A stretch of DNA of 64,000 nt. Source: Epilithonimonas sp. JDS (GTDB lineage Bacteria > Bacteroidota > Bacteroidia > Flavobacteriales > Weeksellaceae). The notes beneath the pieces are model-generated. The model saw only the letters and a program-made list of their open reading frames with translations, was not told where the DNA came from and did not search any database. Position 1 is the stretch's first letter. Every line of letters begins with the position of its first letter. Shown in pieces: positions 1-64,000 of this stretch. Location of the stretch: positions 310,001 through 374,000 of the forward strand of contig NZ_JAJSAX010000003.1 in NCBI RefSeq assembly GCF_021261315.1, in the 5' to 3' direction. Position numbers and translations under genes: made by a program.

Positions 1-1589
1 ATGTATTGACCAGGCACAAAATCGTTAGGCGTTACCAAGAAAGCATTTGAGGTTCTGTCGGTTACGAAATACCCTTTGAAACCAAGTGTCAGCTTCTTCT
101 CTAACATCGTGTATTTTGCACCGAGATTTAATTGAACCAAAGGCTTATAATAAACTTCTTCTAGATCATCTAATTTGTATTTCATAAAATGCAAACCTGC
201 ATCAACAGTCAAATTTTCCATTGGAAATACTTGCAAATCACCTTTTACCTCCATCAAAGTTCCATTGTCGTAAATTGAACTAAATGTATTTGCATAATCA
301 AATCCGGGTCTTTCGGCAGAAATCCTGTTATCAAACAAACCATTATTAATGAAAAACTGTGCGTTATTCACTTTGCTGAAACCTGCGTTCACATCGTATT
401 TGAACATTTGGTTGATGTCTCCCTTCAAACCGAAATAGAAATGGTATTTGTTTTCAGTTGGTGTCAAAAGCAGATCCGAGATCAAAAATGGATTTTCTTC
501 CAACAGATTTCCGTAAGTATTCAGCTTCAAACCGCCATCGATTCCTCCGTAGAATTTGAATTCATCTGCGGCCGCAACCAAAACTTCCGCTCTTGGGAAC
601 CAATAGAATTTGCTACCTTTATTTTCTCCCGTAAAATCAGATAATTTAGAATTTAGAAAACTAAAATCCGACCCAATCAACAAATAAGATTCGCCTTTAT
701 AGAAAGTGACTTTTGGTGACAAAGTGAAATTAAGTTGGTTGGAATTATTTTGATTCAACAATTCGAATTTAGAATTTACTGTTTCCAGATCGATTCCTAA
801 ATCACCATTTGCCGTTATCTGATCGTTGATTGCAAAATCGTGTTTTGACAAATTCAGTTCAACATCAGCATAACTTTCTTTCGCATTAAAATGATCGCTA
901 AGAAAATACGATCTTACTTTTACATTGTTCAAAATCTCGTTGGAATAATGGTCGTACGAAGCATTAACACTAAACGTATTGACTTTTTGCTGTAGATCCA
1001 GATCAGAATTTTCAGGCGTAAAAGCGTAGATTCCGTAGTAATTGTAATTATTAAAACCATAATTCGCATCCAGATTGAACTTGCCTTTTTCCGCATAGAT
1101 ATTCGCAAAAGCGCCAATTTTTGCCTGACTGCTTTTGGAATCCCAATCGTAATCTTTCTTCAATCCAGTAGTTGACAAATAGTGAACGTCCGCTCCCACT
1201 TCCACATTCTCCTGAACTTTTCCAGAAATATTCGCATCTGCCAGGAACTTTCCATAATTCCCGTAACCCAATCTGAAATAATTAGACTGAAAATCATTGT
1301 TGAATTTCGGAGAGATATCTTCGCTTTGGATCTCGGTCGTTTTGAAGTCAGAAACCGGCGGAACATTCACAATATCGTATTTCAGATTGAGAGAATCTTC
1401 CTTCTTTTTATTTTCCGGCGGATAATTTTTCTCCTGGATCACAGACGTTTTCTTCTTCTCGATCTTCTTGACTTCAGGTTCACGTTTTCTGTTCAGGATC
1501 AGTTGCTCTTCTTTGATTTGAGCTCCGATTTCCGAAATTCCGAAAGTTCCTAAAAATGCCAGAACGGCGATATATTTCAGTTTGTTCAT
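1..1589 (-). CDS. Outer-membrane beta-barrel protein, partial (C-terminus beyond left edge)
   Basis: Translating the minus strand from the ATG at 1589 gives an open frame of about 529 codons running off the window without a stop. It starts with a signal peptide (MNKLKYIAVLAFLG... ending near GAQ), then a charged Lys/Glu linker. The rest is amphipathic, aromatic-rich strands (for example FRLGYGNYGKF, YHFYFGLKGD), typical of an outer-membrane barrel. No TonB plug domain is visible, so the label TonB-dependent receptor is not supported. It lies 135 bp downstream of a large TPR protein on the same strand, and the two may act together at the envelope. Function unknown. Confidence 0.7.
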   Translation of the reverse strand, partial: MNKLKYIAVLAFLGTFGISEIGAQIKEEQLILNRKREPEVKKIEKKKTSVIQEKNYPPENKKKEDSLNLKYDIVNVPPVSDFKTTEIQSEDISPKFNNDFQSNYFRLGYGNYGKFLADANISGKVQENVEVGADVHYLSTTGLKKDYDWDSKSSQAKIGAFANIYAEKGKFNLDANYGFNNYNYYGIYAFTPENSDLDLQQKVNTFSVNASYDHYSNEILNNVKVRSYFLSDHFNAKESYADVELNLSKHDFAINDQITANGDLGIDLETVNSKFELLNQNNSNQLNFTLSPKVTFYKGESYLLIGSDFSFLNSKLSDFTGENKGSKFYWFPRAEVLVAAADEFKFYGGIDGGLKLNTYGNLLEENPFLISDLLLTPTENKYHFYFGLKGDINQMFKYDVNAGFSKVNNAQFFINNGLFDNRISAERPGFDYANTFSSIYDNGTLMEVKGDLQVFPMENLTVDAGLHFMKYKLDDLEEVYYKPLVQLNLGAKYTMLEKKLTLGFKGYFVTDRTSNAFLVTPNDFVPGQY

Positions 1590-1605
1590 TTATTTTTTAT
1601 TTTTT

Positions 1606-1662
1606 AAAATTTCATCAAAACTATTTCCCCAACCCTAAAGTGAGTAATTTTGATGAAATTTT
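1606..1662. repeat. 15-bp perfect inverted repeat upstream of the OMP gene
   Basis: AAAATTTCATCAAAA at 1606-1620 is exactly complementary to 1648-1662, with 27 bp between. Read on the minus strand, a TAGTTTTG -7-like box (1616-1623) overlaps the gene-proximal arm. The arms therefore flank the likely promoter of the OMP gene, and could be an operator pair or an mRNA hairpin. Confidence 0.6.
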
Positions 1663-1724
1663 TAAAGCAATTCTCCCATTAGGATCGGTGTGAAAATTGA
1701 TTTAAAAATTTGTAACCTTTATCT

Positions 1725-4697
1725 TTACTTCTTGATTTGCGCTTTCACCTCTTTCGCTTCCGCCACAACTTCTGGGAAATCTCCATAATTATTGATGATT
1801 TCGTCCAAAGTGTAACTCGCTTGATAATTATCTTTCAAAGCCAAATAATTCTTTGCCATTATCACCAAAGCTTTTGCGCCCCAATATTCTTCCGAAGCGT
1901 AATTATTTGCCAATTTGAAAATCGTTTCGTTGGACGATTTGAAGGCTTTTCCTTTGTTTTGATAGAAAGCTTTTGCGTAAAGAGCTTCCGCCGCAACTTC
2001 TGTATTCGAGGATTTTTCCAAAGCTGTGTAAGCTGTTTGCGCCTCTTTATCTTTCGATTGTTGCATCAGACTTCTCGCTTTTATGACTTTCGCCTGTTCC
2101 AATGTGGCTGCAGAATTTTTAGAATTCGAGATCACGGCATTAGCGAATTTTTCCGCTTCAGCAAAGTTCTTTTCGTCCGCGTAGATTTTCATTAATTCAA
2201 TCGAAGCGAAGTTTTTGATATTCACATTCGTGGAGTTGGCAACTTGTTCCAGATATTTTTTCGCATCCGAAATTTTGTCTTGAGAAATGTAGATCTGAGC
2301 CAATCGAACCTGCGCATCTTGCTGATAATCATTCTGGAAATCGGCTACATTTTGCAACGGCAACATCGCTTTGTCAATTTGTTTTAGCTGATAATAACTT
2401 TCGCCCAATTCATATTGAGATTTGAAGAGATTGTCGCCACTCGGACTTTGCTCCAGATATTTCTCGTAGTAAGTAACGGCTTTAGTATAATCCTTCTTAG
2501 CAAAACTTTCTTGCGCCAGATTGAAATTGATCTCATTGATCTCTGAAGTGTCAACTTTCACATTCAAAGTTTTAGCAAATTGTTCGTAACCTGCAACGTC
2601 GCCTTTTTTCACGAAAGCAGGTTTGGAAGCCAAAACGATTTTCTCTGCAAACGCTGTATTTTTATATTGATTTGCCAAAAGCTGGAACTCAGCAATCGCC
2701 TTATCCGTTTGGTCTTGGTCGATGTAATTCTGCGCTCGGTAGATCTGGGAATTGGCTACAAGATCTTTGTCCGGACTAGATTTAATAACTTTATCGAAGT
2801 ATGAATTTGAATTATTGAAATCATCATTCTGCGCATAGGCCGTTCCGATTTCGTAGTTCGCATCATCAACATATTCAGAGTTTGGATACTTTGAGATCAA
2901 GGTTTTCAGCTCATTAATTTTCGCAACCGTATCGCCTTTAAAACCGAGAGCCAAAGATTTTTGATACAAAGTGTAATCACTGGCATTTTCGGTTTTGTTA
3001 TAGATCTCTAAAGCTTCATTCAATTGATTGTTAGCATAATATGTATCAGCCAAACGCAATTCCGCATCTGCTTTGAATTCCTGTTTCGGGAACCTCAAAT
3101 ATTCCTTAAAATATTCCTGCGCCGTAGCAAAATCCTTAGCCTTGAAATAAGCATAACCTAAATCGTAGTCCAATTGCTCACGCTCTGGGAAACCTTCTGC
3201 CGTTTCGTTCTCGAGTTTGGTATAAGTCGCGATCGCTGATTTGTAATCACCTTTTTGATAGTAAGTTTGACCCAACCAATATTGCGCTTTCTTGTAAAAT
3301 TCCTTGTTTAAATTAGATTGAAGACTTTGCTTGAAATATTTTTCAGCCACATCAAAATTCCCTTTGTTGAATTCCTCAGAACCCAAAAGATAGGAAACCT
3401 CCTGCTCTATTTTCTTGGTCTCGTTCGTTTTCTGGTCGAGCTTTCCGAGCGCATCCAAAGTCGCTTTGTAATCTCCGGAATACAGATAAGATTTAACCAA
3501 AAGCGATCTCATTTCCTGCGTTTTTGCACCGCTCGGATATTTGTCAATATATCTTTGAATTACTTTTGATGAATTTTCAAATGGATTTCCCAGTTCATAA
3601 CTCAATTTCGCGTATTGTTCCAAAGCCAGTTGCTGAACTTTCGGGTCATAATTCATTTGTGAAGAATTACGATAGGCCGACAAAGCTTCCTGTTTTTTTC
3701 CGGTTTCCAAATACGCATTTCCCAATTGGTAATAGGCATTCTGCGCCAACGGAGAATTGCTGTTGATCAATTGGTTGTAATAGCCAACCGCTTCATCATT
3801 TTTCTTCAGCTGAGCGGACACAAATCCCATCTCATAAAGGTCAGATTCTGAAGGTGTTTGTTCCTTATCCAAAAATAATTTCAGATGTGGATAAGCTGAC
3901 TGATAATCGCCTTTCATAAAATAACTTTCACCAACTATCTTATGAATTTCCGTATCGTAACTGGTTAATTTTCCATTATTAAGAAGTTCATTTCCTTCCG
4001 AGATCGCAAGGTCATAATTCTTTTGATTGTAGTACATCTGAACATAATAAGGCTTCACAAGATGCGCATATTCCTCATTATTTTTAATCTGGTCAAAATA
4101 GATGAAGGCATTATCATTCTGCTTGTCAGCGTAATACAAATGTCCTAGCATATAAGAAATCGCAGGTTTGCTGGTCTCGTCCGCCGATTTGAAAGATTCT
4201 TCCAAAGCCTCGATCGCGCCAGCAGAGTCGCCGGTCATAAACTTGGCGTAACCCAACTTCATAATATGTTGCGTGTTTTCCTCCTTGCTCAATTGGTATT
4301 GATTGACCTTCTGCAAAGTTTCCAACGCTTTCTCAAAATCTTTTTTCGCCAAATAATAATCCGCCAACGGTCCATTGGCCTGCGCAAAATATGCAGAATT
4401 CGGATATTCTTTCATAAAAGCGTTCAAGCCTTCTTCTGCATATTGTTGCTGAAGGATCACGCCAATCACATTGCTGAAAAACGCCGAAGCTTCTTTTCTG
4501 GAATTGCTGAGATTCTTGTTGTAGAAATATTGTTTGGAATATTCGTATTGCGAAGCGTTGTAGATTTTGGTCTGGTAGAGATTATCTGCCAAACCGAAAT
4601 GATAATCTTCGTTCTTTGTAAAATATTGAGATTGTTGCGCCTCGGAAATCCCGTAAAGAGATAACATCGAAGCGATTATTATTTTTTTTGAATTCAT
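1725..4697 (-). CDS. Large tetratricopeptide-repeat protein, secreted to periplasm
   Basis: This 990-residue protein has an N-terminal signal peptide (MNSKKIIIASMLSLYGISEA) and then almost nothing but TPR-type helical hairpins with Ala/Tyr/Gly spacing (for example YWLGQTYYQKGDYKSAIATY). Such proteins scaffold envelope complexes. It has no catalytic motif and no T9SS sorting domain, so it probably stays in the periplasm. It precedes the beta-barrel gene on the same strand, and the pairing suggests a periplasmic partner of that barrel. This is inferred from neighbourhood only. A TTG-N18-TATATTTC promoter-like sequence ends two bases before its ATG. Confidence 0.85.
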   Translation of the reverse strand: MNSKKIIIASMLSLYGISEAQQSQYFTKNEDYHFGLADNLYQTKIYNASQYEYSKQYFYNKNLSNSRKEASAFFSNVIGVILQQQYAEEGLNAFMKEYPNSAYFAQANGPLADYYLAKKDFEKALETLQKVNQYQLSKEENTQHIMKLGYAKFMTGDSAGAIEALEESFKSADETSKPAISYMLGHLYYADKQNDNAFIYFDQIKNNEEYAHLVKPYYVQMYYNQKNYDLAISEGNELLNNGKLTSYDTEIHKIVGESYFMKGDYQSAYPHLKLFLDKEQTPSESDLYEMGFVSAQLKKNDEAVGYYNQLINSNSPLAQNAYYQLGNAYLETGKKQEALSAYRNSSQMNYDPKVQQLALEQYAKLSYELGNPFENSSKVIQRYIDKYPSGAKTQEMRSLLVKSYLYSGDYKATLDALGKLDQKTNETKKIEQEVSYLLGSEEFNKGNFDVAEKYFKQSLQSNLNKEFYKKAQYWLGQTYYQKGDYKSAIATYTKLENETAEGFPEREQLDYDLGYAYFKAKDFATAQEYFKEYLRFPKQEFKADAELRLADTYYANNQLNEALEIYNKTENASDYTLYQKSLALGFKGDTVAKINELKTLISKYPNSEYVDDANYEIGTAYAQNDDFNNSNSYFDKVIKSSPDKDLVANSQIYRAQNYIDQDQTDKAIAEFQLLANQYKNTAFAEKIVLASKPAFVKKGDVAGYEQFAKTLNVKVDTSEINEINFNLAQESFAKKDYTKAVTYYEKYLEQSPSGDNLFKSQYELGESYYQLKQIDKAMLPLQNVADFQNDYQQDAQVRLAQIYISQDKISDAKKYLEQVANSTNVNIKNFASIELMKIYADEKNFAEAEKFANAVISNSKNSAATLEQAKVIKARSLMQQSKDKEAQTAYTALEKSSNTEVAAEALYAKAFYQNKGKAFKSSNETIFKLANNYASEEYWGAKALVIMAKNYLALKDNYQASYTLDEIINNYGDFPEVVAEAKEVKAQIKK

Positions 4698-4938
4698 CCG
4701 AAATATATTTTCTGGAAAACTGAGTCAAAGATTTGAATCTAGGACAAAGTTCGTTTCATTTTCAACGAAAATAGCGAAAAGATATTATTTAAGGGAATTT
4801 AATTGGGAATTAATTATAATTTTTAAATAATAAATCATTAAGAATTCAATACCGTAATTATTATTACAGTCATTAGACTAATTTGAACGAATTACAACTT
4901 TCGTTTAACAATTTTTTAACAAAATCATCAATTTTCAT

Positions 4939-4946
4939 TACATTTG
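4939..4946 (+). promoter_or_regulatory. -7 promoter box TACATTTG for the APC permease
   Basis: TACATTTG matches the Bacteroidota -7 consensus TAnnTTTG, 24 bp before the predicted TTG start. No clear TTG/TTTG -33 box is seen at the usual spacing. Confidence 0.45.
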
Positions 4947-4970
4947 TTTCTTGCATAAAAATCTAACGCT

Positions 4971-6662
4971 TTGATAAACTCACTTTTCAGAAGAAAACAT
5001 TATACAGAAAACTCCGACAAAGGCCAATTAAACAGAGTTCTTGGAACTTGGGACATTGTATTTTTCGGGATCGCAGCCATTATTGGCGCAGGAAGTTTCA
5101 GCAGTTTGGGAGAAGCCATTTTCCGCGGCGGACCGGGCGTTATCGTTCTTTATATGATCTGTGGTTTTGCCTGCGCTTTTACAGCTTTATGTTATGCAGA
5201 ATTTGCCAGCCGAATCCCGACAGCAGGAAGCGCTTACACTTATGCTTATGCAAGTTTTGGAGAATTAATTGCGTGGGTTATTGGCTGGGCTTTGATTATG
5301 GAATATTCTTTTGGTAATATTTATGTTGCATTTTCGTGGTCAGATTATTTTACCAGTTTTATGGAGAGAATCGGCGTTCATATCCCCGATTATTTCACCT
5401 GCAGTTATTCGGAAGCTAAAAAAGCCGTTCTTAATAATTCATTAAATCCTGAATTGATCAACGCCTGGAAATCGGCTCCAGTGATTGGTGGTTTGAAGAT
5501 TATTTTGGATATTCCGGCCTTGGTTATCAATGGATTGATCACTTGGCTTTGCTATCAGGGCATTAAGGAAAGTAAAAATTTCAATAACTTTTTTGTGATT
5601 CTTAAACTGTTTGTAATCCTTTTGGTGATCGCAGTCGGCGTAAGCTATGTGAATACAGGAAACTGGTTTCCGACAACTTCTACAGCGCCTTCTGGTTCTT
5701 TTATGCCGAATGGATTTGCGGGTGTAATGTCCGCTGTTTCCGGTGTTTTCTTCGCTTACATAGGTTTTGATGCGATCTCAGTTTTATCCGAAGAAACTAA
5801 AAATCCGCAACGTGATCTTCCACGTGGAATGCTGATTTCATTAGGTCTTTGCACCGTAATTTATATTGTCCTGACTTTGGTCTTGACAGGTTTGGTTGAT
5901 TTCAGAAAATTTGATGGCATTGGAGATCCGTTATCGTTTGTTTTTGATAAATCCAATCTCAATATGCCGTGGATGGAATTCATTGTTTCATTAATAGCAA
6001 TTGTCGCCATTACAACGGTACTTTTGGTTTTCCAAATGGGACAGCCGAGAATCTGGATGGCAATGTCACGTGATGGGCTTTTGCCAAAGAAATTCCAGGA
6101 AGTGCACGCCACCAAAAAGATTCCTTCTTTCGCAACTATTGTTACCGGAATTGTCGTTGGTGTTCCCATCTTATTTACAGACAAATCTTTCATTCTGGAT
6201 TTTACAAGTATCGGGACGATCTTCGCATTCGTTTTAGTTTGCGGTGGTGTCTTGCTGCTTCCAAATAAAGAAAAAATCAAAGGCAGATTTCATTTGCCGT
6301 ACATCAATGGAAAGATTATTTTTCCAATAATTTTCATTGGCGGACTGGTATTTTTCTATTTTTATCAGCCAGAATTTTTCCATCAGTTGACCAACATCAG
6401 TGATCCGAAAGATGGCGAATTCCGATTGGCAATTTTGGTTTTCATTGTTTTCAATCTCGCATTATGCGTTTTAACATTTATCAAAAATCTGTCATTAATT
6501 CCGTTGATTGGGCTGAGTTCCTGCCTGTATCTATTAACCGGAATGAGCCACGAAAATTGGTTTTGGTTTGGACTGTGGTTTGCTATCGGATTGGTAATTT
6601 ATTTCCTTTATGGTTATAAAAACAGCAAACTGAATAAAGAATTTCACAACGCAAATTCTTAG
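4971..6662 (+). CDS. APC-superfamily amino acid permease
   Basis: This 563-residue membrane protein has about 12-14 hydrophobic segments. Its N-terminal APC signature is GIAAIIGAGSF, followed by RIPTAGSAYTY and GFDAISVLSEETKNPQRDLP, as in the cationic amino acid transporter (CAT/YfnA-like) branch. It should import amino acids across the inner membrane by proton symport; the substrate cannot be read from sequence. The start is TTG: no in-frame ATG lies near, and the protein needs the charged stretch NSLFRRKHYTEN before the first membrane segment. A -7 box 24 bp upstream fits this start. Confidence 0.88.
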   Translation: MINSLFRRKHYTENSDKGQLNRVLGTWDIVFFGIAAIIGAGSFSSLGEAIFRGGPGVIVLYMICGFACAFTALCYAEFASRIPTAGSAYTYAYASFGELIAWVIGWALIMEYSFGNIYVAFSWSDYFTSFMERIGVHIPDYFTCSYSEAKKAVLNNSLNPELINAWKSAPVIGGLKIILDIPALVINGLITWLCYQGIKESKNFNNFFVILKLFVILLVIAVGVSYVNTGNWFPTTSTAPSGSFMPNGFAGVMSAVSGVFFAYIGFDAISVLSEETKNPQRDLPRGMLISLGLCTVIYIVLTLVLTGLVDFRKFDGIGDPLSFVFDKSNLNMPWMEFIVSLIAIVAITTVLLVFQMGQPRIWMAMSRDGLLPKKFQEVHATKKIPSFATIVTGIVVGVPILFTDKSFILDFTSIGTIFAFVLVCGGVLLLPNKEKIKGRFHLPYINGKIIFPIIFIGGLVFFYFYQPEFFHQLTNISDPKDGEFRLAILVFIVFNLALCVLTFIKNLSLIPLIGLSSCLYLLTGMSHENWFWFGLWFAIGLVIYFLYGYKNSKLNKEFHNANS

Positions 6663-6688
6663 ATCAAATTAGTTTTTGACTTATCCTA

Positions 6689-8557
6689 ATGAAAAACTTT
6701 CTTAAAAGTAATATCTCGCAAGAATCTCTGGCTCTTTTGCTGACCCAGGCGCCTATTGCATTGTCAATGTTGATGGGCGACGATTTTATCATTCAGGTCG
6801 CCAATCCTCAAATTCTTGAACTTTGGGGAAAACCGGCAAATATCATTGGCTCCAAACTGCTTGATGCTTTACCAGAAATCAAAGATCAGCCATTCATCGA
6901 TTTTTTAAAAAATGTAAAAAAAACCGGAAACCCTTACAAGGGTTATAAACAGCTGGCTTACATTGTACGAAACGGTAAAACAGAGGAATGTTATTTTGAC
7001 TTTATCTACGCTCCGATTTACAATGACGACGAAAGTGAAATCATCGGCGTGAGTGTAGTTGCTACCGAAACCACAGACCAGGTGTTGGCAGAAAGAAAAG
7101 TTGCAGAAACAGAATATAAATTCGAAACGTTGATCAAAGAAGCAGATTACGCAATTGGATTATATGCAGGGAAGGATCATATTATAGAAGTTGCAAACGA
7201 CAAAATCCTTAATGCCTGGGGAAAAACAAACGCCGTTATCGGAAAAAAAATCAGAGAAGGAATTCCGGAGCTGGAAGGTCAGCCTTTTTTGCAAATCCTG
7301 AAAGATGTTTATGAAACGGGAGAAACCTATTCTGCATCTGAAGATAAAGTTTTGCTCGAAAAAAATGGAAAACTGGAAACTTTCTATTATAATTTCTCCT
7401 ACAAACCGCTGAAAAATGAAAATGGCGAAGTTTATGCGATTCTCAATTTTGCGACAGATGTGACAGATCTTGTGCTGGCAAAAAAACAAGTTCAGGACAA
7501 CGAAGACAAATATAAAAATCTCGCAGACAGTCTTCCAATCATTATATGGACAGCTGATAAAGACGGAAATATCGACTATTATAACAAAAAATGGTACGAC
7601 TATACCGGTTTTGAAGGAATAATAGATGACAGAAAAAGTGCGTCTCAAAAAATCCTTCATCCCGATGATGTTGACAAAGCAATGAAAGTCTGGAAAACCA
7701 GTCAAAAAAATAAGACCGGTTACGAAATAGAATACCAATTCAAAGACAGAGAAAAAGAAAATGGCTACCGCTGGTTTCTTGGAAAAGCTGTTCCGATCAA
7801 AAACGATCAGGGCGAAGTGATACAATGGATTGGGACATGCACAGATATAGATGAGTTCAAACAGTTTCAGCAGCAGAAAGATAATTTCCTGGGCATAGCG
7901 AGCCACGAGCTGAAAACGCCGCTTACAAGTTTAAAACTCTATTCGCAGTTTCTGGAAAAAAATCTGAAAAAACAGGATGATCACAACAATGCTGTAGTTG
8001 CTCTGAAAATGGATGAGCAAATCAACAAGCTTAATAATCTTATAAACGATCTTTTGGATGTCACCAAGATTCAAAACGGAAAGATTCTTTTGAATACTTC
8101 TGAATTTAATTTTGATGCGCTCGTAAATGAAATTGTTGAAGAGCAGCAGATGAGCACAAATCACAGAATTTATCTTGAATCCGAATCCATTGGAAATATT
8201 TTGGGCGACAGAGACAGGATTTCTCAGGTGATGAGTAATCTCATTAATAACGCTATTAAATATTCTCCAAACTCGGATAAAATACAGATCAAAAGCAAAT
8301 TATTAGAGAACAACAATATCCTTTTCTGCGTGAAAGACTATGGAATCGGAATTCCTGAAAATAAAAAAGACAGGGTATTTGAGCAGTATTACAGAGTCAG
8401 CGGCACAAAGGAACATACTTTTCCGGGACTCGGATTAGGTCTTTACATCTCTTCGGAAATTATAAAAAGAAGCGGTGGCAAGATTTTTGTGAACTCTGTC
8501 GAAGGCAAAGGGTCTGATTTTTGTTTCGAGATTCCTAGAGCTAAAACCCCTAATTAA
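6689..8557 (+). CDS. Soluble PAS-domain sensor histidine kinase
   Basis: This is a 622-residue kinase without membrane segments, so it senses a cytoplasmic signal. Three PAS domains occupy roughly residues 10-130, 145-265 and 265-395. The HisKA box FLGIASHELKTPLTSL follows with the phospho-accepting His at 406. The HATPase domain shows its N box (NLINNAIKYSP), G1 box (VKDYGIGIP) and G2 box (GLGLGLYIS). The response regulator starts 19 bp downstream, so the two form a two-component pair. The ligand is unknown. Confidence 0.9.
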   Translation: MKNFLKSNISQESLALLLTQAPIALSMLMGDDFIIQVANPQILELWGKPANIIGSKLLDALPEIKDQPFIDFLKNVKKTGNPYKGYKQLAYIVRNGKTEECYFDFIYAPIYNDDESEIIGVSVVATETTDQVLAERKVAETEYKFETLIKEADYAIGLYAGKDHIIEVANDKILNAWGKTNAVIGKKIREGIPELEGQPFLQILKDVYETGETYSASEDKVLLEKNGKLETFYYNFSYKPLKNENGEVYAILNFATDVTDLVLAKKQVQDNEDKYKNLADSLPIIIWTADKDGNIDYYNKKWYDYTGFEGIIDDRKSASQKILHPDDVDKAMKVWKTSQKNKTGYEIEYQFKDREKENGYRWFLGKAVPIKNDQGEVIQWIGTCTDIDEFKQFQQQKDNFLGIASHELKTPLTSLKLYSQFLEKNLKKQDDHNNAVVALKMDEQINKLNNLINDLLDVTKIQNGKILLNTSEFNFDALVNEIVEEQQMSTNHRIYLESESIGNILGDRDRISQVMSNLINNAIKYSPNSDKIQIKSKLLENNNILFCVKDYGIGIPENKKDRVFEQYYRVSGTKEHTFPGLGLGLYISSEIIKRSGGKIFVNSVEGKGSDFCFEIPRAKTPN

Positions 8558-8576
8558 TATTTACTAAATTATACAA

Positions 8577-8948
8577 ATGTCTAAAAAAATTATAGTCGTA
8601 GATGATAGTCCTGCCATTTTGGATTCGGTTAAATTAATGCTGAACATGGAAGGCTTTGAAGTTGATAATTACGAGAAAGGTTCTGAGATGTTCAACTCAC
8701 TTACAATCTCCTCAAAACCGGACGTAATACTGATGGATATGTGGTTGTCCGGCGAAGATGGCCGCGATATATGCAAAATGATAAAAGCACACCAGGATTT
8801 TAAAAATATTCCTGTAGTCATAATGTCTGCAAGCAGAGGTTTGGGAGACACCGCCATAGAAAGCGGCGCAATCGATTTCATCCCAAAACCATTTGACTTG
8901 GGCGAAATTGTAGAAAAGATAAGATATTATTCTGAACAGGCAGGATAA
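8577..8948 (+). CDS. Single-domain response regulator
   Basis: The 123 residues make one CheY-like receiver domain with acidic pocket DDS near the N-terminus, phosphorylation site Asp54 (ILMDMWL), switch Ser in VIMSAS and conserved Lys in IPKPFD. There is no DNA-binding or enzymatic output domain, so it must act by protein contact or as a phosphorelay intermediate. It sits directly behind the PAS kinase and before a terminator. Confidence 0.92.
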   Translation: MSKKIIVVDDSPAILDSVKLMLNMEGFEVDNYEKGSEMFNSLTISSKPDVILMDMWLSGEDGRDICKMIKAHQDFKNIPVVIMSASRGLGDTAIESGAIDFIPKPFDLGEIVEKIRYYSEQAG

Positions 8949-8960
8949 TCACAGAATAAA

Positions 8961-8997
8961 AAAGCAGTTTCGATATCTATCAAAACTGCTTTTTATT
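8961..8997. terminator. Bidirectional hairpin terminator
   Basis: Arms AAAGCAGTTT (8961-8970) and AAACTGCTTT (8983-8992) surround a 12-base loop, with T-rich sequence after and A-rich sequence before. It lies between the convergent response regulator and aldo/keto reductase genes and can serve both. Confidence 0.8.
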
Positions 8998-9014
8998 ATT
9001 AATTAAATTCAAAT

Positions 9015-9848
9015 TTAAAAATCGACAGTTCCGGGATTAAGACCCGAGAAACCTGTTTCTTCAAGTGTTTTCAAAGCTTTCATATCACTTTCTGAGATTT
9101 TGAATCTTTCAAAACGCAGGTTGTTTTTGATATTTTCAGGATTCTCAGATTTCGGCAAAACTACAACGCCGGATTGCAGACAAAACTGAATGCAGAGAAT
9201 TGCCGGTGAAACCCCGTATTGATCTGCAATATCTTTCAAATCTTCATCTTTCAGCAATCTTCCGGAGCCAATCGGACTCCAGGCTTCAACTACAATTCCT
9301 TCTTCTCTGCAGAATTCTACAGTTTCCGGTTGTGTGTAGCCGGGATGAAACTCAATCTGATTGACGGCTGGAATTACTTCCGCTGTTTTCAAAAGTGCTT
9401 TGAGATGCGGAACTAGAAAATTACTTACACCAATCGACTTTACGACGCCGGATTTATACAATTCTTCCATTGCTTTCCACGTTTCTGCGTTGATGGATTT
9501 CCAGTTTTCGAATTGCTTTTCGTTAGCAGGCCAATGGATCAGGAGAAGATCAAGATAATCCGTTTTAAGTTTTTTGAGAGATTGCTCTACAGACTGCTTC
9601 ACACCTATGGAATTTCTGTTGCTGTTCCAGATTTTTGTGGTGAGGTACAGCTCTTTTCTGTCAATTCCGAACGCCTCAATCGCCTCTCCAATTTCTGCTT
9701 CATTACCGTAAATATCCGCTGTATCAATATGTCGATAACCCGCTTCCAAAGCCGACTTTACAGTTTCCTGAACACCTTTTGCTGTTTGCCACGTTCCAAA
9801 ACCAATTTCAGGAATTTCGTTTCCATTATTTAGAATCACTTGTTTCAT
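9015..9848 (-). CDS. Aldo/keto reductase
   Basis: This 277-residue NADPH-dependent oxidoreductase of the AKR superfamily reduces aldehydes or ketones to alcohols in the cytoplasm. The catalytic tetrad is visible as Asp42 and Tyr47 (HIDTADIYGNE), Lys72 (LTTKIW) and His105 (LLIHWP). SIGVSNF and LPKSENPENIKNN give the barrel and cofactor-phosphate signatures. It resembles the 2,5-diketo-D-gluconate reductase-like group, but the substrate is not determined. It is a single gene, convergent with the response regulator. Confidence 0.9.
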   Translation of the reverse strand: MKQVILNNGNEIPEIGFGTWQTAKGVQETVKSALEAGYRHIDTADIYGNEAEIGEAIEAFGIDRKELYLTTKIWNSNRNSIGVKQSVEQSLKKLKTDYLDLLLIHWPANEKQFENWKSINAETWKAMEELYKSGVVKSIGVSNFLVPHLKALLKTAEVIPAVNQIEFHPGYTQPETVEFCREEGIVVEAWSPIGSGRLLKDEDLKDIADQYGVSPAILCIQFCLQSGVVVLPKSENPENIKNNLRFERFKISESDMKALKTLEETGFSGLNPGTVDF

Positions 9849-9935
9849 TGTAATCTTATTTTAATTTCAAAAGCCAAAATTAAGCCACCGACATGCAATT
9901 AAAATAATTTAGCTGATGATAAGAATCAAAAATAA

Positions 9936-9966
9936 TTGACCATTCTGATGATATTTTATAAATTTG
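9936..9966 (+). promoter_or_regulatory. Promoter of aroE (TTG-N20-TAAATTTG)
   Basis: TTG at 9936-9938 and TAAATTTG at 9959-9966 match the flavobacterial -33/-7 consensus with 20-bp spacing. Only four bases separate the -7 box from the aroE ATG, implying a leaderless or nearly leaderless transcript. Confidence 0.65.
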
Positions 9967-9970
9967 AGCT

Positions 9971-10696
9971 ATGGAAAAACAGGAATTCGGATTGCTAGGG
10001 AAAAATATTTCCTATTCATTTTCAAAAAAATATTTTGAGGAAAAATTCAAAAAATTATTTTTAAAAAATCACGCTTACAATTTCTTCGACATTCCGGAAA
10101 TTGAAGCTTTAAATTCGGTAACAGACAATCCAAATCTTGTCGGGATGAATGTCACAATCCCGTACAAACAGGCCATTATTCCCTTCCTTGATGAACTTAG
10201 CGACGAAGCAAAACAAATAGGAGCCGTCAATTGTGTAAGTTTTCAGAATGGCAAAAAAATCGGTTACAACACAGATGCTTTCGGATTTGAAAAAACTCTG
10301 CTTATCAACAAAAAAGATCATCACAAAAAAGCCTTAATTCTTGGAGATGGCGGCGCTGCAAAAGCCGTGCGATATATTCTTGACAAACACAATATCGAGC
10401 ATCAAACCGTTTCCAGAAAATCAGAAATCAATTTTGAAAATCTATCTGAAGATTTGGTTAAAGATTCATTATTAATTATCCAAACTACACCAGTTGGCAC
10501 TTTTCCAAATGTGGAAGATTGTGTACCATTTCCATACGACGCAATTTCTGATCAGCATTACGTCATCGATCTCATTTACAATCCTTCGGAAACCGCTTTT
10601 CTCAGAAAATCAGCCGAGAAAGGCGCAACAACGCTTAATGGCTTTTATATGCTGGAACAGCAGGCGGAGAAGGCTTGGGAGATTTGGAAAGGTTAA
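9971..10696 (+). CDS. aroE: Shikimate dehydrogenase
   Basis: Catalyses NADPH-dependent reduction of 3-dehydroshikimate to shikimate in aromatic amino acid biosynthesis. The 241-residue protein has the substrate-binding N-terminal motif GKNISYSFS, catalytic Lys66 in NVTIPYKQ, Asp102 in GYNTDAFGF, and the Rossmann glycine motif GDGGAAKA. Lys and Asp are spaced as in E. coli AroE. It is slightly short for the family, which is normal in this phylum. It ends one base before the convergent glycosylase gene. Confidence 0.93.
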   Translation: MEKQEFGLLGKNISYSFSKKYFEEKFKKLFLKNHAYNFFDIPEIEALNSVTDNPNLVGMNVTIPYKQAIIPFLDELSDEAKQIGAVNCVSFQNGKKIGYNTDAFGFEKTLLINKKDHHKKALILGDGGAAKAVRYILDKHNIEHQTVSRKSEINFENLSEDLVKDSLLIIQTTPVGTFPNVEDCVPFPYDAISDQHYVIDLIYNPSETAFLRKSAEKGATTLNGFYMLEQQAEKAWEIWKG

Positions 10697-11182
10697 TTAC
10701 AGATAATCCTTAATCACTTTCCAACGCTCCAGTTTCTCCTCAAACTTCGCCGTATGAAGCGGACTTGTAGAAGGCAAAACCACAATTGGAATTTTAAAAT
10801 CCTTTCCCAGAATTTTCAAAAGGTTTTTATAAGACTTTTGTCCGTTGCAAAATATCGTCCGGATTTTTGGATGAGATTCGATCAGTTCCGGAATATTATT
10901 ATCAATCTCATCTTTGATTTCCGTGTCGCTGCTACCCTTTCTTTCACAGCTTTCTATGACGTCCCAGAGCGCGATATTATTTTTCTTAATTAAATTGATT
11001 CGGGTTTCATAATCTTCAGAAAATTCCTCATCAAAAAGCTGAAACATAATTCTCCAAAACTGGTTCTGCGGAAACGCATAATATTGCTGCATTTGTAAAG
11101 ATTTTGCGCCAGGCATCGAGCCCAAAATCAATATTCTGGAATTGCTATCTACAATCGGCGGAAAGGAATTGATCCTGTTCAT
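10697..11182 (-). CDS. Uracil/hypoxanthine-type DNA glycosylase (UDG family 6-like)
   Basis: This 161-residue member of the uracil-DNA glycosylase superfamily removes deaminated bases from DNA. Motif ILILGSMPGAKSL near the N-terminus and LPSTSPLHT near the C-terminus are typical of the hypoxanthine-DNA glycosylase (DNA-deoxyinosine glycosylase) group. YAFPQNQFWRIM also fits. The exact base preference cannot be settled without an alignment. Its ATG overlaps the stop of the upstream dacB-like gene (TAATG), suggesting translational coupling. Confidence 0.82.
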   Translation of the reverse strand: MNRINSFPPIVDSNSRILILGSMPGAKSLQMQQYYAFPQNQFWRIMFQLFDEEFSEDYETRINLIKKNNIALWDVIESCERKGSSDTEIKDEIDNNIPELIESHPKIRTIFCNGQKSYKNLLKILGKDFKIPIVVLPSTSPLHTAKFEEKLERWKVIKDYL

Positions 11183-12555
11183 TATTTCAAATTGTCCAAA
11201 ACTTTAAACAGTGCATTGCTGATGCTTCCACCTTGATAATTGTTCAAAATAATCGAAAACACATAAGTTTTCCCACTTTTTGAAGTTTGATAACCCGCAA
11301 AAGATTTGCTGTCTTTTATCGTTCCACTTTTCATTTTAATCCCGTTCTGCGTTGGAAATCCTTCGTGGAAAGCATCAAACCAATTCTGTTTTTTGGAATA
11401 CAGCAACGCCTGAACCTGCGCCTTTGCCGAAACATAATTCTGGGGCGAAAGTCCGCTTCCGTCAGCGAAATTGATCATAGTAGCATTAATGCCTTTTGCT
11501 TTCCAAAAATCTTTCAGAAAATCAATTCCGGTTTCAAAACTTGGATTATTGCGTTTTTCCTTTGCTATTGTTTTGATTAATGTTTCTGCATAGAGATTAA
11601 TACTTTTCCGCATCAGCCAATACACGATTTTATCCAAAGTCGGCGATTTGTATTCGAAAATTTGATTCTGAGTTGGAGCTTTCGAAACCGACTTTCCTTC
11701 CAGTTTTTCATTATAATAAGTCGTTACTTTCCCAGAAACTGAGATGCCGTTTTCGTCCAGTAACTTCTTGATTTCAGCAGCCAATTGCATTGGCGGATTT
11801 GGTGTTGCTCCGGAAACGGTAGTTACTTTTCCCGCTGGCAGCATTCCGTTGATCATTGCAGTTTCCGAATGTGGTGCCGTGAAAATCAGGCTTTGATCGG
11901 AACTTCCGCCGGTTTTCAGTTCATTGATCCAATTGACATTTTGCAGATCGTAAGAATAACTCTTGATTTGATTGCCATTGATATTAATATCAAACTGATT
12001 CTCCTTCCAGTTCACACCAAAAGTTCCCGCACCATAATAATTCCCCAGATCATTCCAGGGCCAGCCTCCAGGCGTACTTTGAAAATCAAAATAAGAATCA
12101 TCCACAATTAGGTTTCCGGTAATCTTTTTGATGCCCGATTTCTTAATAGCTTCTAATAATTTCTGCTTGAATTTTTCCGGCTTATAATCTTCATAGCGCC
12201 AGCTTCCCAAAGTCGGGTCTCCATTGGAGGTGATGTAAAAATCGCCGTCCAGATTCCCATTTGAGATCTTCCCGGAATAGGAAGCAGTTGTTTTGAACTG
12301 ATAATCTTTCCCTAAAGTTTCCAAAGCCGTTGCCGAAGTGAAAATCTTCTGCGTACTGGCTGTGGACAAACCTTTGTTTCCATTGTATTCATAAACCAGA
12401 TTTCCATTCTCATCCGAAACATAGAACGAAAGATTTGCCGCCAAAGCATTTGAAGTTGACATCATTTCTTTCACAGATTTGTCAAGATCAGCTGAAACCG
12501 TTTGTGAAAAATAGCTTTGCGAAATGATTAATGGAATTAAAAGGAAATATTTCAT
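11182..12555 (-). CDS. dacB: D-alanyl-D-alanine carboxypeptidase/endopeptidase, PBP4 type
   Basis: This 457-residue exported enzyme of the peptidase S13 family trims or cleaves peptidoglycan cross-links. It has a signal peptide (MKYFLLIPLIISQSYFS). The penicillin-binding triad is STQK (STASTQKIF), SIN (KSINLYAETL) and KSGT (MKSGTIKDS). The large insert between SxxK and SxN is typical of S13. A TAAATTTG -7 box lies 13 bases before the ATG (12569-12576). It is transcribed with the overlapping DNA glycosylase gene. Confidence 0.9.
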   Translation of the reverse strand: MKYFLLIPLIISQSYFSQTVSADLDKSVKEMMSTSNALAANLSFYVSDENGNLVYEYNGNKGLSTASTQKIFTSATALETLGKDYQFKTTASYSGKISNGNLDGDFYITSNGDPTLGSWRYEDYKPEKFKQKLLEAIKKSGIKKITGNLIVDDSYFDFQSTPGGWPWNDLGNYYGAGTFGVNWKENQFDININGNQIKSYSYDLQNVNWINELKTGGSSDQSLIFTAPHSETAMINGMLPAGKVTTVSGATPNPPMQLAAEIKKLLDENGISVSGKVTTYYNEKLEGKSVSKAPTQNQIFEYKSPTLDKIVYWLMRKSINLYAETLIKTIAKEKRNNPSFETGIDFLKDFWKAKGINATMINFADGSGLSPQNYVSAKAQVQALLYSKKQNWFDAFHEGFPTQNGIKMKSGTIKDSKSFAGYQTSKSGKTYVFSIILNNYQGGSISNALFKVLDNLK

Positions 12556-12673
12556 TCTGATTTTTCATCAAATTTAGTAATATCGAACAAGAATAAAAAG
12601 TTGGAGCCGCAACTTTATCGTGAATCATTAATTCAAAACTTAATTGTATTTTAGAACTCTAAACCTAACAATA

Positions 12674-13129
12674 ATGAGAGCAATCAAAATCCTGGTTTCG
12701 GGCATCATCTTATCTTCAATGCTGATGTCTTGTGAGAAGTCCAATGAGAAGATTCAGGCCGAGAATGAAATGCTGATTCGTAACTATTTCGAATTATTTA
12801 ACAAACACAAGTGGAAAGCACTGTCCGAGATGTATGTGGAAAATGCAGAATTCAAAGATCCCTCTTTCGGGAACGGCATCGTAAAACAGTCCAAAGCCGA
12901 ATTTGTGAAAAAATATGCTGAACTCAATCAGATTTTTCCTGATTTAAAAGATAGCATTCTGCAGATTTATCCTTCTGGAGACAAGAATATCATTGTCGAG
13001 TTTGTTTCTACGGGAACAGCGCCGGATCAATCCAAGTTCGAACTTCCCATTTCTACTATTTTCACGATTGAGAATGGAAAAATCACGAAAGATTATACGT
13101 ATTACGATAATTTTGAAGAAGCAAAATAA
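12674..13129 (+). CDS. SnoaL/NTF2-like lipoprotein
   Basis: About 151 residues. The N-terminus MRAIKILVSGIILSSMLMSC is a lipoprotein signal peptide with the lipidated Cys at residue 20. The remainder reads as a SnoaL-type NTF2-like alpha+beta barrel (ENEMLIRNYFELFNKHKW, EFKDPSFGNG, YIENAEF-like strand). No catalytic activity is assigned. A TTG 30 bases upstream is in frame, but the ATG places the signal peptide correctly, so the ATG is preferred. The stop overlaps the alkB start (TAATG), so the two are co-translated. Confidence 0.75.
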   Translation: MRAIKILVSGIILSSMLMSCEKSNEKIQAENEMLIRNYFELFNKHKWKALSEMYVENAEFKDPSFGNGIVKQSKAEFVKKYAELNQIFPDLKDSILQIYPSGDKNIIVEFVSTGTAPDQSKFELPISTIFTIENGKITKDYTYYDNFEEAK

Positions 13130-13743
13130 TGAGCCTTTTTGACGACCAATTCGAATTAATAGAAAATATTCTGCCCTACGACGGCATTACGTCCTACTAC
13201 GGAAAAGTGTTTTCTGAGGAAGAAGCGAATGATTATTTCAACAGACTGATGACCGAAATAGAATGGAAAAGCGATGAAGCTGTGATCTTTGGAAAGCTCA
13301 TCGAAACCAAACGGAAAGTCGCCTGGTACGGAAACGAACCTTTCACTTACACCTATTCCGGACGTACGAAAACAGCTTTAACCTGGAACAAAACACTTCT
13401 CGAAATCAAAGAAAAAATAGAAGCTGTAAGCGGCGAAAGTTTCAATTCATGTCTTCTGAATCTCTATCACGACGGCTCAGAAGGAATGGCCTATCACAGC
13501 GATGGCGAGAAGGATTTGAAAGAAAATGGCGCAATAAGCTCTGTCAGTTTTGGGGCTGAGCGAAAATTCAATTTCAAACATAAAACGTCGAAAGAGTTGG
13601 TTTCATTAATTCTGGAACACGGCAGTTTATTGATGATGAAAGACACGACGCAGAAATTCTGGCTGCACAGACTTCCAACCACCACGAAAATCATCAAACC
13701 AAGAATCAGCCTGACTTTCCGGACTATTGACAAATCTAAATAA
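13129..13743 (+). CDS. alkB: AlkB-family 2-oxoglutarate/Fe(II) dioxygenase
   Basis: A 204-residue oxygenase for oxidative dealkylation of damaged nucleic acid bases. Iron ligands are His123 and Asp125 (YHSDGEKD) and His180 (FWLHRLP). The 2-oxoglutarate and substrate arginines are Arg192 and Arg198 in RISLTFR. NLYHDGSEGMAYHSD is the classic AlkB2/3-like core. It overlaps the preceding lipoprotein gene by one base and the convergent MFS gene by eight bases at its tail. Confidence 0.92.
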   Translation: MSLFDDQFELIENILPYDGITSYYGKVFSEEEANDYFNRLMTEIEWKSDEAVIFGKLIETKRKVAWYGNEPFTYTYSGRTKTALTWNKTLLEIKEKIEAVSGESFNSCLLNLYHDGSEGMAYHSDGEKDLKENGAISSVSFGAERKFNFKHKTSKELVSLILEHGSLLMMKDTTQKFWLHRLPTTTKIIKPRISLTFRTIDKSK

Positions 13744-14887
13744 CAGGTTTGTACTTTCTGATAAACGTCAGACAAAGCACGAATCCGGTCAGTGCCAATC
13801 CCGCTCCTACCAGCGAAGGATAGTTGTAACTCAATCCAAACTCCAAAGGTATTCCGCCGAATAGTGCCCCGATGGAATTCCCTACATTGAAAGCTGCCTG
13901 CATAAAAGCTGCTGCCATCATCTCAGAATTCTTTGCCGAACGAAGCATAATAATATTGACAGGCGTCCCAACCGCCATTGATAGAACCCCGCAAACGAAA
14001 GTCAGAATCAACGAAGCAATTTTGTTTTCCGAGAAAAAGAATACGCCGACCAAAGCAAGAATCATCGCTGATAAAAGAATCGCAGCTGCCAAAGCCGGAC
14101 GCATTCTGTCTGCCATAATAGCGCCAAGGAAATTTCCAATCACCATTCCAGCACCTGCTAAAATCATAATGTAAGCGATGAAATCTGTAGGAAATTTAGA
14201 CACAGTCGTCATCAGCGGTGTGATGTAGCTGAACCACGCGAACAAACCACCAAAGCCAATCGCCGTGATGGCAATGATGTGCCAGGATTTTTGCGTTTTG
14301 AAGAACTCCAGTTCATCTTTCAGCGTAGTTGTCCGCAAACTGTCCATATACGGCAGGAGGAATTTGAGAAATATCAAGGTTAAAAGTCCGATCAAAGCAA
14401 CGACGCCGAACGCATAACGCCAACTCAGCTGATGCCCGAGCCAGGTCACAAAAGGCACCATTGCGAGATTGGCAACCGTGAGTCCGGTGAACATCATCGC
14501 GATACTTTGCGCCTGTTTCCCCGGCTTTGCCAATCGGGAAGAGACAACCGCTCCAACTCCGAAAAATGCACCGTGCGGCAATCCGGACAGGAATCTAACT
14601 GCCATCATCGTGTAATAATCATTGACCAAAGCAGACAATCCGTTGAACAATGTGGAGGCGATCATCAGGAAAATAAGGATTCTTTTTGGCGGAAACTTCG
14701 CTGCGTAAGCCACCAAAATAGGCGCACCGACCACGACACCAAATGCATACGCGGAAATGAGATGACCAGCCTGAGGAATGGAGATATCCAGCGAGTGTGC
14801 AACGTCGGGCAAAAGTCCCATAATCACGAATTCTGTAGTCCCGATTGCCAATCCGCCAAGTGCCAGCGGAAATATTCTCTTATCCAT
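13736..14887 (-). CDS. MFS efflux transporter, DHA1/AraJ-like
   Basis: A 383-residue inner-membrane protein with 12 hydrophobic segments. The early motif TTEFVIMGLLPDVAHSL and the loop RFLSGLPHGAFFGVGAVVSSRLAKPGKQAQ are characteristic of drug/sugar-efflux MFS proteins of the AraJ/YdhP type. The exported substrate cannot be inferred. The gene is monocistronic and its 3-prime end overlaps alkB. A leaderless-type promoter lies immediately upstream. Confidence 0.85.
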   Translation of the reverse strand: MDKRIFPLALGGLAIGTTEFVIMGLLPDVAHSLDISIPQAGHLISAYAFGVVVGAPILVAYAAKFPPKRILIFLMIASTLFNGLSALVNDYYTMMAVRFLSGLPHGAFFGVGAVVSSRLAKPGKQAQSIAMMFTGLTVANLAMVPFVTWLGHQLSWRYAFGVVALIGLLTLIFLKFLLPYMDSLRTTTLKDELEFFKTQKSWHIIAITAIGFGGLFAWFSYITPLMTTVSKFPTDFIAYIMILAGAGMVIGNFLGAIMADRMRPALAAAILLSAMILALVGVFFFSENKIASLILTFVCGVLSMAVGTPVNIIMLRSAKNSEMMAAAFMQAAFNVGNSIGALFGGIPLEFGLSYNYPSLVGAGLALTGFVLCLTFIRKYKPVI

Positions 14888-14891
14888 TTTG

Positions 14892-14922
14892 CAAAAGTCC
14901 TCTTTTTTGAATAGAAAGTCAA
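14892..14922 (-). promoter_or_regulatory. Promoter of the MFS gene (TTG-N20-GACTTTTG)
   Basis: On the minus strand TTG (14920-14922), 20 bp, then GACTTTTG (14892-14899, one mismatch to TAnnTTTG) and four bases to the ATG. Geometry is identical to the aroE and mntR promoters. Confidence 0.55.
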
Positions 14923-15081
14923 GTTTTAGCGATTCATATTGTCGAATGGTAAGATTAAATTAAACTTATGTTTAAATTGGGTTAATAGAAAAGGTAAAGT
15001 TCTGAATGATTGACTAAACTTGTAGCTGCCATAAAAATGATTATTAATTGTGTTAATTCCGTTCCGTTTTGATTTTTCTGC

Positions 15082-15089
15082 TATTTTTG
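15082..15089 (+). promoter_or_regulatory. -7 box TATTTTTG for yidD-lgt
   Basis: A perfect TAnnTTTG match 17 bases before the yidD ATG. No convincing -33 element at standard spacing. Confidence 0.4.
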
Positions 15090-15106
15090 CATAGCTTTTT
15101 AAAATT

Positions 15107-15343
15107 ATGCTGAATAAGGTGCTCACATTTCCGATTGTGGTTTTGATCAAGTTTTATCAACTCGCCATCTCGCCATTTTTGGGGAAGAATTGCAGGTACG
15201 ATCCCACTTGTTCGCACTATACTTTGGAAGCGCTGAAAGTCCACGGACTGCTGAAGGGAAGCTGGCTGGCGATGAAACGAATTGCAAGCTGCCATCCTTG
15301 GGGAGGCGAAGGCTATGATCCGGTGCCGCCGAAAAAACATTAA
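15107..15343 (+). CDS. yidD: Membrane protein insertion efficiency factor YidD
   Basis: This 78-residue protein has the complete YidD signature: a membrane-facing amphipathic helix ([16 protein letters not shown]), [15 protein letters not shown], and the Pro/Gly-rich end [14 protein letters not shown]. The family helps YidC insert inner-membrane proteins. The gene is 12 bp upstream of lgt, so this envelope-biogenesis pair is probably one transcript. Confidence 0.95.
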
Positions 15344-15355
15344 AATTATTTATCA

Positions 15356-16624
15356 ATGAACAACTTTTTTTTAAGAATTTATCTGATTCTTTTTGCCGGA
15401 ATTTTCCAGTTGGTTTCTTCCCAAAGTTCTGCAAACGACCTTTCTGACGGGATTTTGAAGATCAACAACAAAGAAAATATTGCGGTGAAAATCTTCGCAA
15501 CACAAAATACGACGCTTTTCTATGATGAAGCTTCCCGAAATATTCCCAATGAATTAGTCATTCTGAATGAAGACAACATCACGGCGGAATCTGCGGAACA
15601 ATTGGGATCAATCCAGAATATTTTGTTGAAATATAAAGCCTTCAATTATCAATTTTTGGATAAAGATTTCAAACCTTTAGATGCGAATCTTGAGCAGAAG
15701 AATATTGAAAATTTCAAATATCTTCTTAAATCTAACAGAGTTTTAAAACCAACTGATACTGCGGAATTAGAAACAAGTTTCAAAATTTGGGATCCTGTAA
15801 AAGGCATCAAATTGGGACCTGTGATGCTGCACTTTTACAGTTTGATGTTCATCCTTGCTTTTGGATTGGGCTATTTTATTATGGCAAAAATTTTCAAGAT
15901 CGATGGTGTGGACGAGAAATATCTTGAGCCATTTTTCACTTACACATTGATTGGAACCATTCTGGGAGCAAGATTGGGACACGTTATTTTTTATCAGCCG
16001 GAGCTTTTTAAAGAAGATTTCCTGAGTGTATTTTTACCAATCAGTACGAAAGGTGGTTTGCATTTTACCGGATTTTCGGGTTTGGCAAGTCACGGTGCAG
16101 CGATAATGGTAATTGCGACAACCTTATATTACAGCTATAAAATTATTAAGAAAAATCCGCTTTGGGTTTATGACAGAATCGGAATTGTAGTGGCTTCCGG
16201 AGGTGCTTTTGTGAGAATGGGAAATTTTTTCAACTCAGAAATCATCGGGAAACAAGTGGATCCAACTTCGCCTTTTGCAATCCTTTTTCCCCAGCAAAGT
16301 TCCGAATATGGCGTTACGGTTCCGAGATATCCGACGCAATTGTTCGAGGCTTTTGGATATGTCTGCTTGTTCTTTTTGCTTTGGTTCCTGTACAGAAAAA
16401 CGGATAAGAAATATCAGCAAGGCTGGTTGTTCGGATTGTTCTTCATCTTGCTTTGGGCGATCAGATTCTTTGTAGAATTCCTGAAAGAACCGCAAGGCGA
16501 CGAGTTTATCTCGTTTGCAGGACTTAATACCGGACAGATCCTGAGTATTCCGTTTATGGTTGCAGGAGCGGTGATTATGATTATCTCTAAGAAATATAAA
16601 CTTCCGAAAGAGGAAACAGTATAA
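15356..16624 (+). CDS. lgt: Prolipoprotein diacylglyceryl transferase with an extra secreted N-terminal domain
   Basis: Lgt transfers diacylglycerol from phosphatidylglycerol to the lipobox Cys of prolipoproteins at the inner membrane. The core starts near residue 144 (WDPVKGIKLGPVMLHFYSLMF) and contains the Lgt signature with its essential Arg near 287 (VRMGNFFNSEIIG), plus about seven membrane segments. It is 422 residues long, whereas Lgt is normally about 260-300. The extra 140 residues are a signal-like helix (residues 1-22, ending SSQSSA) and a soluble region rich in Asn/Glu/Lys that I do not recognise. The reading frame is continuous and starts 12 bp after yidD. Confidence 0.92.
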   Translation: MNNFFLRIYLILFAGIFQLVSSQSSANDLSDGILKINNKENIAVKIFATQNTTLFYDEASRNIPNELVILNEDNITAESAEQLGSIQNILLKYKAFNYQFLDKDFKPLDANLEQKNIENFKYLLKSNRVLKPTDTAELETSFKIWDPVKGIKLGPVMLHFYSLMFILAFGLGYFIMAKIFKIDGVDEKYLEPFFTYTLIGTILGARLGHVIFYQPELFKEDFLSVFLPISTKGGLHFTGFSGLASHGAAIMVIATTLYYSYKIIKKNPLWVYDRIGIVVASGGAFVRMGNFFNSEIIGKQVDPTSPFAILFPQQSSEYGVTVPRYPTQLFEAFGYVCLFFLLWFLYRKTDKKYQQGWLFGLFFILLWAIRFFVEFLKEPQGDEFISFAGLNTGQILSIPFMVAGAVIMIISKKYKLPKEETV

Positions 16625-16630
16625 AATGAA

Positions 16631-16656
16631 AACTCCCAGATTTTGGGAGTTTTTTC
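16631..16656. terminator. Bidirectional terminator after lgt
   Basis: AACTCCCA (16631-16638), loop GATTT, then TGGGAGTT (16644-16651) and TTTTTC. It can also stop the convergent threonine aldolase transcript. Confidence 0.85.
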
Positions 16657-16682
16657 ATGAATACATTTAATATATTTTAAAC

Positions 16683-17714
16683 TTACAAAGCTTTAATTTC
16701 ATTAATAAAATCTTCCACAATCTCATCCGAAGTCGCCCAAGATGTAATCAAGCGAATTGCAGAACTTTCAGAATCTATCTTTTTCCAGACATAGAAATCA
16801 AAGTTTTGTGACAGCTTTTCAATTTGATAATTATTGAGAATCGGGAAAATCTGATTCGTAAAAGTTTCGGATAAAAACTGAAATACTTTGTCTTGAAACG
16901 CCGACTTGATCTTCATTGCCTGAACATTGGAATGTTTTGCGAGATCAAAATACAGATCATTTTTCATCAATTCCAGAAACTGAATTCCGAGCAATCTACC
17001 TTTTGCCAGCAGTGCGCCTTTTTGCTTGATGTGAAAACCGAAGTCTTCTTTTAATTTATCATTAGTAATGACAATTGCTTCACCAAGAAGTGCTCCATTT
17101 TTGGTTCCGCCGAGATAAAAAACGTCGGTTAAAGTGGCAACATCTTCCAATGTCAAATCGTTGATTTCAGACGTCAAAGATTGTCCTAATCTTGCGCCAT
17201 CCAGAAAAAGGTAAAGATCATTTGATTTGCAAAATTCATACAATTCCTTTATCTCTTGTTTTTGATAAATCGTCCCAATTTCTGTGGAATTTGAAACATA
17301 AACCAACTTCTGTTTCAGCTGGTGCGGTCTGTTGGTATGAGAATCCAAAACCGATTGAATGTGTTCCGGTCTCAATTTTCCATCATCGGTCACAATCCCG
17401 TGGATTTTGTGACCAGTAGCTTCTATTGCTCCGGTTTCATTTGTGAAGATATGTCCGGTTTCAGCAGAAATTACACTTTCGTGAGGTCGAAGAATTGAGG
17501 AAATGACTAAAAGATTTGCCTGCGTTCCGCCACTGACGAAATGAATATCAGCATTTGGATCATTAATTTTATTTTTAATTAATTCTCTTGCTTCATTAGA
17601 ATAGTCATCGTCGCCATAACCACTTTGCTGATTGAGGTTTGTTTTAATTAAAGCTTCTAAAATATTGGGATGACAACCTTCGGAATAATCGTTTTTAAAG
17701 GAATATTTCTTCAT
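16683..17714 (-). CDS. Low-specificity L-threonine aldolase
   Basis: This 343-residue PLP-dependent beta-eliminating lyase cleaves L-threonine or allo-threonine to glycine and acetaldehyde. The PLP Lys is Lys205 in YLGGTKNGALLG, and the cofactor Asp is in FLDGARLGQSL. The N-terminal FKNDYSEGCHPNILEAL and HFVSGGTQANLL are typical of the family (LtaE-like). It is a stand-alone gene between the lgt terminator and the toxin-antitoxin pair. Confidence 0.88.
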   Translation of the reverse strand: MKKYSFKNDYSEGCHPNILEALIKTNLNQQSGYGDDDYSNEARELIKNKINDPNADIHFVSGGTQANLLVISSILRPHESVISAETGHIFTNETGAIEATGHKIHGIVTDDGKLRPEHIQSVLDSHTNRPHQLKQKLVYVSNSTEIGTIYQKQEIKELYEFCKSNDLYLFLDGARLGQSLTSEINDLTLEDVATLTDVFYLGGTKNGALLGEAIVITNDKLKEDFGFHIKQKGALLAKGRLLGIQFLELMKNDLYFDLAKHSNVQAMKIKSAFQDKVFQFLSETFTNQIFPILNNYQIEKLSQNFDFYVWKKIDSESSAIRLITSWATSDEIVEDFINEIKAL

Positions 17715-17734
17715 TTTTTCTTTCTGTTTGTTAT

Positions 17735-17992
17735 TTAGTCATAATGAAATCTGCACTTGGCGATTTGGATTTCATTTTCTTCGTATTTATAAATTAATCG
17801 ATGCTCATCATCAATTCTTCTTGACCAAAACCCAGAATATTTATGCTTCAACGGTTCAGGTTTACCGATTCCATCAAAAGGATTTCTTGCAATATCTTTT
17901 AACAGTTCATTGATTTTCTTGAGTTTTTTCTTGTCTGTACTTTGCCAATAGAGATAATCTTCCCACGATTCATCCACAAAAACGTATCTCAT
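17735..17992 (-). CDS. yoeB: YoeB-family mRNA interferase toxin
   Basis: An 85-residue RelE-superfamily toxin that cleaves mRNA in the ribosomal A site. Every catalytic position of E. coli YoeB is present at the same number: Glu46, Arg65, His83 and Tyr84 (C-terminal CRFHYD). The core YSGFWSRRIDDEHRLIY is highly typical. The ATG overlaps the stop of the antitoxin gene (TAATG), the usual coupled arrangement. The enzyme looks intact. Confidence 0.95.
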   Translation of the reverse strand: MRYVFVDESWEDYLYWQSTDKKKLKKINELLKDIARNPFDGIGKPEPLKHKYSGFWSRRIDDEHRLIYKYEENEIQIAKCRFHYD

Positions 17993-18246
17993 TATTCTTC
18001 AATTAGATCTTTTGAAAATGAGTTTTTTCCTTTCAGTTTTTCTATCGCAGAGTCCAGCCTGGCCTCATTTTTCCTGGAAGACAATTCATAATTTGTTGAC
18101 ATCAACGAATTGTATTCTTCTAATGACATCACTACAATTCCTTTGTCTTTTCCACGATTAATAATCAAGGTTTCAAAGTTTTTTGAGACTTTGTCGAGAT
18201 AAGATTTGATGTCTTTTCTAAATTCAGAGATATTGGCAATTAACAT
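17992..18246 (-). CDS. yefM: YefM/Phd-family antitoxin
   Basis: 84 residues from the ATG at 18246. A longer frame extends to 18285, but MLIANISEFRKDIKSYLDKV is the standard Phd/YefM beginning, and the extra codons would overlap the operator. The N-terminal domain binds DNA and forms dimers. The charged C-terminal half (LDSAIEKLKGKNSFSKDLIEE) should wrap the toxin. It autoregulates with YoeB; a TGTACA operator sits just upstream. Confidence 0.92.
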   Translation of the reverse strand: MLIANISEFRKDIKSYLDKVSKNFETLIINRGKDKGIVVMSLEEYNSLMSTNYELSSRKNEARLDSAIEKLKGKNSFSKDLIEE

Positions 18247-18260
18247 ATTTTGTATTTTAT

Positions 18261-18281
18261 TTTGTACAAATATACGTACAA
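18261..18281 (-). promoter_or_regulatory. Predicted YefM-YoeB operator
   Basis: TTTGTACAAA (18261-18270) is a perfect palindrome with a TGTACA core. CGTACA follows with its centre 12 bp away, so TTGTAC and GTACAA also form an inverted repeat over 18262-18281. TGTACA-core palindromes are the known YefM-YoeB operator in E. coli. It lies 15 bases upstream of the antitoxin ATG. Confidence 0.65.
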
Positions 18282-18317
18282 TCATACAAATTTGAATAAT
18301 AATTTGTTAGTCAAAAA

Positions 18318-18348
18318 TTGATTTGCTTCTAACTTTTTCCTAATTTTG
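18318..18348 (+). promoter_or_regulatory. Promoter of the DtxR/MntR-family gene (TTG-N20-TAATTTTG)
   Basis: TTG at 18318-18320 and TAATTTTG at 18341-18348 with a 20-bp spacer. The ATG follows after four bases, predicting a leaderless mRNA. Confidence 0.65.
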
Positions 18349-18352
18349 GAAT

Positions 18353-19000
18353 ATGAATTCCTTAACCGAAGAAAATTACCTGAAAGCACTTTATCATCTT
18401 GTGAATGAGAATGATGAAGTTTCCGTGAATGATCTCAGCCGACAACTAAATATCAAAATGCCGTCTGTCAACAGTATGGTCAAGAAATTTGCGGATAAAA
18501 ATTGGGTAAAGTATGAATCATACAAACCCATCAAACTCACAGAATCCGGAAAAAAAGAAGCGTCGCTCATCGTGAGAAAACACCGCTTAACAGAAATGTT
18601 TTTGGTAGAAAAAATGGGATTTGGATGGGAAAATGTCCACGAGATCGCAGAACAATTGGAGCACATCCATTCCGATGCGTTCTTTGATAAAATGGATGAG
18701 ATTCTGAATTACCCAAAAATGGATCCTCACGGCGAGCCAATTCCGGACAAAGATGGAAACGTCATTCAGCCCGATCACAAAAAACTGAGCAAATGCAGGG
18801 AAAACCAAACTGTAGAATTGGCCTCAGTCACAACTTCGTCAGAAGAATTTCTGAATTTTCTGAATAAGAGAGATTTAAGCTTAGGAACAAAATTGAAAAT
18901 CTTGCAAATCGAAGGTTTTGACCAATCGATGTTGATTGCTTACAACGGGCGAGAAGAGAATTTCAGCAAGACGGTTTGTGAGAGATTGTTGGTGAAGTAA
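18353..19000 (+). CDS. Metal-dependent transcriptional regulator, DtxR/MntR family
   Basis: A 215-residue repressor, normally controlling Mn or Fe uptake. The N-terminal winged helix (SLTEENYLKALYHLV, QLNIKMPSVNSMVKKFA) precedes the dimerisation/metal-binding domain (EQLEHIHSDAFFDKMD, PHGEPIP). The end is an SH3-like FeoA-type domain (LGTKLKILQIEGFDQSMLIAY). Which metal is sensed cannot be told from these residues alone. No metal transporter is adjacent, so targets lie elsewhere. Confidence 0.9.
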   Translation: MNSLTEENYLKALYHLVNENDEVSVNDLSRQLNIKMPSVNSMVKKFADKNWVKYESYKPIKLTESGKKEASLIVRKHRLTEMFLVEKMGFGWENVHEIAEQLEHIHSDAFFDKMDEILNYPKMDPHGEPIPDKDGNVIQPDHKKLSKCRENQTVELASVTTSSEEFLNFLNKRDLSLGTKLKILQIEGFDQSMLIAYNGREENFSKTVCERLLVK

Positions 19001-19050
19001 ATTTTGATTTCAAATTAAACCCATTCAAGTTTTATAAAGATGTAATAAAA

Positions 19051-19077
19051 AAGAGACTCAAACCGAGTCTCTTTTAA
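19051..19077. terminator. Bidirectional terminator
   Basis: AAGAGACTC (19051-19059), loop AAACC, GAGTCTCTT (19065-19073), then TT; A-run on the other side. It separates the convergent MntR-family and dnaJ genes. Confidence 0.85.
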
Positions 19078-19080
19078 TAT

Positions 19081-20202
19081 TTAGTTGAACATATCTTTTA
19101 CTTTCTCAAAGAATGTTTTTTCTTTACCTGTTGGTTCGGCGTTCATATCGCCATTTTCCAATTGTTTTTGGAAGAATTCCTTTTGTTCTTTCGTCAGCTT
19201 TTGTGGTGTCCAGACATTGATATGAACAAACATATCGCCTTTGCCACCGTAACCTTCGATATTTGGAAGACCTTTTCCTGCCAATCTCAAGATTTTGCCA
19301 GATTGTGTTCCTTCATCCACTTTGATCTTCACTTTTCCACCCACCACGTTGATTTCCTTGGTCGTTCCCAAAGCTGCTTCTGCGAAAGAAACATACAATT
19401 CCTGATGAAGATTGTCGCCCTCACGCTTGATGGTTTTGTCCACTTCCTCTTCTACCACAACCAAAAGGTCACCCGGCGTTCCGCCAAGTGGTGCGTCGTT
19501 TCCTTTTCCTCTCACATTCAGTTGGATGCCGTCTCTTGCACCAGCTGGAATGTTGATTGTGATTTCTTCATCTTCTTTCACAAGACCTTGCGCATTGGCT
19601 CCAGCAGGGATCTTATCCGCTACTTTACCAACACCCTGGCAAGTGCCACAAGTTGTCTGCGTCTGCATCTGTCCGAACATTGTGTTCATCATTCTCACTT
19701 GAACACCGCTTCCTCCACAAGTAGGACAAGTCTTGGAAGTCACGCCTTTTGCCAACTTCATTTTTTTGACCTTGATAGTTTTCTGAGTACCAGAAATCAT
19801 TTCTTCCAGGTTCAGTTTGATGCGGACACGAAGATTGGAACCTCGGGATTGCTGCTGTCTCTGCTGACCACCGCCGCCAAATCCACCGCCGAAAATATCG
19901 CCGAACTGACTGAAAATGTCTTCCATATTCATTCCGCCGCCGAAGCCACCACCGCCAAATCCGCCGCCAGCTGCACCGCCAACGCCTGCGTGACCGTATT
20001 GATCGTATCTCGCTTTCTTGTTGTCGTCGCTCAGAACTTCATACGCTTCTGCTGCTTCCTTGAATTTTTCCTCAGCCGCACTATCTCCCGGATTTTTATC
20101 CGGATGATATTTAATCGCCATTTTTCGGTAGGCTTTCTTTATTTCGTCAGCACTTGCTGATTTGCTGACTTCTAATATATCGTAATAATCGCGCTTCGCC
20201 AT
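19081..20202 (-). CDS. dnaJ: Chaperone DnaJ with a reduced zinc-binding region
   Basis: A 373-residue Hsp40 co-chaperone of DnaK. Residues 1-70 are the J domain with the HPD motif ([10 protein letters not shown]). A Gly/Phe-rich linker follows ([10 protein letters not shown]). The zinc region has only two CxxCxGxG motifs (CPTCGGSG and CGTCQGVG) instead of four; motifs 1 and 4 are absent. The C-terminal substrate domains are intact ([29 protein letters not shown]). It lies downstream of grpE on the same strand. Confidence 0.95.
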
Positions 20203-20225
20203 AATTAATAATTGATAGTTGAAAT

Positions 20226-20284
20226 ATAATTGATAAATGATGAATGATCATTGATATTACATCAGAAAATCATTTATCAATTAT
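20226..20284. repeat. 16-bp inverted repeat and TGATNNN heptamers between grpE and dnaJ
   Basis: ATAATTGATAAATGAT (20226-20241) is perfectly complementary to 20269-20284. Bases 20231-20258 read as four consecutive heptamers, each starting TGAT. The fold would form in the grpE-dnaJ intercistronic RNA. Confidence 0.6.
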
Positions 20285-20302
20285 CTTTTATCATTAATAA
20301 AC

Positions 20303-20842
20303 TTAGTTTCCTGTTACTACTTTTGCGAAACGGATTACTTTCTCGTGAAGCTGATATCCGGTTTCCACCACATCGATGATTTTCCCTTTAAGATCTTCTG
20401 AAGGTGAAGGAATTGAAGTTATTGCTTCGTGTAAATCTACATTGAAAGTGTCGCCTTGTTCTACGTGGATTGGTTTCAAACCTTTATCGATCAGTTTGCT
20501 TTTCAGCTTTTGATAAATTAATTCGATGCCTTTCAGCTCGGATTCGTTGCCACTTTTTGAGATTTCTTTGATGGCTCTTTCGAAGTCATCTACAACGCCC
20601 AACATAGAGGTCATCAAATCCTGAGAAGCGTACAGATAGAAATCATTTTTCTCTTTCTGAGTTCTTTTTTTATAGTTTTCGAATTCTGCATAGAGACGGA
20701 TGTATCTGTCTTTCTCGTCTGCCAAAAGTTCTTCTGCAGTCGGTTTTTGTGACAGATTTTCCTGGTTTTCCGTTTCCTGATTTTCTACGGTCTGATTGTC
20801 TTGATTAAGGTTTTCCTCGTGTATATCTTTGTTTTCTTCCAT
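20303..20842 (-). CDS. grpE: Nucleotide exchange factor GrpE
   Basis: About 179 residues starting at MEENKDIHEENLNQ. The frame could begin 42 bases upstream, but a promoter at 20855-20884 falls inside that extension. An acidic N-terminal tail and long coiled coil (ADEKDRYIRLYAEFENYKKRTQKEK) lead into the beta domain ending LHEKVIRFAKVVTG. It releases ADP from DnaK. It is probably co-transcribed with dnaJ, across a 100-bp gap containing an inverted repeat. Confidence 0.95.
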   Translation of the reverse strand: MEENKDIHEENLNQDNQTVENQETENQENLSQKPTAEELLADEKDRYIRLYAEFENYKKRTQKEKNDFYLYASQDLMTSMLGVVDDFERAIKEISKSGNESELKGIELIYQKLKSKLIDKGLKPIHVEQGDTFNVDLHEAITSIPSPSEDLKGKIIDVVETGYQLHEKVIRFAKVVTGN

Positions 20843-20854
20843 AATGATAATTTT

Positions 20855-20884
20855 ACAAGGTATCTTTTTCAATTCCTTTGCCAA
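20855..20884 (-). promoter_or_regulatory. Promoter of grpE (TTG-N19-TACCTTGT)
   Basis: Minus strand: TTG (20882-20884), 19 bp, TACCTTGT (20855-20862), then 12 bases to the ATG at 20842. This decides between the two possible starts. Confidence 0.5.
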
Positions 20885-20916
20885 TCGTGGTTTTTTGACA
20901 ATTAGGCAGAAATTAA

Positions 20917-20958
20917 TGATAAATGATGGGTGATGGATGATGGATGATGGATGATGAA
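20917..20958. repeat. Heptanucleotide array upstream of grpE
   Basis: Six contiguous 7-mers: TGATAAA, TGATGGG, TGATGGA three times, TGATGAA. The array lies 33 bp upstream of the grpE -33 element. Three identical units make slippage possible. Confidence 0.75.
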
Positions 20959-20984
20959 TAATAAAACGAACTGGAAAATGTTAA

Positions 20985-21133
20985 GCTTTGCGCAGCTGCG
21001 TGAGCGATGGTAGTGGATATCCTTTTTGTCTTTGGCTAAATTTTCTACTGATTAACAAATATCGAAGACAAAAAGATAGTAACGGACAGCGCGACCCGAG
21101 CGAAGGGAAATGCGGCTGCGAGGGGCACGCCCA
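20985..21133. repeat. GC-rich structured element downstream of the S41 gene, probable dispersed repeat
   Basis: A roughly 150-bp block much richer in G+C than its surroundings. It contains CTTTTTGTCTT (about 21020-21030) and its complement AAGACAAAAAG (about 21065-21075), flanked by GCGTGAGCGATGG on one side and GACCCGAGCGAAGGG on the other. It starts right after the S41 stop codon. It resembles non-coding repeats I associate with flavobacterial genomes; this needs a genome search. Confidence 0.5.
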
Positions 21134-21137
21134 AATT

Positions 21138-22679
21138 TTATTTCATATGCGTAACGGTGTTTCGGAAATCGATATCGTCCAAAGTCCATTTCAGGATAGT
21201 GTCTTCCTTACCGAAAATATCGTCGAAATTGGGATCTACGGAAAAGTTGGGAACGACACCTCTGTTCTGATTTTCGAACGCGATGTTGGGGCGGATGAGG
21301 AATAATCCGATGGGAAGCGTGAGATGCGAATTGGGCAAAACCACCGTGTTATTAACACCCGCCACCGTTCCGTCATTTGCACCGCCGGTTTCTTCGCCCA
21401 CGATTGTGGCGCGGTTTTCATACTTCAGTTTGGCAGAAATGATGGATGATGCTGAGAAACTAGCGCCATTTACGAGGACGTAGATTTTCCCTTTGAAGGC
21501 ATTTTCCTTTGGTTTAGTTGGTCTTGATGCAAACTCGCGAAAGTAATATTTTTTGTCTTTCCTGGATGACAATAGATAATTGCCCGCAAGAAAAAACGGA
21601 TAACCCGGCGCACTGAGAATACTTGTAAAAACCGACTGACCACGGAAATAATTCTGGTGCATCCCGGAAGTTTTGGAGGTCATCTCCGGCGATTTTATGA
21701 GCGTAAATTTCTCATCCGTCAAATAGGAATACAAGGTATTAATCTCAGAAAGCGAGCCGCCGAGATTGTCCCGAACGTCCAGAATTAAATAATCGGATTT
21801 GGCTTTTCTGATTTTTCTGAATGTCTGGTCATAGAACTTTTTGGCGTAAGTTGCGGAGAACGATTTGACCTTGATGTAAGCAACACTGCTGTCGGTTTTC
21901 AGGAATTTGAAACTCCTGTTGTAAGATTTAGAGGCCGCATCATAATCCTGTAACTTTTGGTCTGCGCTCACTTTTGGAAGGATTTTTTCTTCCATGACTT
22001 CTTTGGTTTCCTTCTTTTTTCTTTTGAGATGAACTTCCGTAATGACATTATCACAAGCGGTTTGAAGTTTTACGCTGTCCAGATAGCCATTTTCCAAAGT
22101 GTAATAATTGAAAAAGGTCAGATTGATAAAATACTTCTGGAAGGTTTTGTTTTCGCCGTCAGAGCTGTACAGTTTTCTGTATTTTTTGATGAGATCTGAG
22201 ACTTTTTCATCATTGATTTTCAGGATTTCTGTTCCGGTTTTGATGTCACCTTCATTTTCTCTGTTTTCTTTGACAAAAATCCGGTCACCGATGATTTTAT
22301 AATCCATCAGTGAAAATAATGGCTTTTTGGTTTTGAATTCCTTCTGCTCGGCCTTGGAGTATTTTTTACTTACAGATCTCAGCCTGAGATGTCCTTCATT
22401 GATACTTGCGATCACCGGTGCCAATTTGAAATAAAACTGATTTGGCGTCAAAGGTTGATTGATAGTGGTTTTGAGGCTGTCAAATTTATAATCCAATGCT
22501 TTTTTGGAAATGTACCAATACAGATTCGGGTGGAATCTCTGCAGCTTTTTATAAGTGAAATCTACATCTTTTCTGAGGTGAGCTGCAGTAATCTTCTTTT
22601 CCAGAAACAGATTATTTTTCCTGACGGAATGACAGGAAAAGACAATCATAAATATCAGAAAAGCAGCTGTTTTTTTCAT
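21138..22679 (-). CDS. S41-family peptidase, lipoprotein
   Basis: 513 residues. The signal peptide MKKTAAFLIFMIVFSC ends in a lipobox Cys at 16, so it is membrane-anchored. A helical N-terminal domain (about 30-120) precedes a tail-specific-protease/S41 catalytic core: LDVRDNLGGSLSEINTLYSYL, then the nucleophile region NGASFSASS with Ser409, and VGEETGGANDGTV. It should cleave periplasmic or outer-membrane-associated proteins near their C-termini; the substrate is unknown. It is divergent from the DUF2807 gene. Confidence 0.85.
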   Translation of the reverse strand: MKKTAAFLIFMIVFSCHSVRKNNLFLEKKITAAHLRKDVDFTYKKLQRFHPNLYWYISKKALDYKFDSLKTTINQPLTPNQFYFKLAPVIASINEGHLRLRSVSKKYSKAEQKEFKTKKPLFSLMDYKIIGDRIFVKENRENEGDIKTGTEILKINDEKVSDLIKKYRKLYSSDGENKTFQKYFINLTFFNYYTLENGYLDSVKLQTACDNVITEVHLKRKKKETKEVMEEKILPKVSADQKLQDYDAASKSYNRSFKFLKTDSSVAYIKVKSFSATYAKKFYDQTFRKIRKAKSDYLILDVRDNLGGSLSEINTLYSYLTDEKFTLIKSPEMTSKTSGMHQNYFRGQSVFTSILSAPGYPFFLAGNYLLSSRKDKKYYFREFASRPTKPKENAFKGKIYVLVNGASFSASSIISAKLKYENRATIVGEETGGANDGTVAGVNNTVVLPNSHLTLPIGLFLIRPNIAFENQNRGVVPNFSVDPNFDDIFGKEDTILKWTLDDIDFRNTVTHMK

Positions 22680-22762
22680 TAAAGGAATTAAAAGTAGGAT
22701 TTTAAATCCGGAATGTACTGATTACAAAAGCAAATTTAACATTTTATAACAAAAAGTGGTTT

Positions 22763-22770
22763 TAGATTTG
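22763..22770 (+). promoter_or_regulatory. -7 box TAGATTTG for the DUF2807 gene
   Basis: A perfect TAnnTTTG match 37 bases before the ATG. No TTG at the normal -33 spacing. Confidence 0.35.
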
Positions 22771-22807
22771 TAATGGAGAGTCTGGTATTAAATCAACATT
22801 CAACATT

Positions 22808-23473
22808 ATGAAAAATATAATTCTGGCCACCTCCGCCTTTCTGATTGCTCAGTTTTCTTTTGCTCAAAGCAGAGATATTACGGCTTTTACCAATCTGAAA
22901 GTCTTTGACAAAATCCCCGTACAATTGGTTGCTTCTGACGATTACAAAGCTGAAGTCAGCGGTACGATGGCAAATGAGGTAGAATTCGTAAACTCTGGCG
23001 ACGAGCTAAGAATCCGAATGAAACCTACCAAATTACTGCAAGGTGATGACATCAAAATTTTGCTTTACTACACAGACATTAATGATATCCAGGCGAGTCA
23101 GGGGGCGAAAATCTGGTCTACTGATATTGTAAAATCATCAAAACTAGGACTGACTTCCAACGAAGGTTCCAATATAGACCTGAATGTGAACGCCAAAGTA
23201 ATCGAAGGAAAAGTGAATACCGGTGCGGTCTTGAAATTATCAGGAAATACAGATTCCCAATCGGTAGTCGTAAATACGGGCGCAAAATATGACGGCAAAA
23301 GTCTGCAGACACAGATTACGAGTATTACAACAAATGCCGGCGGACAGGCGTCGGTCAATGCCACCGAATCTGTAACAGCCACCACAAGAGCGGGAGGCAC
23401 AATCGACATCTACGGTAAACCAAAATCTAAAAATGACAAGAAGATTGCTGGTGGTAAAATCAACTATCATTAA
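22808..23473 (+). CDS. Head-GIN domain (DUF2807) secreted protein
   Basis: 221 residues with a signal peptide (MKNIILATSAFLIAQFSFAQS). It then has the repetitive beta-helix-like pattern of the putative auto-transporter adhesin head-GIN domain: FTNLKVFDKIPVQLVASDDY, GAKIWSTDIVKSSKLGLTSNEGS, GAKYDGKSLQTQITS. Short repeats with Asn/Ser/Gly turns are typical. The basic tail (KPKSKNDKKIAGG) carries no T9SS sorting motif. The role is unknown; it is likely an envelope protein. A terminator follows. Confidence 0.82.
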   Translation: MKNIILATSAFLIAQFSFAQSRDITAFTNLKVFDKIPVQLVASDDYKAEVSGTMANEVEFVNSGDELRIRMKPTKLLQGDDIKILLYYTDINDIQASQGAKIWSTDIVKSSKLGLTSNEGSNIDLNVNAKVIEGKVNTGAVLKLSGNTDSQSVVVNTGAKYDGKSLQTQITSITTNAGGQASVNATESVTATTRAGGTIDIYGKPKSKNDKKIAGGKINYH

Positions 23474-23512
23474 TACATATTAGAGCTTAGAAATTACACT
23501 AAAATAAATAAT

Positions 23513-23542
23513 ATCCCATCAGATGATCTGGTGGGATTTTTC
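23513..23542 (+). terminator. Terminator of the DUF2807 gene
   Basis: ATCCCATCAGA / TCTGGTGGGAT stem (one T-G pair), loop TGA, followed by TTTTTC. Confidence 0.75.
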
Positions 23543-23663
23543 TTTGAATTATAATTTAAGACACATTGTAGAAATCACGGAATCTAAAACCGGTTATGAT
23601 TATATTTAATAAAACTCCAGATTTACTGTAAGGAAAATTTAGGTTTATAAGTAAAATTAACAT

Positions 23664-23691
23664 AACAAAAAAACCTGCTTCAAAGCAGGTT
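23664..23691 (-). terminator. Terminator of the LacI-family gene
   Basis: On the minus strand AACCTGCTT and AAGCAGGTT form a 9-bp stem, followed by a run of seven T. It ends 14 bp after the regulator stop codon. Confidence 0.85.
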
Positions 23692-23704
23692 CTATATTAA
23701 GATT

Positions 23705-24739
23705 TTAAACTTGTTTTCTTGAGGAAGACTGCCTGATACAGAGCATTGGCGTTAGCACCAGTTTCTTTTCGATCGTAATTCCTGAAAAGTTATCTTTGAT
23801 ACTTTCCAGAAAAACATTGCCTGATATTTTCCCCATCATTACAGGTGTCTGATCGACTGAACTGATGGATAATTCCATAAACTGCGTAAAAGGCTCATTA
23901 CTGAAACCTATCACACCGATGTCCTGAGGCATTCTGAGTTTTAGATTTTTGATCTCTTTACATACACCAAGAGCAGTGAAATCTGACGCGGAGAAAATCG
24001 CATCCGGTTTTATCTTTCTTTTCCAAAGACTTTTCATCGCGTTGATACCTTCTTCGATGGAGCTTCCCGTATTAATAATATTTTCTTTAATGATCGGCAT
24101 TTTGTAATCTTCCATCGCACTGATGTAACCTTTCAGACGGTTTTGGTAGATCTCCAGATTCTGATCTCCGGAAAGATGGCAGATATTTTTATAACCTTCA
24201 TTAATGAGATGTTCGGTAGCCTGATAGGCACCTTTGTGATCATCAATCGTAATTGTACTGATCCCCGGAATGTCCTTTTTTCTGTCAAAAAAGATAATCG
24301 GTGTATTGGTGGTGCCGACTACTTTTTTCATATATTCCGTATCAGTCGTGTTTTTTGAAATGGAAATAAAAATACAATCCACCTGCGTGTGCAGCAGCGT
24401 GTTCAGCTGTTTCTTTTCAATCGTGGCATCGTCGTGGCTTTGGCAGATGATGACGCGGTAGCCGTGGGGAGAAAGCTCCTCCTCTATTCCACGAATGACT
24501 GACGAGAAAAAGTTGGTATTGATATAAGGAACAATGACACCCACCGTTTTGGTCTCTCCGCTTTTGAGTGCTTTGGCTAGATTGTTCTGCTTATAATCCA
24601 TTTCCTTGGCCATATTCACAACCAGTTCTTTGGTCGCCTGGCTTATTCTGGGATGGTTGTTCAGCGCTCTGGAAACAGTCGCCACACTCACATTCAGTTT
24701 TTTGGAAATGTCATATATCGTGGTGTTTTTTTTTGTCAT
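23705..24739 (-). CDS. LacI-family transcriptional regulator, likely repressor of the pectin locus
   Basis: 344 residues. The N-terminal helix-turn-helix TIYDISKKLNVSVATVSRAL and hinge region (residues about 5-60) are followed by a periplasmic-binding-protein-like effector domain with typical motifs (VGVIVPYINTNFFSSVIRGIEEEL, GVIGFSNEPFTQFM, SSVDQTPVMMGK). It sits at the left end of the pectin locus. Palindromes of LacI-operator type (TGCAATCGATTGCA) occur at three places in the locus, so it is the obvious candidate to bind them. The effector is likely a uronate or KDG-type intermediate (inference). It has its own terminator. Confidence 0.92.
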   Translation of the reverse strand: MTKKNTTIYDISKKLNVSVATVSRALNNHPRISQATKELVVNMAKEMDYKQNNLAKALKSGETKTVGVIVPYINTNFFSSVIRGIEEELSPHGYRVIICQSHDDATIEKKQLNTLLHTQVDCIFISISKNTTDTEYMKKVVGTTNTPIIFFDRKKDIPGISTITIDDHKGAYQATEHLINEGYKNICHLSGDQNLEIYQNRLKGYISAMEDYKMPIIKENIINTGSSIEEGINAMKSLWKRKIKPDAIFSASDFTALGVCKEIKNLKLRMPQDIGVIGFSNEPFTQFMELSISSVDQTPVMMGKISGNVFLESIKDNFSGITIEKKLVLTPMLCIRQSSSRKQV

Positions 24740-24920
24740 GTATTCTTTTCTGAATGATTGTAAATATATAAATAAATCACAACTGAGCCTTACTTTTTAA
24801 TCCAAATCTGTATCAAAATAATCATAATTTTCTTCAACCCTCCAATTTTTTAAAATAAAGCAAATACAATTGTATAATTTTTTATTTTAACTAATGATTA
24901 TTGAAAAATCAATAAGGAAA

Positions 24921-24951
24921 AAAGCCAACTCATCGAAATGAAGTTGGCTTT
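24921..24951 (-). terminator. Terminator of the large pectinesterase gene
   Basis: Arms AAAGCCAACT (24921-24930) and AGTTGGCTTT (24942-24951). On the minus strand the stem is followed by TTTCC within a T-rich stretch. Confidence 0.8.
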
Positions 24952-24966
24952 CGTATTTAAAGTTGG

Positions 24967-27612
24967 TTAGTTTTTGATTAATTTTCCAGTAATCTGACCC
25001 GAATTTGATTTCAAATTGTAGATGTAAATTCCGGTTTTCAAATCTTTGGTTTGAATTGTTATCGTATTAACGCCAGACTTCTGATTGGATTTCTGAATAT
25101 TCTTAACGACTCTTCCATTCATATCATAAATGAAAACATTAATATCAGAAGCACTTTTCAAATCATAAGCGATTGTTACCTGATCTGTAAATGGATTTGG
25201 ATATACACTTAATTTAGCATCTTTGATATTGTTCACCGCCAAAGTTCCGAAGTCAATACTTACAGAAGCAGCCGGCATCCAGTCAAATACAAATGAAGGA
25301 TCTGTTTCTTTCTTGAAAACATTTTCTACCGTGAAAACCTGAGCCTGAGCCGCAGTGATTACCACACCTTCATTTCCTCTTGACACCAATTTGTCAGGCG
25401 TTGCGCCAGCTCCATATCCACCATATTCCACGAATGTAGGATTAAGACCCGCATTCATCGTTGTCCAGCCAACAGGATTCAGCATTGCAGGCGTATTGCT
25501 TCTGATGAAAGCAGATTTCGGACGATTTTGCCAAGGACGGCCAAAGTGGAAATTGCTGATAACTGTTCCATTAAAATCAGTAGTTCCAGCTGCAGGAACT
25601 GTCAGATTACAATCCAGGAACACAAATCCGTATTTTGTACTTGCTTCAGTGGAAGGCGCTGTTACTACACTATTATTACGGTTGATGTAAGTTGTACATT
25701 GATCAAAAACAACAGTCTGACGGCCGAAGATGAAATCAACATTACCTTCGATATAAGAATTCTTGAAATACGCTCTACCAATGCTGTTTCCAAGATATGT
25801 ATCCTGATAACCCAAGATTCTGCAATCATAAAATGCCTGACGGTCGCCTTGCGTTTTAAGAGCTACAGCCTGTGTATTTGCATTGTTTGCTGCATTGGCA
25901 TTTGAATTTACAAAAGTATTGGCAACAGTAATTTTGGAAGCTGTAAAATCATTTCCTAAGATGGCCATCGTCTGTGAAAGTGATGTTCCGTAGCCTTGTC
26001 CTGTATCAGGATTGATGGTTCCGGCAGAAACATTATTCGTGATAATCGTAGTTGCGGCATCATCTCCAATCAAAAACACATTTGATTTGGTTGATGCCAA
26101 AGTTGGTCTTTCTGTGTAAGTTCCAGGTTTGATGTGAAGAATCCATCTTCCTGTATAATTATCCGGAACGGCATCGAAAGCCGCCTGAACAGTTGCATAA
26201 TCTGCAACCTTGCTGTCTTTGCTGATTGTCTTAATGACATCCGGATCTGTTGCTTTGGTCGTAACCGTTGCTACAGAACCATACGAAGTACCAGCAGAGT
26301 TAACCGCAAAAGTTCTTACATAGTACAAAGTAGACTGCTCTACACCGTAAACATAAGATGAAAAAGCGCCCAATCCTGTTCCTGTAGAAACCTTGTCTGC
26401 ATTTTCCAGGGTTGGCGTACTGTTGGTTTTTGACCAGACGATTCCACGGTCTGTCACACTGGCACCGCCCCAATCGGTCACATTTCCGGAAACCACAAAT
26501 GATTTGTTCGTAACCTGAGACTGTGAAGTTGTTGTAACGGTAGGCGCAACAATGCTTGCTAAAGTTGTAAAACTAATTTGTGAGCCATAAGAAGTTCCCG
26601 CAATGTTTGTAGCATAAGCACGGGCATAGTAAGTTGTTCCCGGATTCAATCCAGTCAATGAACTTACATAAGATCCTGTGGTTGCATTTTCGCTGGTTTT
26701 AGAATCATCTATTGTCGGATTCTGATTGGTGCTCCAGACAACACCGCTGGCATTAATTGCACCGCCACCATTGCTGGAAATGCTACCTCCAGAAACTGCG
26801 CTTGTTGTAGAAACGGAAGAAACAGCCGTTGTAGAAACCGTCGCAGGATTTGCAACCGCACCTTCCATAGATCCTGAGATTTTAACATTTCTCAAACCAA
26901 ATTGCTTGTTAGTAGCCGCAGCCACCAAATAGGGATAAAATCTTACATAAAGTTTTTGACTTCCTGTAAGGACAACCGGCGTTGCAAGCGTAGCACTCAA
27001 AGCGGACGATCCATTATTTGGTAATTTAAGCGCCGACTGGATAGAGACTGGATTTGAGAAATCTGCATTCACGCTGTAGAATGCCTGATAATACATATTC
27101 CCTGTTCCGGATGCACCAACTAATGCGTCAATTTTATTAACCGTTAACGTTCCGCCGTTTGTAGGATTTACATCCAATTGAACATAGACATCAGGATTGA
27201 ATACTGTTGTACTTCCCGTTGCGGTCCAGCTGTTTGCAGTTCCGACCAATTGCCAGAAAATCACATTACTGTCCGTAATAGCATCGCCCGTAAAATCTAT
27301 TTTGGTATTGACCTGGTAAGCCACACTTGCAGCTGGATAACTGATGCTGGATTCCAGATTACCTTCCAGAGATTTTTCAGTAATATTCGTGATCAAAGGC
27401 CAGGTAACAGAGGCCGGAGTTGCTTCAAAAGCTTTTGAGGGTTTTAAAGTTCTTTTTTCAGTAGGCAGACCAGCTTCTTTGGAATTTCCATCGGAAACAG
27501 AAGTTGTAACATCGTCACTTGTTGATACTTCGAAATAAGAAACACTGGTTCCGATTCCGAAAATCATTGCAGCACTAAATAGTGCAGCCGGTAAGATTAG
27601 CGTTTTTTTCAT
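24967..27612 (-). CDS. Modular secreted pectinesterase (CE8) with T9SS sorting domain
   Basis: 881 residues. In order: signal peptide (about 1-25), a beta-sandwich region (about 60-270), two fibronectin-III-like modules (about 270-450, with GLNPGTTYYARAYATNIAGTSYGS), a CE8 pectin methylesterase domain (about 460-770), and a type A T9SS sorting domain (LSVYPNPFTDQ to GQITGKLIKN). CE8 catalytic elements are visible: GYQDTYLG, VDFIFGRQTVVFDQC, HFGRPWQ. It should remove methyl groups from homogalacturonan outside the cell, preparing it for PL1 and GH28. It is 47 bp downstream of a PL1 lyase. Confidence 0.92.
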   Translation of the reverse strand: MKKTLILPAALFSAAMIFGIGTSVSYFEVSTSDDVTTSVSDGNSKEAGLPTEKRTLKPSKAFEATPASVTWPLITNITEKSLEGNLESSISYPAASVAYQVNTKIDFTGDAITDSNVIFWQLVGTANSWTATGSTTVFNPDVYVQLDVNPTNGGTLTVNKIDALVGASGTGNMYYQAFYSVNADFSNPVSIQSALKLPNNGSSALSATLATPVVLTGSQKLYVRFYPYLVAAATNKQFGLRNVKISGSMEGAVANPATVSTTAVSSVSTTSAVSGGSISSNGGGAINASGVVWSTNQNPTIDDSKTSENATTGSYVSSLTGLNPGTTYYARAYATNIAGTSYGSQISFTTLASIVAPTVTTTSQSQVTNKSFVVSGNVTDWGGASVTDRGIVWSKTNSTPTLENADKVSTGTGLGAFSSYVYGVEQSTLYYVRTFAVNSAGTSYGSVATVTTKATDPDVIKTISKDSKVADYATVQAAFDAVPDNYTGRWILHIKPGTYTERPTLASTKSNVFLIGDDAATTIITNNVSAGTINPDTGQGYGTSLSQTMAILGNDFTASKITVANTFVNSNANAANNANTQAVALKTQGDRQAFYDCRILGYQDTYLGNSIGRAYFKNSYIEGNVDFIFGRQTVVFDQCTTYINRNNSVVTAPSTEASTKYGFVFLDCNLTVPAAGTTDFNGTVISNFHFGRPWQNRPKSAFIRSNTPAMLNPVGWTTMNAGLNPTFVEYGGYGAGATPDKLVSRGNEGVVITAAQAQVFTVENVFKKETDPSFVFDWMPAASVSIDFGTLAVNNIKDAKLSVYPNPFTDQVTIAYDLKSASDINVFIYDMNGRVVKNIQKSNQKSGVNTITIQTKDLKTGIYIYNLKSNSGQITGKLIKN

Positions 27613-27659
27613 TGTTAGTTAAAGTTAATAGTTGTGAAAATGGTTTTTAATCTTAAAAT

Positions 27660-28976
27660 TTATTTTACAATTACCTTTTGAACGTAGGAATTATCAGCAG
27701 TTTTAACTTCGAATAGTTTCACCCCTTTTCCAATTTTTTTAAGTGAGATCGCATTGATGGTATTGTCACCTTTAGAAAGTGTTCCATTGTAAACGACCCC
27801 TTCAGATTTGCCAGACATATCCATCACTTTGATTTGAACTGGCTTGTTATTGTCTTTGGAAAAAACCTTTAGAGAAATTTGTTCAGAAGCTGGATTTGGG
27901 TAAAATGTAGTAGCTGCATTAAGTTTAGAATTCACTTCGCCCGTTGCCAAAAAAAGACAATCCGTTGGCTGCAAAAGAACAGCGCCTGCACCAGCCATTA
28001 CTGTTTGTTTCACGTCTGTAGAGGCAATTTTGTTGATGGAATAAGGCGGTACGAAAGCCGTTCCGGATCCCACCATCGTTCCTGTAGCACCAGAGAACGT
28101 GTTGTCAACCAACTGTGCTGCAGTGAATTTCCCCGTTTCTAATCTGATAGGATTTTTAACACCCTCAAAATAATTGCCTTCAATCAAAAGATCTGCTTTG
28201 AAACCTGCGTAGATACAATAGTTGCTGACAGAACTATTGAAATAATTATTCAGCAAATGAACTTTTCCAAATCTAACTCTCGGCATTCTTTCCTTCACGC
28301 CAGGTCCCCACCAGCAGTACTGCATAGTGATTCTTAGTTTTCCATCATCCTGAGTAGCATCATCTCCTGATCCAAAAAGATTGGAAAAACGGTGGTCATT
28401 GCTTCCGCCAGAACCTCCAGGAATTGGTGCTTTCAGATATTGGAATTTCGTCCAGGTTACCGAGATCAGGTCAGACGCATTTTTGATATCAAGATTACCG
28501 TCAAGCGCATCTTGAAAAGTGCAATGATCTACCCAAACGCTGGTACAGTTGTCGATCGTCAAATTATCATTCCCATCCACATCATAAGCGCCAGGGCCTT
28601 CAAATGTGATATTTTTGATTAAGATATTGGAACTGTTTTTTGCATACAGAATTCCGGATCCACCGGAAGTAAGATCTACAGAAATTAATTTTGCGCCGGC
28701 TAATCCTAAGATTGATTTCCCGGTTTGATTTTGAAGCGTCAGTCGGCCGGCTGTTGGAAATGTAATTTCTCCAGAGATGTGAATTACTTTTACCGCAGCA
28801 GCATTGATTGCTGTTTTCAACTCTGCATAAGTCGTCACTACAGTCGGGGTAGCAGTTCCGCCGCCGGTCACGCCATTTTGTGATGCCCAGCCGGAGACAG
28901 GACATTGTTGTGCTTTTACATTGATCTGAAATATAGACGTTATCAGAAACGCAGACATTAAGATTATTCTTTTCAT
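27660..28976 (-). CDS. Secreted pectate lyase, PL1 family, with T9SS sorting domain
   Basis: 438 residues: signal peptide (ending VKAQ), a PL1 parallel beta-helix and a C-terminal T9SS domain (FYPNPASEQISLKVFSKD to SYVQKVIVK). PL1 hallmarks are VWVDHCTFQDALDGNLDIKNASD for calcium and substrate, and GVKERMPRVRFGKVHLLNNYF carrying the catalytic Arg. It cleaves de-esterified polygalacturonate by beta-elimination, giving 4,5-unsaturated ends that GH105 and KdgF/KduI handle. It is probably co-transcribed with the downstream pectinesterase. Confidence 0.93.
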   Translation of the reverse strand: MKRIILMSAFLITSIFQINVKAQQCPVSGWASQNGVTGGGTATPTVVTTYAELKTAINAAAVKVIHISGEITFPTAGRLTLQNQTGKSILGLAGAKLISVDLTSGGSGILYAKNSSNILIKNITFEGPGAYDVDGNDNLTIDNCTSVWVDHCTFQDALDGNLDIKNASDLISVTWTKFQYLKAPIPGGSGGSNDHRFSNLFGSGDDATQDDGKLRITMQYCWWGPGVKERMPRVRFGKVHLLNNYFNSSVSNYCIYAGFKADLLIEGNYFEGVKNPIRLETGKFTAAQLVDNTFSGATGTMVGSGTAFVPPYSINKIASTDVKQTVMAGAGAVLLQPTDCLFLATGEVNSKLNAATTFYPNPASEQISLKVFSKDNNKPVQIKVMDMSGKSEGVVYNGTLSKGDNTINAISLKKIGKGVKLFEVKTADNSYVQKVIVK

Positions 28977-29096
28977 TGGATAAGTATCTATTGAAGATTA
29001 AATTGATTTTAGAATTATGATCTCAGGAAAGAATCATATTTTTTATAACAGAATGATAATTAGATAATTGAATACATTCTATTTTAGGAAAAAGGA

Positions 29097-29133
29097 AAAA
29101 AAAAGTTTGATGAAAACGGGTTTCATCAAACTT
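29097..29133 (-). terminator. Terminator of the 260-residue T9SS protein gene
   Basis: A 13-bp perfect stem: AAGTTTGATGAAA (29103-29115) with its complement at 29121-29133. On the minus strand a long T-run follows. Confidence 0.88.
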
Positions 29134-29189
29134 CTATTAATGAAAAATTTAATTCATGTAAATTTTAAATCTTCCTGGTTGGCAGTTTT

Positions 29190-29972
29190 TTATTTTAATA
29201 AAACTTTCACTGATTTTTCTCCAGCTTCAGATTTAAGATTTACAATGTAGATTCCTTTGTTGTTGATTTCAAAGTTAGTATCAGCAGACGCTTTCATTGT
29301 TTTAACCAAAGATCCGTTCGCGTTGAAAACATTAACCTGAGTATTTTTGGAGTCAAGATCTGCAACATAGATTTTGTTACCAGCAGAGAAAACGTTAGCT
29401 TTCATAGATTTCTGAACGTCATTCACGCCCAATACAGTTGTGCCAACGTTTGTAGCAGTAATTTTGTAAAGGTTTAGAGACTGATCACCGTAGAAATATA
29501 AGTTAGTTGCAGGACCTGCGTACTCATAAGTGTAGATTAAACCATCTGAAGAGTTAGAATAAGTTTTAGATCCAAGAACTGCAGTTCCGTTTCCGATGTA
29601 AAGTGTACGGTCTCCAGAACCTCCGTTTTTGTACCAAACAGTGATCACAGAGTTTCCGTTCACTTTTAGAACAACATAACGTTGTGTTGGCGTAGTGTTA
29701 GTTCCTGTAGAAGTGTAACCGCCTCCATTCAATTTGAAACGCTTTGATGCAGAGTATCCATCAGAGAAATTTGCAGTATTCGCTTCTACCTGTGCGAAGT
29801 TTACAACAGTTGCAGGTCCCGGAACAAGTCCAAGGTTGTTTTTTACCACCGCAGTTGTTTCACCAGCAGTTACCGGCCAGGCTGCACTAGAGAAGTCAAA
29901 AGTAGTTTGTGCTTTGAAAGAATTAACAGAAGCTACTACTGAAAAAGCTAAAAGAAGTAATGATTTTTTCAT
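29190..29972 (-). CDS. Small secreted T9SS protein with an unassigned beta-sandwich domain (paralogue A)
   Basis: 260 residues: signal peptide (ending SFKAQ), one domain of about 165 residues starting TTFDFSSAAWP, and a T9SS type A tail (residues about 190-260, ending EKSVKVLLK). The domain has the landmarks KRFKLNGGGY, ITVWYKNGGSGDRTLYIG, YTYEYAG and LNLYKITATNVGTT. It has no recognisable catalytic residues. It is a clear paralogue of the next gene upstream, and the same landmarks recur in the C-terminal part of the PL1 lyase at 44778-47360. A carbohydrate-binding role is likely but inferred. The promoter carries LacI-type operators. Confidence 0.8.
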   Translation of the reverse strand: MKKSLLLLAFSVVASVNSFKAQTTFDFSSAAWPVTAGETTAVVKNNLGLVPGPATVVNFAQVEANTANFSDGYSASKRFKLNGGGYTSTGTNTTPTQRYVVLKVNGNSVITVWYKNGGSGDRTLYIGNGTAVLGSKTYSNSSDGLIYTYEYAGPATNLYFYGDQSLNLYKITATNVGTTVLGVNDVQKSMKANVFSAGNKIYVADLDSKNTQVNVFNANGSLVKTMKASADTNFEINNKGIYIVNLKSEAGEKSVKVLLK

Positions 29973-30009
29973 GTGTAAAATAATTTAATTAGTTGTTTTA
30001 ATAATTTTA

Positions 30010-30023
30010 TGCAATCGATTACA
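30010..30023. promoter_or_regulatory. LacI-type operator, site 1
   Basis: TGCAATCGATTACA, one base from the perfect palindrome TGCAATCGATTGCA. It lies 38 bp upstream of the paralogue A ATG and 26 bp after its -7 box. Confidence 0.75.
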
Positions 30024-30049
30024 CAAATGTTTGTAATAATTCGACGGTT

Positions 30050-30077
30050 CTAATATAAAATTATTATTTAATATCAA
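30050..30077 (-). promoter_or_regulatory. Promoter of paralogue A (TTG-N17-TATATTAG)
   Basis: On the minus strand TTG, 17 bp and TATATTAG, followed by AACCGTCGA. The same -7 box and following bases recur in front of paralogue B. Confidence 0.55.
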
Positions 30078-30216
30078 GTTATTTTTTTTTAATTTAACGT
30101 TAATTTTTTTTAACAATAGAACAAAACCCTTTATTAATGGTGCATTCAGAAGATAAAAAATTGAATAAAAAATTAAATGACTGTTTTAAAATGGCATTTT
30201 TTAAGTCAAAAATCTA

Positions 30217-30230
30217 TGCAATCGGTTGAA
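30217..30230. promoter_or_regulatory. LacI-type operator, site 2 (degenerate)
   Basis: TGCAATCGGTTGAA, two mismatches from the consensus palindrome, 207 bp from site 1. It lies upstream of the paralogue A promoter, where it could support looping. Confidence 0.5.
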
Positions 30231-30380
30231 TCAAATTGACTAAAAACGGAGCCAATTTTGTAAAATTTGAGATTTTGAAATAATTATCAAATTCAAAATA
30301 TAAATTTTAATCCTTCAACACTATCAATGTTTCGATATTAAGCAATAACAATTTAGATGCATAAAAATATTGAATCAATA

Positions 30381-30417
30381 AAAAACCCTGTAAACAATTT
30401 GCTCACAGGGCTTTTTT
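30381..30417 (-). terminator. Terminator of paralogue B
   Basis: CCCTGT / ACAGGG stem with a 13-base loop. On the minus strand it is followed by TTTTTTATTG. Confidence 0.8.
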
Positions 30418-30455
30418 GAAAAAAAATTATGAAAATATTTACTATTCGGTTTTAA

Positions 30456-31274
30456 TTATTTTAAAAGGACTTTCACTGATTTCTCACCAGCTTCAGACTT
30501 AAGATTTACAATATAAACACCTTTCGCATTGATCTCAAAGTTAGCGTCAGCAGAAGCTTTAGCAGATTTCACTAGAGTTCCGTTAGCTGAATAAATATTG
30601 ATACTGGTGTTTTTAGATTCCAAATTAGAAACATAAATTTTGTTGCCGCTGGAGAATGCATTTGCTTTCAATCCAGATTTTACATTATCGACTGCTAAAG
30701 TTGCAGGAAGTTCTGTTGTACCAACATTTGTTGCTGTAACCTTGTAGAAATTAAGAGCCTGATCTCCTGCAAAATAGATATTTCCAGCTGCACCAGTATA
30801 TTCATAAGTATAAATAATACCATCTGTGGAATTTGCGTAAACGTTTGAACCTAAAACATTTGTCCCATCACTTAAATAAAGTGTACGATTACCAGACCCA
30901 CCGTTTTTGTACCAAACTTTTATTGTACTCGGACCATCAACTTTCACATAAAAGAAACGTTTGATCGGCACACCATAGTTAGCTCCACTTGTGGCATAAC
31001 TAGCTCCATTCAATTTCAGACGCTTAGTTGGCTTGTAATCCGGAGTTACACCAGACTCTACAAATGTTGCGTTATTGTTTTCAATTGCACCCAAATCTGC
31101 CGTTCCCGTACCTGGAATAAATGCGATGTTTTTAACCAAGGTATTAGATCCGTAACCAGCTGCCACAACTCCATCTGTTCCACCAGTCCAAGTTGAGAAA
31201 TCCCAAACAGTCTGAGCATTGATCGTAGTAGCAGAAAAGCCTGCAATCATTAAAGAAAATAATAGTTTTTTCAT
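30456..31274 (-). CDS. Small secreted T9SS protein with an unassigned beta-sandwich domain (paralogue B)
   Basis: 272 residues: signal peptide (ending TTINAQ), a single domain starting TVWDFSTWTGG, and a T9SS tail nearly identical in its last 20 residues to that of paralogue A. Shared landmarks are TKRLKLNGASY, IKVWYKNGGSGNRTLYLS, YTYEYTG and LNFYKVTATNVGTT. WDFS...KR(F/L)K...YKN suggests a carbohydrate-binding beta-sandwich; no enzyme motif is visible. It is separated from paralogue A by a terminator and its own promoter with operators, so the pair arose by duplicating gene plus promoter. Confidence 0.8.
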   Translation of the reverse strand: MKKLLFSLMIAGFSATTINAQTVWDFSTWTGGTDGVVAAGYGSNTLVKNIAFIPGTGTADLGAIENNNATFVESGVTPDYKPTKRLKLNGASYATSGANYGVPIKRFFYVKVDGPSTIKVWYKNGGSGNRTLYLSDGTNVLGSNVYANSTDGIIYTYEYTGAAGNIYFAGDQALNFYKVTATNVGTTELPATLAVDNVKSGLKANAFSSGNKIYVSNLESKNTSINIYSANGTLVKSAKASADANFEINAKGVYIVNLKSEAGEKSVKVLLK

Positions 31275-31311
31275 GATAAATTAATTTTATAGTTGTTTTA
31301 AATAATTTTTA

Positions 31312-31325
31312 TGCAATCGATTACA
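31312..31325. promoter_or_regulatory. LacI-type operator, site 3
   Basis: TGCAATCGATTACA, 38 bp upstream of the paralogue B ATG and 25 bp after its -7 box, the same position as site 1. Confidence 0.75.
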
Positions 31326-31350
31326 CAAATACATCTCTTAATCGACGGTT

Positions 31351-31384
31351 CTAATATAAAATTATTTTCAAATAAGCGCGCAAA
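31351..31384 (-). promoter_or_regulatory. Promoter of paralogue B (TTTG-N22-TATATTAG)
   Basis: On the minus strand TATATTAG (31351-31358) is followed by AACCGTCGA, identical to paralogue A. The nearest well-placed TTTG is at 31381-31384, 22 bp away. Confidence 0.5.
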
Positions 31385-31540
31385 TTTTTAATTTATTTTT
31401 TATTTGAATATTAAATTTGATTAATATAAAATTAAAATATCCTTTATTTACTGAACAAAACCATTAAATGAATGTTTAATTAAAAATGAATTTAAGGAAA
31501 AATAATCTGCGAAAAAGTTAATTTTTGATTCCAAATTTGA

Positions 31541-31554
31541 CGTAATCGATTGCA
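31541..31554. promoter_or_regulatory. LacI-type operator, site 4
   Basis: CGTAATCGATTGCA, two bases from the perfect palindrome, in the opposite orientation to site 3 and 229 bp from it. Confidence 0.6.
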
Positions 31555-31602
31555 TAAAATCAACCGAAATCTCGTCCAAAAAATGAATTATTGAGAAAAA
31601 AT

Positions 31603-31632
31603 GAAAAAATCCTAATTTTTAAATTAGGATTT
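31603..31632 (-). terminator. Terminator of the esterase gene at 31662
   Basis: AAATCCTAATTT (31607-31618) pairs with AAATTAGGATTT (31621-31632). On the minus strand the stem runs into TTTTTTC. Confidence 0.85.
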
Positions 31633-31661
31633 CATATTCTAAAAATGGCCAATTTCAATTT

Positions 31662-32573
31662 TTAATTGCCTTTTTTACTTAATTGTTTCAGCCAATCTGC
31701 GCAGACCTTTTTCCAATTGTCCGTAAGTTCTGCCTTATTATTGATTCCAATATTGTGCTCACCTTCCGGAAAAATAAACAACGCACCTTTCACGTTTTTC
31801 TGAATCATCGCCTCGTAATACAAAATACTGTTGATGACGGGAACTGCAGGGTCATTCTGAGCGTGGAAAAGAATCGTTGGTGGTGTCTTCTCCGTTACAC
31901 TATTCTGCATCGAATATTCTTTAATTTTTTCCTCAGAGGCATTCTCGCCCAAAAGATTGAGTCGACTTCCTTTGTGCGCAAATTCGCCCAAGTCGATGAC
32001 GGGAGAAATCAAAACAGCAAAATCTGGAATGGCGGAATAATTTTGCCAATCGCCTTTCAATTCGGTGTAATCTGTAGAAATATCACTTGCCATTGCTGCC
32101 AAATGTCCGCCAGCTGAAGTTCCCAAAACACCAATTTGGTTGGTTGAAATCCCATATTGGACTGCATTTTTTCTAATTAATTTTATCGCTGCCTGAATAT
32201 CCTGCAACGGACCAATTTCTCTTTGCTTCAAATCCGGAGAAGTCGGCAATCGGTAATTGAGCACGAACGCAGAAATCCCTAAAGTGTTAAGCCATTTTGC
32301 ATAGGAATAGCCGCCCAAATCGTAGGTCAAATGGTGATAACCACCGCCGGGAATGATGATGACAGCCATCTTGTTCCGTTCCTCTTTCGCAGGTAAAAAT
32401 GCGACCAATTCGGGTTCCTGGATCTGTGTGATTCTTCCTTCCTTCTCCTCTATCGTTTTTAATTTCAAACCTTTGGAATTTGGCATTGTTCCTTTTTTCC
32501 AAAGCGTGATTTTTTGCTGAGCAGAGATTTGACTAACTACGAAAATGGATATAATTAAAGCTACTTTTTTCAT
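31662..32573 (-). CDS. Periplasmic alpha/beta-hydrolase esterase (first of tandem pair)
   Basis: 303 residues with a signal peptide (ending SQISAQ). Alpha/beta-hydrolase features: oxyanion motif PGGGYH (about 75-80), nucleophile elbow GTSAGG with Ser153, acid region AQNDPAVPV and catalytic His in GEHNIG. It belongs to the acetyl-xylan-esterase-like/BD-FAE group. In this locus it most likely removes acetyl (or other acyl) groups from pectin oligosaccharides. It is highly similar to the adjacent gene, from which it is separated by 20 bp. Confidence 0.85.
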   Translation of the reverse strand: MKKVALIISIFVVSQISAQQKITLWKKGTMPNSKGLKLKTIEEKEGRITQIQEPELVAFLPAKEERNKMAVIIIPGGGYHHLTYDLGGYSYAKWLNTLGISAFVLNYRLPTSPDLKQREIGPLQDIQAAIKLIRKNAVQYGISTNQIGVLGTSAGGHLAAMASDISTDYTELKGDWQNYSAIPDFAVLISPVIDLGEFAHKGSRLNLLGENASEEKIKEYSMQNSVTEKTPPTILFHAQNDPAVPVINSILYYEAMIQKNVKGALFIFPEGEHNIGINNKAELTDNWKKVCADWLKQLSKKGN

Positions 32574-32593
32574 TGATTTAAGATTTGAAACCG

Positions 32594-33493
32594 TTATTTT
32601 TCATCTAAACTTTTCAACCAATCAGAACAGAGTTTTTTCCAGTTCTCGCTTAGTTCGTTTTTGTTGGTAAAGGAAAATTTGTGACCGCCTTTCGGGAAAA
32701 TAAACATCGCGCCCTTCACTTTATTTTTTGTCATCGCTTTGAAGTACAAAATACTGTTCATCGCAGGAACTGCCGTATCATCCTGGTTGTGAAAAAGAAT
32801 TGTTGGCGGCGTTTTCTCCGTTACTCGGTTTTGCATCGAATATTCTGTGATTTTTTCCTGAGAAGCGTTTTCGCCAAGCAAACTTTTACGGCTTCCAGCG
32901 TGAGCAAATTCACCAAAATCAATTACCGGACAAAAGAGCACAGCAAAATCTGGAATTGTAGAAATACTCGCCCAATCGCCTTTCAAACCTGTGTAATCTG
33001 TCGAAATATTACTGACTGATGTGGCCAAATGTCCGCCAGCCGAAGTTCCTACAACACCCACTTGACTTGGCGAAATCCCCCATTGAGAAGCATTTTTTCT
33101 GACATATTTTATAGCTGCCTGAGCATCTTGCAAAGGCGCAATCTCTCTCTGAATCAAATCTGGAGAAGTCGGCAATCTGTAGTATAAAACAAAGGCAGAA
33201 ATCCCCAAAGTGTTCATCCATTTTGCTATCTGAAAAGCACCTTCATTGTAAGTCAGTTTCGAATAACCACCGCCAGGAATGATAATCACAGACCTTTGCG
33301 ACCGCTCCGCTTTCGGTGGCAAGAAGGCAAAAAGTTCGGCTTCCTGAGTTGATATTTCTGGATTCGAAGTTGGATTCTCAATTTTCAGACCTTTGGAATT
33401 TGGCATTTCACCTTTTGGCCAGAACATGATTTTTTCCTGCGCTGAGATTTGATTAATCAAAAATATCAATGCGATGAAAAGTGTCTTTTTCAT
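32594..33493 (-). CDS. Periplasmic alpha/beta-hydrolase esterase (second of tandem pair)
   Basis: 299 residues starting at MKKTLFIALIFLINQISAQ. An upstream ATG adds nine codons but spoils the signal peptide. PGGGYSKL, GTSAGG, NQDDTAVPA and GGHKFS provide the oxyanion, nucleophile, acid and His positions. It matches its neighbour along its whole length (for example LGISAFVLYYRLPTSPDL versus LGISAFVLNYRLPTSPDL). This is a tandem duplication, possibly with divided acyl or position specificity. Confidence 0.85.
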   Translation of the reverse strand: MKKTLFIALIFLINQISAQEKIMFWPKGEMPNSKGLKIENPTSNPEISTQEAELFAFLPPKAERSQRSVIIIPGGGYSKLTYNEGAFQIAKWMNTLGISAFVLYYRLPTSPDLIQREIAPLQDAQAAIKYVRKNASQWGISPSQVGVVGTSAGGHLATSVSNISTDYTGLKGDWASISTIPDFAVLFCPVIDFGEFAHAGSRKSLLGENASQEKITEYSMQNRVTEKTPPTILFHNQDDTAVPAMNSILYFKAMTKNKVKGAMFIFPKGGHKFSFTNKNELSENWKKLCSDWLKSLDEK

Positions 33494-33505
33494 AAATCTA
33501 TTCAT

Positions 33506-33538
33506 TAAAAAAGTTACCATTAAAATTAATGATAACTT
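33506..33538 (-). terminator. Hairpin between the CE12 and esterase genes
   Basis: AAGTTACCATTA (33511-33522) and TAATGATAACTT (33527-33538) form a 12-bp stem with one mismatch (T-G in RNA). The minus strand runs into TTTTTTAATG. It may be a terminator or partial attenuator inside the locus. Confidence 0.5.
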
Positions 33539-33548
33539 ATAATTAAAA

Positions 33549-34286
33549 TTATTTAATGTACTTTTCCAAGCCTGTTTTCAAAGGCTTCAAAGCTTTCAAA
33601 GCTAGTTTTGCAACGGTCTCCGCACCTAGTTTTGACAAATGCGTATCGTCCTCTTTTCCTTTGGGATAATACTCGACTTCGCCTTCTTTGAAATGCAGGT
33701 GAAGCAATTTTGATTTTTCCGGACCAGCCGCGATTTCCATTTGTTCTGTTAATAATTGCATATCGACAAAAGGTACTTTCATATCGTCGGCTACCAATCT
33801 CACAACCAAAGGATAATTACCGTGCGTGTCCACCAAAACGCCATTCTCTGTGAAATCCCTTCTTACAATAGAGGTCATCAGAATCGGTGTTGCTCCTTTT
33901 GCTCTGGTTTCGTTGACATATCTTTCCAGATTGGCTCTGTATTGCGTGTATGGATTGGTGAACTTCGTAGAATCTTTCACTTTCTGGTCGTTGTGACCAA
34001 ATTGGATGACCACAAAGTCACCTTTCTTAAGTTGTTTTTCTACTTTGTCCCATCTACCTTCTGTGCGAAAACTTTTGGAACTTCTGCCGTTCATTGCGTG
34101 GTTTTGAAGTTCGATTTCCGTGGTCAGAAATTGTGGAAGAACCTGTCCCCAGCCGTGTTCAGGATTTTTATCAGGCTTATCTTTGTTTGCCATTGTAGAA
34201 TCTCCAATGAGGAACAAGGTTGGTTTTTTCTGAGCAAATATCAACACTGAAAATAGAATTGATAAGCTTAAAAGCAATTTTTTCAT
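33549..34286 (-). CDS. Rhamnogalacturonan acetylesterase-like SGNH hydrolase (CE12)
   Basis: 245 residues from MKKLLLSLSILFSV, where a proper signal peptide begins; a 30-codon upstream extension is unlikely. SGNH blocks: GDSTM with Ser30, GRSSKSF (Gly block), GHNDQK (Asn block) and DDTHLSKLGA (Asp/His). These fit the CE12 rhamnogalacturonan/pectin acetylesterases. It should deacetylate pectin fragments in the periplasm, helping lyases and GH105. It is in the same orientation as the esterase pair. Confidence 0.9.
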   Translation of the reverse strand: MKKLLLSLSILFSVLIFAQKKPTLFLIGDSTMANKDKPDKNPEHGWGQVLPQFLTTEIELQNHAMNGRSSKSFRTEGRWDKVEKQLKKGDFVVIQFGHNDQKVKDSTKFTNPYTQYRANLERYVNETRAKGATPILMTSIVRRDFTENGVLVDTHGNYPLVVRLVADDMKVPFVDMQLLTEQMEIAAGPEKSKLLHLHFKEGEVEYYPKGKEDDTHLSKLGAETVAKLALKALKPLKTGLEKYIK

Positions 34287-34332
34287 ATTAATTAAGATTA
34301 CGAGCTTATTCAAAAATGCGTTTAATTCTTCA

Positions 34333-34464
34333 CCACAAAAGTCACAAAAGAAAAAGTTTAAAAAATACTTTTCCAAGAGGAAAAAAGAAAATTTATCATA
34401 ACATTACCCTTATTTGAACTTTTGAAAGGCTTAAAAATCGTCATAACTTTTGTGACTTTTGTGG
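34333..34464. repeat. 132-bp palindromic element with 18-bp arms
   Basis: CCACAAAAGTCACAAAAG (34333-34350) is perfectly complementary to 34447-34464. The interior is AT-rich with weaker internal symmetry. It fills the gap between the CE12 and CE8 genes. It looks like a MITE-like or REP-like dispersed element. Confidence 0.6.
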
Positions 34465-34490
34465 TTAAATAAAAATTAAACAAAATATAA

Positions 34491-35459
34491 TTATTGTACA
34501 GGATTCCAGTCACCGAAAATCTTGTCGATGGTAAAATTTTTCACTTCTTTTTTGGTTAATTGATGAGACCAGGAAACTCTTTTCGAAATGTTTCCGCCTT
34601 CTCCTCTACTTCCAAACTCCGCATAGTAAACGGTTTTCTCTTTTTCCGGAAACATTGCGTCGCCTTTCCAAGGATTCCAACCTTCTGGTAAAATGTGATT
34701 TCCCATTTCTGTATTAATGAAAACTGTACGGGCAAACGAGCGCCAAGGTCTTCCAAGAAAAACCTTTGTGATGCCGTCTTTTGCAATCAATTGACAATCG
34801 AAAAAGACAAACCCGAATTTCTTCCCCTGCTGTGTCGAAGCTGCTGTGATATACGAGTCAGCCAAACTTTTGATGGTACAATTTTTAAAAATAACCGTCG
34901 CGGAACCAAAAATAAAATCCGTTGTTCCCTCGATGAAACAATTCTCAAAATATTGTCGGCTGTGATTTCCTGTTGCATAAACCGTATCTTGGCAACCCAA
35001 AATCTTTGAATCCTTAATGACAAACTTGTCGCCTTCCACGTGGAGAGAAACCGCCTGACCTTTGTTACACCAAGTATTCTGAATCGTCAAATTTGAAATT
35101 TTAACCTCATCCGCCATCACTAAAAGTGTGTAGGAATTGAAGGTCGTCATTTTCTCGTTCACAGCGTCAATTTTACCAGAATAATCATCATTAATGAGAA
35201 TCGTATTCTCAGCGTTCTCGCCTTGCAACGTGACTTTGTGTTTGGAAGACGGAATGACGATTTTTTCTTTATAAGTTCCCGCTTTTATTTTGATTAAAGC
35301 TTCGCCCGGACCAAAATCCCTCAATGAATTGATTGCTTTCTGAATAGAAGTGAATTGTCCGCTTCCGTCCGATGCCACATTAACTGTGATGTAAGGTGCA
35401 GTTTGAGCAAACAGAATTTGAACAAAAGCCATCATTAATATTGATAAAATCCGCTTCAT
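34491..35459 (-). CDS. Pectinesterase, CE8 family
   Basis: 322 residues: signal peptide (ending LFAQT) and one CE8 beta-helix. Active-site elements are GCQDTVYATG, TDFIFGSATVIFKNC and FLGRPWRSFARTVF. Unlike the 881-residue enzyme it has no T9SS tail or accessory modules, so it should act in the periplasm on imported, still methylated oligogalacturonides. The start lies 4 bp after the stop of the next upstream gene, so the two are one unit. Confidence 0.93.
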   Translation of the reverse strand: MKRILSILMMAFVQILFAQTAPYITVNVASDGSGQFTSIQKAINSLRDFGPGEALIKIKAGTYKEKIVIPSSKHKVTLQGENAENTILINDDYSGKIDAVNEKMTTFNSYTLLVMADEVKISNLTIQNTWCNKGQAVSLHVEGDKFVIKDSKILGCQDTVYATGNHSRQYFENCFIEGTTDFIFGSATVIFKNCTIKSLADSYITAASTQQGKKFGFVFFDCQLIAKDGITKVFLGRPWRSFARTVFINTEMGNHILPEGWNPWKGDAMFPEKEKTVYYAEFGSRGEGGNISKRVSWSHQLTKKEVKNFTIDKIFGDWNPVQ

Positions 35460-35463
35460 AATT

Positions 35464-36372
35464 TTATTTTAAAGTTTTATCTAAAAACCGAACCGTCAAA
35501 TCCAAAGTTTCCGTAAACCAAGGTTCTGCCGACCAGAATGAATGTGGTGTATCTTTGATTTCGTGAAATTCTGTAGCGATGTTGTACGATTTCAGTTTCT
35601 TCATCATATCGTCTCTTCCCGCGTGGAATCGTGCCTGGGAACTGTTGATGAAAATCGTTGGTGGCGTATTTTTATCGACGAATTCCAGAGGTGAAGCTTC
35701 TTTCCAGTTTTTGAGATTGACATTTCTGTCACCATCCAACCAATAGGCTGCGTAAGTACTTTCCTCGGCTTCGGGATGAATGAAGGAAACAATGCCGTCC
35801 ACATTCACAATCGCTTTGATTTTATTTTCCTTTCTTACGCCAACCAAAGTAGCGATTTGAGCACCGGCAGATTCTCCCAGAACTGCGATATTCTTTGAGT
35901 GTAATGAATATTTCTTTTTGTTTTTCTTTAAAAATTGGATTGCAGTTTCAACATCGTTGACTGCTGCAGGATATTTTGCAACATCGGCCAATCTGTAGCC
36001 AACGGCAATCGCAACATAACCTTTCGACGCCAGTTCCTGAGCCATATATTTTTCGTTTTCCTTACTTCCTGAAATCCATCCACCGCCGTGAACCATTGCA
36101 ATTCCTGGATATTTTTTTGATCTATCGAGCGGATAATAGATATCTGCCTTCAAAGAAATACCATTGACGTTAGCATATTCCACATCTTTATCAACTCCGA
36201 TGTTGGTCGGCGTTGGTCTATCGATAGGTGTGATGAAAGGATATTTTTTCTTATGTTTCTCGTACGTCGTTTCGTTGGTATAAGGAGTCGCATTCGGACG
36301 TGTGGTTTGTCCGAATGCAGATTTAGCTCCAAATAAGAAAAAAATAAGAAAATATAGTTTGTGAAAACCCAT
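35464..36372 (-). CDS. Alpha/beta-hydrolase esterase, exported
   Basis: 302 residues with a signal peptide (ending AFGQT). It has the hormone-sensitive-lipase/carboxylesterase-like motif HGGGW (95-99), nucleophile GESAG with Ser168, an acid region near FHAGRDDM and His in TPHSFW. It is a different subgroup from the tandem pair at 31662-33493. It probably removes acetyl, methyl or feruloyl groups from pectin fragments; specificity is undetermined. It lies 11 bp downstream of GH28. Confidence 0.82.
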   Translation of the reverse strand: MGFHKLYFLIFFLFGAKSAFGQTTRPNATPYTNETTYEKHKKKYPFITPIDRPTPTNIGVDKDVEYANVNGISLKADIYYPLDRSKKYPGIAMVHGGGWISGSKENEKYMAQELASKGYVAIAVGYRLADVAKYPAAVNDVETAIQFLKKNKKKYSLHSKNIAVLGESAGAQIATLVGVRKENKIKAIVNVDGIVSFIHPEAEESTYAAYWLDGDRNVNLKNWKEASPLEFVDKNTPPTIFINSSQARFHAGRDDMMKKLKSYNIATEFHEIKDTPHSFWSAEPWFTETLDLTVRFLDKTLK

Positions 36373-36383
36373 ATTAAAATTGA

Positions 36384-38054
36384 TTATTTGACAGCATTCT
36401 TAGCGACTTCTTTCGCTATTGTGATCTGTTCTTTTGCAACACTTTTAGGAAGTTTTACGGCTGTCGTTTTGTTTCCTAAAACCTTGATGGTTGGCTTGTT
36501 TGCAGATTCCAAAGTCAATCCAGAGATATCGACATTTTTGCTATTGTAAATGGTTGCACCAGTTCCGTCGCTGTACTTCAGTTTTACATTTTTAAGTGTG
36601 ATTCCGTCTGCATCTACGATTGTAAGCGCTTTTTTGGTGTCGAAATTCGAATCTTCGATAGAGATATTTTTAAGGTTCATTTCGGATAATCCGCTCAACG
36701 CGATCGCTTCGTAGGAATTGGTAGCAGTGATATTTTTGAAGAATACATTTCTGAAGATCGGCGTTTCATCCGTCACTGGAATTTTTTTCTCGACTCTCTT
36801 CTCATCATCTGCACTTTGATCTTCCTCAATGATCGGCGAATTACCTTCGTAGAACATATTGAAGCCGATCACCTGCGCCGGAATGTTGATCATATCCACA
36901 TTGCTGATCCAGATATTTTCCACAACACCGCCTCTACCTCTCGTCGTTTTGAAACGAAGTCCGATATCTGTTCCAATAAAAGTACAATCTGAAGCGTGAA
37001 GATTTCTTACACCGCCAGACATTTCGCTTCCGATCACGATTCCGCCGTGTGCGTGGTAAACTGTATTATTTTTGATGATGACATTTTCTGTCGGAACGCC
37101 TCTGTCACGTCCATCTTTATCTTTTCCGGATTTGATGCAGATCGCATCGTCACCAACGTCGAACGTATTATTATAGATCAAAACATTTTTACAAGATTCC
37201 AAATCTAATCCATCGCCATTTTGAGAATACCAAGGATTTCTCACGTTTAGATTTCTCAAGATCAAATTGCTTGACATCAATGGATGAAGGTTCCAAGCTG
37301 GCGAGTTCTGGAAAGTTGGTCCGTCCAGAAGCACTTTATCACAACTTACCAAACTTACCATCACGGGACGAAGGAAATCCTTTACTTTTTCCAGATCTGC
37401 TTTGGTTGTTAATTTCTCTGGGATATTAAAGTTTGCAGTGCTTGTAAATCCAAGTTTTGAACTTTCTGTTGGGAACCAGATCTTCTTATCATCAGACAAA
37501 ACGCCACCTTTGGACAAAAGGTCTTTCCACTGTCCGTCGGTCATTTTTCCTCTTTTCACATATCGCCACGCATCGCCGCTTCCGTCAATGACGCCATTTC
37601 CTGTGATGGCAATATTGGTGGCACCTTTTGCAGAGATCGGCGATTGACAACGGGTTGTGTTAAGACCTTCAAAACTGACATCTACCAAAGGATAATCTGC
37701 AAAATCTCTACTGAAGATGATCATTGCGCCATCTTCCAAATGCAGATTGACATTGCTTTGAAGAACAATTGGACCCGTCATCCAGATTCCTCTTGGAACA
37801 ATTACTTTTCCACCACCTTTTTGATTGATGCTTGTAATTGCTTTTTTGAAAGCTTCTGTATTTTTAACATTTGTTCCGGCAATGGCGCCAAAATCTTTGA
37901 TGCTCACGGACCTTGCAGGAAAAGATGTTTCTGTGACAGTTGGCATTTTGAACTCCACATTTTTGTAGATATCCGCCATTTGCGTTTGTGCAAAACTGTT
38001 TGCCGAAAATAACGTTGCCAAGCTTAAGGCTAATAATTTAATCGATTTCTTCAT
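36384..38054 (-). CDS. Polygalacturonase, glycoside hydrolase family 28
   Basis: 556 residues with a signal peptide (ending NSFAQT) and a right-handed beta-helix. The GH28 residues are all present: NGDGLD with Asp281, GDDAIC with Asp302/Asp303, HGGIVIG with His336 and RFKT. It hydrolyses alpha-1,4 galacturonan linkages. The long N-terminal part and lack of a T9SS tail suggest a periplasmic exo-type enzyme, though endo/exo cannot be read directly. It is downstream of GH43 and upstream of the esterase. Confidence 0.93.
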   Translation of the reverse strand: MKKSIKLLALSLATLFSANSFAQTQMADIYKNVEFKMPTVTETSFPARSVSIKDFGAIAGTNVKNTEAFKKAITSINQKGGGKVIVPRGIWMTGPIVLQSNVNLHLEDGAMIIFSRDFADYPLVDVSFEGLNTTRCQSPISAKGATNIAITGNGVIDGSGDAWRYVKRGKMTDGQWKDLLSKGGVLSDDKKIWFPTESSKLGFTSTANFNIPEKLTTKADLEKVKDFLRPVMVSLVSCDKVLLDGPTFQNSPAWNLHPLMSSNLILRNLNVRNPWYSQNGDGLDLESCKNVLIYNNTFDVGDDAICIKSGKDKDGRDRGVPTENVIIKNNTVYHAHGGIVIGSEMSGGVRNLHASDCTFIGTDIGLRFKTTRGRGGVVENIWISNVDMINIPAQVIGFNMFYEGNSPIIEEDQSADDEKRVEKKIPVTDETPIFRNVFFKNITATNSYEAIALSGLSEMNLKNISIEDSNFDTKKALTIVDADGITLKNVKLKYSDGTGATIYNSKNVDISGLTLESANKPTIKVLGNKTTAVKLPKSVAKEQITIAKEVAKNAVK

Positions 38055-38062
38055 TATTATTT

Positions 38063-38097
38063 AGATTTTAGAATCGAGAACCGAGATCCTGGATTTT
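38063..38097. repeat. Heptamer array upstream of GH28
   Basis: Five contiguous 7-mers: AGATTTT, AGAATCG, AGAACCG, AGATCCT, GGATTTT, starting 9 bp before the GH28 ATG. Confidence 0.6.
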
Positions 38098-38110
38098 ATT
38101 TTAATTAATT

Positions 38111-39754
38111 TTATTTTTTAGTGATTCGGAAAAAGTCAAAATCTGCGTAACCGCCTCTTGCAACCTTTGCATCGCTCACAGAATAGATCCCGACTTTCGC
38201 GCCGATCCATTTTCCTGGTTTTGCCTGAAATTTTTCGCCAATATTGGTAAACGTCTTTCCATTTTCGCTGTAGCTGAATGTGCAGATCCCGTTTGGTTCG
38301 CTCACATTGACCTTCAGGTAAGCTTCGTTAGATTTTAATTTTATTTCATTAATAATCTTCTCCTCGCCACCTTTTTCAGCTTTGGGCGCCTTTCTCAATT
38401 GAAGATAATATCCATCTGGTTTATTGGTGATGACGAGTGAAGCGTGGTCTGTTCCCATCACCAAAAGTCCGGCAACTTTTCCTTCTTTGGCTTCCTCTGG
38501 GAATAGTTTCACTTTGGTTGTCGACACAAAGTCAGGTGCAGGGAATTTCTGCGTCAAAAGATTCGGAACATTCCAAAGATTCTTTTCACCTTCTGGAACT
38601 TTCATTGAGAACAATCTCAAATGATCTTTTCCCGGAATTTTCGCAGACCAAACCACATTTTCGTTGGCGCTCCATTGCCATTGCAATCCGATCTTATCAT
38701 CATTGAATTCATCAGATTCTGCAGGCGTTTCTATAGGGAAGGGTTTACCGACGTTTGGTTTTTTATAAGTCAAAACCGGTTCACCGATCCCATTGTTATC
38801 TGTATCGATTCCCATCACAGGCCAGTCCTTTTCCCACTTCATCGGCTGCAGATGGACAAGTCTTCCGCCCGCATCCACATCCTGAAAATGGTAAAACCAA
38901 TCCTCACCTTTCTGTGTGTCCACCCAAGCACCTTGATGTGGACCGTTGATCTTGGATTTCCCTTGTTCCAAAACGATTTTTTCTTCGTAAGGACCGTAAA
39001 TATTTTTTGACCTTAATATCAATTGCCAACCAGTCGCCACGCCACCAGCCGGAGCAAAGATGTAATAATAGCCGTTTCTTTTATACATTTTCGGACCTTC
39101 AACTGTCGGATGCGCGTCGTGACCATCGAAAACGTGAATGCCTTTGTCCAAAACTTTGGTTCCTTCAGGATTCATTTTATTTAAGGTCAAAATACTTTTG
39201 ACGCCTGCTCTGCTTCCTGCCCAACCGTGAACAAGATAAGCATCGCCATTGTCATCCCAAAACGGGCAAGAATCAATTAACCCTTTTCCTTCCATTACCA
39301 AAACGGGTTCGTCCCATTTTCCCAATGGATCTTTGGTTTTCACCATATAAATTCCAAAATCCGGGTCGCCCCAATAGATGTAGAATTCACCTTTGTGAAA
39401 ACGGATACTTGGCGCCCAGACGGCATCACCTCTTCTTGGAACAGAAAAATGTTCCTTAGGCAAAACGTCCTGAATCGCATAGTTGACCAGTTTCCAATTG
39501 ACCATATCTTTGGAATGCAGGATTGGCAAACCTGGTGCCTCGTTGAAGCTGGAAGCGGTCATATAATAATCGTCGCCAACACGGATTGCGTCTGGATCAG
39601 AATAATCTGAATACAAAACCGGATTTTTATAATTTCCATTTCCTAGGTCAGAAACCCAAACTTCTGAAACGTAAGGTTTCGCCTTCTGTGCATCCAAATA
39701 ATTGATTGACAAGGCAAACAATGAAAGGATGATATGTTTTTTACTGATTCTCAA
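38111..39754 (-). CDS. Glycoside hydrolase family 43 (beta-xylosidase/arabinofuranosidase-like)
   Basis: 547 residues with a signal peptide. The five-bladed propeller (about 35-340) has catalytic base Asp in YSDPDAIRVGDDYYM, transition-state Asp in LIDSCPFWDDNGDAYL and acid Glu in TVEGPKMYKRNGYYY. A C-terminal beta-sandwich (about 350-547) matches the GH43-associated C2/DUF1349 type. It should remove xylose or arabinose side chains from pectin (xylogalacturonan or arabinan). The substrate is uncertain. Confidence 0.88.
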   Translation of the reverse strand: MRISKKHIILSLFALSINYLDAQKAKPYVSEVWVSDLGNGNYKNPVLYSDYSDPDAIRVGDDYYMTASSFNEAPGLPILHSKDMVNWKLVNYAIQDVLPKEHFSVPRRGDAVWAPSIRFHKGEFYIYWGDPDFGIYMVKTKDPLGKWDEPVLVMEGKGLIDSCPFWDDNGDAYLVHGWAGSRAGVKSILTLNKMNPEGTKVLDKGIHVFDGHDAHPTVEGPKMYKRNGYYYIFAPAGGVATGWQLILRSKNIYGPYEEKIVLEQGKSKINGPHQGAWVDTQKGEDWFYHFQDVDAGGRLVHLQPMKWEKDWPVMGIDTDNNGIGEPVLTYKKPNVGKPFPIETPAESDEFNDDKIGLQWQWSANENVVWSAKIPGKDHLRLFSMKVPEGEKNLWNVPNLLTQKFPAPDFVSTTKVKLFPEEAKEGKVAGLLVMGTDHASLVITNKPDGYYLQLRKAPKAEKGGEEKIINEIKLKSNEAYLKVNVSEPNGICTFSYSENGKTFTNIGEKFQAKPGKWIGAKVGIYSVSDAKVARGGYADFDFFRITKK

Positions 39755-39774
39755 ATTCTTATTTTTTAATTTAT

Positions 39775-39855
39775 ACAGGTTTTACACCGTAATTAATGTC
39801 TCTTCCATCGGGTTTCACCCAACGCTACTAATATTTCGCCCTTTCAGGGCTTTTT
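39775..39855. repeat. Probable dispersed intergenic repeat with GCCCTTTCAGGGC hairpin
   Basis: Between the two hydrolase genes, the minus strand reads AAGCCCTGAAAGGGCGAAA, then TAGTAGCGTTGGGTGAAACCC. The hairpin arms GCCCT/AGGGC are clear. I recall similar blocks scattered in other Bacteroidota; this is not verifiable here. Confidence 0.4.
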
Positions 39856-39865
39856 GAAATTTAAT

Positions 39866-41119
39866 TTACTTTTCGAATTCCAAACTTGCGAGGATGAATG
39901 GTCCGGTTCCTTTTGGATCGTTGGAGCGAATCTCTTCGTTGACATAATATTCATAAGTTCCGCTTCTATATGGTTTTCCGCCTAAGCCTGCTACCGCACA
40001 ACATCTGTTCAAATTGACAACGCCATTTTCATCTACAGAGATCAGATTTTTCAGGATGCCGTCGTAGCCTTTTTGAGCAACTGCTTTATAAGACTTTGGC
40101 AAGTAACCTTTGTTGACAGCCTTGATCATGGTGTAAACAAACATCGATGACGCTGAAGCTTCCGTGTAATTTCCTTTTTCGCCGCCTTTGTCCAAAACCT
40201 GATACCAAAGTCCGGTTTCCTGATCCTGAACTTTGATGATCGCATCTGTGTAAGACTTGATGTAACCAATGATCTTAGCTCTTCCCGGATGGTCTTTTGG
40301 CAAGAAATCCAAAACATCTACCATTGCCATTCCGTACCAACCCATCGCTCTTCCCCAGAAATTGGGAGAAAGTCCGGTTTCCTTGTTTGCCCAGGCCTGC
40401 TCTTTGCTCTCGTCCCAAGCGTGGTACAGCAATCCTGTTTTCGGATCTTTTAAATGTTTTTGAATCAGATCAAATTGGTTGACCACGTCGTTGTATGCTT
40501 TGTCAGCTTCCGCACCTTTGCTGAATTCTTTGGTATAATTTGCATAAAAAGGCTCACCCATGTACAGACCGTCCAGCCACATCTGGTGCGGATAGATCTT
40601 CTTGTGCCAGAAACCGCCTTCTTTGGTTCTAGGCATTGTTTCGATCTGGTAACGAAGCGTTTGAAGCGCTTTCAAATATTTTGGTTTTTTCTCTTTTCCG
40701 TAAAGATAAAGAAGGACGTTTCCACAATTCAGGTAATCGATATTGTGTTTGTCGAGTTCGTAGCTTACGATGCTTCCGTCCTCTTTTACCATCGTGTCGC
40801 CAAAGTTGCTGATGTACTCATAATATTCTTTGTTTCCTGTTTTGGCGTACAGCTGTTCTGCACCTTCCAATACTATGGCTGCCGGGTAAGCCCATCTTGG
40901 TTCTTTGTTGAAATCCAACATCCAAGCTTTTGGGAAACGGTTCATCTCGGAAAGGAGCATTCTCTCGGACCATTTCAGATTGGTTGGAACTACTTTTCTG
41001 GATTGTGACGTTTCTGTTTTGGTATTTGAAGCTGCTGCCGATTTTGTTTGAGCACAAGAAAGGAACAATCCTGAAGCGAAAGCTGCGATGGATAATACTT
41101 TAAGGGTTTGAAATTTCAT
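39866..41119 (-). CDS. Unsaturated rhamnogalacturonyl/galacturonyl hydrolase, GH105 (lipoprotein paralogue)
   Basis: 417 residues from MKFQTLKVLSIAAFASGLFLSC; the Cys at 22 sits in a lipobox, so this copy is lipid-anchored. (alpha/alpha)6-barrel GH88/GH105 motifs: catalytic Asp in MWLDGLYMGEPFY, ETGLSPNFWGRAMGWYGMA, and the end CCAVAGLGGKPYRSGTYEYYVNE...GTGPFILASLEFE. It removes the 4,5-unsaturated uronate left by pectate lyases, yielding 5-keto-4-deoxyuronate for KdgF/KduI. Its paralogue lies immediately upstream. Confidence 0.92.
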   Translation of the reverse strand: MKFQTLKVLSIAAFASGLFLSCAQTKSAAASNTKTETSQSRKVVPTNLKWSERMLLSEMNRFPKAWMLDFNKEPRWAYPAAIVLEGAEQLYAKTGNKEYYEYISNFGDTMVKEDGSIVSYELDKHNIDYLNCGNVLLYLYGKEKKPKYLKALQTLRYQIETMPRTKEGGFWHKKIYPHQMWLDGLYMGEPFYANYTKEFSKGAEADKAYNDVVNQFDLIQKHLKDPKTGLLYHAWDESKEQAWANKETGLSPNFWGRAMGWYGMAMVDVLDFLPKDHPGRAKIIGYIKSYTDAIIKVQDQETGLWYQVLDKGGEKGNYTEASASSMFVYTMIKAVNKGYLPKSYKAVAQKGYDGILKNLISVDENGVVNLNRCCAVAGLGGKPYRSGTYEYYVNEEIRSNDPKGTGPFILASLEFEK

Positions 41120-41191
41120 ATTGCTTTTATTTTTTTTTATTTTTTGAATGAACAAAAATTCTGTAAACGAAACCTTTTTTTATCTGGAAAC

Positions 41192-41280
41192 CTGCAGCCT
41201 ACTTCGACAAGCTCAGCATAAACTCATTGAGTGGATCCCGATGTAAAATCGGGAGGGAGTGGCAGACGGATTAAGCTGCC
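41192..41280 (-). repeat. 89-bp dispersed repeat, copy 1
   Basis: The reverse complement of 41192-41280 matches 60720-60808 at 84 of 89 positions by eye. It contains a CCCGAT/ATCGGG hairpin and ends CTGCAGCC / GGCTGCCC-like. It sits between the two GH105 genes. Confidence 0.85.
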
Positions 41281-41298
41281 CAAATAATTCTTACCATC

Positions 41299-42558
41299 TT
41301 ATTTTTCAAATTCCAGACTTGCCAAGATGAACGGTCCGGTTCCCTTTGCATCGTTGGAACGGATCTGCTCATTGACATAATATTCGTAGCTGCCATCACG
41401 GTAAGGTTTTCCGCCCAAACCTGCTACAGCACAACATTTGTTGAGATTGACCACGCCATTTTCATCCACTGTGATCAGATCTTTGATGATACCGTCATAA
41501 CCTTTCTTCGCTGCTGCTTTGTAAGATTTTGGCAAATAACCTTTGTTGACCGACTTGATCATCGTGTAGACAAACATTGCGGAAGCCGTTGCCTCTTCAT
41601 AATTGCCGTTTGCCAATGGCTTGTCCAAAACCTGATACCACAGACCTGATTTTTTGTCCTGATATTTGATCACAGCGTCTGAGAAGGATTTGATGTAGGA
41701 AATGATCCTTGCTCTTCCGGGATGATCTTTTGGTAAATAGTCCAAAACGTCGACCATCGCCATTCCGTACCAGCCCATTGCACGACCCCAGAAATTAGGA
41801 GAAAGTCCAGTCTGTTTGTCAGCCCAAGCCTGCTCTTTGCTCTCGTCCCAAGCGTGGTAAAGCAATCCCGTTTTTTTATCCAAAAGATTTTTCTGAACGG
41901 AATCAAACTGCATTACAATATCATCATAGGCTTTTGTAGCATCAGCTCCTTTCGTAAAATCTTTGGTATAATGCGTGTAGAAAGGCATTCCCATATACAG
42001 TCCATCCAACCAAACTTGATTAGGATATATTTTTTTGTGCCAGAAAGAGCCTTCATTGGTTCTGGGTTGTCCGTCGATTTGTAGACGAAGCGTTTGAAGG
42101 GCTTTCAGGTATTTTTCTTTTTTCTCTTTTTCGTAAAGATAAAGCAATACATTTCCACTATTCAAAAGGTCGATGTTGTACTTTTCCAGTTCGTAGGAAA
42201 CGATGGTTCCGTCTTCTTTGACCAATTTTTCGCCGAAGCTGCTGATGTAATTGTAGTATTCTTTTTTGCCGGTATTTGCGTAGACTTGCTCAGCAGCATC
42301 TAAAACGATGGCTGCGGGATAGGTCCATTTTGGGCTTTTGCTGAAGTCGAGCATCCAGGATTCCGGGAAACGGTTCATCTCGGAAAGGAGCATTCTTTCC
42401 GACCATTTCAGGTTTGTGGGAACTACTTTTCCGGATCTTGAAGTTTCAGTTTTCGATTTTGGAGCTTCTATTGTTTTTGTCTGCGCAGAAGCCAGGAACA
42501 TTCCTGAACTTAGAACTGCGAAAGTGTATATCTTTAACTTACTATTAATAAAATTCAT
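41299..42558 (-). CDS. Unsaturated rhamnogalacturonyl/galacturonyl hydrolase, GH105 (soluble paralogue)
   Basis: 419 residues, aligned end to end with the neighbouring GH105 (VWLDGLYMGMPFY, GLSPNFWGRAMGWYGMAMVDVL, CCAVAGLGGKPYRDGSYEYYVNE). The signal peptide ends MFLASAQTK where the paralogue has LFLSCAQTK. The lipobox Cys is replaced by Ser, so this copy should be cleaved by signal peptidase I and be soluble in the periplasm. Same reaction class. It starts 12 bp downstream of the DUF4861 gene. Confidence 0.92.
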   Translation of the reverse strand: MNFINSKLKIYTFAVLSSGMFLASAQTKTIEAPKSKTETSRSGKVVPTNLKWSERMLLSEMNRFPESWMLDFSKSPKWTYPAAIVLDAAEQVYANTGKKEYYNYISSFGEKLVKEDGTIVSYELEKYNIDLLNSGNVLLYLYEKEKKEKYLKALQTLRLQIDGQPRTNEGSFWHKKIYPNQVWLDGLYMGMPFYTHYTKDFTKGADATKAYDDIVMQFDSVQKNLLDKKTGLLYHAWDESKEQAWADKQTGLSPNFWGRAMGWYGMAMVDVLDYLPKDHPGRARIISYIKSFSDAVIKYQDKKSGLWYQVLDKPLANGNYEEATASAMFVYTMIKSVNKGYLPKSYKAAAKKGYDGIIKDLITVDENGVVNLNKCCAVAGLGGKPYRDGSYEYYVNEQIRSNDAKGTGPFILASLEFEK

Positions 42559-42570
42559 TGGTTTGAAAAT

Positions 42571-43569
42571 TTATAGTTGATTATTTTGGTCTAATGTTTC
42601 TAACTTTTTGTCCAGATCCTGGTAGAATTCGGTTTCTGTTTTAATGCCGTTTGGTTCTTGGGACCAAGCGCCCAGAAAGTAATAGGACACATTTTTGTTT
42701 TTCTTGAAAACCACAACGTGCGTTGATTTCGTCTGAACATATTTATCAAAACTTTCTATTGGATAGAAAACCGCCATCCCGAGATTGTCCTCTTTTTTGG
42801 CTAAAGTCTGCTGGCCGTAAGTGGCGATGTAAGCCCATCTTTTATTTTTACTAATGACCTGCTTGAACGGAATATCCTTGATGGCAACAATCCCAGTACA
42901 CAAGCCGGAGATAGCATTGTTCAAAGACAAATCTACTTTTACAAAACGATCTTTGTTGAAGATTGTCAGTTTCGATTTCAAATCTACGGCATCTCCCCAC
43001 GTTTTCCATCCTGTGTAATCGATTGCAGCGTAGGAACTGGTTTTGTCATTTGCTACTTTTACAAAAGTACTTTTTACCGTTTTGAATGTCTCCACAAAAT
43101 CATTTTGCTCATCATATCTTCCGTAGGAACCCACACCAATTGTGCGACCAGACTTTAAAATATCCTGTCCCCAAGGTGCATCGTGGTGGTAAGATTCGAA
43201 ACCGTCTTGCCCAACTTCCGGTAAAACTAAAGTATTAACTTTCTTACCAAAAATATCTGTGGCGTTTCTCCAATCGAGGTACAATCTGTAACCAACTTGA
43301 TTATTTTCCAGACCAATTCCTTCGTATCTAATATAATAAGAATGATCCGTGTGTTCTGCGGGAATTTGTAATTCGGTCACATTTTTGAAATTCCCACCGA
43401 CATATTGGTTACCTTCCCATTTCCCGCCTTCTTTGACTGATAATTCGGCGTATGAGAAAGGTTTGCTTCCGTCCTTTTTGATCTTCTGGATCACATCGGT
43501 CTGGGCTGAACAGCTAATGAAACTGAGCAGAATTCCAGAGTAGATGGATTTGAGGATGATGTTTTTCAT
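42571..43569 (-). CDS. DUF4861-type lipoprotein of the pectin locus
   Basis: 332 residues; lipobox in ILLSFISC (Cys about 20). The body has features of the DUF4861 family found in polysaccharide loci: GYRLYLDWRNATDIFGKK, GFESYHHDAPWGQDILKSGRTIGVGSYG and YYFLGAWSQEPNGIKTE. Conserved His/Asp in YHHDAPWG look like a possible active or metal site, but no reaction is assigned. It is located directly upstream of GH105, suggesting action on uronate-containing oligosaccharides. Confidence 0.7.
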   Translation of the reverse strand: MKNIILKSIYSGILLSFISCSAQTDVIQKIKKDGSKPFSYAELSVKEGGKWEGNQYVGGNFKNVTELQIPAEHTDHSYYIRYEGIGLENNQVGYRLYLDWRNATDIFGKKVNTLVLPEVGQDGFESYHHDAPWGQDILKSGRTIGVGSYGRYDEQNDFVETFKTVKSTFVKVANDKTSSYAAIDYTGWKTWGDAVDLKSKLTIFNKDRFVKVDLSLNNAISGLCTGIVAIKDIPFKQVISKNKRWAYIATYGQQTLAKKEDNLGMAVFYPIESFDKYVQTKSTHVVVFKKNKNVSYYFLGAWSQEPNGIKTETEFYQDLDKKLETLDQNNQL

Positions 43570-43593
43570 TTTTATTTTTTATTTTGAACAAAA

Positions 43594-43622
43594 GCACTTC
43601 GACTCCGCTCAGTGTGACATTG
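43594..43622. repeat. Short dispersed-repeat-like segment
   Basis: GCACTTCGACTCCGCTCAG followed by TGTGACATTGC is GC-rich against an AT-rich gap. It resembles the CTTCGAC...CTCAG end of the 89-bp repeats. Confidence 0.35.
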
Positions 43623-43628
43623 CAAATA

Positions 43629-44657
43629 CTACTTTTTTATTTTGAAATTCCAATTGTCTTTTCCTGACAGGATGTTTTTTACGGAATATTCTTTGGCTTC
43701 TTTTTTTGATAATTGATGAGACCATGAAACTCTTTCTTTGGAATTAGCTCCGATTCCTTTGGAGTTATATTCTCCGTAGAAAGTAGTTTTCTCAGCATCT
43801 GGCTTATTCCAATTGTGCCAGCCTTCCGATTTAATCACATTGCTAATTTCTGTATTAATGAAAACTGTTTTTGCAAATGGCCGCCAAGGTCTTCCGAGAT
43901 AAACCGATTGGGATTTTGCATCGCCAGTGATTTTGCAATCGATGAAAACAAAACCATACTTTTTACCTTCCGGCGTTGAAGCTGCCGTGAGATAAGTTGC
44001 AGATTCTTTTGCGAAAATTTCACACTTCTCGAAAACTGCCGTTGCCGCTCCGAAAATGAAATCCGTAGTTCCTTCGATGTAACAATTTTTGAAATAGTGG
44101 CGAACTTCTTTTGTTTTTGAAGGATCATCCTGTTGGCCTTTCAAATATAAGGTATCCTGAAAACCTAGAAATCTGCAGTTTTCAAAAATTGCGCGGTCGC
44201 CTGTAATTAAAACAGCAACAGCCTGACCAACTTTTCCTGCATCATTTTGGAAAGTGATATTTTTTGCCGAAAAATCATTAGAAAAAATAAAAATAGTGGA
44301 AGAACCAGTCGTTCCCATTTCTTTACCTTCTGCATTTTTCTTTGAAGCAAAATCGTCATTAATAATAATCGTTTCACTAAGACTTTCGCCTTCGAAAGTA
44401 ATTGGACCTTTGGTTGCCGGAACTGTTATTTTTTCCCTGTAAGTTCCTTTTTTGATAAGAATTTTAGTAGTCGTTTGAAGTCCGTTTTCGACAGCATCAA
44501 TTGCTTCCTGCGCTGTTTTAAAATCTCCGCTTCCGTCTTTTGCAACTGTATAAACTTTTTCAGAATCATTGGCTCTGATGCTGAAAGAATTGATACAAAT
44601 CAAAACTAAAGTGAAAGAAAAAAACAATAAAAGGTTTTTGAGGTCGGAATGCTTCAT
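43629..44657 (-). CDS. Pectinesterase, CE8 family
   Basis: 342 residues with an N-terminal signal segment (LLLFFSFTLVLICINSFS). CE8 motifs: GFQDTLYLKG, TTDFIFGAATAVFEKC, YLGRPWRPFAKTVFINTE. No sorting tail or extra modules, so probably periplasmic. It is the third CE8 in the locus, similar to the one at 34491 but with an insert after the QDT motif (QQDDPSKTKEVRHYF). Confidence 0.93.
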   Translation of the reverse strand: MKHSDLKNLLLFFSFTLVLICINSFSIRANDSEKVYTVAKDGSGDFKTAQEAIDAVENGLQTTTKILIKKGTYREKITVPATKGPITFEGESLSETIIINDDFASKKNAEGKEMGTTGSSTIFIFSNDFSAKNITFQNDAGKVGQAVAVLITGDRAIFENCRFLGFQDTLYLKGQQDDPSKTKEVRHYFKNCYIEGTTDFIFGAATAVFEKCEIFAKESATYLTAASTPEGKKYGFVFIDCKITGDAKSQSVYLGRPWRPFAKTVFINTEISNVIKSEGWHNWNKPDAEKTTFYGEYNSKGIGANSKERVSWSHQLSKKEAKEYSVKNILSGKDNWNFKIKK

Positions 44658-44680
44658 TTTTTACTAATCTATTTTAAATA

Positions 44681-44716
44681 TACAAGTTTTCACCCCGTGC
44701 GGGATGAAAACCTGTA
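44681..44716 (-). terminator. Long hairpin downstream of the large PL1 gene
   Basis: TACAAGTTTTCA / TGAAAACCTGTA arms (one mismatch) enclose an inner CCCG/CGGG stem. It lies between the PL1 stop and the CE8 start. There is no strong T-run, so it may be a repeat element serving as an RNA stop or stabiliser. Confidence 0.45.
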
Positions 44717-44777
44717 TGAATTTAACAATTAAATAATGTGATCTGAAAACTACAGATTGACACTAAATTATGTATGG

Positions 44778-47360
44778 TTATTTTTTGATAATTTTTTTGG
44801 TAATTGTCCCTTTATCTGTTGTGATAGAGATGATATAATTACCTGTGTTCAAATTTCTCAAATCGATAGAATCTCCAGATACTTCCACATTGTTTTTCAC
44901 AACGCTTCCTGCAAAACTGTAAACTTTTACATTAACAATCTTCTGTCCGGCTGTGTTGATATGCAGATAATCAGAAACCGGATTAGGATATAATGATACT
45001 TGAGATTTATTGATATCACTTGCAGCCATCGTTCCGTAAGACGTTTTGATGTAGTACAAGTTAGTCGTGTCACCTTTCGTGATGCTGTGCGCACCAGCTG
45101 CAACATTTTCTATTTTTACAATTCCGCCAGTCGCTGTATAATTAGTTCCATCAAATTTAACTGCTTTTGCGAAATCTGCATCGAAAACAAGTACTAAAGT
45201 AGAAGTCTGAGTTGTCGTGTAATTGATGCTTGTCGCGGATTCCATTTTGAATCTCTTAGTCAGTGTGTTTCCATCATAAGACTGAGAACCGTCTGTAGAA
45301 TTCATGTTACCAGTGATGGTGTAGAATGTACTGGATTTTGGAGGATTAGCTGTTGTGAAGTTGTGAATCTCGCCACCAGTTGCCGGAGGAGGTGTAGTTC
45401 CTACAGTAATTGCTCCAGAAATTGAAACTGAAGTTCCAACAGTACCTACAGTTGCTACAGTGTAAGAAGTGCTTGCAGTTGGTGTTCCGGAGATTGTAAC
45501 GGTTTTGGCAGTTGTATCTTTCGCAGCCGTCAATCCGTTTGCAGGCAATCCTGTTACAGTCACATCTGTTGCATCGCCGCCCCAAGTAAGGACAATCGGT
45601 GTGATGGCAACGCCCGTCGCTACAGTCTGGTCCTTGTTTCCGGAGGTCACTACCAAAGTCTGTGTTGTAGCAGGTGCTGTCTGTTCTGCCTGTATGTAAA
45701 CCATATTAGTGGCATAGTTTGTCAGCTGAGACTTAAGACCTGTAATTACAGCATAAGATTTGTCATCTACAGCATTATTAAAAGTCCATTTAAAATCTCC
45801 ACCTTGCACACGTCCGGAATACATTTTCACTCTGTCTCTCGCCGTTGAAGGATCTTCGACTACCAGATTTTTGATGTAAAGTGAAGCATCAGTATCAAAG
45901 TTGTTGTACACTTTTGCACCAACTTTAGATTTAACTGTAGCCGGAACAGTTTCTCCACGAGTTGATGCCAAGTAAGCATCAAAATCTGTAAGAGAACTGA
46001 TTTTGCCAGGAATATTGAACAATGGATTTGTATCGCCATAAGCTACAAAACGCATAGAGTTTGTCGCAATATCCAGGTCTAGTGTATTGTTGAAAGCTTT
46101 GATCATTCCACCGTCTTCTCCTGAGAACGTTCCTTGATTGGCAGGATCATTCTGCTGAGTCGTTGGATTCCAAACGTCTGTTCCTTGTAGAGAGATCATC
46201 ATTGGATTCTTGGCATTACGAAAATAATTTCCTTCTAAAAATAATGAAGACCCTTCTGTAGAACCAGAACCGTACTTAGCAATTCCGTCAAAATAGTTAT
46301 TAAAAACGTGAGCAGAATAGAATCTAACTCTAGGATGTCTTGAATCTGAATGATCGAACCAGTTGTGGTGGTAAGAAATATAAAGACCAGTTGTTGTATT
46401 TTCACTAAGTCCCAGCAAGCTTGCTTTTCCATTGTCCCAGAAGTGGTTGTAAGAAAAAGTGTTGTAAGAACTTCCTTTGTTGTCAAGTGCGCCGTCTCCT
46501 TTGATCTGATCGGCATCGCTGCCTGCATTTCCGTAGAAAAGGTCATTGTTGTGAACCCAAATATAAGAGTTGTTTTGCTGCAAACCGATGTCATCACCTT
46601 CGCCACTGTCGCAATTCATAAAACCAAGATTGCTGATTTCAACGTTTGTTCCGTTTTTCACACGGATTCCCCAGCCGTTTGCTGTTGCATCGTCTCCGAT
46701 ACCTTCAACTGTAATGTAGCTGTTTGCGTTGTTGTCATTCTCAATAACGAAATCACCACCTTCCATCGTAGTAGCATCTGTAATGTTTCCTACCAAACGG
46801 AAAATGTAAGGTCTCGTATCGTATCCTTTTTTGATACCGGAAAGAATATTTTGGAATCCAACATAAGGCGTTGTTCCGCCATTTGCCTTTGTGATCACAT
46901 TGAAAGGAACTGAATCTTTAGACTTCTGCGTGATGTAAAGAATGATTGCATTGTCTTTGGGTGTTCCGTCTGCTTTGTAACCTCCGGGAACTCTTCCGTT
47001 GTGGAAAGAAAAACCTGTTCTGTCCTGAGGAAGAACCGTCAATGTGCTGGTTGTGGAACCTGCACCTTCGATTCCTAAAACAACCGGCTTTACAGAAATC
47101 GTGTAAGAACCAGCTTTCAATCCTGGAATATCTGCACGGAAATAGGATCCGTAACTGCGGATCAAATAGTCATCAATCTTTTTGTCTACAACGCCTTCAC
47201 CTGAGTAATACACGTTATATCTTCCAGCGTTTGCCACTGGTTGCCATTTTACAAAGGCAGTTTCTATCCAACCTTTAGAATCGTTGAATGTAACAGTTTG
47301 TCCTGATACCTGCGTGAATGCAAGCAATAAGAACACATAAAGTAATTTAATTTTATTCAT
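44778..47360 (-). CDS. Multi-domain secreted pectate lyase (PL1) with T9SS sorting domain
   Basis: 860 residues. Order: signal peptide (ending VSGQT), a fibronectin-III-like domain (about 25-110), PL1 beta-helix (about 130-470; YISYHHNWFDHSDSRHPRVRF with catalytic Arg, and SDADQIKGDGALD), an Ig-like Thr/Val-rich module (about 575-660), an accessory beta-sandwich (about 665-785; TKRFKMESATSINYTT, LYYIKTSYGTM) and a T9SS tail (VSLYPNPVSDYLHINTAGQ to TITKKIIKK). The accessory domain shares its pattern with the two small T9SS proteins. Extracellular polygalacturonate lyase. Confidence 0.92.
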   Translation of the reverse strand: MNKIKLLYVFLLLAFTQVSGQTVTFNDSKGWIETAFVKWQPVANAGRYNVYYSGEGVVDKKIDDYLIRSYGSYFRADIPGLKAGSYTISVKPVVLGIEGAGSTTSTLTVLPQDRTGFSFHNGRVPGGYKADGTPKDNAIILYITQKSKDSVPFNVITKANGGTTPYVGFQNILSGIKKGYDTRPYIFRLVGNITDATTMEGGDFVIENDNNANSYITVEGIGDDATANGWGIRVKNGTNVEISNLGFMNCDSGEGDDIGLQQNNSYIWVHNNDLFYGNAGSDADQIKGDGALDNKGSSYNTFSYNHFWDNGKASLLGLSENTTTGLYISYHHNWFDHSDSRHPRVRFYSAHVFNNYFDGIAKYGSGSTEGSSLFLEGNYFRNAKNPMMISLQGTDVWNPTTQQNDPANQGTFSGEDGGMIKAFNNTLDLDIATNSMRFVAYGDTNPLFNIPGKISSLTDFDAYLASTRGETVPATVKSKVGAKVYNNFDTDASLYIKNLVVEDPSTARDRVKMYSGRVQGGDFKWTFNNAVDDKSYAVITGLKSQLTNYATNMVYIQAEQTAPATTQTLVVTSGNKDQTVATGVAITPIVLTWGGDATDVTVTGLPANGLTAAKDTTAKTVTISGTPTASTSYTVATVGTVGTSVSISGAITVGTTPPPATGGEIHNFTTANPPKSSTFYTITGNMNSTDGSQSYDGNTLTKRFKMESATSINYTTTQTSTLVLVFDADFAKAVKFDGTNYTATGGIVKIENVAAGAHSITKGDTTNLYYIKTSYGTMAASDINKSQVSLYPNPVSDYLHINTAGQKIVNVKVYSFAGSVVKNNVEVSGDSIDLRNLNTGNYIISITTDKGTITKKIIKK

Positions 47361-47617
47361 CTAAAATTTATTTAATTGAGTTAATTGTGTTAGTTGTAAG
47401 GTCTAATAAATGTGAAAAATTATTATAATTAGTATTTCTTCTACGAACCTATTTTCATTAACTAATTCTAAATAATAGTGTTTAATATTTTTTGAATAAA
47501 GCCGACAATGGCCTTAGAATCAGCTCTAACAGAGCTTTAAAACCCTGCTAGAGTGAATCTTCAAAAAAAATTAAAAATATAAAAACTTAAAAATTCAAGT
47601 GGATAAGAATCCGGTTT

Positions 47618-49438
47618 CTAATAACCGTAATCCTGTTGCAGATTGTAATTTGACAAGATGATGTCATTATAAATCGGGAACAATTCTTTTCTGTTTGCTT
47701 CGAAATATTGAGCATAACCTTTTAATGGACTATTAATGTAATCTGCTGTTACAGCTACTCTCCAATTGACAGCTTTGTAACCCGTCGGAGTACCTGACTG
47801 AGCAGGCGTGTAATAAACATCGGCTCTACTCACACCTGCAGGCACATAAACATCTATTGCATTAAGTGCTGCCTGAGCAGTTTTTGTCTTATCATAAGGT
47901 GAGTCCTTGTAATATAAAACAGTAGGTGTATTGGTATACTGACCAGTTCCATTTTGAAATTGAGCAAGTTTTACTCTGGTTTCAGCAATTTTTGTAGCCA
48001 AAAGATTCCAACGGATCAGGTCATATTTTCTAAGACCTTCTCCTCCAAACTCCAACAATCTCTCGTGAACGATGTAATTGAAGAATCCTGTTTTATCGGT
48101 TGGGATCGTTCCTGCCTGTCCTAAGTTTCCTGCATACGCACGGTTTCTAACCTGCTGCACAGCATTCACTGCTTCTGCGGATGGCGAACCGTTGATTTCG
48201 TTATCAGCTTCTGCAAACATCAATAGGATATCTGAGTAGCGGATCATCGGCCAGTCGATTGCAAGGTTTTGTGCAGTACCGGTAATGCTGGTCCAAGACT
48301 TTCTGAATTTTCCATCTGTACAAAGAGCACCTGTTGCAAGGATTGCCTGATTTGCAGCGTTAATTTGCATAGACGCCACGGTAAGATCTCTTCTCACATC
48401 AAATTTTCCGAACTCGTAGAAATAAACCGGAAGCGCGTTTACACCGCCACTACTTGCCCAATTGGACGAAGCATCGTGTCTCATTCCGTTGTAGTAACCA
48501 ATTTTACTGTCTGTAGCAGCATTACCTCCAAAAGCGCCAACTGCGAAAATCACTTCGTGTGCAGCATCTTCGGAATTATCATGCAATGCTCTGAATACTG
48601 CTTCAAAACTTGCATTCAGGCCGTGATCTCCTTTTGTGATAATATCTTTACATTCATCATAAGCGATTTTGTAGTAAACCTGAGGATTAGAACCCTGAGC
48701 CATCACTCTTGGTGATCTTCTAAGAGAATATCCTGCTCTCGCCAAAGCGATTCTTGCTCTCAATCCTTTTACAGCTGCTTTTGTAATTCTTGTATTGCTG
48801 CCTCCTGCTTCTGATCTCCAAGGCACCAAAGTAGCTGCCTTTGCAAGATCCGCAATCATTTGTTCGTAGATGACGTCTCTGTCTGTTTTTGGAAGATAAA
48901 CGGTTTCCAAATCAGAAGATGGAACCAATTGCATTGGAACATCGCCCCAGTTTTTGATCAGATCATAATAGAACTGTGCTCTCAAAGTGTAAGCTTCTCC
49001 TAAATACCTGTCCATCAATTTTTTATCTGTTGTAGAACCTGTCTGGTAAACCGGAGATAAAGGAATATTTTTGATCACGAGGTTTGCTCTTTCGATTCCG
49101 GAATATAATTTTAAGAAAGGCTTGTTCAGATCCGGGTTGGAAGTACACGCACCATAAGTACTAAGTCCTCTTCTGTCGTTACAGTTATAATCTCCCGAAG
49201 TTTTGAAATCGTCTGCTGACTGCGGGAAATATAAATTGAGTCTTTGCCCGTAACCATCATCACCAATCACCTGATTGTAAACACCAATCAATGCAGTAAA
49301 AGTATCTGCTGCACTATCAAACTGCTGTTCTTCATTAGAGTTAGAAATATTTTCTGCATCCAGGAACTCGTCACAAGATGTCAATGTGAAGAATATAATT
49401 AAACAGCTTAGAATTGAAATTAATCTGTTAAGTTTCAT
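47618..49438 (-). CDS. SusD/RagB-type surface glycan-binding lipoprotein
   Basis: 606 residues; lipoprotein signal with Cys in FFTLTSCDEFLD (acidic residues after Cys favour surface export). Typical SusD features: GIERANLVIKNI, YLGEAYTLRAQFYYDLIKNWGDVP, VRNRAY and HERLLEFGGEGLRKYDLIRWN. It caps the SusC barrel and captures oligogalacturonides. Located 12 bp downstream of susC, the standard pair order. Confidence 0.95.
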   Translation of the reverse strand: MKLNRLISILSCLIIFFTLTSCDEFLDAENISNSNEEQQFDSAADTFTALIGVYNQVIGDDGYGQRLNLYFPQSADDFKTSGDYNCNDRRGLSTYGACTSNPDLNKPFLKLYSGIERANLVIKNIPLSPVYQTGSTTDKKLMDRYLGEAYTLRAQFYYDLIKNWGDVPMQLVPSSDLETVYLPKTDRDVIYEQMIADLAKAATLVPWRSEAGGSNTRITKAAVKGLRARIALARAGYSLRRSPRVMAQGSNPQVYYKIAYDECKDIITKGDHGLNASFEAVFRALHDNSEDAAHEVIFAVGAFGGNAATDSKIGYYNGMRHDASSNWASSGGVNALPVYFYEFGKFDVRRDLTVASMQINAANQAILATGALCTDGKFRKSWTSITGTAQNLAIDWPMIRYSDILLMFAEADNEINGSPSAEAVNAVQQVRNRAYAGNLGQAGTIPTDKTGFFNYIVHERLLEFGGEGLRKYDLIRWNLLATKIAETRVKLAQFQNGTGQYTNTPTVLYYKDSPYDKTKTAQAALNAIDVYVPAGVSRADVYYTPAQSGTPTGYKAVNWRVAVTADYINSPLKGYAQYFEANRKELFPIYNDIILSNYNLQQDYGY

Positions 49439-49450
49439 TTTTGTTTTGAA

Positions 49451-52400
49451 TTAAAAAGTTATATCAACACCTGTTAAGAAAAATCTGCTTCTTGGGAAAG
49501 CGGCGTAATCCACTGCTGGAGTAAGTGTACTTTTTCTTGTACTTACCTCCGGATCATAACCTGAATAACCGGTAATTGTAAAAACGTTATTTGCTGTTGC
49601 GTACAGTCTTAAATTTGTAATACCAATGGCCTTTAGCGAATCTTTGTTTAATGAATATCCAACTGTTACGTTGTTCAATCTTAGGAAAGATCCGTCTTCG
49701 ATAGCGTATGAATGCAAGAAATAGTTACCTCCTGTAGGAACCCACATTGTTGTATTAGCGTTAAGCGCTGCCAAAGCTGTAGGATCTGTTACTTTCACAC
49801 CATCATCGCCAAACCATCTCCATCTGTCAGCCATTTCTGCAAGCATATTCTGGTCTGTGTACTGATATTTGGTTGTAAATTCGATTTTGTTTGCGTTGTA
49901 AACCTTGTTCCCAACAGAGAAGTTGAAGAACAAACTCATATCGAAATTTTTGTATTTGAAAGTCTGGTTGAAACCTCCATAAAATTTCGGCTGTGCATTT
50001 CCTAGATCTGTTTGATCTTTTACATCGATGATGCCGTCGCCGTTCAGATCTTTCAATTTCAAATCGCCTGGCTGTGGTAATCTGTTTCCAAGCGCTACAG
50101 ATGAACTTGAAGGAATTCCAGCTTTAAGTCTATAAGTATTGTTAGCAGAATTGAAATCAAAATCACTTATCTCATATCGGCCTTCGGTTACATAACCATA
50201 GAACATTCCAACTGGTTGGTTGATCTGCACTTTGAAGTCAAATAAGTTGTTTACCCATCCTGAAGGAACTAAATAATAGTCTGTTCCGGATTGTGTCAAT
50301 GATCCTAAACTTTTGATCATATTTTTGTTTGCAGCAAGGTTGACATCTGTTTTCCAGGTGAAGTTTTCATTACCAACTACGATAGCGCCTAATGTAAATT
50401 CCAAACCTTTGTTCTGAGTCTTCCCGGAATTCTGATATTGGTATTCATATCCTGAAGTCTGAGGAATTTTTGCCAATAAAAGCAAATCTTTGGTATCCGT
50501 GATGTACGCGTCAATTGATCCGTAAACTCTTTTGTTGAACACGGTAAAATCCAAACCTGCATTTTTAGAAACTGTAGCTTCCCATTTGATATTTGGGTTT
50601 GGCATGATGTTTCCTGGCGCAGTACCTGTGATGATACCTACTCCGCCTGTGTATCCAAATGCACTTGATGGATTGTAGAACGTATCAAATAAGAACGATG
50701 CAATTCTGTCGTTTCCGGATTGTCCGTAGCCTAAACGAAGTTTTAAATCGTTCACAATTTTAGAATCTTTCAGGAAGTTTTCTTCTGCAATTTTCCAAGC
50801 CAAAGATGCTGACGGGAAGTTTGCCCATCTGTTATTAGGTCCAAAAGAGTTGGATCCGTCTCTTCTTACTGAGACCGTTGCGATATATTTGTTGTTATAA
50901 ATATAATTTGCTCTTCCAAAAAATGAAGCTAATCTGGATGGAGGCAGTACACCTGCGTATGGAGCATCCTGGATCAATCCTGCCGGAGGTGCTGCAAGAA
51001 TAATATTTGCAAACGCTTCTTTTGCAGAGAAAGATGTAGGAATATAACGGACAGTCATATCTGATTTGTTACCGTCAGTCTGTACAATCTCCTGACCCAA
51101 AAGGAAATCCAATTTGTGCTCACCTATTTTTTTCTTGTAAGCAAGTGTATTGGTATTGGTAATTCTTCTAGTCTGTGTATTTGTCAACTGCACTACAGAC
51201 ATATCGGAGTTGATTCTTGAAAGATACGTTTTAGGACCGGAGAACTGTTGGATATCCTGATCATTCTGCACATATCCGATTGTACTTTTGAAAGTCAAAT
51301 CCTTGAAGATATTGTAAGTAATAACTCCGTTTAAGAATAAGTTGTCTGCATTATTGTATTTGATTTCGTTGTTAGAAAGCAATACAGGATTTACTAGGTT
51401 GGTAACCGCAAAATCGTCAGGTGCGAACTCATCAGATCCGCCGCCGGTATTCAGTCCATTTTCAAAAGGTCTGTAACGGATAACGTTTCTAAGTCTGTTT
51501 GTACCCTGAGAACCAGCTGTTGCAGTTCCGGCACCGTTGATAAAAGTCTGGCTGTATCTTGCCGTCAATCCAACTTTTAATTTTTTGCTGATATCAAAAT
51601 CATATTTGAAGTTGGCCATATTTCTTTTATAGCCGGAATTGATCATAATTCCATCTTCCTCAACATGGTTTAATGACAATGTAAAAGCTGAAGTTGCAGA
51701 TCCACCGGAGATATTCAGGTTGTGTGTAAAGTTGAAAGCTTCCTTACCGAAAACTTCTTCCTGCCAGTCTCTTTTTTGGATGGTTTTGTACTTCGCAATA
51801 CCCGCATCAACTATCTGTCCCTGCTCATTTCTGATTTCCTGGTAAGATCCGTAATTTTTAATAAAATTTTCGTACTGTTGAGGATCTCCGTCTCTATTGT
51901 ACAATTCGTATTGATAAAGTACAAAATCGTAAGGACTCATGACGTCCAGAGTTTTTGCAATGGTACGAACACCAGTATAACCGTTGTAGTTTACAATCGT
52001 TTTAGTGTTTTTTCTACCACTTTTTGTTGTGATTAGAACTACTCCATTAGCTCCTCTCGCTCCATAGATAGAAGTAGAAGAAGCGTCTTTCAAAACCTCG
52101 ATAGATTCAATTTCTTTTGGAGAGATTAATGACAGAGCGTTGTCCATCTGAATTCCGTCAACGATGTAAAGCGGTGCGTTATCCTGTGTGATAGACGTTC
52201 CACCTCTCACCTTGATTTCCGGATCAGCTCCCGGAGATCCTTCCCCGAAAGTAACCTGAACACCGGCCATTCTACCCTGGATCGCTTCTGCAGCACTGTT
52301 TACAGGCATATCAGCAAGCTGTTCTCCTTTCACAGAAGAAATTGAGTTGGTAACATCTTTCTTTGAAACGGTTGTATAACCTACCAAAACAACTTCATCA

Positions 52401-52741
52401 ATGTTCTTTTCCTTGTTACCATCATATTTTGCTAGAGCAACATTGATAACAGTTTTCCCATTCACTTCCACCTCCTGCTCTTCGAATCCTTTTGAACGAA
52501 TGACAAGAGTTGCATTTTTAGGTACATTAAGCTCATACTGTCCAGCCTTGTTGGTCATTGTAGAGAATTTGGAATTTCTTACCGTAATTTCTACGTTCTG
52601 TACAGGCTTGTTCTGGTCGGAAGTAATTTTTCCCGAAACCTTAATTAGTTCTTGAGCTAAACCAAATGCCGGCAATAAAAAGACTGATGCGATCGTCGTT
52701 TTTATAAAAGCACTTTGAATACCTAGTTTTAAACCACTCAT
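49451..52741 (-). CDS. SusC/RagA-type TonB-linked outer-membrane transporter
   Basis: 1096 residues. Signal peptide (ending FGLAQ), carboxypeptidase-regulatory-like domain (about 33-115), TonB-box region (DEVVLVGYTTVSKKDVTNSIS), plug with KVRGGTSITQDNAPLYIVDG and SIYGARGANGVVLITTKSG, then the barrel ending FPRSRFFLTGVDITF. It imports pectin oligomers with SusD using TonB energy. A LacI-type operator and promoter lie upstream (52814-52886). Confidence 0.96.
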   Translation of the reverse strand: MSGLKLGIQSAFIKTTIASVFLLPAFGLAQELIKVSGKITSDQNKPVQNVEITVRNSKFSTMTNKAGQYELNVPKNATLVIRSKGFEEQEVEVNGKTVINVALAKYDGNKEKNIDEVVLVGYTTVSKKDVTNSISSVKGEQLADMPVNSAAEAIQGRMAGVQVTFGEGSPGADPEIKVRGGTSITQDNAPLYIVDGIQMDNALSLISPKEIESIEVLKDASSTSIYGARGANGVVLITTKSGRKNTKTIVNYNGYTGVRTIAKTLDVMSPYDFVLYQYELYNRDGDPQQYENFIKNYGSYQEIRNEQGQIVDAGIAKYKTIQKRDWQEEVFGKEAFNFTHNLNISGGSATSAFTLSLNHVEEDGIMINSGYKRNMANFKYDFDISKKLKVGLTARYSQTFINGAGTATAGSQGTNRLRNVIRYRPFENGLNTGGGSDEFAPDDFAVTNLVNPVLLSNNEIKYNNADNLFLNGVITYNIFKDLTFKSTIGYVQNDQDIQQFSGPKTYLSRINSDMSVVQLTNTQTRRITNTNTLAYKKKIGEHKLDFLLGQEIVQTDGNKSDMTVRYIPTSFSAKEAFANIILAAPPAGLIQDAPYAGVLPPSRLASFFGRANYIYNNKYIATVSVRRDGSNSFGPNNRWANFPSASLAWKIAEENFLKDSKIVNDLKLRLGYGQSGNDRIASFLFDTFYNPSSAFGYTGGVGIITGTAPGNIMPNPNIKWEATVSKNAGLDFTVFNKRVYGSIDAYITDTKDLLLLAKIPQTSGYEYQYQNSGKTQNKGLEFTLGAIVVGNENFTWKTDVNLAANKNMIKSLGSLTQSGTDYYLVPSGWVNNLFDFKVQINQPVGMFYGYVTEGRYEISDFDFNSANNTYRLKAGIPSSSSVALGNRLPQPGDLKLKDLNGDGIIDVKDQTDLGNAQPKFYGGFNQTFKYKNFDMSLFFNFSVGNKVYNANKIEFTTKYQYTDQNMLAEMADRWRWFGDDGVKVTDPTALAALNANTTMWVPTGGNYFLHSYAIEDGSFLRLNNVTVGYSLNKDSLKAIGITNLRLYATANNVFTITGYSGYDPEVSTRKSTLTPAVDYAAFPRSRFFLTGVDITF

Positions 52742-52813
52742 AGATATTTTTTAGTTTTATAATTAGTAATATTTTTTACTTATATATAGTTGTCAAAAAT
52801 TTGTCTCAAAAAA

Positions 52814-52827
52814 TGCAATCGATTGCA
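52814..52827. promoter_or_regulatory. LacI-type operator, site 5 (perfect palindrome)
   Basis: TGCAATCGATTGCA, a perfect 14-bp palindrome, 72 bp upstream of the susC ATG and 29 bp after its -7 box. Confidence 0.8.
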
Positions 52828-52856
52828 CTTGATTTTTTAACTATTTCTTAACTCGA

Positions 52857-52886
52857 CTAAACTAAGATTATTTTCCAATTGGCAAA
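52857..52886 (-). promoter_or_regulatory. Promoter of susC (TTTG-N18-TAGTTTAG)
   Basis: On the minus strand TTTG (52883-52886), 18 bp, TAGTTTAG (52857-52864), one mismatch to the consensus, followed by TCGA. The TAnnTTAG form matches the paralogue A and B promoters. Confidence 0.55.
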
Positions 52887-53484
52887 TAAAAAATTTGAAT
52901 ATTTTATTAATATTAATGTAACATAGACGAATACAAAAATGAGACAATAATCATATTTAATTGATTAACAAACACTTAAAAAATTTAAAAATTCAAAATA
53001 AAGTCCACATTAAATTTGAAATTAACATTTTTTAACATCTGAAGCCGCTGATTAAAATCATTAAATCCGAAAATTACCGGCATTTTAATTAACCAAAAAT
53101 TAACTTAAGAATCCCAATTTCTGTGAAATCTAATTTTTTTCCGTCAAAAAAGCGTATTTTAAAATCGACAGCAATCCAACTAATTCTAAATTAAATACAA
53201 ATATTTATATTATTGATTATCAGTTATTTAAAACTGAACAATGATTTCTTTATCTAGAATTTGAAGTTTGAGCAACCGTTTTTGGAAAATTGCACAGAAT
53301 TTATCATTTACGGTAAAATTCTTAGGCTTAAAAATCTGCTGTACAAGCTATAATTAATATAAAAATAAAAATAATAAACTGATTTATAGTGTTTTAAAAA
53401 TTAATTCGAAATTTCCTTTTCCAGTTAAATTTTATATTTATATTTACAAAAATTATTTGCTGTGCCAAATTGTGCAATATTCAA

Positions 53485-53498
53485 TGCAATCGATTACA
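53485..53498. promoter_or_regulatory. LacI-type operator, site 6
   Basis: TGCAATCGATTACA, 35 bp upstream of the kduI ATG, identical in sequence to sites 1 and 3. Confidence 0.78.
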
Positions 53499-53533
53499 CA
53501 GCGTTAATTATCTGTTCATATTAATAGACTAAA

Positions 53534-54370
53534 ATGACTCAATCAGAATTCCGATATGCGCATCACCCAAACGATGCCAAAAATTACACAACAGAAGATC
53601 TTAGAAGAGAATTTCTTATCAACGATTTGTTCGTAGAAAACCACATCAAATTGGTTTACACAATGTACGACCGTTTGATCGTTGGTGGAATTATGCCACT
53701 TGACCAGCCTCTAAGCTTAGAAACCATCGATGAATTGAAAGCACCCTACTTCCTTGAAAGAAGAGAATTGGGAATCATCAACGTTGGCGGAAAAGGAAAA
53801 GTGACAGTAGACGGAACAGTTTACGAACTTAATAATAAAGAAGCCTTATATATAGGAAAAGGAAACCAGGAAGTGATTTTCGAATCGTCAAACGGCGAAC
53901 AACCTTATTTCTATATCAATTCTGCACCGGCTCACCACGCTTTTCCAACTAAGAAAATTACAAAAGCTGAAGCGGAGATCGTAGAATTAGGCGATGCAAA
54001 ATACGCGAACAGAAGAACGATCAACAAATTAATTGTGAACAGCGTTCTGGAAACTTGCCAACTACAAATGGGAATGACGGAATTGCACGAAGGAAGCGTT
54101 TGGAACACAATGCCTTCTCACACGCACACCAGAAGAATGGAAGCTTACTTCTACTTCGATTTGGACGAAGGGCAAACGGTTTCACATTTTATGGGACAGC
54201 CAACTGAGACGCGCCACATTTTCTTGAAAAACAGAGATGCAGTGATCTCTCCGGAATGGTCTATCCACTCTGGTGTTGGGACGTCCAACTACAGTTTTAT
54301 CTGGGGAATGGCAGGAGAAAATATGGATTACGGCGATATGGATGCTGTAAAAACTGACGAATTAAAATAA
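53534..54370 (+). CDS. kduI: 5-dehydro-4-deoxy-D-glucuronate isomerase
   Basis: 278 residues. Interconverts 5-keto-4-deoxyuronate (DKI) and 2,5-diketo-3-deoxygluconate (DKII). Double cupin fold with the zinc ligands in MPSHTHTRRMEAYFYFDL (two His and Glu) and a later His in SPEWSIHSGVG. LFVENHIKLVYTMYDRLIVGG is the usual N-terminal signature. First gene of the catabolic operon, two bases before kduD, 35 bp from a LacI operator. Confidence 0.96.
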   Translation: MTQSEFRYAHHPNDAKNYTTEDLRREFLINDLFVENHIKLVYTMYDRLIVGGIMPLDQPLSLETIDELKAPYFLERRELGIINVGGKGKVTVDGTVYELNNKEALYIGKGNQEVIFESSNGEQPYFYINSAPAHHAFPTKKITKAEAEIVELGDAKYANRRTINKLIVNSVLETCQLQMGMTELHEGSVWNTMPSHTHTRRMEAYFYFDLDEGQTVSHFMGQPTETRHIFLKNRDAVISPEWSIHSGVGTSNYSFIWGMAGENMDYGDMDAVKTDELK

Positions 54371-54372
54371 TT

Positions 54373-55158
54373 ATGACAAATTTATTCGACTTAACAGGAA
54401 AAGTAGCTTTAATAACCGGCGGAACACACGGTCTTGGTTTGGCAATGGCAGAAGGTTTGGGATCGGCAGGTGCAGAACTTGTGGTAACAAGTACTACGCC
54501 ATCCAAATTGGAAGAAGCTATCAAATATTATCAATCAAAAGGTTTCAAAGCAACAGGTTATATTTTTGATGTGACCGATGAGAAAATTGCCGCTGAAAAA
54601 GTAGCAGAAATTGAAGGGAATCACAAACAAATCGATATCCTTATCAATAATGCAGGAATCATCAAAAGAGTTCCCGCTTTGGAAATGGAGGTTTCTGAAT
54701 TCCGAAAAGTAATCGATGTAGATTTGACCGGACCTTTCATTATGTCACAACTGGTGGCGAGAAATATGATCAAAAGAAGAGCCGGAAAAATCATCAACAT
54801 CTGTTCTATGATGAGCGAATTGGGCCGTGACAATGTCGTGGCTTACGCTTCTGCAAAAGGCGGATTGAAAATGCTGACCAAAAATCTGGCAACAGAATGG
54901 GCAAAACACAACATCCAAGTGAACGGAATCGGTCCTGGATATTTTGCAACGTCTCAGACTGAACCAATCCGAGTGGATGGCAATCCTTTCAACGAATTCA
55001 TTATCAGCAGAACGCCGGAAGGTCGTTGGGGAAATCCAGAAGATCTTGCTGGAACCGCAATTTTCTTAGCTTCCGAAGCGAGTCAATTCATCAACGGACA
55101 AATCATCTACGTTGATGGCGGAATCTTAGCAACCATCGGCAAACCTTCCAACGAATAA
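54373..55158 (+). CDS. kduD: SDR oxidoreductase, 2-dehydro-3-deoxy-D-gluconate 5-dehydrogenase
   Basis: 261 residues of the classical short-chain dehydrogenase family. NAD motif TGGTHGLGLAMAEG, NNAG at 92-95, catalytic Ser145, Tyr158 and Lys162 (YASAKGG). It reduces DKII to 2-keto-3-deoxygluconate (KDG), completing the unsaturated-uronate branch. The assignment between KduD and gluconate 5-dehydrogenase rests on its place directly behind kduI, where KduD is expected. Confidence 0.93.
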   Translation: MTNLFDLTGKVALITGGTHGLGLAMAEGLGSAGAELVVTSTTPSKLEEAIKYYQSKGFKATGYIFDVTDEKIAAEKVAEIEGNHKQIDILINNAGIIKRVPALEMEVSEFRKVIDVDLTGPFIMSQLVARNMIKRRAGKIINICSMMSELGRDNVVAYASAKGGLKMLTKNLATEWAKHNIQVNGIGPGYFATSQTEPIRVDGNPFNEFIISRTPEGRWGNPEDLAGTAIFLASEASQFINGQIIYVDGGILATIGKPSNE

Positions 55159-55188
55159 AAAAATTATCAAAACCTAATATATAAAGTT

Positions 55189-55223
55189 GGTCTTCTGACT
55201 TCTGACCTCCAACTTCTAACTTT
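55189..55223. repeat. Heptamer array upstream of uxaC
   Basis: Five contiguous 7-mers: GGTCTTC, TGACTTC, TGACCTC, CAACTTC, TAACTTT, ending 6 bp before the uxaC ATG. Confidence 0.6.
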
Positions 55224-55229
55224 AATATT

Positions 55230-56639
55230 ATGAGTACACTTACAAAACCTTTCATCACAGATACATTTTTATTAAAGAACAGATTCGCTGAAGAGTTGTA
55301 TTTCAATTTTGCTGAGAAACAACCAATCATCGATTATCACAACCATTTGCCTCCGAAAGAGATCGCAGAAAACCGTCAGTTTGAGAACATTACTCAAGTT
55401 TGGATTGGTGGCGACCATTACAAATGGAGAGCGATGAGAACGATGGGCGTGAACGAAAAATTCATCACCGGAGACGCTTCTGACAAAGAAAAATTCGCAG
55501 CTTGGGCAAAAACAGTTCCGAATACGTTGAGAAATCCTTTGTTTCATTGGACTCATTTGGAATTAGCCAGATATTTTGAAGTTTACGATTTGCTTAACGA
55601 GAAAAATGCAGATCAGGTTTACGAAAATGTATCTTCTCAACTTCAAACGCCGGAGAAATCTGTTCACGGCTTGTTGAAAATGAGAAATGTGGAAACGGTT
55701 TGTACCACAGAAGATCCGATTGACACTTTAGAATATCATCAGACAATCAAACAAAACAACATAGGAATCAAAGTTAGTACGGCTTTCCGCCCGGACAAGG
55801 CGATTTTGATTGACAATGAAGATTATAATGCTTATATCGATAAATTAGGCGAATCTGCAGGCATCGAAATCAAATCTTACAAGGATGTACAGGATGCGCT
55901 AATCAAAAGAATAGAATACTTTCACGCCAACGGATGCAGATTGTGTGACCACGGATTGAATAACATTTCGTTCGAAACTTTCACAGATTCAGAGATCAAT
56001 ACAATTTTTGAAACTAAAAGAAAAGGCGAAACCTTGACGCCTCACCAGATTGAACAATTCAAAACGGCGATTTTGTTGTTTTTGGGAGAGACTTATCATT
56101 CATTAGGTTGGGTTCAGCAGTATCACTTGGGCGCGTTGAGAAACAACAATGCAAGAATGTTGAAAGTTCTTGGACCAGACACAGGTTGGGATTCCATTGG
56201 CGATTTCACCCAGGCAGCAAATCTTTCAAGATTTCTTAATACATTAGATTCCAAGGATAAATTAACCAAAACAATCATCTACAATCTGAATCCTGCCGAC
56301 AACGAAATTATGGCAACGATGATTGGAAATTTTAACGATGGTTCTGTGAAGGGAAAAGTACAATTCGGTTCTGGATGGTGGTTTTTGGACCAAAAAGACG
56401 GAATGGAAAAACAGATGAATGCGCTTTCCAATATGGGATTAATCAGCACGTTCGTCGGAATGCTGACCGATTCCAGAAGCTTCCTTTCGTTCCCAAGACA
56501 CGAATATTTCAGAAGAGTTCTATGCAACTTATTAGGAAACGAGATCGAATCCGGTGAACTTCCGGAAGACATGGATCTGGTTGGAAAAATAGTTTCAGAC
56601 ATTTGTTATAACAATGCTAAAGATTATTTCACATTCTAA
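55230..56639 (+). CDS. uxaC: Glucuronate/galacturonate isomerase
   Basis: 469 residues; metal-independent-type uronate isomerase of the amidohydrolase superfamily. It converts D-galacturonate to D-tagaturonate (and glucuronate to fructuronate). Family markers: the N-terminal His pair in IIDYHNHLPPKEIAENR, IWIGGDHYKWR-like segment, HANGCRLCDHGLN, and the end SFPRHEYFRRVLCNLLG. First step of the saturated galacturonate branch. A 71-bp gap with a heptamer array precedes it. Confidence 0.95.
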   Translation: MSTLTKPFITDTFLLKNRFAEELYFNFAEKQPIIDYHNHLPPKEIAENRQFENITQVWIGGDHYKWRAMRTMGVNEKFITGDASDKEKFAAWAKTVPNTLRNPLFHWTHLELARYFEVYDLLNEKNADQVYENVSSQLQTPEKSVHGLLKMRNVETVCTTEDPIDTLEYHQTIKQNNIGIKVSTAFRPDKAILIDNEDYNAYIDKLGESAGIEIKSYKDVQDALIKRIEYFHANGCRLCDHGLNNISFETFTDSEINTIFETKRKGETLTPHQIEQFKTAILLFLGETYHSLGWVQQYHLGALRNNNARMLKVLGPDTGWDSIGDFTQAANLSRFLNTLDSKDKLTKTIIYNLNPADNEIMATMIGNFNDGSVKGKVQFGSGWWFLDQKDGMEKQMNALSNMGLISTFVGMLTDSRSFLSFPRHEYFRRVLCNLLGNEIESGELPEDMDLVGKIVSDICYNNAKDYFTF

Positions 56640-56640
56640 A

Positions 56641-56675
56641 AATCTTGATTCTCAAATCTTGAATCTTGATTCTAA
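56641..56675. repeat. Heptamer array upstream of kdgF
   Basis: Five contiguous 7-mers: AATCTTG, ATTCTCA, AATCTTG, AATCTTG, ATTCTAA, ending 9 bp before the kdgF ATG. Confidence 0.65.
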
Positions 56676-56684
56676 AAATTAAAA

Positions 56685-57032
56685 ATGAAAACAGAACAAG
56701 CATCAAAAATCTTCTACAAATCCGATTCTACAGAATGGGAAAAAATAGATGAATACATCGACCGCCAAATCGTTGGTTACGACGATTCTGTAATGATGGT
56801 CAACGTTCGTTTCAAAAAAGGCGGCATTGGCTACAAGCACAAACATCCGCACATTCAGGTGACTTATGTTGCAGAAGGAAAGTTTGAAGTTAATATTGGC
56901 GAAGACATTTCAATCCTGAAAAAAGGAGATTCATTCTTCGTTCCATCTAATATAGTTCATGGTGTAGAATGTATGGAAGACGGCATTTTGGTTGATGTTT
57001 TCAGCCCGCACAGAGAAGATTTTATCAAATAA
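56685..57032 (+). CDS. kdgF: KdgF-like cupin, unsaturated uronate ring-opening protein
   Basis: 115 residues, single cupin domain. Metal-binding His cluster in YKHKHPHIQVTYVAEGKFEV and IVHGVECMEDGILVDVFSPHREDF. KdgF speeds conversion of 4,5-unsaturated galacturonate (GH105 product) into the linear keto form used by KduI. Its location among kdu/uxa genes supports this function over other cupins. Confidence 0.88.
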   Translation: MKTEQASKIFYKSDSTEWEKIDEYIDRQIVGYDDSVMMVNVRFKKGGIGYKHKHPHIQVTYVAEGKFEVNIGEDISILKKGDSFFVPSNIVHGVECMEDGILVDVFSPHREDFIK

Positions 57033-57098
57033 ATTAAAAAATAAAATCAGGCTCACTTTAGGTTGGGGAAAAACTGATTTTCAAAAAAATATAAATTA

Positions 57099-58103
57099 AT
57101 GGGCAAAGTAGTAAGCTTTGGAGAAGTGATTATGCGTTTGTCACCTGCCAACAACAGGATGATGAAGCAAAGCAACGAGATGGAATTCTTTTTCGGAGGT
57201 ACAGAACTGAATGTTGCGGCATCGCTTGCGACAATGGGTTGTGACGTAAAACACGTAAGCGTAGTTTCTGACGATTTCGTTGGAGAATCAGCGCTTTCAT
57301 CCATCAAAAGTTATGGAATCAACACGACTTTTATTGCAAAAAACCAACATCCTTTAGGATTATATTTTCTTGAAGTTGGTTCATCTGTTCGAGCTTCCAG
57401 AATTGCTTACAACCGTTTGAATGGTTCTTTTGCCAATATCAATCCAAACCAAATCGACTGGGAAAAAGCTTTGGAAGGTGCAGACTATTTCCATTGGACA
57501 GGCATCTCTCCTGGAATTTCTGAAAGTGCTTACATCGCTTTGAAAAAAGGTTTGCAAACTGCCAACGAAAAAGGAATCGAGATCACAGCTGACCCAGCTT
57601 ACCGTTCCAACCTTTGGAAATACGGAAAAGAAGGCTTTGAAGTATTAAAAGAATTGGTGTCCTACTCCACTATTTTTATCGGTGGCGTAAATGAGATCAA
57701 CGAGATCATCGGAACAAAATTCTCTTCTGACAAAGACAGTTTCATTGAAGCTTGTAAAGAATTTCAGAAGCAAATGCCTTCCATCAAAAAGATATTTGAC
57801 AAAGTCAGAGTTGGTGCCAGCGCAAGTACGCAGGAAACTCAAGGAAGAGCTTGGGCAAACGAAACTTACTTCGAATCTGAACCAATCGAAATTCTTCAAG
57901 TTGTTGATAGAATCGGAACCGGCGATGCTTTCGCTGCAGGTTTGATCTATGGTCTATTAAACTTTGATGATGAAACTGCACTTAAGTTCGGAAACGCAGC
58001 TTGTGCGATTAAACACACGGTTCCTGGCGACATCAACCATTGTAGCGCTTCCGATATTTTGGATGTGATGAATGGCGACAAGGGCGGAAGAATCAAGAGA
58101 TAA
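57099..58103 (+). CDS. kdgK: 2-dehydro-3-deoxygluconate kinase (PfkB family)
   Basis: 334 residues. Phosphorylates KDG to KDPG with ATP, the point where the two uronate branches have merged. PfkB features: N-terminal FGEVIMRLSPANNRMMKQSNEMEF with FFGGTELNVAASLA for substrate, and the C-terminal signature VDRIGTGDAFAAGLIYGL with the catalytic Asp276. YRSNLWKYG is typical of KDG kinases. Confidence 0.93.
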   Translation: MGKVVSFGEVIMRLSPANNRMMKQSNEMEFFFGGTELNVAASLATMGCDVKHVSVVSDDFVGESALSSIKSYGINTTFIAKNQHPLGLYFLEVGSSVRASRIAYNRLNGSFANINPNQIDWEKALEGADYFHWTGISPGISESAYIALKKGLQTANEKGIEITADPAYRSNLWKYGKEGFEVLKELVSYSTIFIGGVNEINEIIGTKFSSDKDSFIEACKEFQKQMPSIKKIFDKVRVGASASTQETQGRAWANETYFESEPIEILQVVDRIGTGDAFAAGLIYGLLNFDDETALKFGNAACAIKHTVPGDINHCSASDILDVMNGDKGGRIKR

Positions 58104-58113
58104 TTTAGAAATA

Positions 58114-58563
58114 ATGATTATAGATACATTAGAAAACGCTTCTCAATATTTTTTGCTAAATCCATTATTTGAAAAAGCTTTCGACTATTTAAAAAACAAG
58201 AATTTAGATTCTTTAGAAGTTGGCGTTACAGAGATTCAGGAAGATCTTAAAATGATTGTTTTTGATGAAATGGCCAAAACAAAAGAAGAAAGTCTTTCCA
58301 AATTCGAATGTCATAATCAAAATATTGATATTCAAATTTGTCTGAAGGGAATAGAAAATATTGGCTGGAAACCAAGGCAAAAATGCACAAAACCAATCGG
58401 AGAATACAATGCAGAAAAAGATGTTCTTTTTTACAATGATGATCCGGATATGTTTTTCCAATTAAACGATAATCAGTTTGCTATTTTTTATCCAAATGAT
58501 GTCCACGCACCAATGATTGGAAATGGCTTCATTAGAAAAATAGTTTTTAAAGTAAAAATTTAA
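58114..58563 (+). CDS. YhcH/YjgK/YiaL-family (DUF386) protein
   Basis: 149 residues from MIIDTLENASQYFLLNPLFEKAF. A reading frame continues 42 bases upstream into the end of kdgK, but this ATG gives the standard YhcH/YiaL start. Cupin-like sugar-acid-associated fold with ECHNQNIDIQICLKGIENIGW, FFQLNDNQFAIFYPNDVHAPMIG and the conserved His/Asp. Members are associated with uronate and sialic acid pathways; the reaction is uncertain. Ten bases after kdgK and six before eda. Confidence 0.85.
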   Translation: MIIDTLENASQYFLLNPLFEKAFDYLKNKNLDSLEVGVTEIQEDLKMIVFDEMAKTKEESLSKFECHNQNIDIQICLKGIENIGWKPRQKCTKPIGEYNAEKDVLFYNDDPDMFFQLNDNQFAIFYPNDVHAPMIGNGFIRKIVFKVKI

Positions 58564-58569
58564 GAAAAA

Positions 58570-59235
58570 ATGACAAAGATTCAATTAGTTACCAATGCGA
58601 TCATCAACCAAGGTCTTTTGCCTTTGTATTACAACGCAGACGAAACGGTAACTTTAGAAATATTAAAAGCACTTTACAGAGCTGGAATCCGTGCTGTAGA
58701 ATATACAAGCAGAGGAGAAAACGCACTTTCGAATTTCACCAAAATGGTAGAATTGAGAAATGCCGAAATGCCGGGAATGCTTATAGGAATCGGAACGATA
58801 AAAAATTTGAAACAAGCTGAAGAATACGAAAAAGCCGGTGCAGATTTCTTTATCAGCCCAGGATTTGTACCGGAAGTTGCAGAATTTTTAATTTCCAAAC
58901 ATCTGCTATACAGCCCGGGTTGTATGACACCGACGGAGATCATCGCGGCGGAAGCCGCAGGTGTAACTTTCGTAAAGTTGTTCCCAGGAAACGCTTTAGG
59001 AGCAGGATTTATGAGCGCCATAAAAGATGTTTTCCCAAATCTGAAATTTATGCCAACCGGCGGTGTTGATACAACTAAAGAAAGCATCGAAAGCTGGTTC
59101 AAAGCTGGTGTTTCCGCTGTTGGAATGGGAAGCAAATTAGTGAGCAAAGAATTAATGGCGGCAAAAGATTATGCAACCATAGAAAACGAAACTTCAAAGG
59201 TTTTAGAGATCATCAAATCGATAAAAGCTTCTTAA
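58570..59235 (+). CDS. eda: KDPG aldolase (2-dehydro-3-deoxy-phosphogluconate / 4-hydroxy-2-oxoglutarate aldolase)
   Basis: 221 residues, class I aldolase TIM barrel. Splits KDPG to pyruvate and glyceraldehyde 3-phosphate. Schiff-base Lys136 in FVKLFPGNALG, catalytic Glu44 in AVEYTSRG, phosphate-binding TGGVDT and GMGSKL. SPGFVPEV and PGCMTPTEI are family landmarks. Final step of the pathway encoded here. Confidence 0.95.
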   Translation: MTKIQLVTNAIINQGLLPLYYNADETVTLEILKALYRAGIRAVEYTSRGENALSNFTKMVELRNAEMPGMLIGIGTIKNLKQAEEYEKAGADFFISPGFVPEVAEFLISKHLLYSPGCMTPTEIIAAEAAGVTFVKLFPGNALGAGFMSAIKDVFPNLKFMPTGGVDTTKESIESWFKAGVSAVGMGSKLVSKELMAAKDYATIENETSKVLEIIKSIKAS

Positions 59236-59267
59236 AATAAAACACAAACCAACCAAACCAACTTAAA

Positions 59268-60707
59268 ATGAATCAAACCATAACGCCTAAGCAGACCAAC
59301 TACAGATGGGGAATTTGCGCCCTACTTTTTGCTGCAACAAGTATCAACTATCTTGACAGACAGGTACTTTCTCTGACTTGGAAAGATTTTATTCAGCCGG
59401 AGTTTCATTGGAATAATAATGATTACGGAAATATCACCGCATTATTCTCCATTTTCTACGCTGTAAGTATGTTGTTTGCAGGGAAGTTTGTAGATTTTAT
59501 GGACACGAAGAAAGGTTTCCTTTGGGCAATCGGCGTTTGGTCTCTTGGTGCCTGTTTACACGCTTATTGCGGAATCGCTGCATCAGGAATTCTTACAGGA
59601 AATTGGTTTGTAGGTTTTGAAGAATCTAAAGAAATTATCAAAACTGTAGATAATGTGGCTTTGGTTGGAAGCACAAGTGTCATGCTTTTCATCTTTGCCC
59701 GTTTTGTTTTGGCTGTTGGTGAAGCAGGAAACTTCCCTGCCGCTATCAAAACGACGGCGGAATATTTCCCTAAGAAAGACAGAGCTTTAGCTACAAGTAT
59801 CTTCAATGCAGGAGCGGCTGTTGGTGCCTTGTCTGCGCCTTTGATCATTCCAAGAATCGCGGAAAAATGGGGTTGGGAAATGTCATTCATCATCATCGGA
59901 ATCTTAGGATTCGTATGGATGGGATTCTGGGTTTTCATTTACAAAAAACCGGAGCACAACAAAAAAATGAGCGTCTCCGAATTGCAATATATCCAGCAGG
60001 ATCACGGTTTGGAAGAGGAAGCTGACAAAGACAAAAAAGTATCCTTCGCACAATGTTTCAAATACAAACAGACTTGGGCATTTGCTTTCGGAAAGTTTAT
60101 GACAGACGGAGTTTGGTGGTTTTATATGTTTTGGACCCCGGCTTATCTGAGCTCAGTTTACGGCATCAAATCCAATGACGGCGTTGGTCAGGCCGCAATT
60201 TTTGTCCTTTATACAATTACATTATTATCGATTATTGGAGGTTGGCTGCCATCTTATTTCATCAATAAAAAAGGAATGGATCCGTACGCAGGAAGAATGA
60301 AAGCGATGTTGATTTTCGCATTTTTCCCACTATTAGCCTTGATTGCACAGCCTTTAGGCGTTTACAGTTTCTGGTTGCCGGTAATCATTATCGGGATTGC
60401 AGGTGCAGGTCATCAGGCCTGGTCAGCGAATATTATGTCAACTGTCGGTGATATGTTCCCGAAAAAAGCCATCGCTACAATCACCGGAATTGGTGGAATG
60501 GCTGGTGGAATCGGATCACTAATTATCAATAAAGGATCAGGTGTTTTATTCGATTTTGCAGGAACTACGCAAATGGAATTTATGGGATTCAAAGGGGAAG
60601 AAGCTGGTTACTTCATTATATTTTCAATCTGTGCCGTGGTTTACCTCATCGGTTGGGTGGTTATGAAATCATTGGTTCCGGTTTACAAACCTGTTACAGA
60701 TTTATAA
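59268..60707 (+). CDS. MFS hexuronate transporter, ExuT-like
   Basis: 479 residues, 12 hydrophobic segments, anion:cation symporter (ACS) branch of MFS. Typical are ATSINYLDRQVLSLTWKDF near the N-terminus, RFVLAVGEAGNFPAAIKTTAEYFPKKDRALATSIFNAG, and GAGHQAWSANIMSTVGDMFPKKAIATITG. It should carry galacturonate and related uronates from periplasm to cytoplasm, linking GH28/GH105 with UxaC and KdgF. In the middle of the catabolic operon. Confidence 0.9.
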   Translation: MNQTITPKQTNYRWGICALLFAATSINYLDRQVLSLTWKDFIQPEFHWNNNDYGNITALFSIFYAVSMLFAGKFVDFMDTKKGFLWAIGVWSLGACLHAYCGIAASGILTGNWFVGFEESKEIIKTVDNVALVGSTSVMLFIFARFVLAVGEAGNFPAAIKTTAEYFPKKDRALATSIFNAGAAVGALSAPLIIPRIAEKWGWEMSFIIIGILGFVWMGFWVFIYKKPEHNKKMSVSELQYIQQDHGLEEEADKDKKVSFAQCFKYKQTWAFAFGKFMTDGVWWFYMFWTPAYLSSVYGIKSNDGVGQAAIFVLYTITLLSIIGGWLPSYFINKKGMDPYAGRMKAMLIFAFFPLLALIAQPLGVYSFWLPVIIIGIAGAGHQAWSANIMSTVGDMFPKKAIATITGIGGMAGGIGSLIINKGSGVLFDFAGTTQMEFMGFKGEEAGYFIIFSICAVVYLIGWVVMKSLVPVYKPVTDL

Positions 60708-60719
60708 AATAAAAATTAT

Positions 60720-60808
60720 GGCAGCTTAATCCGTCCTCCCCTCCCTCCCGATTTTACATCGGGATCCGCTCAAAGAGTTTATGCTGAGCTTGTCGAAGTA
60801 GGCTGCAG
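60720..60808 (+). repeat. 89-bp dispersed repeat, copy 2
   Basis: Inverted relative to 41192-41280, about 94 percent identical. It lies in the 155-bp gap between the transporter and uxaB genes. Contains GCTGAGCTTGTCGAAGTAGG and the CCCGAT/ATCGGG hairpin. Confidence 0.85.
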
Positions 60809-60862
60809 ATTCGGTTGTAATATAAAGTTTCAACCAACTATTAAAATTTAAAGAATAAAGAA

Positions 60863-62320
60863 ATGGAATATCAAACAAAAGAAAAACTAAACCGTGAAAA
60901 CTCAGATCTGACTGAGAAACTTCCTATAAAATTTTTACAATTCGGAGAAGGTAACTTCCTTCGTGCATTCGTTGATTATCTGATCGACAAAATGAACAAA
61001 GAAGCTGGCTTCAATGCTGGTGTAGCTGTTGTACAGCCAACTCAGGGCGGACTTGTAGATATGCTGGAAGAGCAAAATAACCTTTACACACTTTTCGTAA
61101 GAGGTGTAAAAAAAGGACAAATTGTGGATGACCAAAGCGTGATTTCTGCCATCCAAAGATCACTAAGTCCTTACGCAAACTATCAGGAATACCTTGATTT
61201 AGCAAAAGGCGAAGATCTTCAGTTCATCTTATCAAACACAACAGAAGCCGGAATCGCTTTTGACGAATCCGAAACAACACTTGAAGCCGGACCGCACAAA
61301 AATTTCCCTGCAAAAGTAACTGCTTTCCTTTACGAAAGATTCAAACATTTCCAAGGTGCTGAGGACAAAGGTCTTCACATTATTCCTTGCGAATTGATCG
61401 AAAATAACGGATTAACTTTAAAAAAATATATTCTTCAATATGCTCAGCTTTGGAATCTTGAAGAAGGTTTCTCTGCGTGGGTAGAAAACAGCAACTCTTT
61501 CCACAACACTTTGGTGGACAGAATTGTTCCCGGATATCCAAGAGAAGAAAAAGACGAATACGAAGCTAAATTTGGTTATGACGACAACTTAATGGTGGTT
61601 TGCGAAGCATTCCTGCTTTGGGTAATCGAAGGTGATGACAAGTTGAGAGCTTTGATTCCTTTTGATAAAATCGATGATCAGGTTTTGATCGTTGATGACA
61701 TCACACCTTACAGAACCAGAAAAGTAAGAATCCTAAACGGTGCCCACACTGCAATGTTGGCGTTTTCAATCCTTGACGGAAAAGAAACCGTGAAAGAAGC
61801 AATTGATGCGGAATTCGCTGGAAAATTCATTTCTGATACGGTTTACAACGAGATCATCCCCACTTTAGATTTGTCAAAAGAAGAATTGACGGCTTTCGCT
61901 GAGGAAGTTTTTGACAGATTCAGAAATCCATTTTTGAAGCATCAGCTTTCCAGTATTGCATTGAACTCGGTTGCGAAATTCAAAGTGAGAGTGTTGCCAA
62001 GTTTATTACAATATGTTGACGACAAAAAAGAATTGCCTGTAAACCTGACTTTCGCTCTTGCAGCATTGATCAGATTCTACCAAGGTGAATTCAATGGAAA
62101 AACGCTTCCAGTGATGGATGATGCGCCGGTTTTGGAAAGATTGAAAGAAATCTGGACAAACAATGACCTTGGAGAAGTGGTGAAAGCGACTTTATCTGAA
62201 ACAAGTTTCTGGGATACAGACCTTACACAAGTTCCTGGATTGACAGAAGCTGTGACAAAAGCCTTGAAAGAAATCGATGCCAACGGAATCGAGCAAGGTT
62301 ATAATAATTATATCAAATAA
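60863..62320 (+). CDS. uxaB: Tagaturonate reductase
   Basis: 485 residues, mannitol/altronate-dehydrogenase family. Reduces D-tagaturonate to D-altronate with NADH. N-terminal Rossmann-like region begins LPIKFLQFGEGNFLRAFVDYLID; the family core is VPGYPREE, CEAFLLWVIEGD and VRILNGAHTAMLA, carrying the catalytic Lys-containing segment near PYRTRKVRILNG. Followed by uxaA after 23 bp. UxaB rather than UxuB (fructuronate reductase) is favoured by position between uxaC and uxaA. Confidence 0.93.
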   Translation: MEYQTKEKLNRENSDLTEKLPIKFLQFGEGNFLRAFVDYLIDKMNKEAGFNAGVAVVQPTQGGLVDMLEEQNNLYTLFVRGVKKGQIVDDQSVISAIQRSLSPYANYQEYLDLAKGEDLQFILSNTTEAGIAFDESETTLEAGPHKNFPAKVTAFLYERFKHFQGAEDKGLHIIPCELIENNGLTLKKYILQYAQLWNLEEGFSAWVENSNSFHNTLVDRIVPGYPREEKDEYEAKFGYDDNLMVVCEAFLLWVIEGDDKLRALIPFDKIDDQVLIVDDITPYRTRKVRILNGAHTAMLAFSILDGKETVKEAIDAEFAGKFISDTVYNEIIPTLDLSKEELTAFAEEVFDRFRNPFLKHQLSSIALNSVAKFKVRVLPSLLQYVDDKKELPVNLTFALAALIRFYQGEFNGKTLPVMDDAPVLERLKEIWTNNDLGEVVKATLSETSFWDTDLTQVPGLTEAVTKALKEIDANGIEQGYNNYIK

Positions 62321-62343
62321 TAATTTTTAATCATTTAGAAATT

Positions 62344-63954
62344 ATGAAAAAAGTATTAAAAGTAAATCCAAAAGACAACGTAGTCGTTGCGCTGATGGAT
62401 CTTTACGCTGGCGAAATCGTTGATCTCGACGGAACGCCTTACAATGTTTTAACGGATACAAAAGCTAAACATAAATTTGCCGGAGAGCATTTTGAAGCTG
62501 GTGATCAGATCATAATGTACGGTGTTGTGGTTGGGAAAGCCAATCAAACCATCCAAAAAGGTGAAGTGATCACGACTGAAAATGTGAAACACCAAAGTGA
62601 ACCGGTTTTCAAAAAGACAGGAGATCTGGGCTGGACACCACCAAATGTAGATAAATGGAAAGATAAAACTTTCAATGGATATCACCGCTCTGACGGGCAA
62701 GTTGGAACCAAAAATGTCTGGTTATTTTTCCCATTGGTTTTTTGTGAAAACAAGAACATCGAGAAGCTGAAAGACATTTTCGAAAACGAATTGCTTCCGA
62801 AAAAAGAGGTTTCATACAAGAACTTCCTACGCTCTTTGATTGAGGAAAAAAACATTGCAGAGATAGAAGACAACTCAAGAAATGAGAACCTTCTGGACAA
62901 TATCGAAGTTAAATTCATCAATCACCAAGGTGGTTGTGGCGGAATCCGTCAGGATTCAGAATTGTTGGCAAAGTTGCTTGCAGGTTATGTGAACAACCCG
63001 AATGTAGCTGGTGCAACGGTTTTGAGCTTAGGCTGTCAGAATCTTCAGGTTGATATTTTCCAGAATGCTTTGAAAGAAATGAGCCCGAATAACGACAAGG
63101 AAATCTTGATCTTCGAGCAGCAAAAAATAGGAACTACGGATCAGATGTTCCAAATGGTCATCAAAGATTCTTTCGAAGCCATCAAAAGAGCCAACAAAAT
63201 TGAGCGTCAGCCTGCGCCGGTTTCCAAAATCAGCATTGGTTTGGAATGTGGTGGATCCGATGGATTCTCAGGAATATCTGCCAATCCGGCTTTAGGAATT
63301 GTTTCAGATATTTTTGCAGCGTTGGGCGGAAAAACAATCTTGGCAGAGTTCCCGGAATTGTGCGGCGTAGAGCAAGAATTGATGAACAGATGTGTGGACG
63401 AAGAAAAAGCAGATAAGTTTTTATCATTAATGAAAGCTTTTGAAAAATCTGTTGTAGACGCAGGTTCTGGATTTGATATGAATCCATCGCCAGGAAATAT
63501 AAAAGATGGATTGATCACCGACGCAATGAAATCTGCAGGCGCTTCCAAAAAAGGTGGAACTGCACCGATCGTCGATGTTTTGGATTACGGCGAATATATT
63601 TCAAAACCAGGTCTGAATCTTTTGAACACACCAGGAAATGACGCCGAATGTACTACAGGATTGGTAGGAGCAGGCGCAACGGTAGTTTTGTTTACCACAG
63701 GCTTAGGAAATCCAATGGGAAATCCAATCGCACCGGTTGTGAAAATCTCTTCCAACACAGCGCTTATCGGCAGAATGTCTGATATTATCGATGTGAATGC
63801 AGGAACCGTAATCACAGGCGAAAAAAGCATTCAGGAAGTTGGAGAGGAGATCGTAGATTATATCATCGAATTGGCGAGCGGAAACGTAGAAACGAAAGCA
63901 GACCAATTGAAACAGGATGTATTTATCCCTTGGAAACGAGGGGTGTCATTATAA
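62344..63954 (+). CDS. uxaA: Altronate dehydratase
   Basis: 536 residues: N-terminal SAF domain (about 1-85; DNVVVALMDLYAGEIV) and C-terminal UxaA/GarD-like catalytic domain with conserved NHQGGCGGIRQD, SLGCQNLQ, IGLECGGSDGFSGISANPA and FTTGLGNPMGNPIAPVVKI. Dehydrates D-altronate to KDG. Last gene in the window and complete; the 46 bases after it show no hairpin. Confidence 0.95.
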   Translation: MKKVLKVNPKDNVVVALMDLYAGEIVDLDGTPYNVLTDTKAKHKFAGEHFEAGDQIIMYGVVVGKANQTIQKGEVITTENVKHQSEPVFKKTGDLGWTPPNVDKWKDKTFNGYHRSDGQVGTKNVWLFFPLVFCENKNIEKLKDIFENELLPKKEVSYKNFLRSLIEEKNIAEIEDNSRNENLLDNIEVKFINHQGGCGGIRQDSELLAKLLAGYVNNPNVAGATVLSLGCQNLQVDIFQNALKEMSPNNDKEILIFEQQKIGTTDQMFQMVIKDSFEAIKRANKIERQPAPVSKISIGLECGGSDGFSGISANPALGIVSDIFAALGGKTILAEFPELCGVEQELMNRCVDEEKADKFLSLMKAFEKSVVDAGSGFDMNPSPGNIKDGLITDAMKSAGASKKGGTAPIVDVLDYGEYISKPGLNLLNTPGNDAECTTGLVGAGATVVLFTTGLGNPMGNPIAPVVKISSNTALIGRMSDIIDVNAGTVITGEKSIQEVGEEIVDYIIELASGNVETKADQLKQDVFIPWKRGVSL

Positions 63955-64000
63955 TTTTTTTGAATTTTAAGGTTTTTATCAAAGGGCATTCTTTTCGGAG

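Follow-up and report, generated by a model that had tools for sequence, protein, structure and literature searches.

We identify a conserved set of CG-centred palindromes which, on the evidence of comparative genomics, are likely to be the operators through which a single LacI-family protein represses pectin and galacturonate utilization; we place the probability of this overall explanation at about 0.88. The palindromes were found in a stretch of 64,000 nucleotides of Epilithonimonas sp. JDS (G000:C19:310001-374000, henceforth the window; coordinates without a contig are window positions), whose genome comprises 4.17 Mb in 25 contigs. Polysaccharide loci in Flavobacteriales are usually credited to other types of regulators. 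The prediction supplies a defined candidate operator, a single candidate regulator and a list of targets for pectin use in a large group of this order, and it shows how one cytoplasmic LacI-type sensor could drive a whole SusC/SusD locus, from secreted binding proteins through to the KDPG aldolase.

The pectin locus and its candidate operators

Profile searches identify the locus as a pectin PUL, with a SusC protein (TIGR04056, 818 bits) accompanied by SusD, PL1/CBM77, pectinesterase, GH28, GH88/105-type and GH43 proteins recognized with Pfam models (Table 1). Since the genes from susC down to 31662 follow one another head to tail, separated by 4-257 bp, an operator in front of susC could govern all of them, and they are probably transcribed as one or a few long messages from the susC promoter. 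The divergent genes for uronate catabolism likewise probably constitute one transcript. Two small genes coding for T9SS-type proteins, each with its own pair of candidate operators, lie closer to the regulator gene. The structural model of the protein encoded at 30456-31274 is beta-rich (AlphaFold2 mean pLDDT 81.6, pTM 0.62), and its best Foldseek matches in the PDB are 8wc1 and 8x8h (E = 3e-7; TM-score by target 0.76-0.78; 18-22% identity), which represent a carbohydrate-binding domain of a putative pectate lyase. This predicted fold suggests that both small T9SS proteins are probably secreted pectin-binding proteins.

Table 1. Genes, candidate operators and predicted promoter elements of the putative pectin regulon
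Feature	Position	Strand	Basis or remark
LacI-family regulator, 344 aa; proposed pectin-regulon repressor	23705..24739	-	PF00356 HTH and Peripla_BP domains
Small T9SS paralog (T9SS gene 1), heading PL1 (27660) and T9SS pectinesterase (24967)	29190..29972	-	53% identical to 30456-31274
Putative proximal operator, T9SS gene 1	30010..30023		1 mismatch; 37 bp before gene start
Predicted -7-like box TATATTAG, T9SS gene 1	30050..30057	-	Conserved block, position
Putative distal auxiliary operator	30217..30230		2 mismatches; one good and one degenerate half-site; 207 bp from 30010
Small secreted T9SS-type protein (T9SS gene 2)	30456..31274	-	T9SS domain TIGR04183 over cut-off
Putative proximal operator, T9SS gene 2	31312..31325		1 mismatch; 37 bp before gene start
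Predicted -7-like box TATATTAG, T9SS gene 2	31351..31358	-	Same box in 11 of 12 genomes, 73-78 bp before start
Putative distal auxiliary operator	31541..31554		2 mismatches; 229 bp from 31312
susC-susD-PL1/CBM77-PME-DUF4861-GH105-GH105-GH43-GH28-esterases, plus one further PME	31662..52741	-	Pfam
Near-copy within DUF4861 coding sequence	43014..43027		1 mismatch; role doubtful
Putative susC-operon operator, exact palindrome	52814..52827		72 bp before susC start
Predicted -7-like box TAGTTTAG, susC	52857..52864	-	Conserved block, position; TTTG 18 bp upstream
Predicted -7-like box TATATTTA, kduI	53439..53446	+	Conserved block, position
Putative kduI-operon operator	53485..53498		1 mismatch; 35 bp before kduI start
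kduI, kduD-like, uxaC, cupin, kdgK-like, yhcH-like, kdgA-like, MFS, uxaB-like, uxaA-like	53534..63954	+	Pfam; KduI by NCBIfam
Exact copy, orphan GH28 (L020:5215-6702)	C1:656370		330 bp before gene
Exact copy, orphan SusC/SusD pair (L019), substrate unassigned	C1:1361141		Before pair

A sequence-only reading of the window had listed six palindromes, assigned them to susC, kduI and the two small T9SS genes, and proposed the product of 23705-24739 as their binder. Our mismatch scan with the 14-mer TGCAATCGATTGCA places all six at the positions then given (the exact copy before susC, single-mismatch copies at 30010, 31312 and 53485, and double-mismatch copies at 30217 and 31541), all between annotated genes, and profile matches agree with the gene assignments, the LacI gene included. 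The listed copies are thus real, but a single-mismatch copy within the DUF4861 gene (42571-43569) had been overlooked; a double-mismatch copy inside a response-regulator gene (8867-8880) was also absent from that list. The window hence contains one exact, four one-mismatch and three two-mismatch copies, as against 0.003, 0.04 and 0.58 expected under a dinucleotide model, and the 12 matches at up to three mismatches were reached in none of 100 shuffles of the window (mean 5.8). The match within the DUF4861 gene recurs in two relatives (G132 and G135) and not in the other eight relatives compared; this copy and those within uxaB of relatives were set aside as operators because they lie within coding sequence.

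A genome-wide search with up to two mismatches, which had been proposed as a check on whether the regulator is dedicated to this locus, returned three exact, nine one-mismatch and 21 two-mismatch copies, against 0.17, 2.4 and 37.7 expected under the dinucleotide model trained on the window. The copies are not limited to the locus. The exact copies exceed expectation 17-fold. Because two-mismatch copies are at or below background, the sites at 30217 and 31541 draw their support from position and conservation and not from match quality. Elsewhere in the genome three one-mismatch copies fall within coding sequence, and two of the two-mismatch copies outside the window lie between called ORFs (C19:275180 and C23:4360).

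Among related genomes, counting the window's own, all 14 bases of the kduI site are identical in the 15 genomes that have kduI, amid diverged DNA. The susC site is retained with at most one mismatch in 14/14 genomes having susC, the 30010 site is invariant in all 12 aligned genomes, and the 31312 site has at most two mismatches in 11 of 12 (three in G147). As for the distal sites, the one at 30217 is found at exactly 207 bp with at most three mismatches and one half-site kept in nine of the 12 genomes having the gene, being more degenerate in G008, G141 and G147, and the counterpart of 31541 is seen at 229-232 bp with at most three mismatches in 11 of 12, none being found in G147. The consensus of the flavobacterial -7 promoter box is TAnnTTTG (PMC9723704), and we predict boxes close to it in conserved blocks upstream of all four target genes (Table 1). 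The proximal sites start 26 (T9SS gene 1), 25 (T9SS gene 2), 29 (susC) and 38 bp (kduI) downstream of these putative boxes. They would thus occupy the first transcribed bases, which is where a repressor blocks and not the usual place of an activator.

The earlier statement that no site stands before the other enzyme genes is borne out by the scan of the window at up to three mismatches and, for four genes, by scans in relatives. PL1 27660 lacks such a site in all 12 genomes but G147, where one with three mismatches occurs, and none precedes the T9SS pectinesterase (5 genomes), PL1/CBM77 (12) or PME 43629 (12). These scans in relatives covered 800 bp upstream, or at least 396 bp at stretch ends; the remaining enzyme genes were scanned in the window. 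Missing sites before these genes need not mean that they escape control. The Pfam scan likewise upholds, for the 29 ORFs of the locus, the claimed absence of hybrid two-component, SusR and ECF genes.

The candidate regulator and its co-occurrence with the motif

The product of 23705-24739 displays the LacI/GalR architecture, with matches to PF00356 (51 bits; cut-off 27), PF00532 (106; 22) and PF13377 (84; 26.5), and its closest solved relative by sequence is CcpA. Just two other LacI-HTH proteins are encoded in the host genome, L016, which adjoins a sugar kinase/MFS/LamB operon, and L017, which adjoins a TonB receptor and GH100. The recognition helices of the three read VSVATVSR (window), VSVATVSY (L016) and ISTSTVSR (L017), and the CG-centred palindromes next to the L016 and L017 genes, GTTAAACGTTTAAC and CGTTTGCGCAACCG, differ from the window motif. 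Even palindromes with a CG centre have been reported for 1173 of 1303 LacI-family regulators (PMC4052901); TGCAATCGATTGCA is of this LacI/GalR operator type, and the window protein is its predicted binder. In this family an arginine at helix position 20 goes with a G at NT-6 of the operator (PMC2978694), and the pairing of VATVSR in the window protein with TG...CA sites conforms to this rule, the G at NT-6 being present in TGCAATCG. No site with up to three mismatches was found within 800 bp upstream of lacI in any of 18 Epilithonimonas genomes, and hence there is no visible autoregulation, which has been described for 72% of the LacI regulators studied (PMC4052901).

Orthologs of this protein (E<=1e-100) are found in 117 of 296 genomes of the family. 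The exact 14-mer occurs in 32 of the 296, namely in 30 of the 117 with an ortholog and two of the 179 without (Fisher 1.4e-11). The two exceptions are G153, an assembly 73% complete in which the copies adjoin kduI, and G096, in which the copy precedes uxaC and the LacI relative is 34% identical. Among 22 Epilithonimonas genomes TGYAATCGATTRCA is present in 15/15 with kduI and 0/7 without (Fisher 6e-6); three of these seven (G068, G115 and G119) have the LacI gene, and the other four lack any LacI-HTH gene. The ortholog is the sole LacI-HTH protein in seven of the 15 genomes with the motif (G078, G111, G135, G138, G141, G144 and G147). For Chryseobacterium we compared 20 ortholog-bearing genomes, taken in handle order with G020 left out, with 20 in which a paralog is the best LacI match; TGYAATCGATTRCA occurs in 14 of the former, being absent from the other six, and in none of the latter (Fisher 1.7e-6). 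As the genomes are related and not independent, all these p-values overstate the association. Sixteen Chryseobacterium genomes carry an exact copy, and in 14 of these it is on the same contig as lacI and no more than 35 kb away. In G249 and G020, which have lacI, no site with up to two mismatches was found in the 20 kb scanned, and in Chryseobacterium G183 (L120) the ortholog adjoins a rhamnogalacturonan-type locus (RGL11, GH106, GH28 and RhaT).

A relative at E<=1e-75 was identified in 72 of the 395 genomes of the order, 36 of which belong to a single further family (f3), probably Flavobacteriaceae. We examined 20 of its 36 loci, of which 17 encode an ortholog (at least 50% identity) and three distant relatives (41-42%). 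All 17 orthologs have the helix AATVSR, whose pairing with TG...CA sites again conforms to the arginine rule, and in all 17 loci a site precedes a pectin-type gene. This gene codes for GH28, SusC or pectinesterase, except in L272 and L278, where it codes for a pectate lyase (Pel9A-like and PF09492); the site reads TGYAATCGATTRCA in 15 and is a one-base variant in L264 and L274. The site adjoins lacI, sharing its intergenic region, in 16 of the 17 loci, and lacI is usually next to uxaA-uxaB. Within the stretch examined seven of the 17 have another site before kduI or the kduI operon. Two of the distant relatives have PS or SS in the helix and TACAATCGATTGTA beside kduI; no site was found for the third.

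Sites on other contigs and the pdhA gene

The sequence-only reading placed the regulon inside the pectin locus. The susC, kduI and T9SS sites do lie there, but further sites precede an orphan GH28 polygalacturonase gene, an orphan SusC/SusD pair and pdhA on other contigs. The first two of these are, together with the susC site, the three exact copies in the genome, and both stand on contig C1. A site with at most two mismatches lies 154-353 bp upstream of the orphan GH28 gene in 15/15 orthologs, the window genome's included; one carrier, G150 (88% complete), keeps both gene and site, and no LacI-HTH gene was found in it. Orthologs of the orphan SusC carry the site in six of six genomes, which is not independent evidence because they were found via the palindrome. 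HPPD (C1:709494) is a weak candidate for the regulon, a site with up to three mismatches being present in seven of 15 genomes.

Between pdhA, coding for the pyruvate dehydrogenase E1 alpha subunit (TIGR03182, 429 bits), and a divergent PAP2-like gene there is a one-mismatch copy (C12:255317), for which the PAP2-like gene is a rival target. A variant of the site (up to three mismatches, same place) is seen in 16 of 18 LacI-carrying Epilithonimonas genomes; in an alignment of the 16 there is little conservation apart from its core, the remainder being one block close to the predicted start and a short segment at the distal end. It is missing in two carriers (G144 and G037) and in all three LacI-less Epilithonimonas with an identified pdhA, pdhA not being found in the LacI-less G150. 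The true start of pdhA is probably codon 20, preceded by a -7-like box TATTTTTG, and the site ends 86 bp upstream of this box. The three genomes with the LacI gene and no kduI keep the pdhA site (one mismatch in G068, three in G115 and two in G119). G068 and G115 encode no other LacI-HTH protein and retain this one though kduI and GH28 are missing, the pdhA site being the only one found. The upstream stretch of pdhA scanned in Chryseobacterium had no site with up to three mismatches in eight genomes with the ortholog and nine without; three other genera gave a single three-mismatch match, in G006, near the probable pdhA start. We consider the odds to be about even that the pectin LacI of Epilithonimonas also controls pdhA, such that a pectin signal tunes the pyruvate node, and that pdhA is the reason why the regulator persists in the three kduI-less species, two of which lack the polygalacturonase as well. 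If so, a catabolic regulator gained a central-metabolic gene and outlived its original locus.

Proposed mechanism and relation to known systems

In the mechanism we favour, the LacI dimer would, when pectin is absent, sit on operators just downstream of the four promoters (susC, kduI and the two T9SS genes) and block transcription. Repression may be reinforced by second operators at distances of 207, 229 and 671 bp, with DNA looping as the probable means; the susC and kduI operators would each act as the second site of the other. The spaced operator pairs (207, 229-232 and 649-673 bp) offer a hint of such looping. The susC-kduI distance among 15 genomes is 649 (two genomes), 659, 660 or 668-673 bp (671 bp in the window), classes separated by roughly one turn of the helix, which is suggestive at most, the test being post hoc (p 0.008 for three classes); the phase relation among the 207, 229 and 671 bp pairs varies with the helical repeat assumed. 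E. coli LacI carries a C-terminal tetramerisation tail; no comparable tail was seen at the C-terminus of the window protein, so looping would require another contact. A product of pectin breakdown would release the protein, the likeliest inducer being 2-keto-3-deoxygluconate or another uronate intermediate, as the pathway suggests because kduI-kduD-kdgK-kdgA-type genes follow the operator. Upon release, the lyases, esterases and secreted pectin-binding proteins would rise jointly with import through SusC/D and with the catabolism of uronates in the cytoplasm. The regulon may extend to the orphan polygalacturonase and the orphan SusC/SusD pair, and in Epilithonimonas pdhA is probably a further member.

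We weighed three other explanations of the palindromes. That they merely reflect chance or the composition of an AT-rich genome could be argued from the two-mismatch copies, whose genome-wide number (21 against 38) is no higher than expected; it is countered by the excess of exact copies and their placement before susC, polygalacturonase and SusC/SusD genes, by the invariance of the kduI site within diverged DNA and by the zero count of TGYAATCGATTRCA in 20/20 Chryseobacterium genomes without the ortholog. With the shuffles, the dinucleotide model and the co-occurrence with LacI all speaking against it, we reject a chance origin as next to impossible. Binding by another LacI protein, L016 or L017, also appears very improbable. 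L016 does share the first two recognition positions, V-A, with the window protein, and G096 has an exact copy and no close ortholog, but in L016 a Y replaces the R of the TVSR group, and both proteins have other palindromes next to their own genes. Further, seven Epilithonimonas genomes combine the motif with the ortholog as their only LacI-HTH protein, and in f3 the motif stands by the ortholog in 16 of 17 loci. Co-occurrence, synteny, conservation of the footprints and the scarcity of rival LacI proteins thus all point to the product of 23705-24739 as the predicted binder, as the sequence-only reading had it.

The sign of regulation is the point at which a different reading has most to offer. 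An activator or dual regulator would accommodate the pdhA site, which is not over the promoter marked by TATTTTTG, and the distal T9SS sites, which are located some 160 bp upstream of the corresponding -7 boxes. The proximal susC, kduI and T9SS sites nevertheless all fall 25-38 bp downstream of a -7-like box, the position expected for blocking, and we regard anything other than a plain repressor as unlikely, if a good deal less so than the two alternatives above.

For this putative repressor regulon the nearest counterparts by description are Bacteroides KdgR (BT0487) and UxaR (BT0824), LacI-family regulators for glucuronate and galacturonate (PMC3878776; with UxuR also PMC4052901), which resemble it in phylum, regulator family, the link to uronate catabolism and in having been predicted by comparative genomics. 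The Bacteroides LacI regulators are described as governing mainly cytoplasmic steps, the KdgR regulon including a limited number of genes for periplasmic or extracellular functions, and control of the rhamnogalacturonan loci is attributed to hybrid two-component systems (PMC3878776). Here, in contrast, one LacI protein appears to cover a SusC/SusD locus, secreted binding proteins, uronate catabolism and pdhA. The regulons of Bacteroides ManR and AraR include SusC/SusD and extracellular enzymes together with sugar catabolism (PMC3878776), so that the principle is already known in the phylum, although these monosaccharide-type regulators belong to the GntR and NrtR families and respond to other sugars. 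Similarly, Thermotoga UxaR is a single regulator over pectate lyase, a transporter and galacturonate catabolism (PMC3750489). It belongs to the GntR family and has a different motif. We found no description of the ortholog group, its motif or the pdhA link in the open-access literature, in which few subscription journals are covered.

In recognition helix and half-site type the window protein resembles E. coli GalR and B. subtilis CcpA, which have a V-A or M-A helix and TGTAANCG-type half-sites; their regulons differ, and CcpA requires HPr. Enterobacterial Cra/FruR, also of the LacI family, is linked to central carbon genes as a global regulator, whereas here one central gene, pdhA, would be joined to a pectin regulon. 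Taken together, genome comparison points to a conserved LacI-type pectin regulon that is ordinary in principle, wider than first proposed, and distinguished by one unexpected central-metabolic candidate, pdhA.

Palindromes beyond the pectin locus

A palindrome lying in the pdhA intergenic region (see the table) is kept in 16 of the 18 Epilithonimonas genomes that carry the LacI-family regulator gene (LacI), and in none of the three (0/3) Epilithonimonas genomes that lack it. A further site, TGCAATCGTTTGCA, lies 100 bp upstream of the gene for 4-hydroxyphenylpyruvate dioxygenase (G000:C1:709494; L005), and 7 of 15 genomes have a site of up to three mismatches at about that position.

Features considered in this part
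Feature	Coordinates	Context or prediction
Two small T9SS paralogs	29190-29972 and 30456-31274	Predicted stand-alone carbohydrate-binding proteins
Palindrome	G000:C12:255317 (L284, L007), with orthologs	Between pdhA and a PAP2-like gene

The two small T9SS paralogs are predicted to resemble a domain of a putative pectate lyase.

Repeats and in-gene copies

Between the orphan GH28 gene, a polygalacturonase gene outside the pectin locus, and its operator we observed a perfect 16-bp inverted repeat, CTTCGACTCCGCTCAG (L020:4946-5021), which has the appearance of a dispersed hairpin repeat; for this gene, 5 of 14 orthologs also have the repeat core in their loci. Nine of the ten relatives examined carry, within the uxaB coding sequence, either TGGAATCGATTGCA or a version differing by one base (e.g. 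L099:942), the exact 14-mer being found in G078; unlike these relatives, the window has no such copy in its uxaB. The in-gene copies perhaps reflect codon constraint.

Orthologs and relatives of the regulator

A LacI ortholog (87%) is retained in two Epilithonimonas relatives without kduI or the orphan GH28 (G068 and G115; L203, L205), where its gene neighborhood differs. Different CG-centered palindromes adjoin the other two LacI genes of G000 (L021:10338 and L022:5124), and may act as operators, for a kinase/MFS/LamB operon and for a TonB receptor/GH100 operon. In two loci with more distant LacI relatives (41%; L279 and L281), whose recognition helix has PS or SS, the intergenic region adjoining kduI contains a variant palindrome, TACAATCGATTGTA; these relatives and their palindrome possibly constitute a sister regulon.
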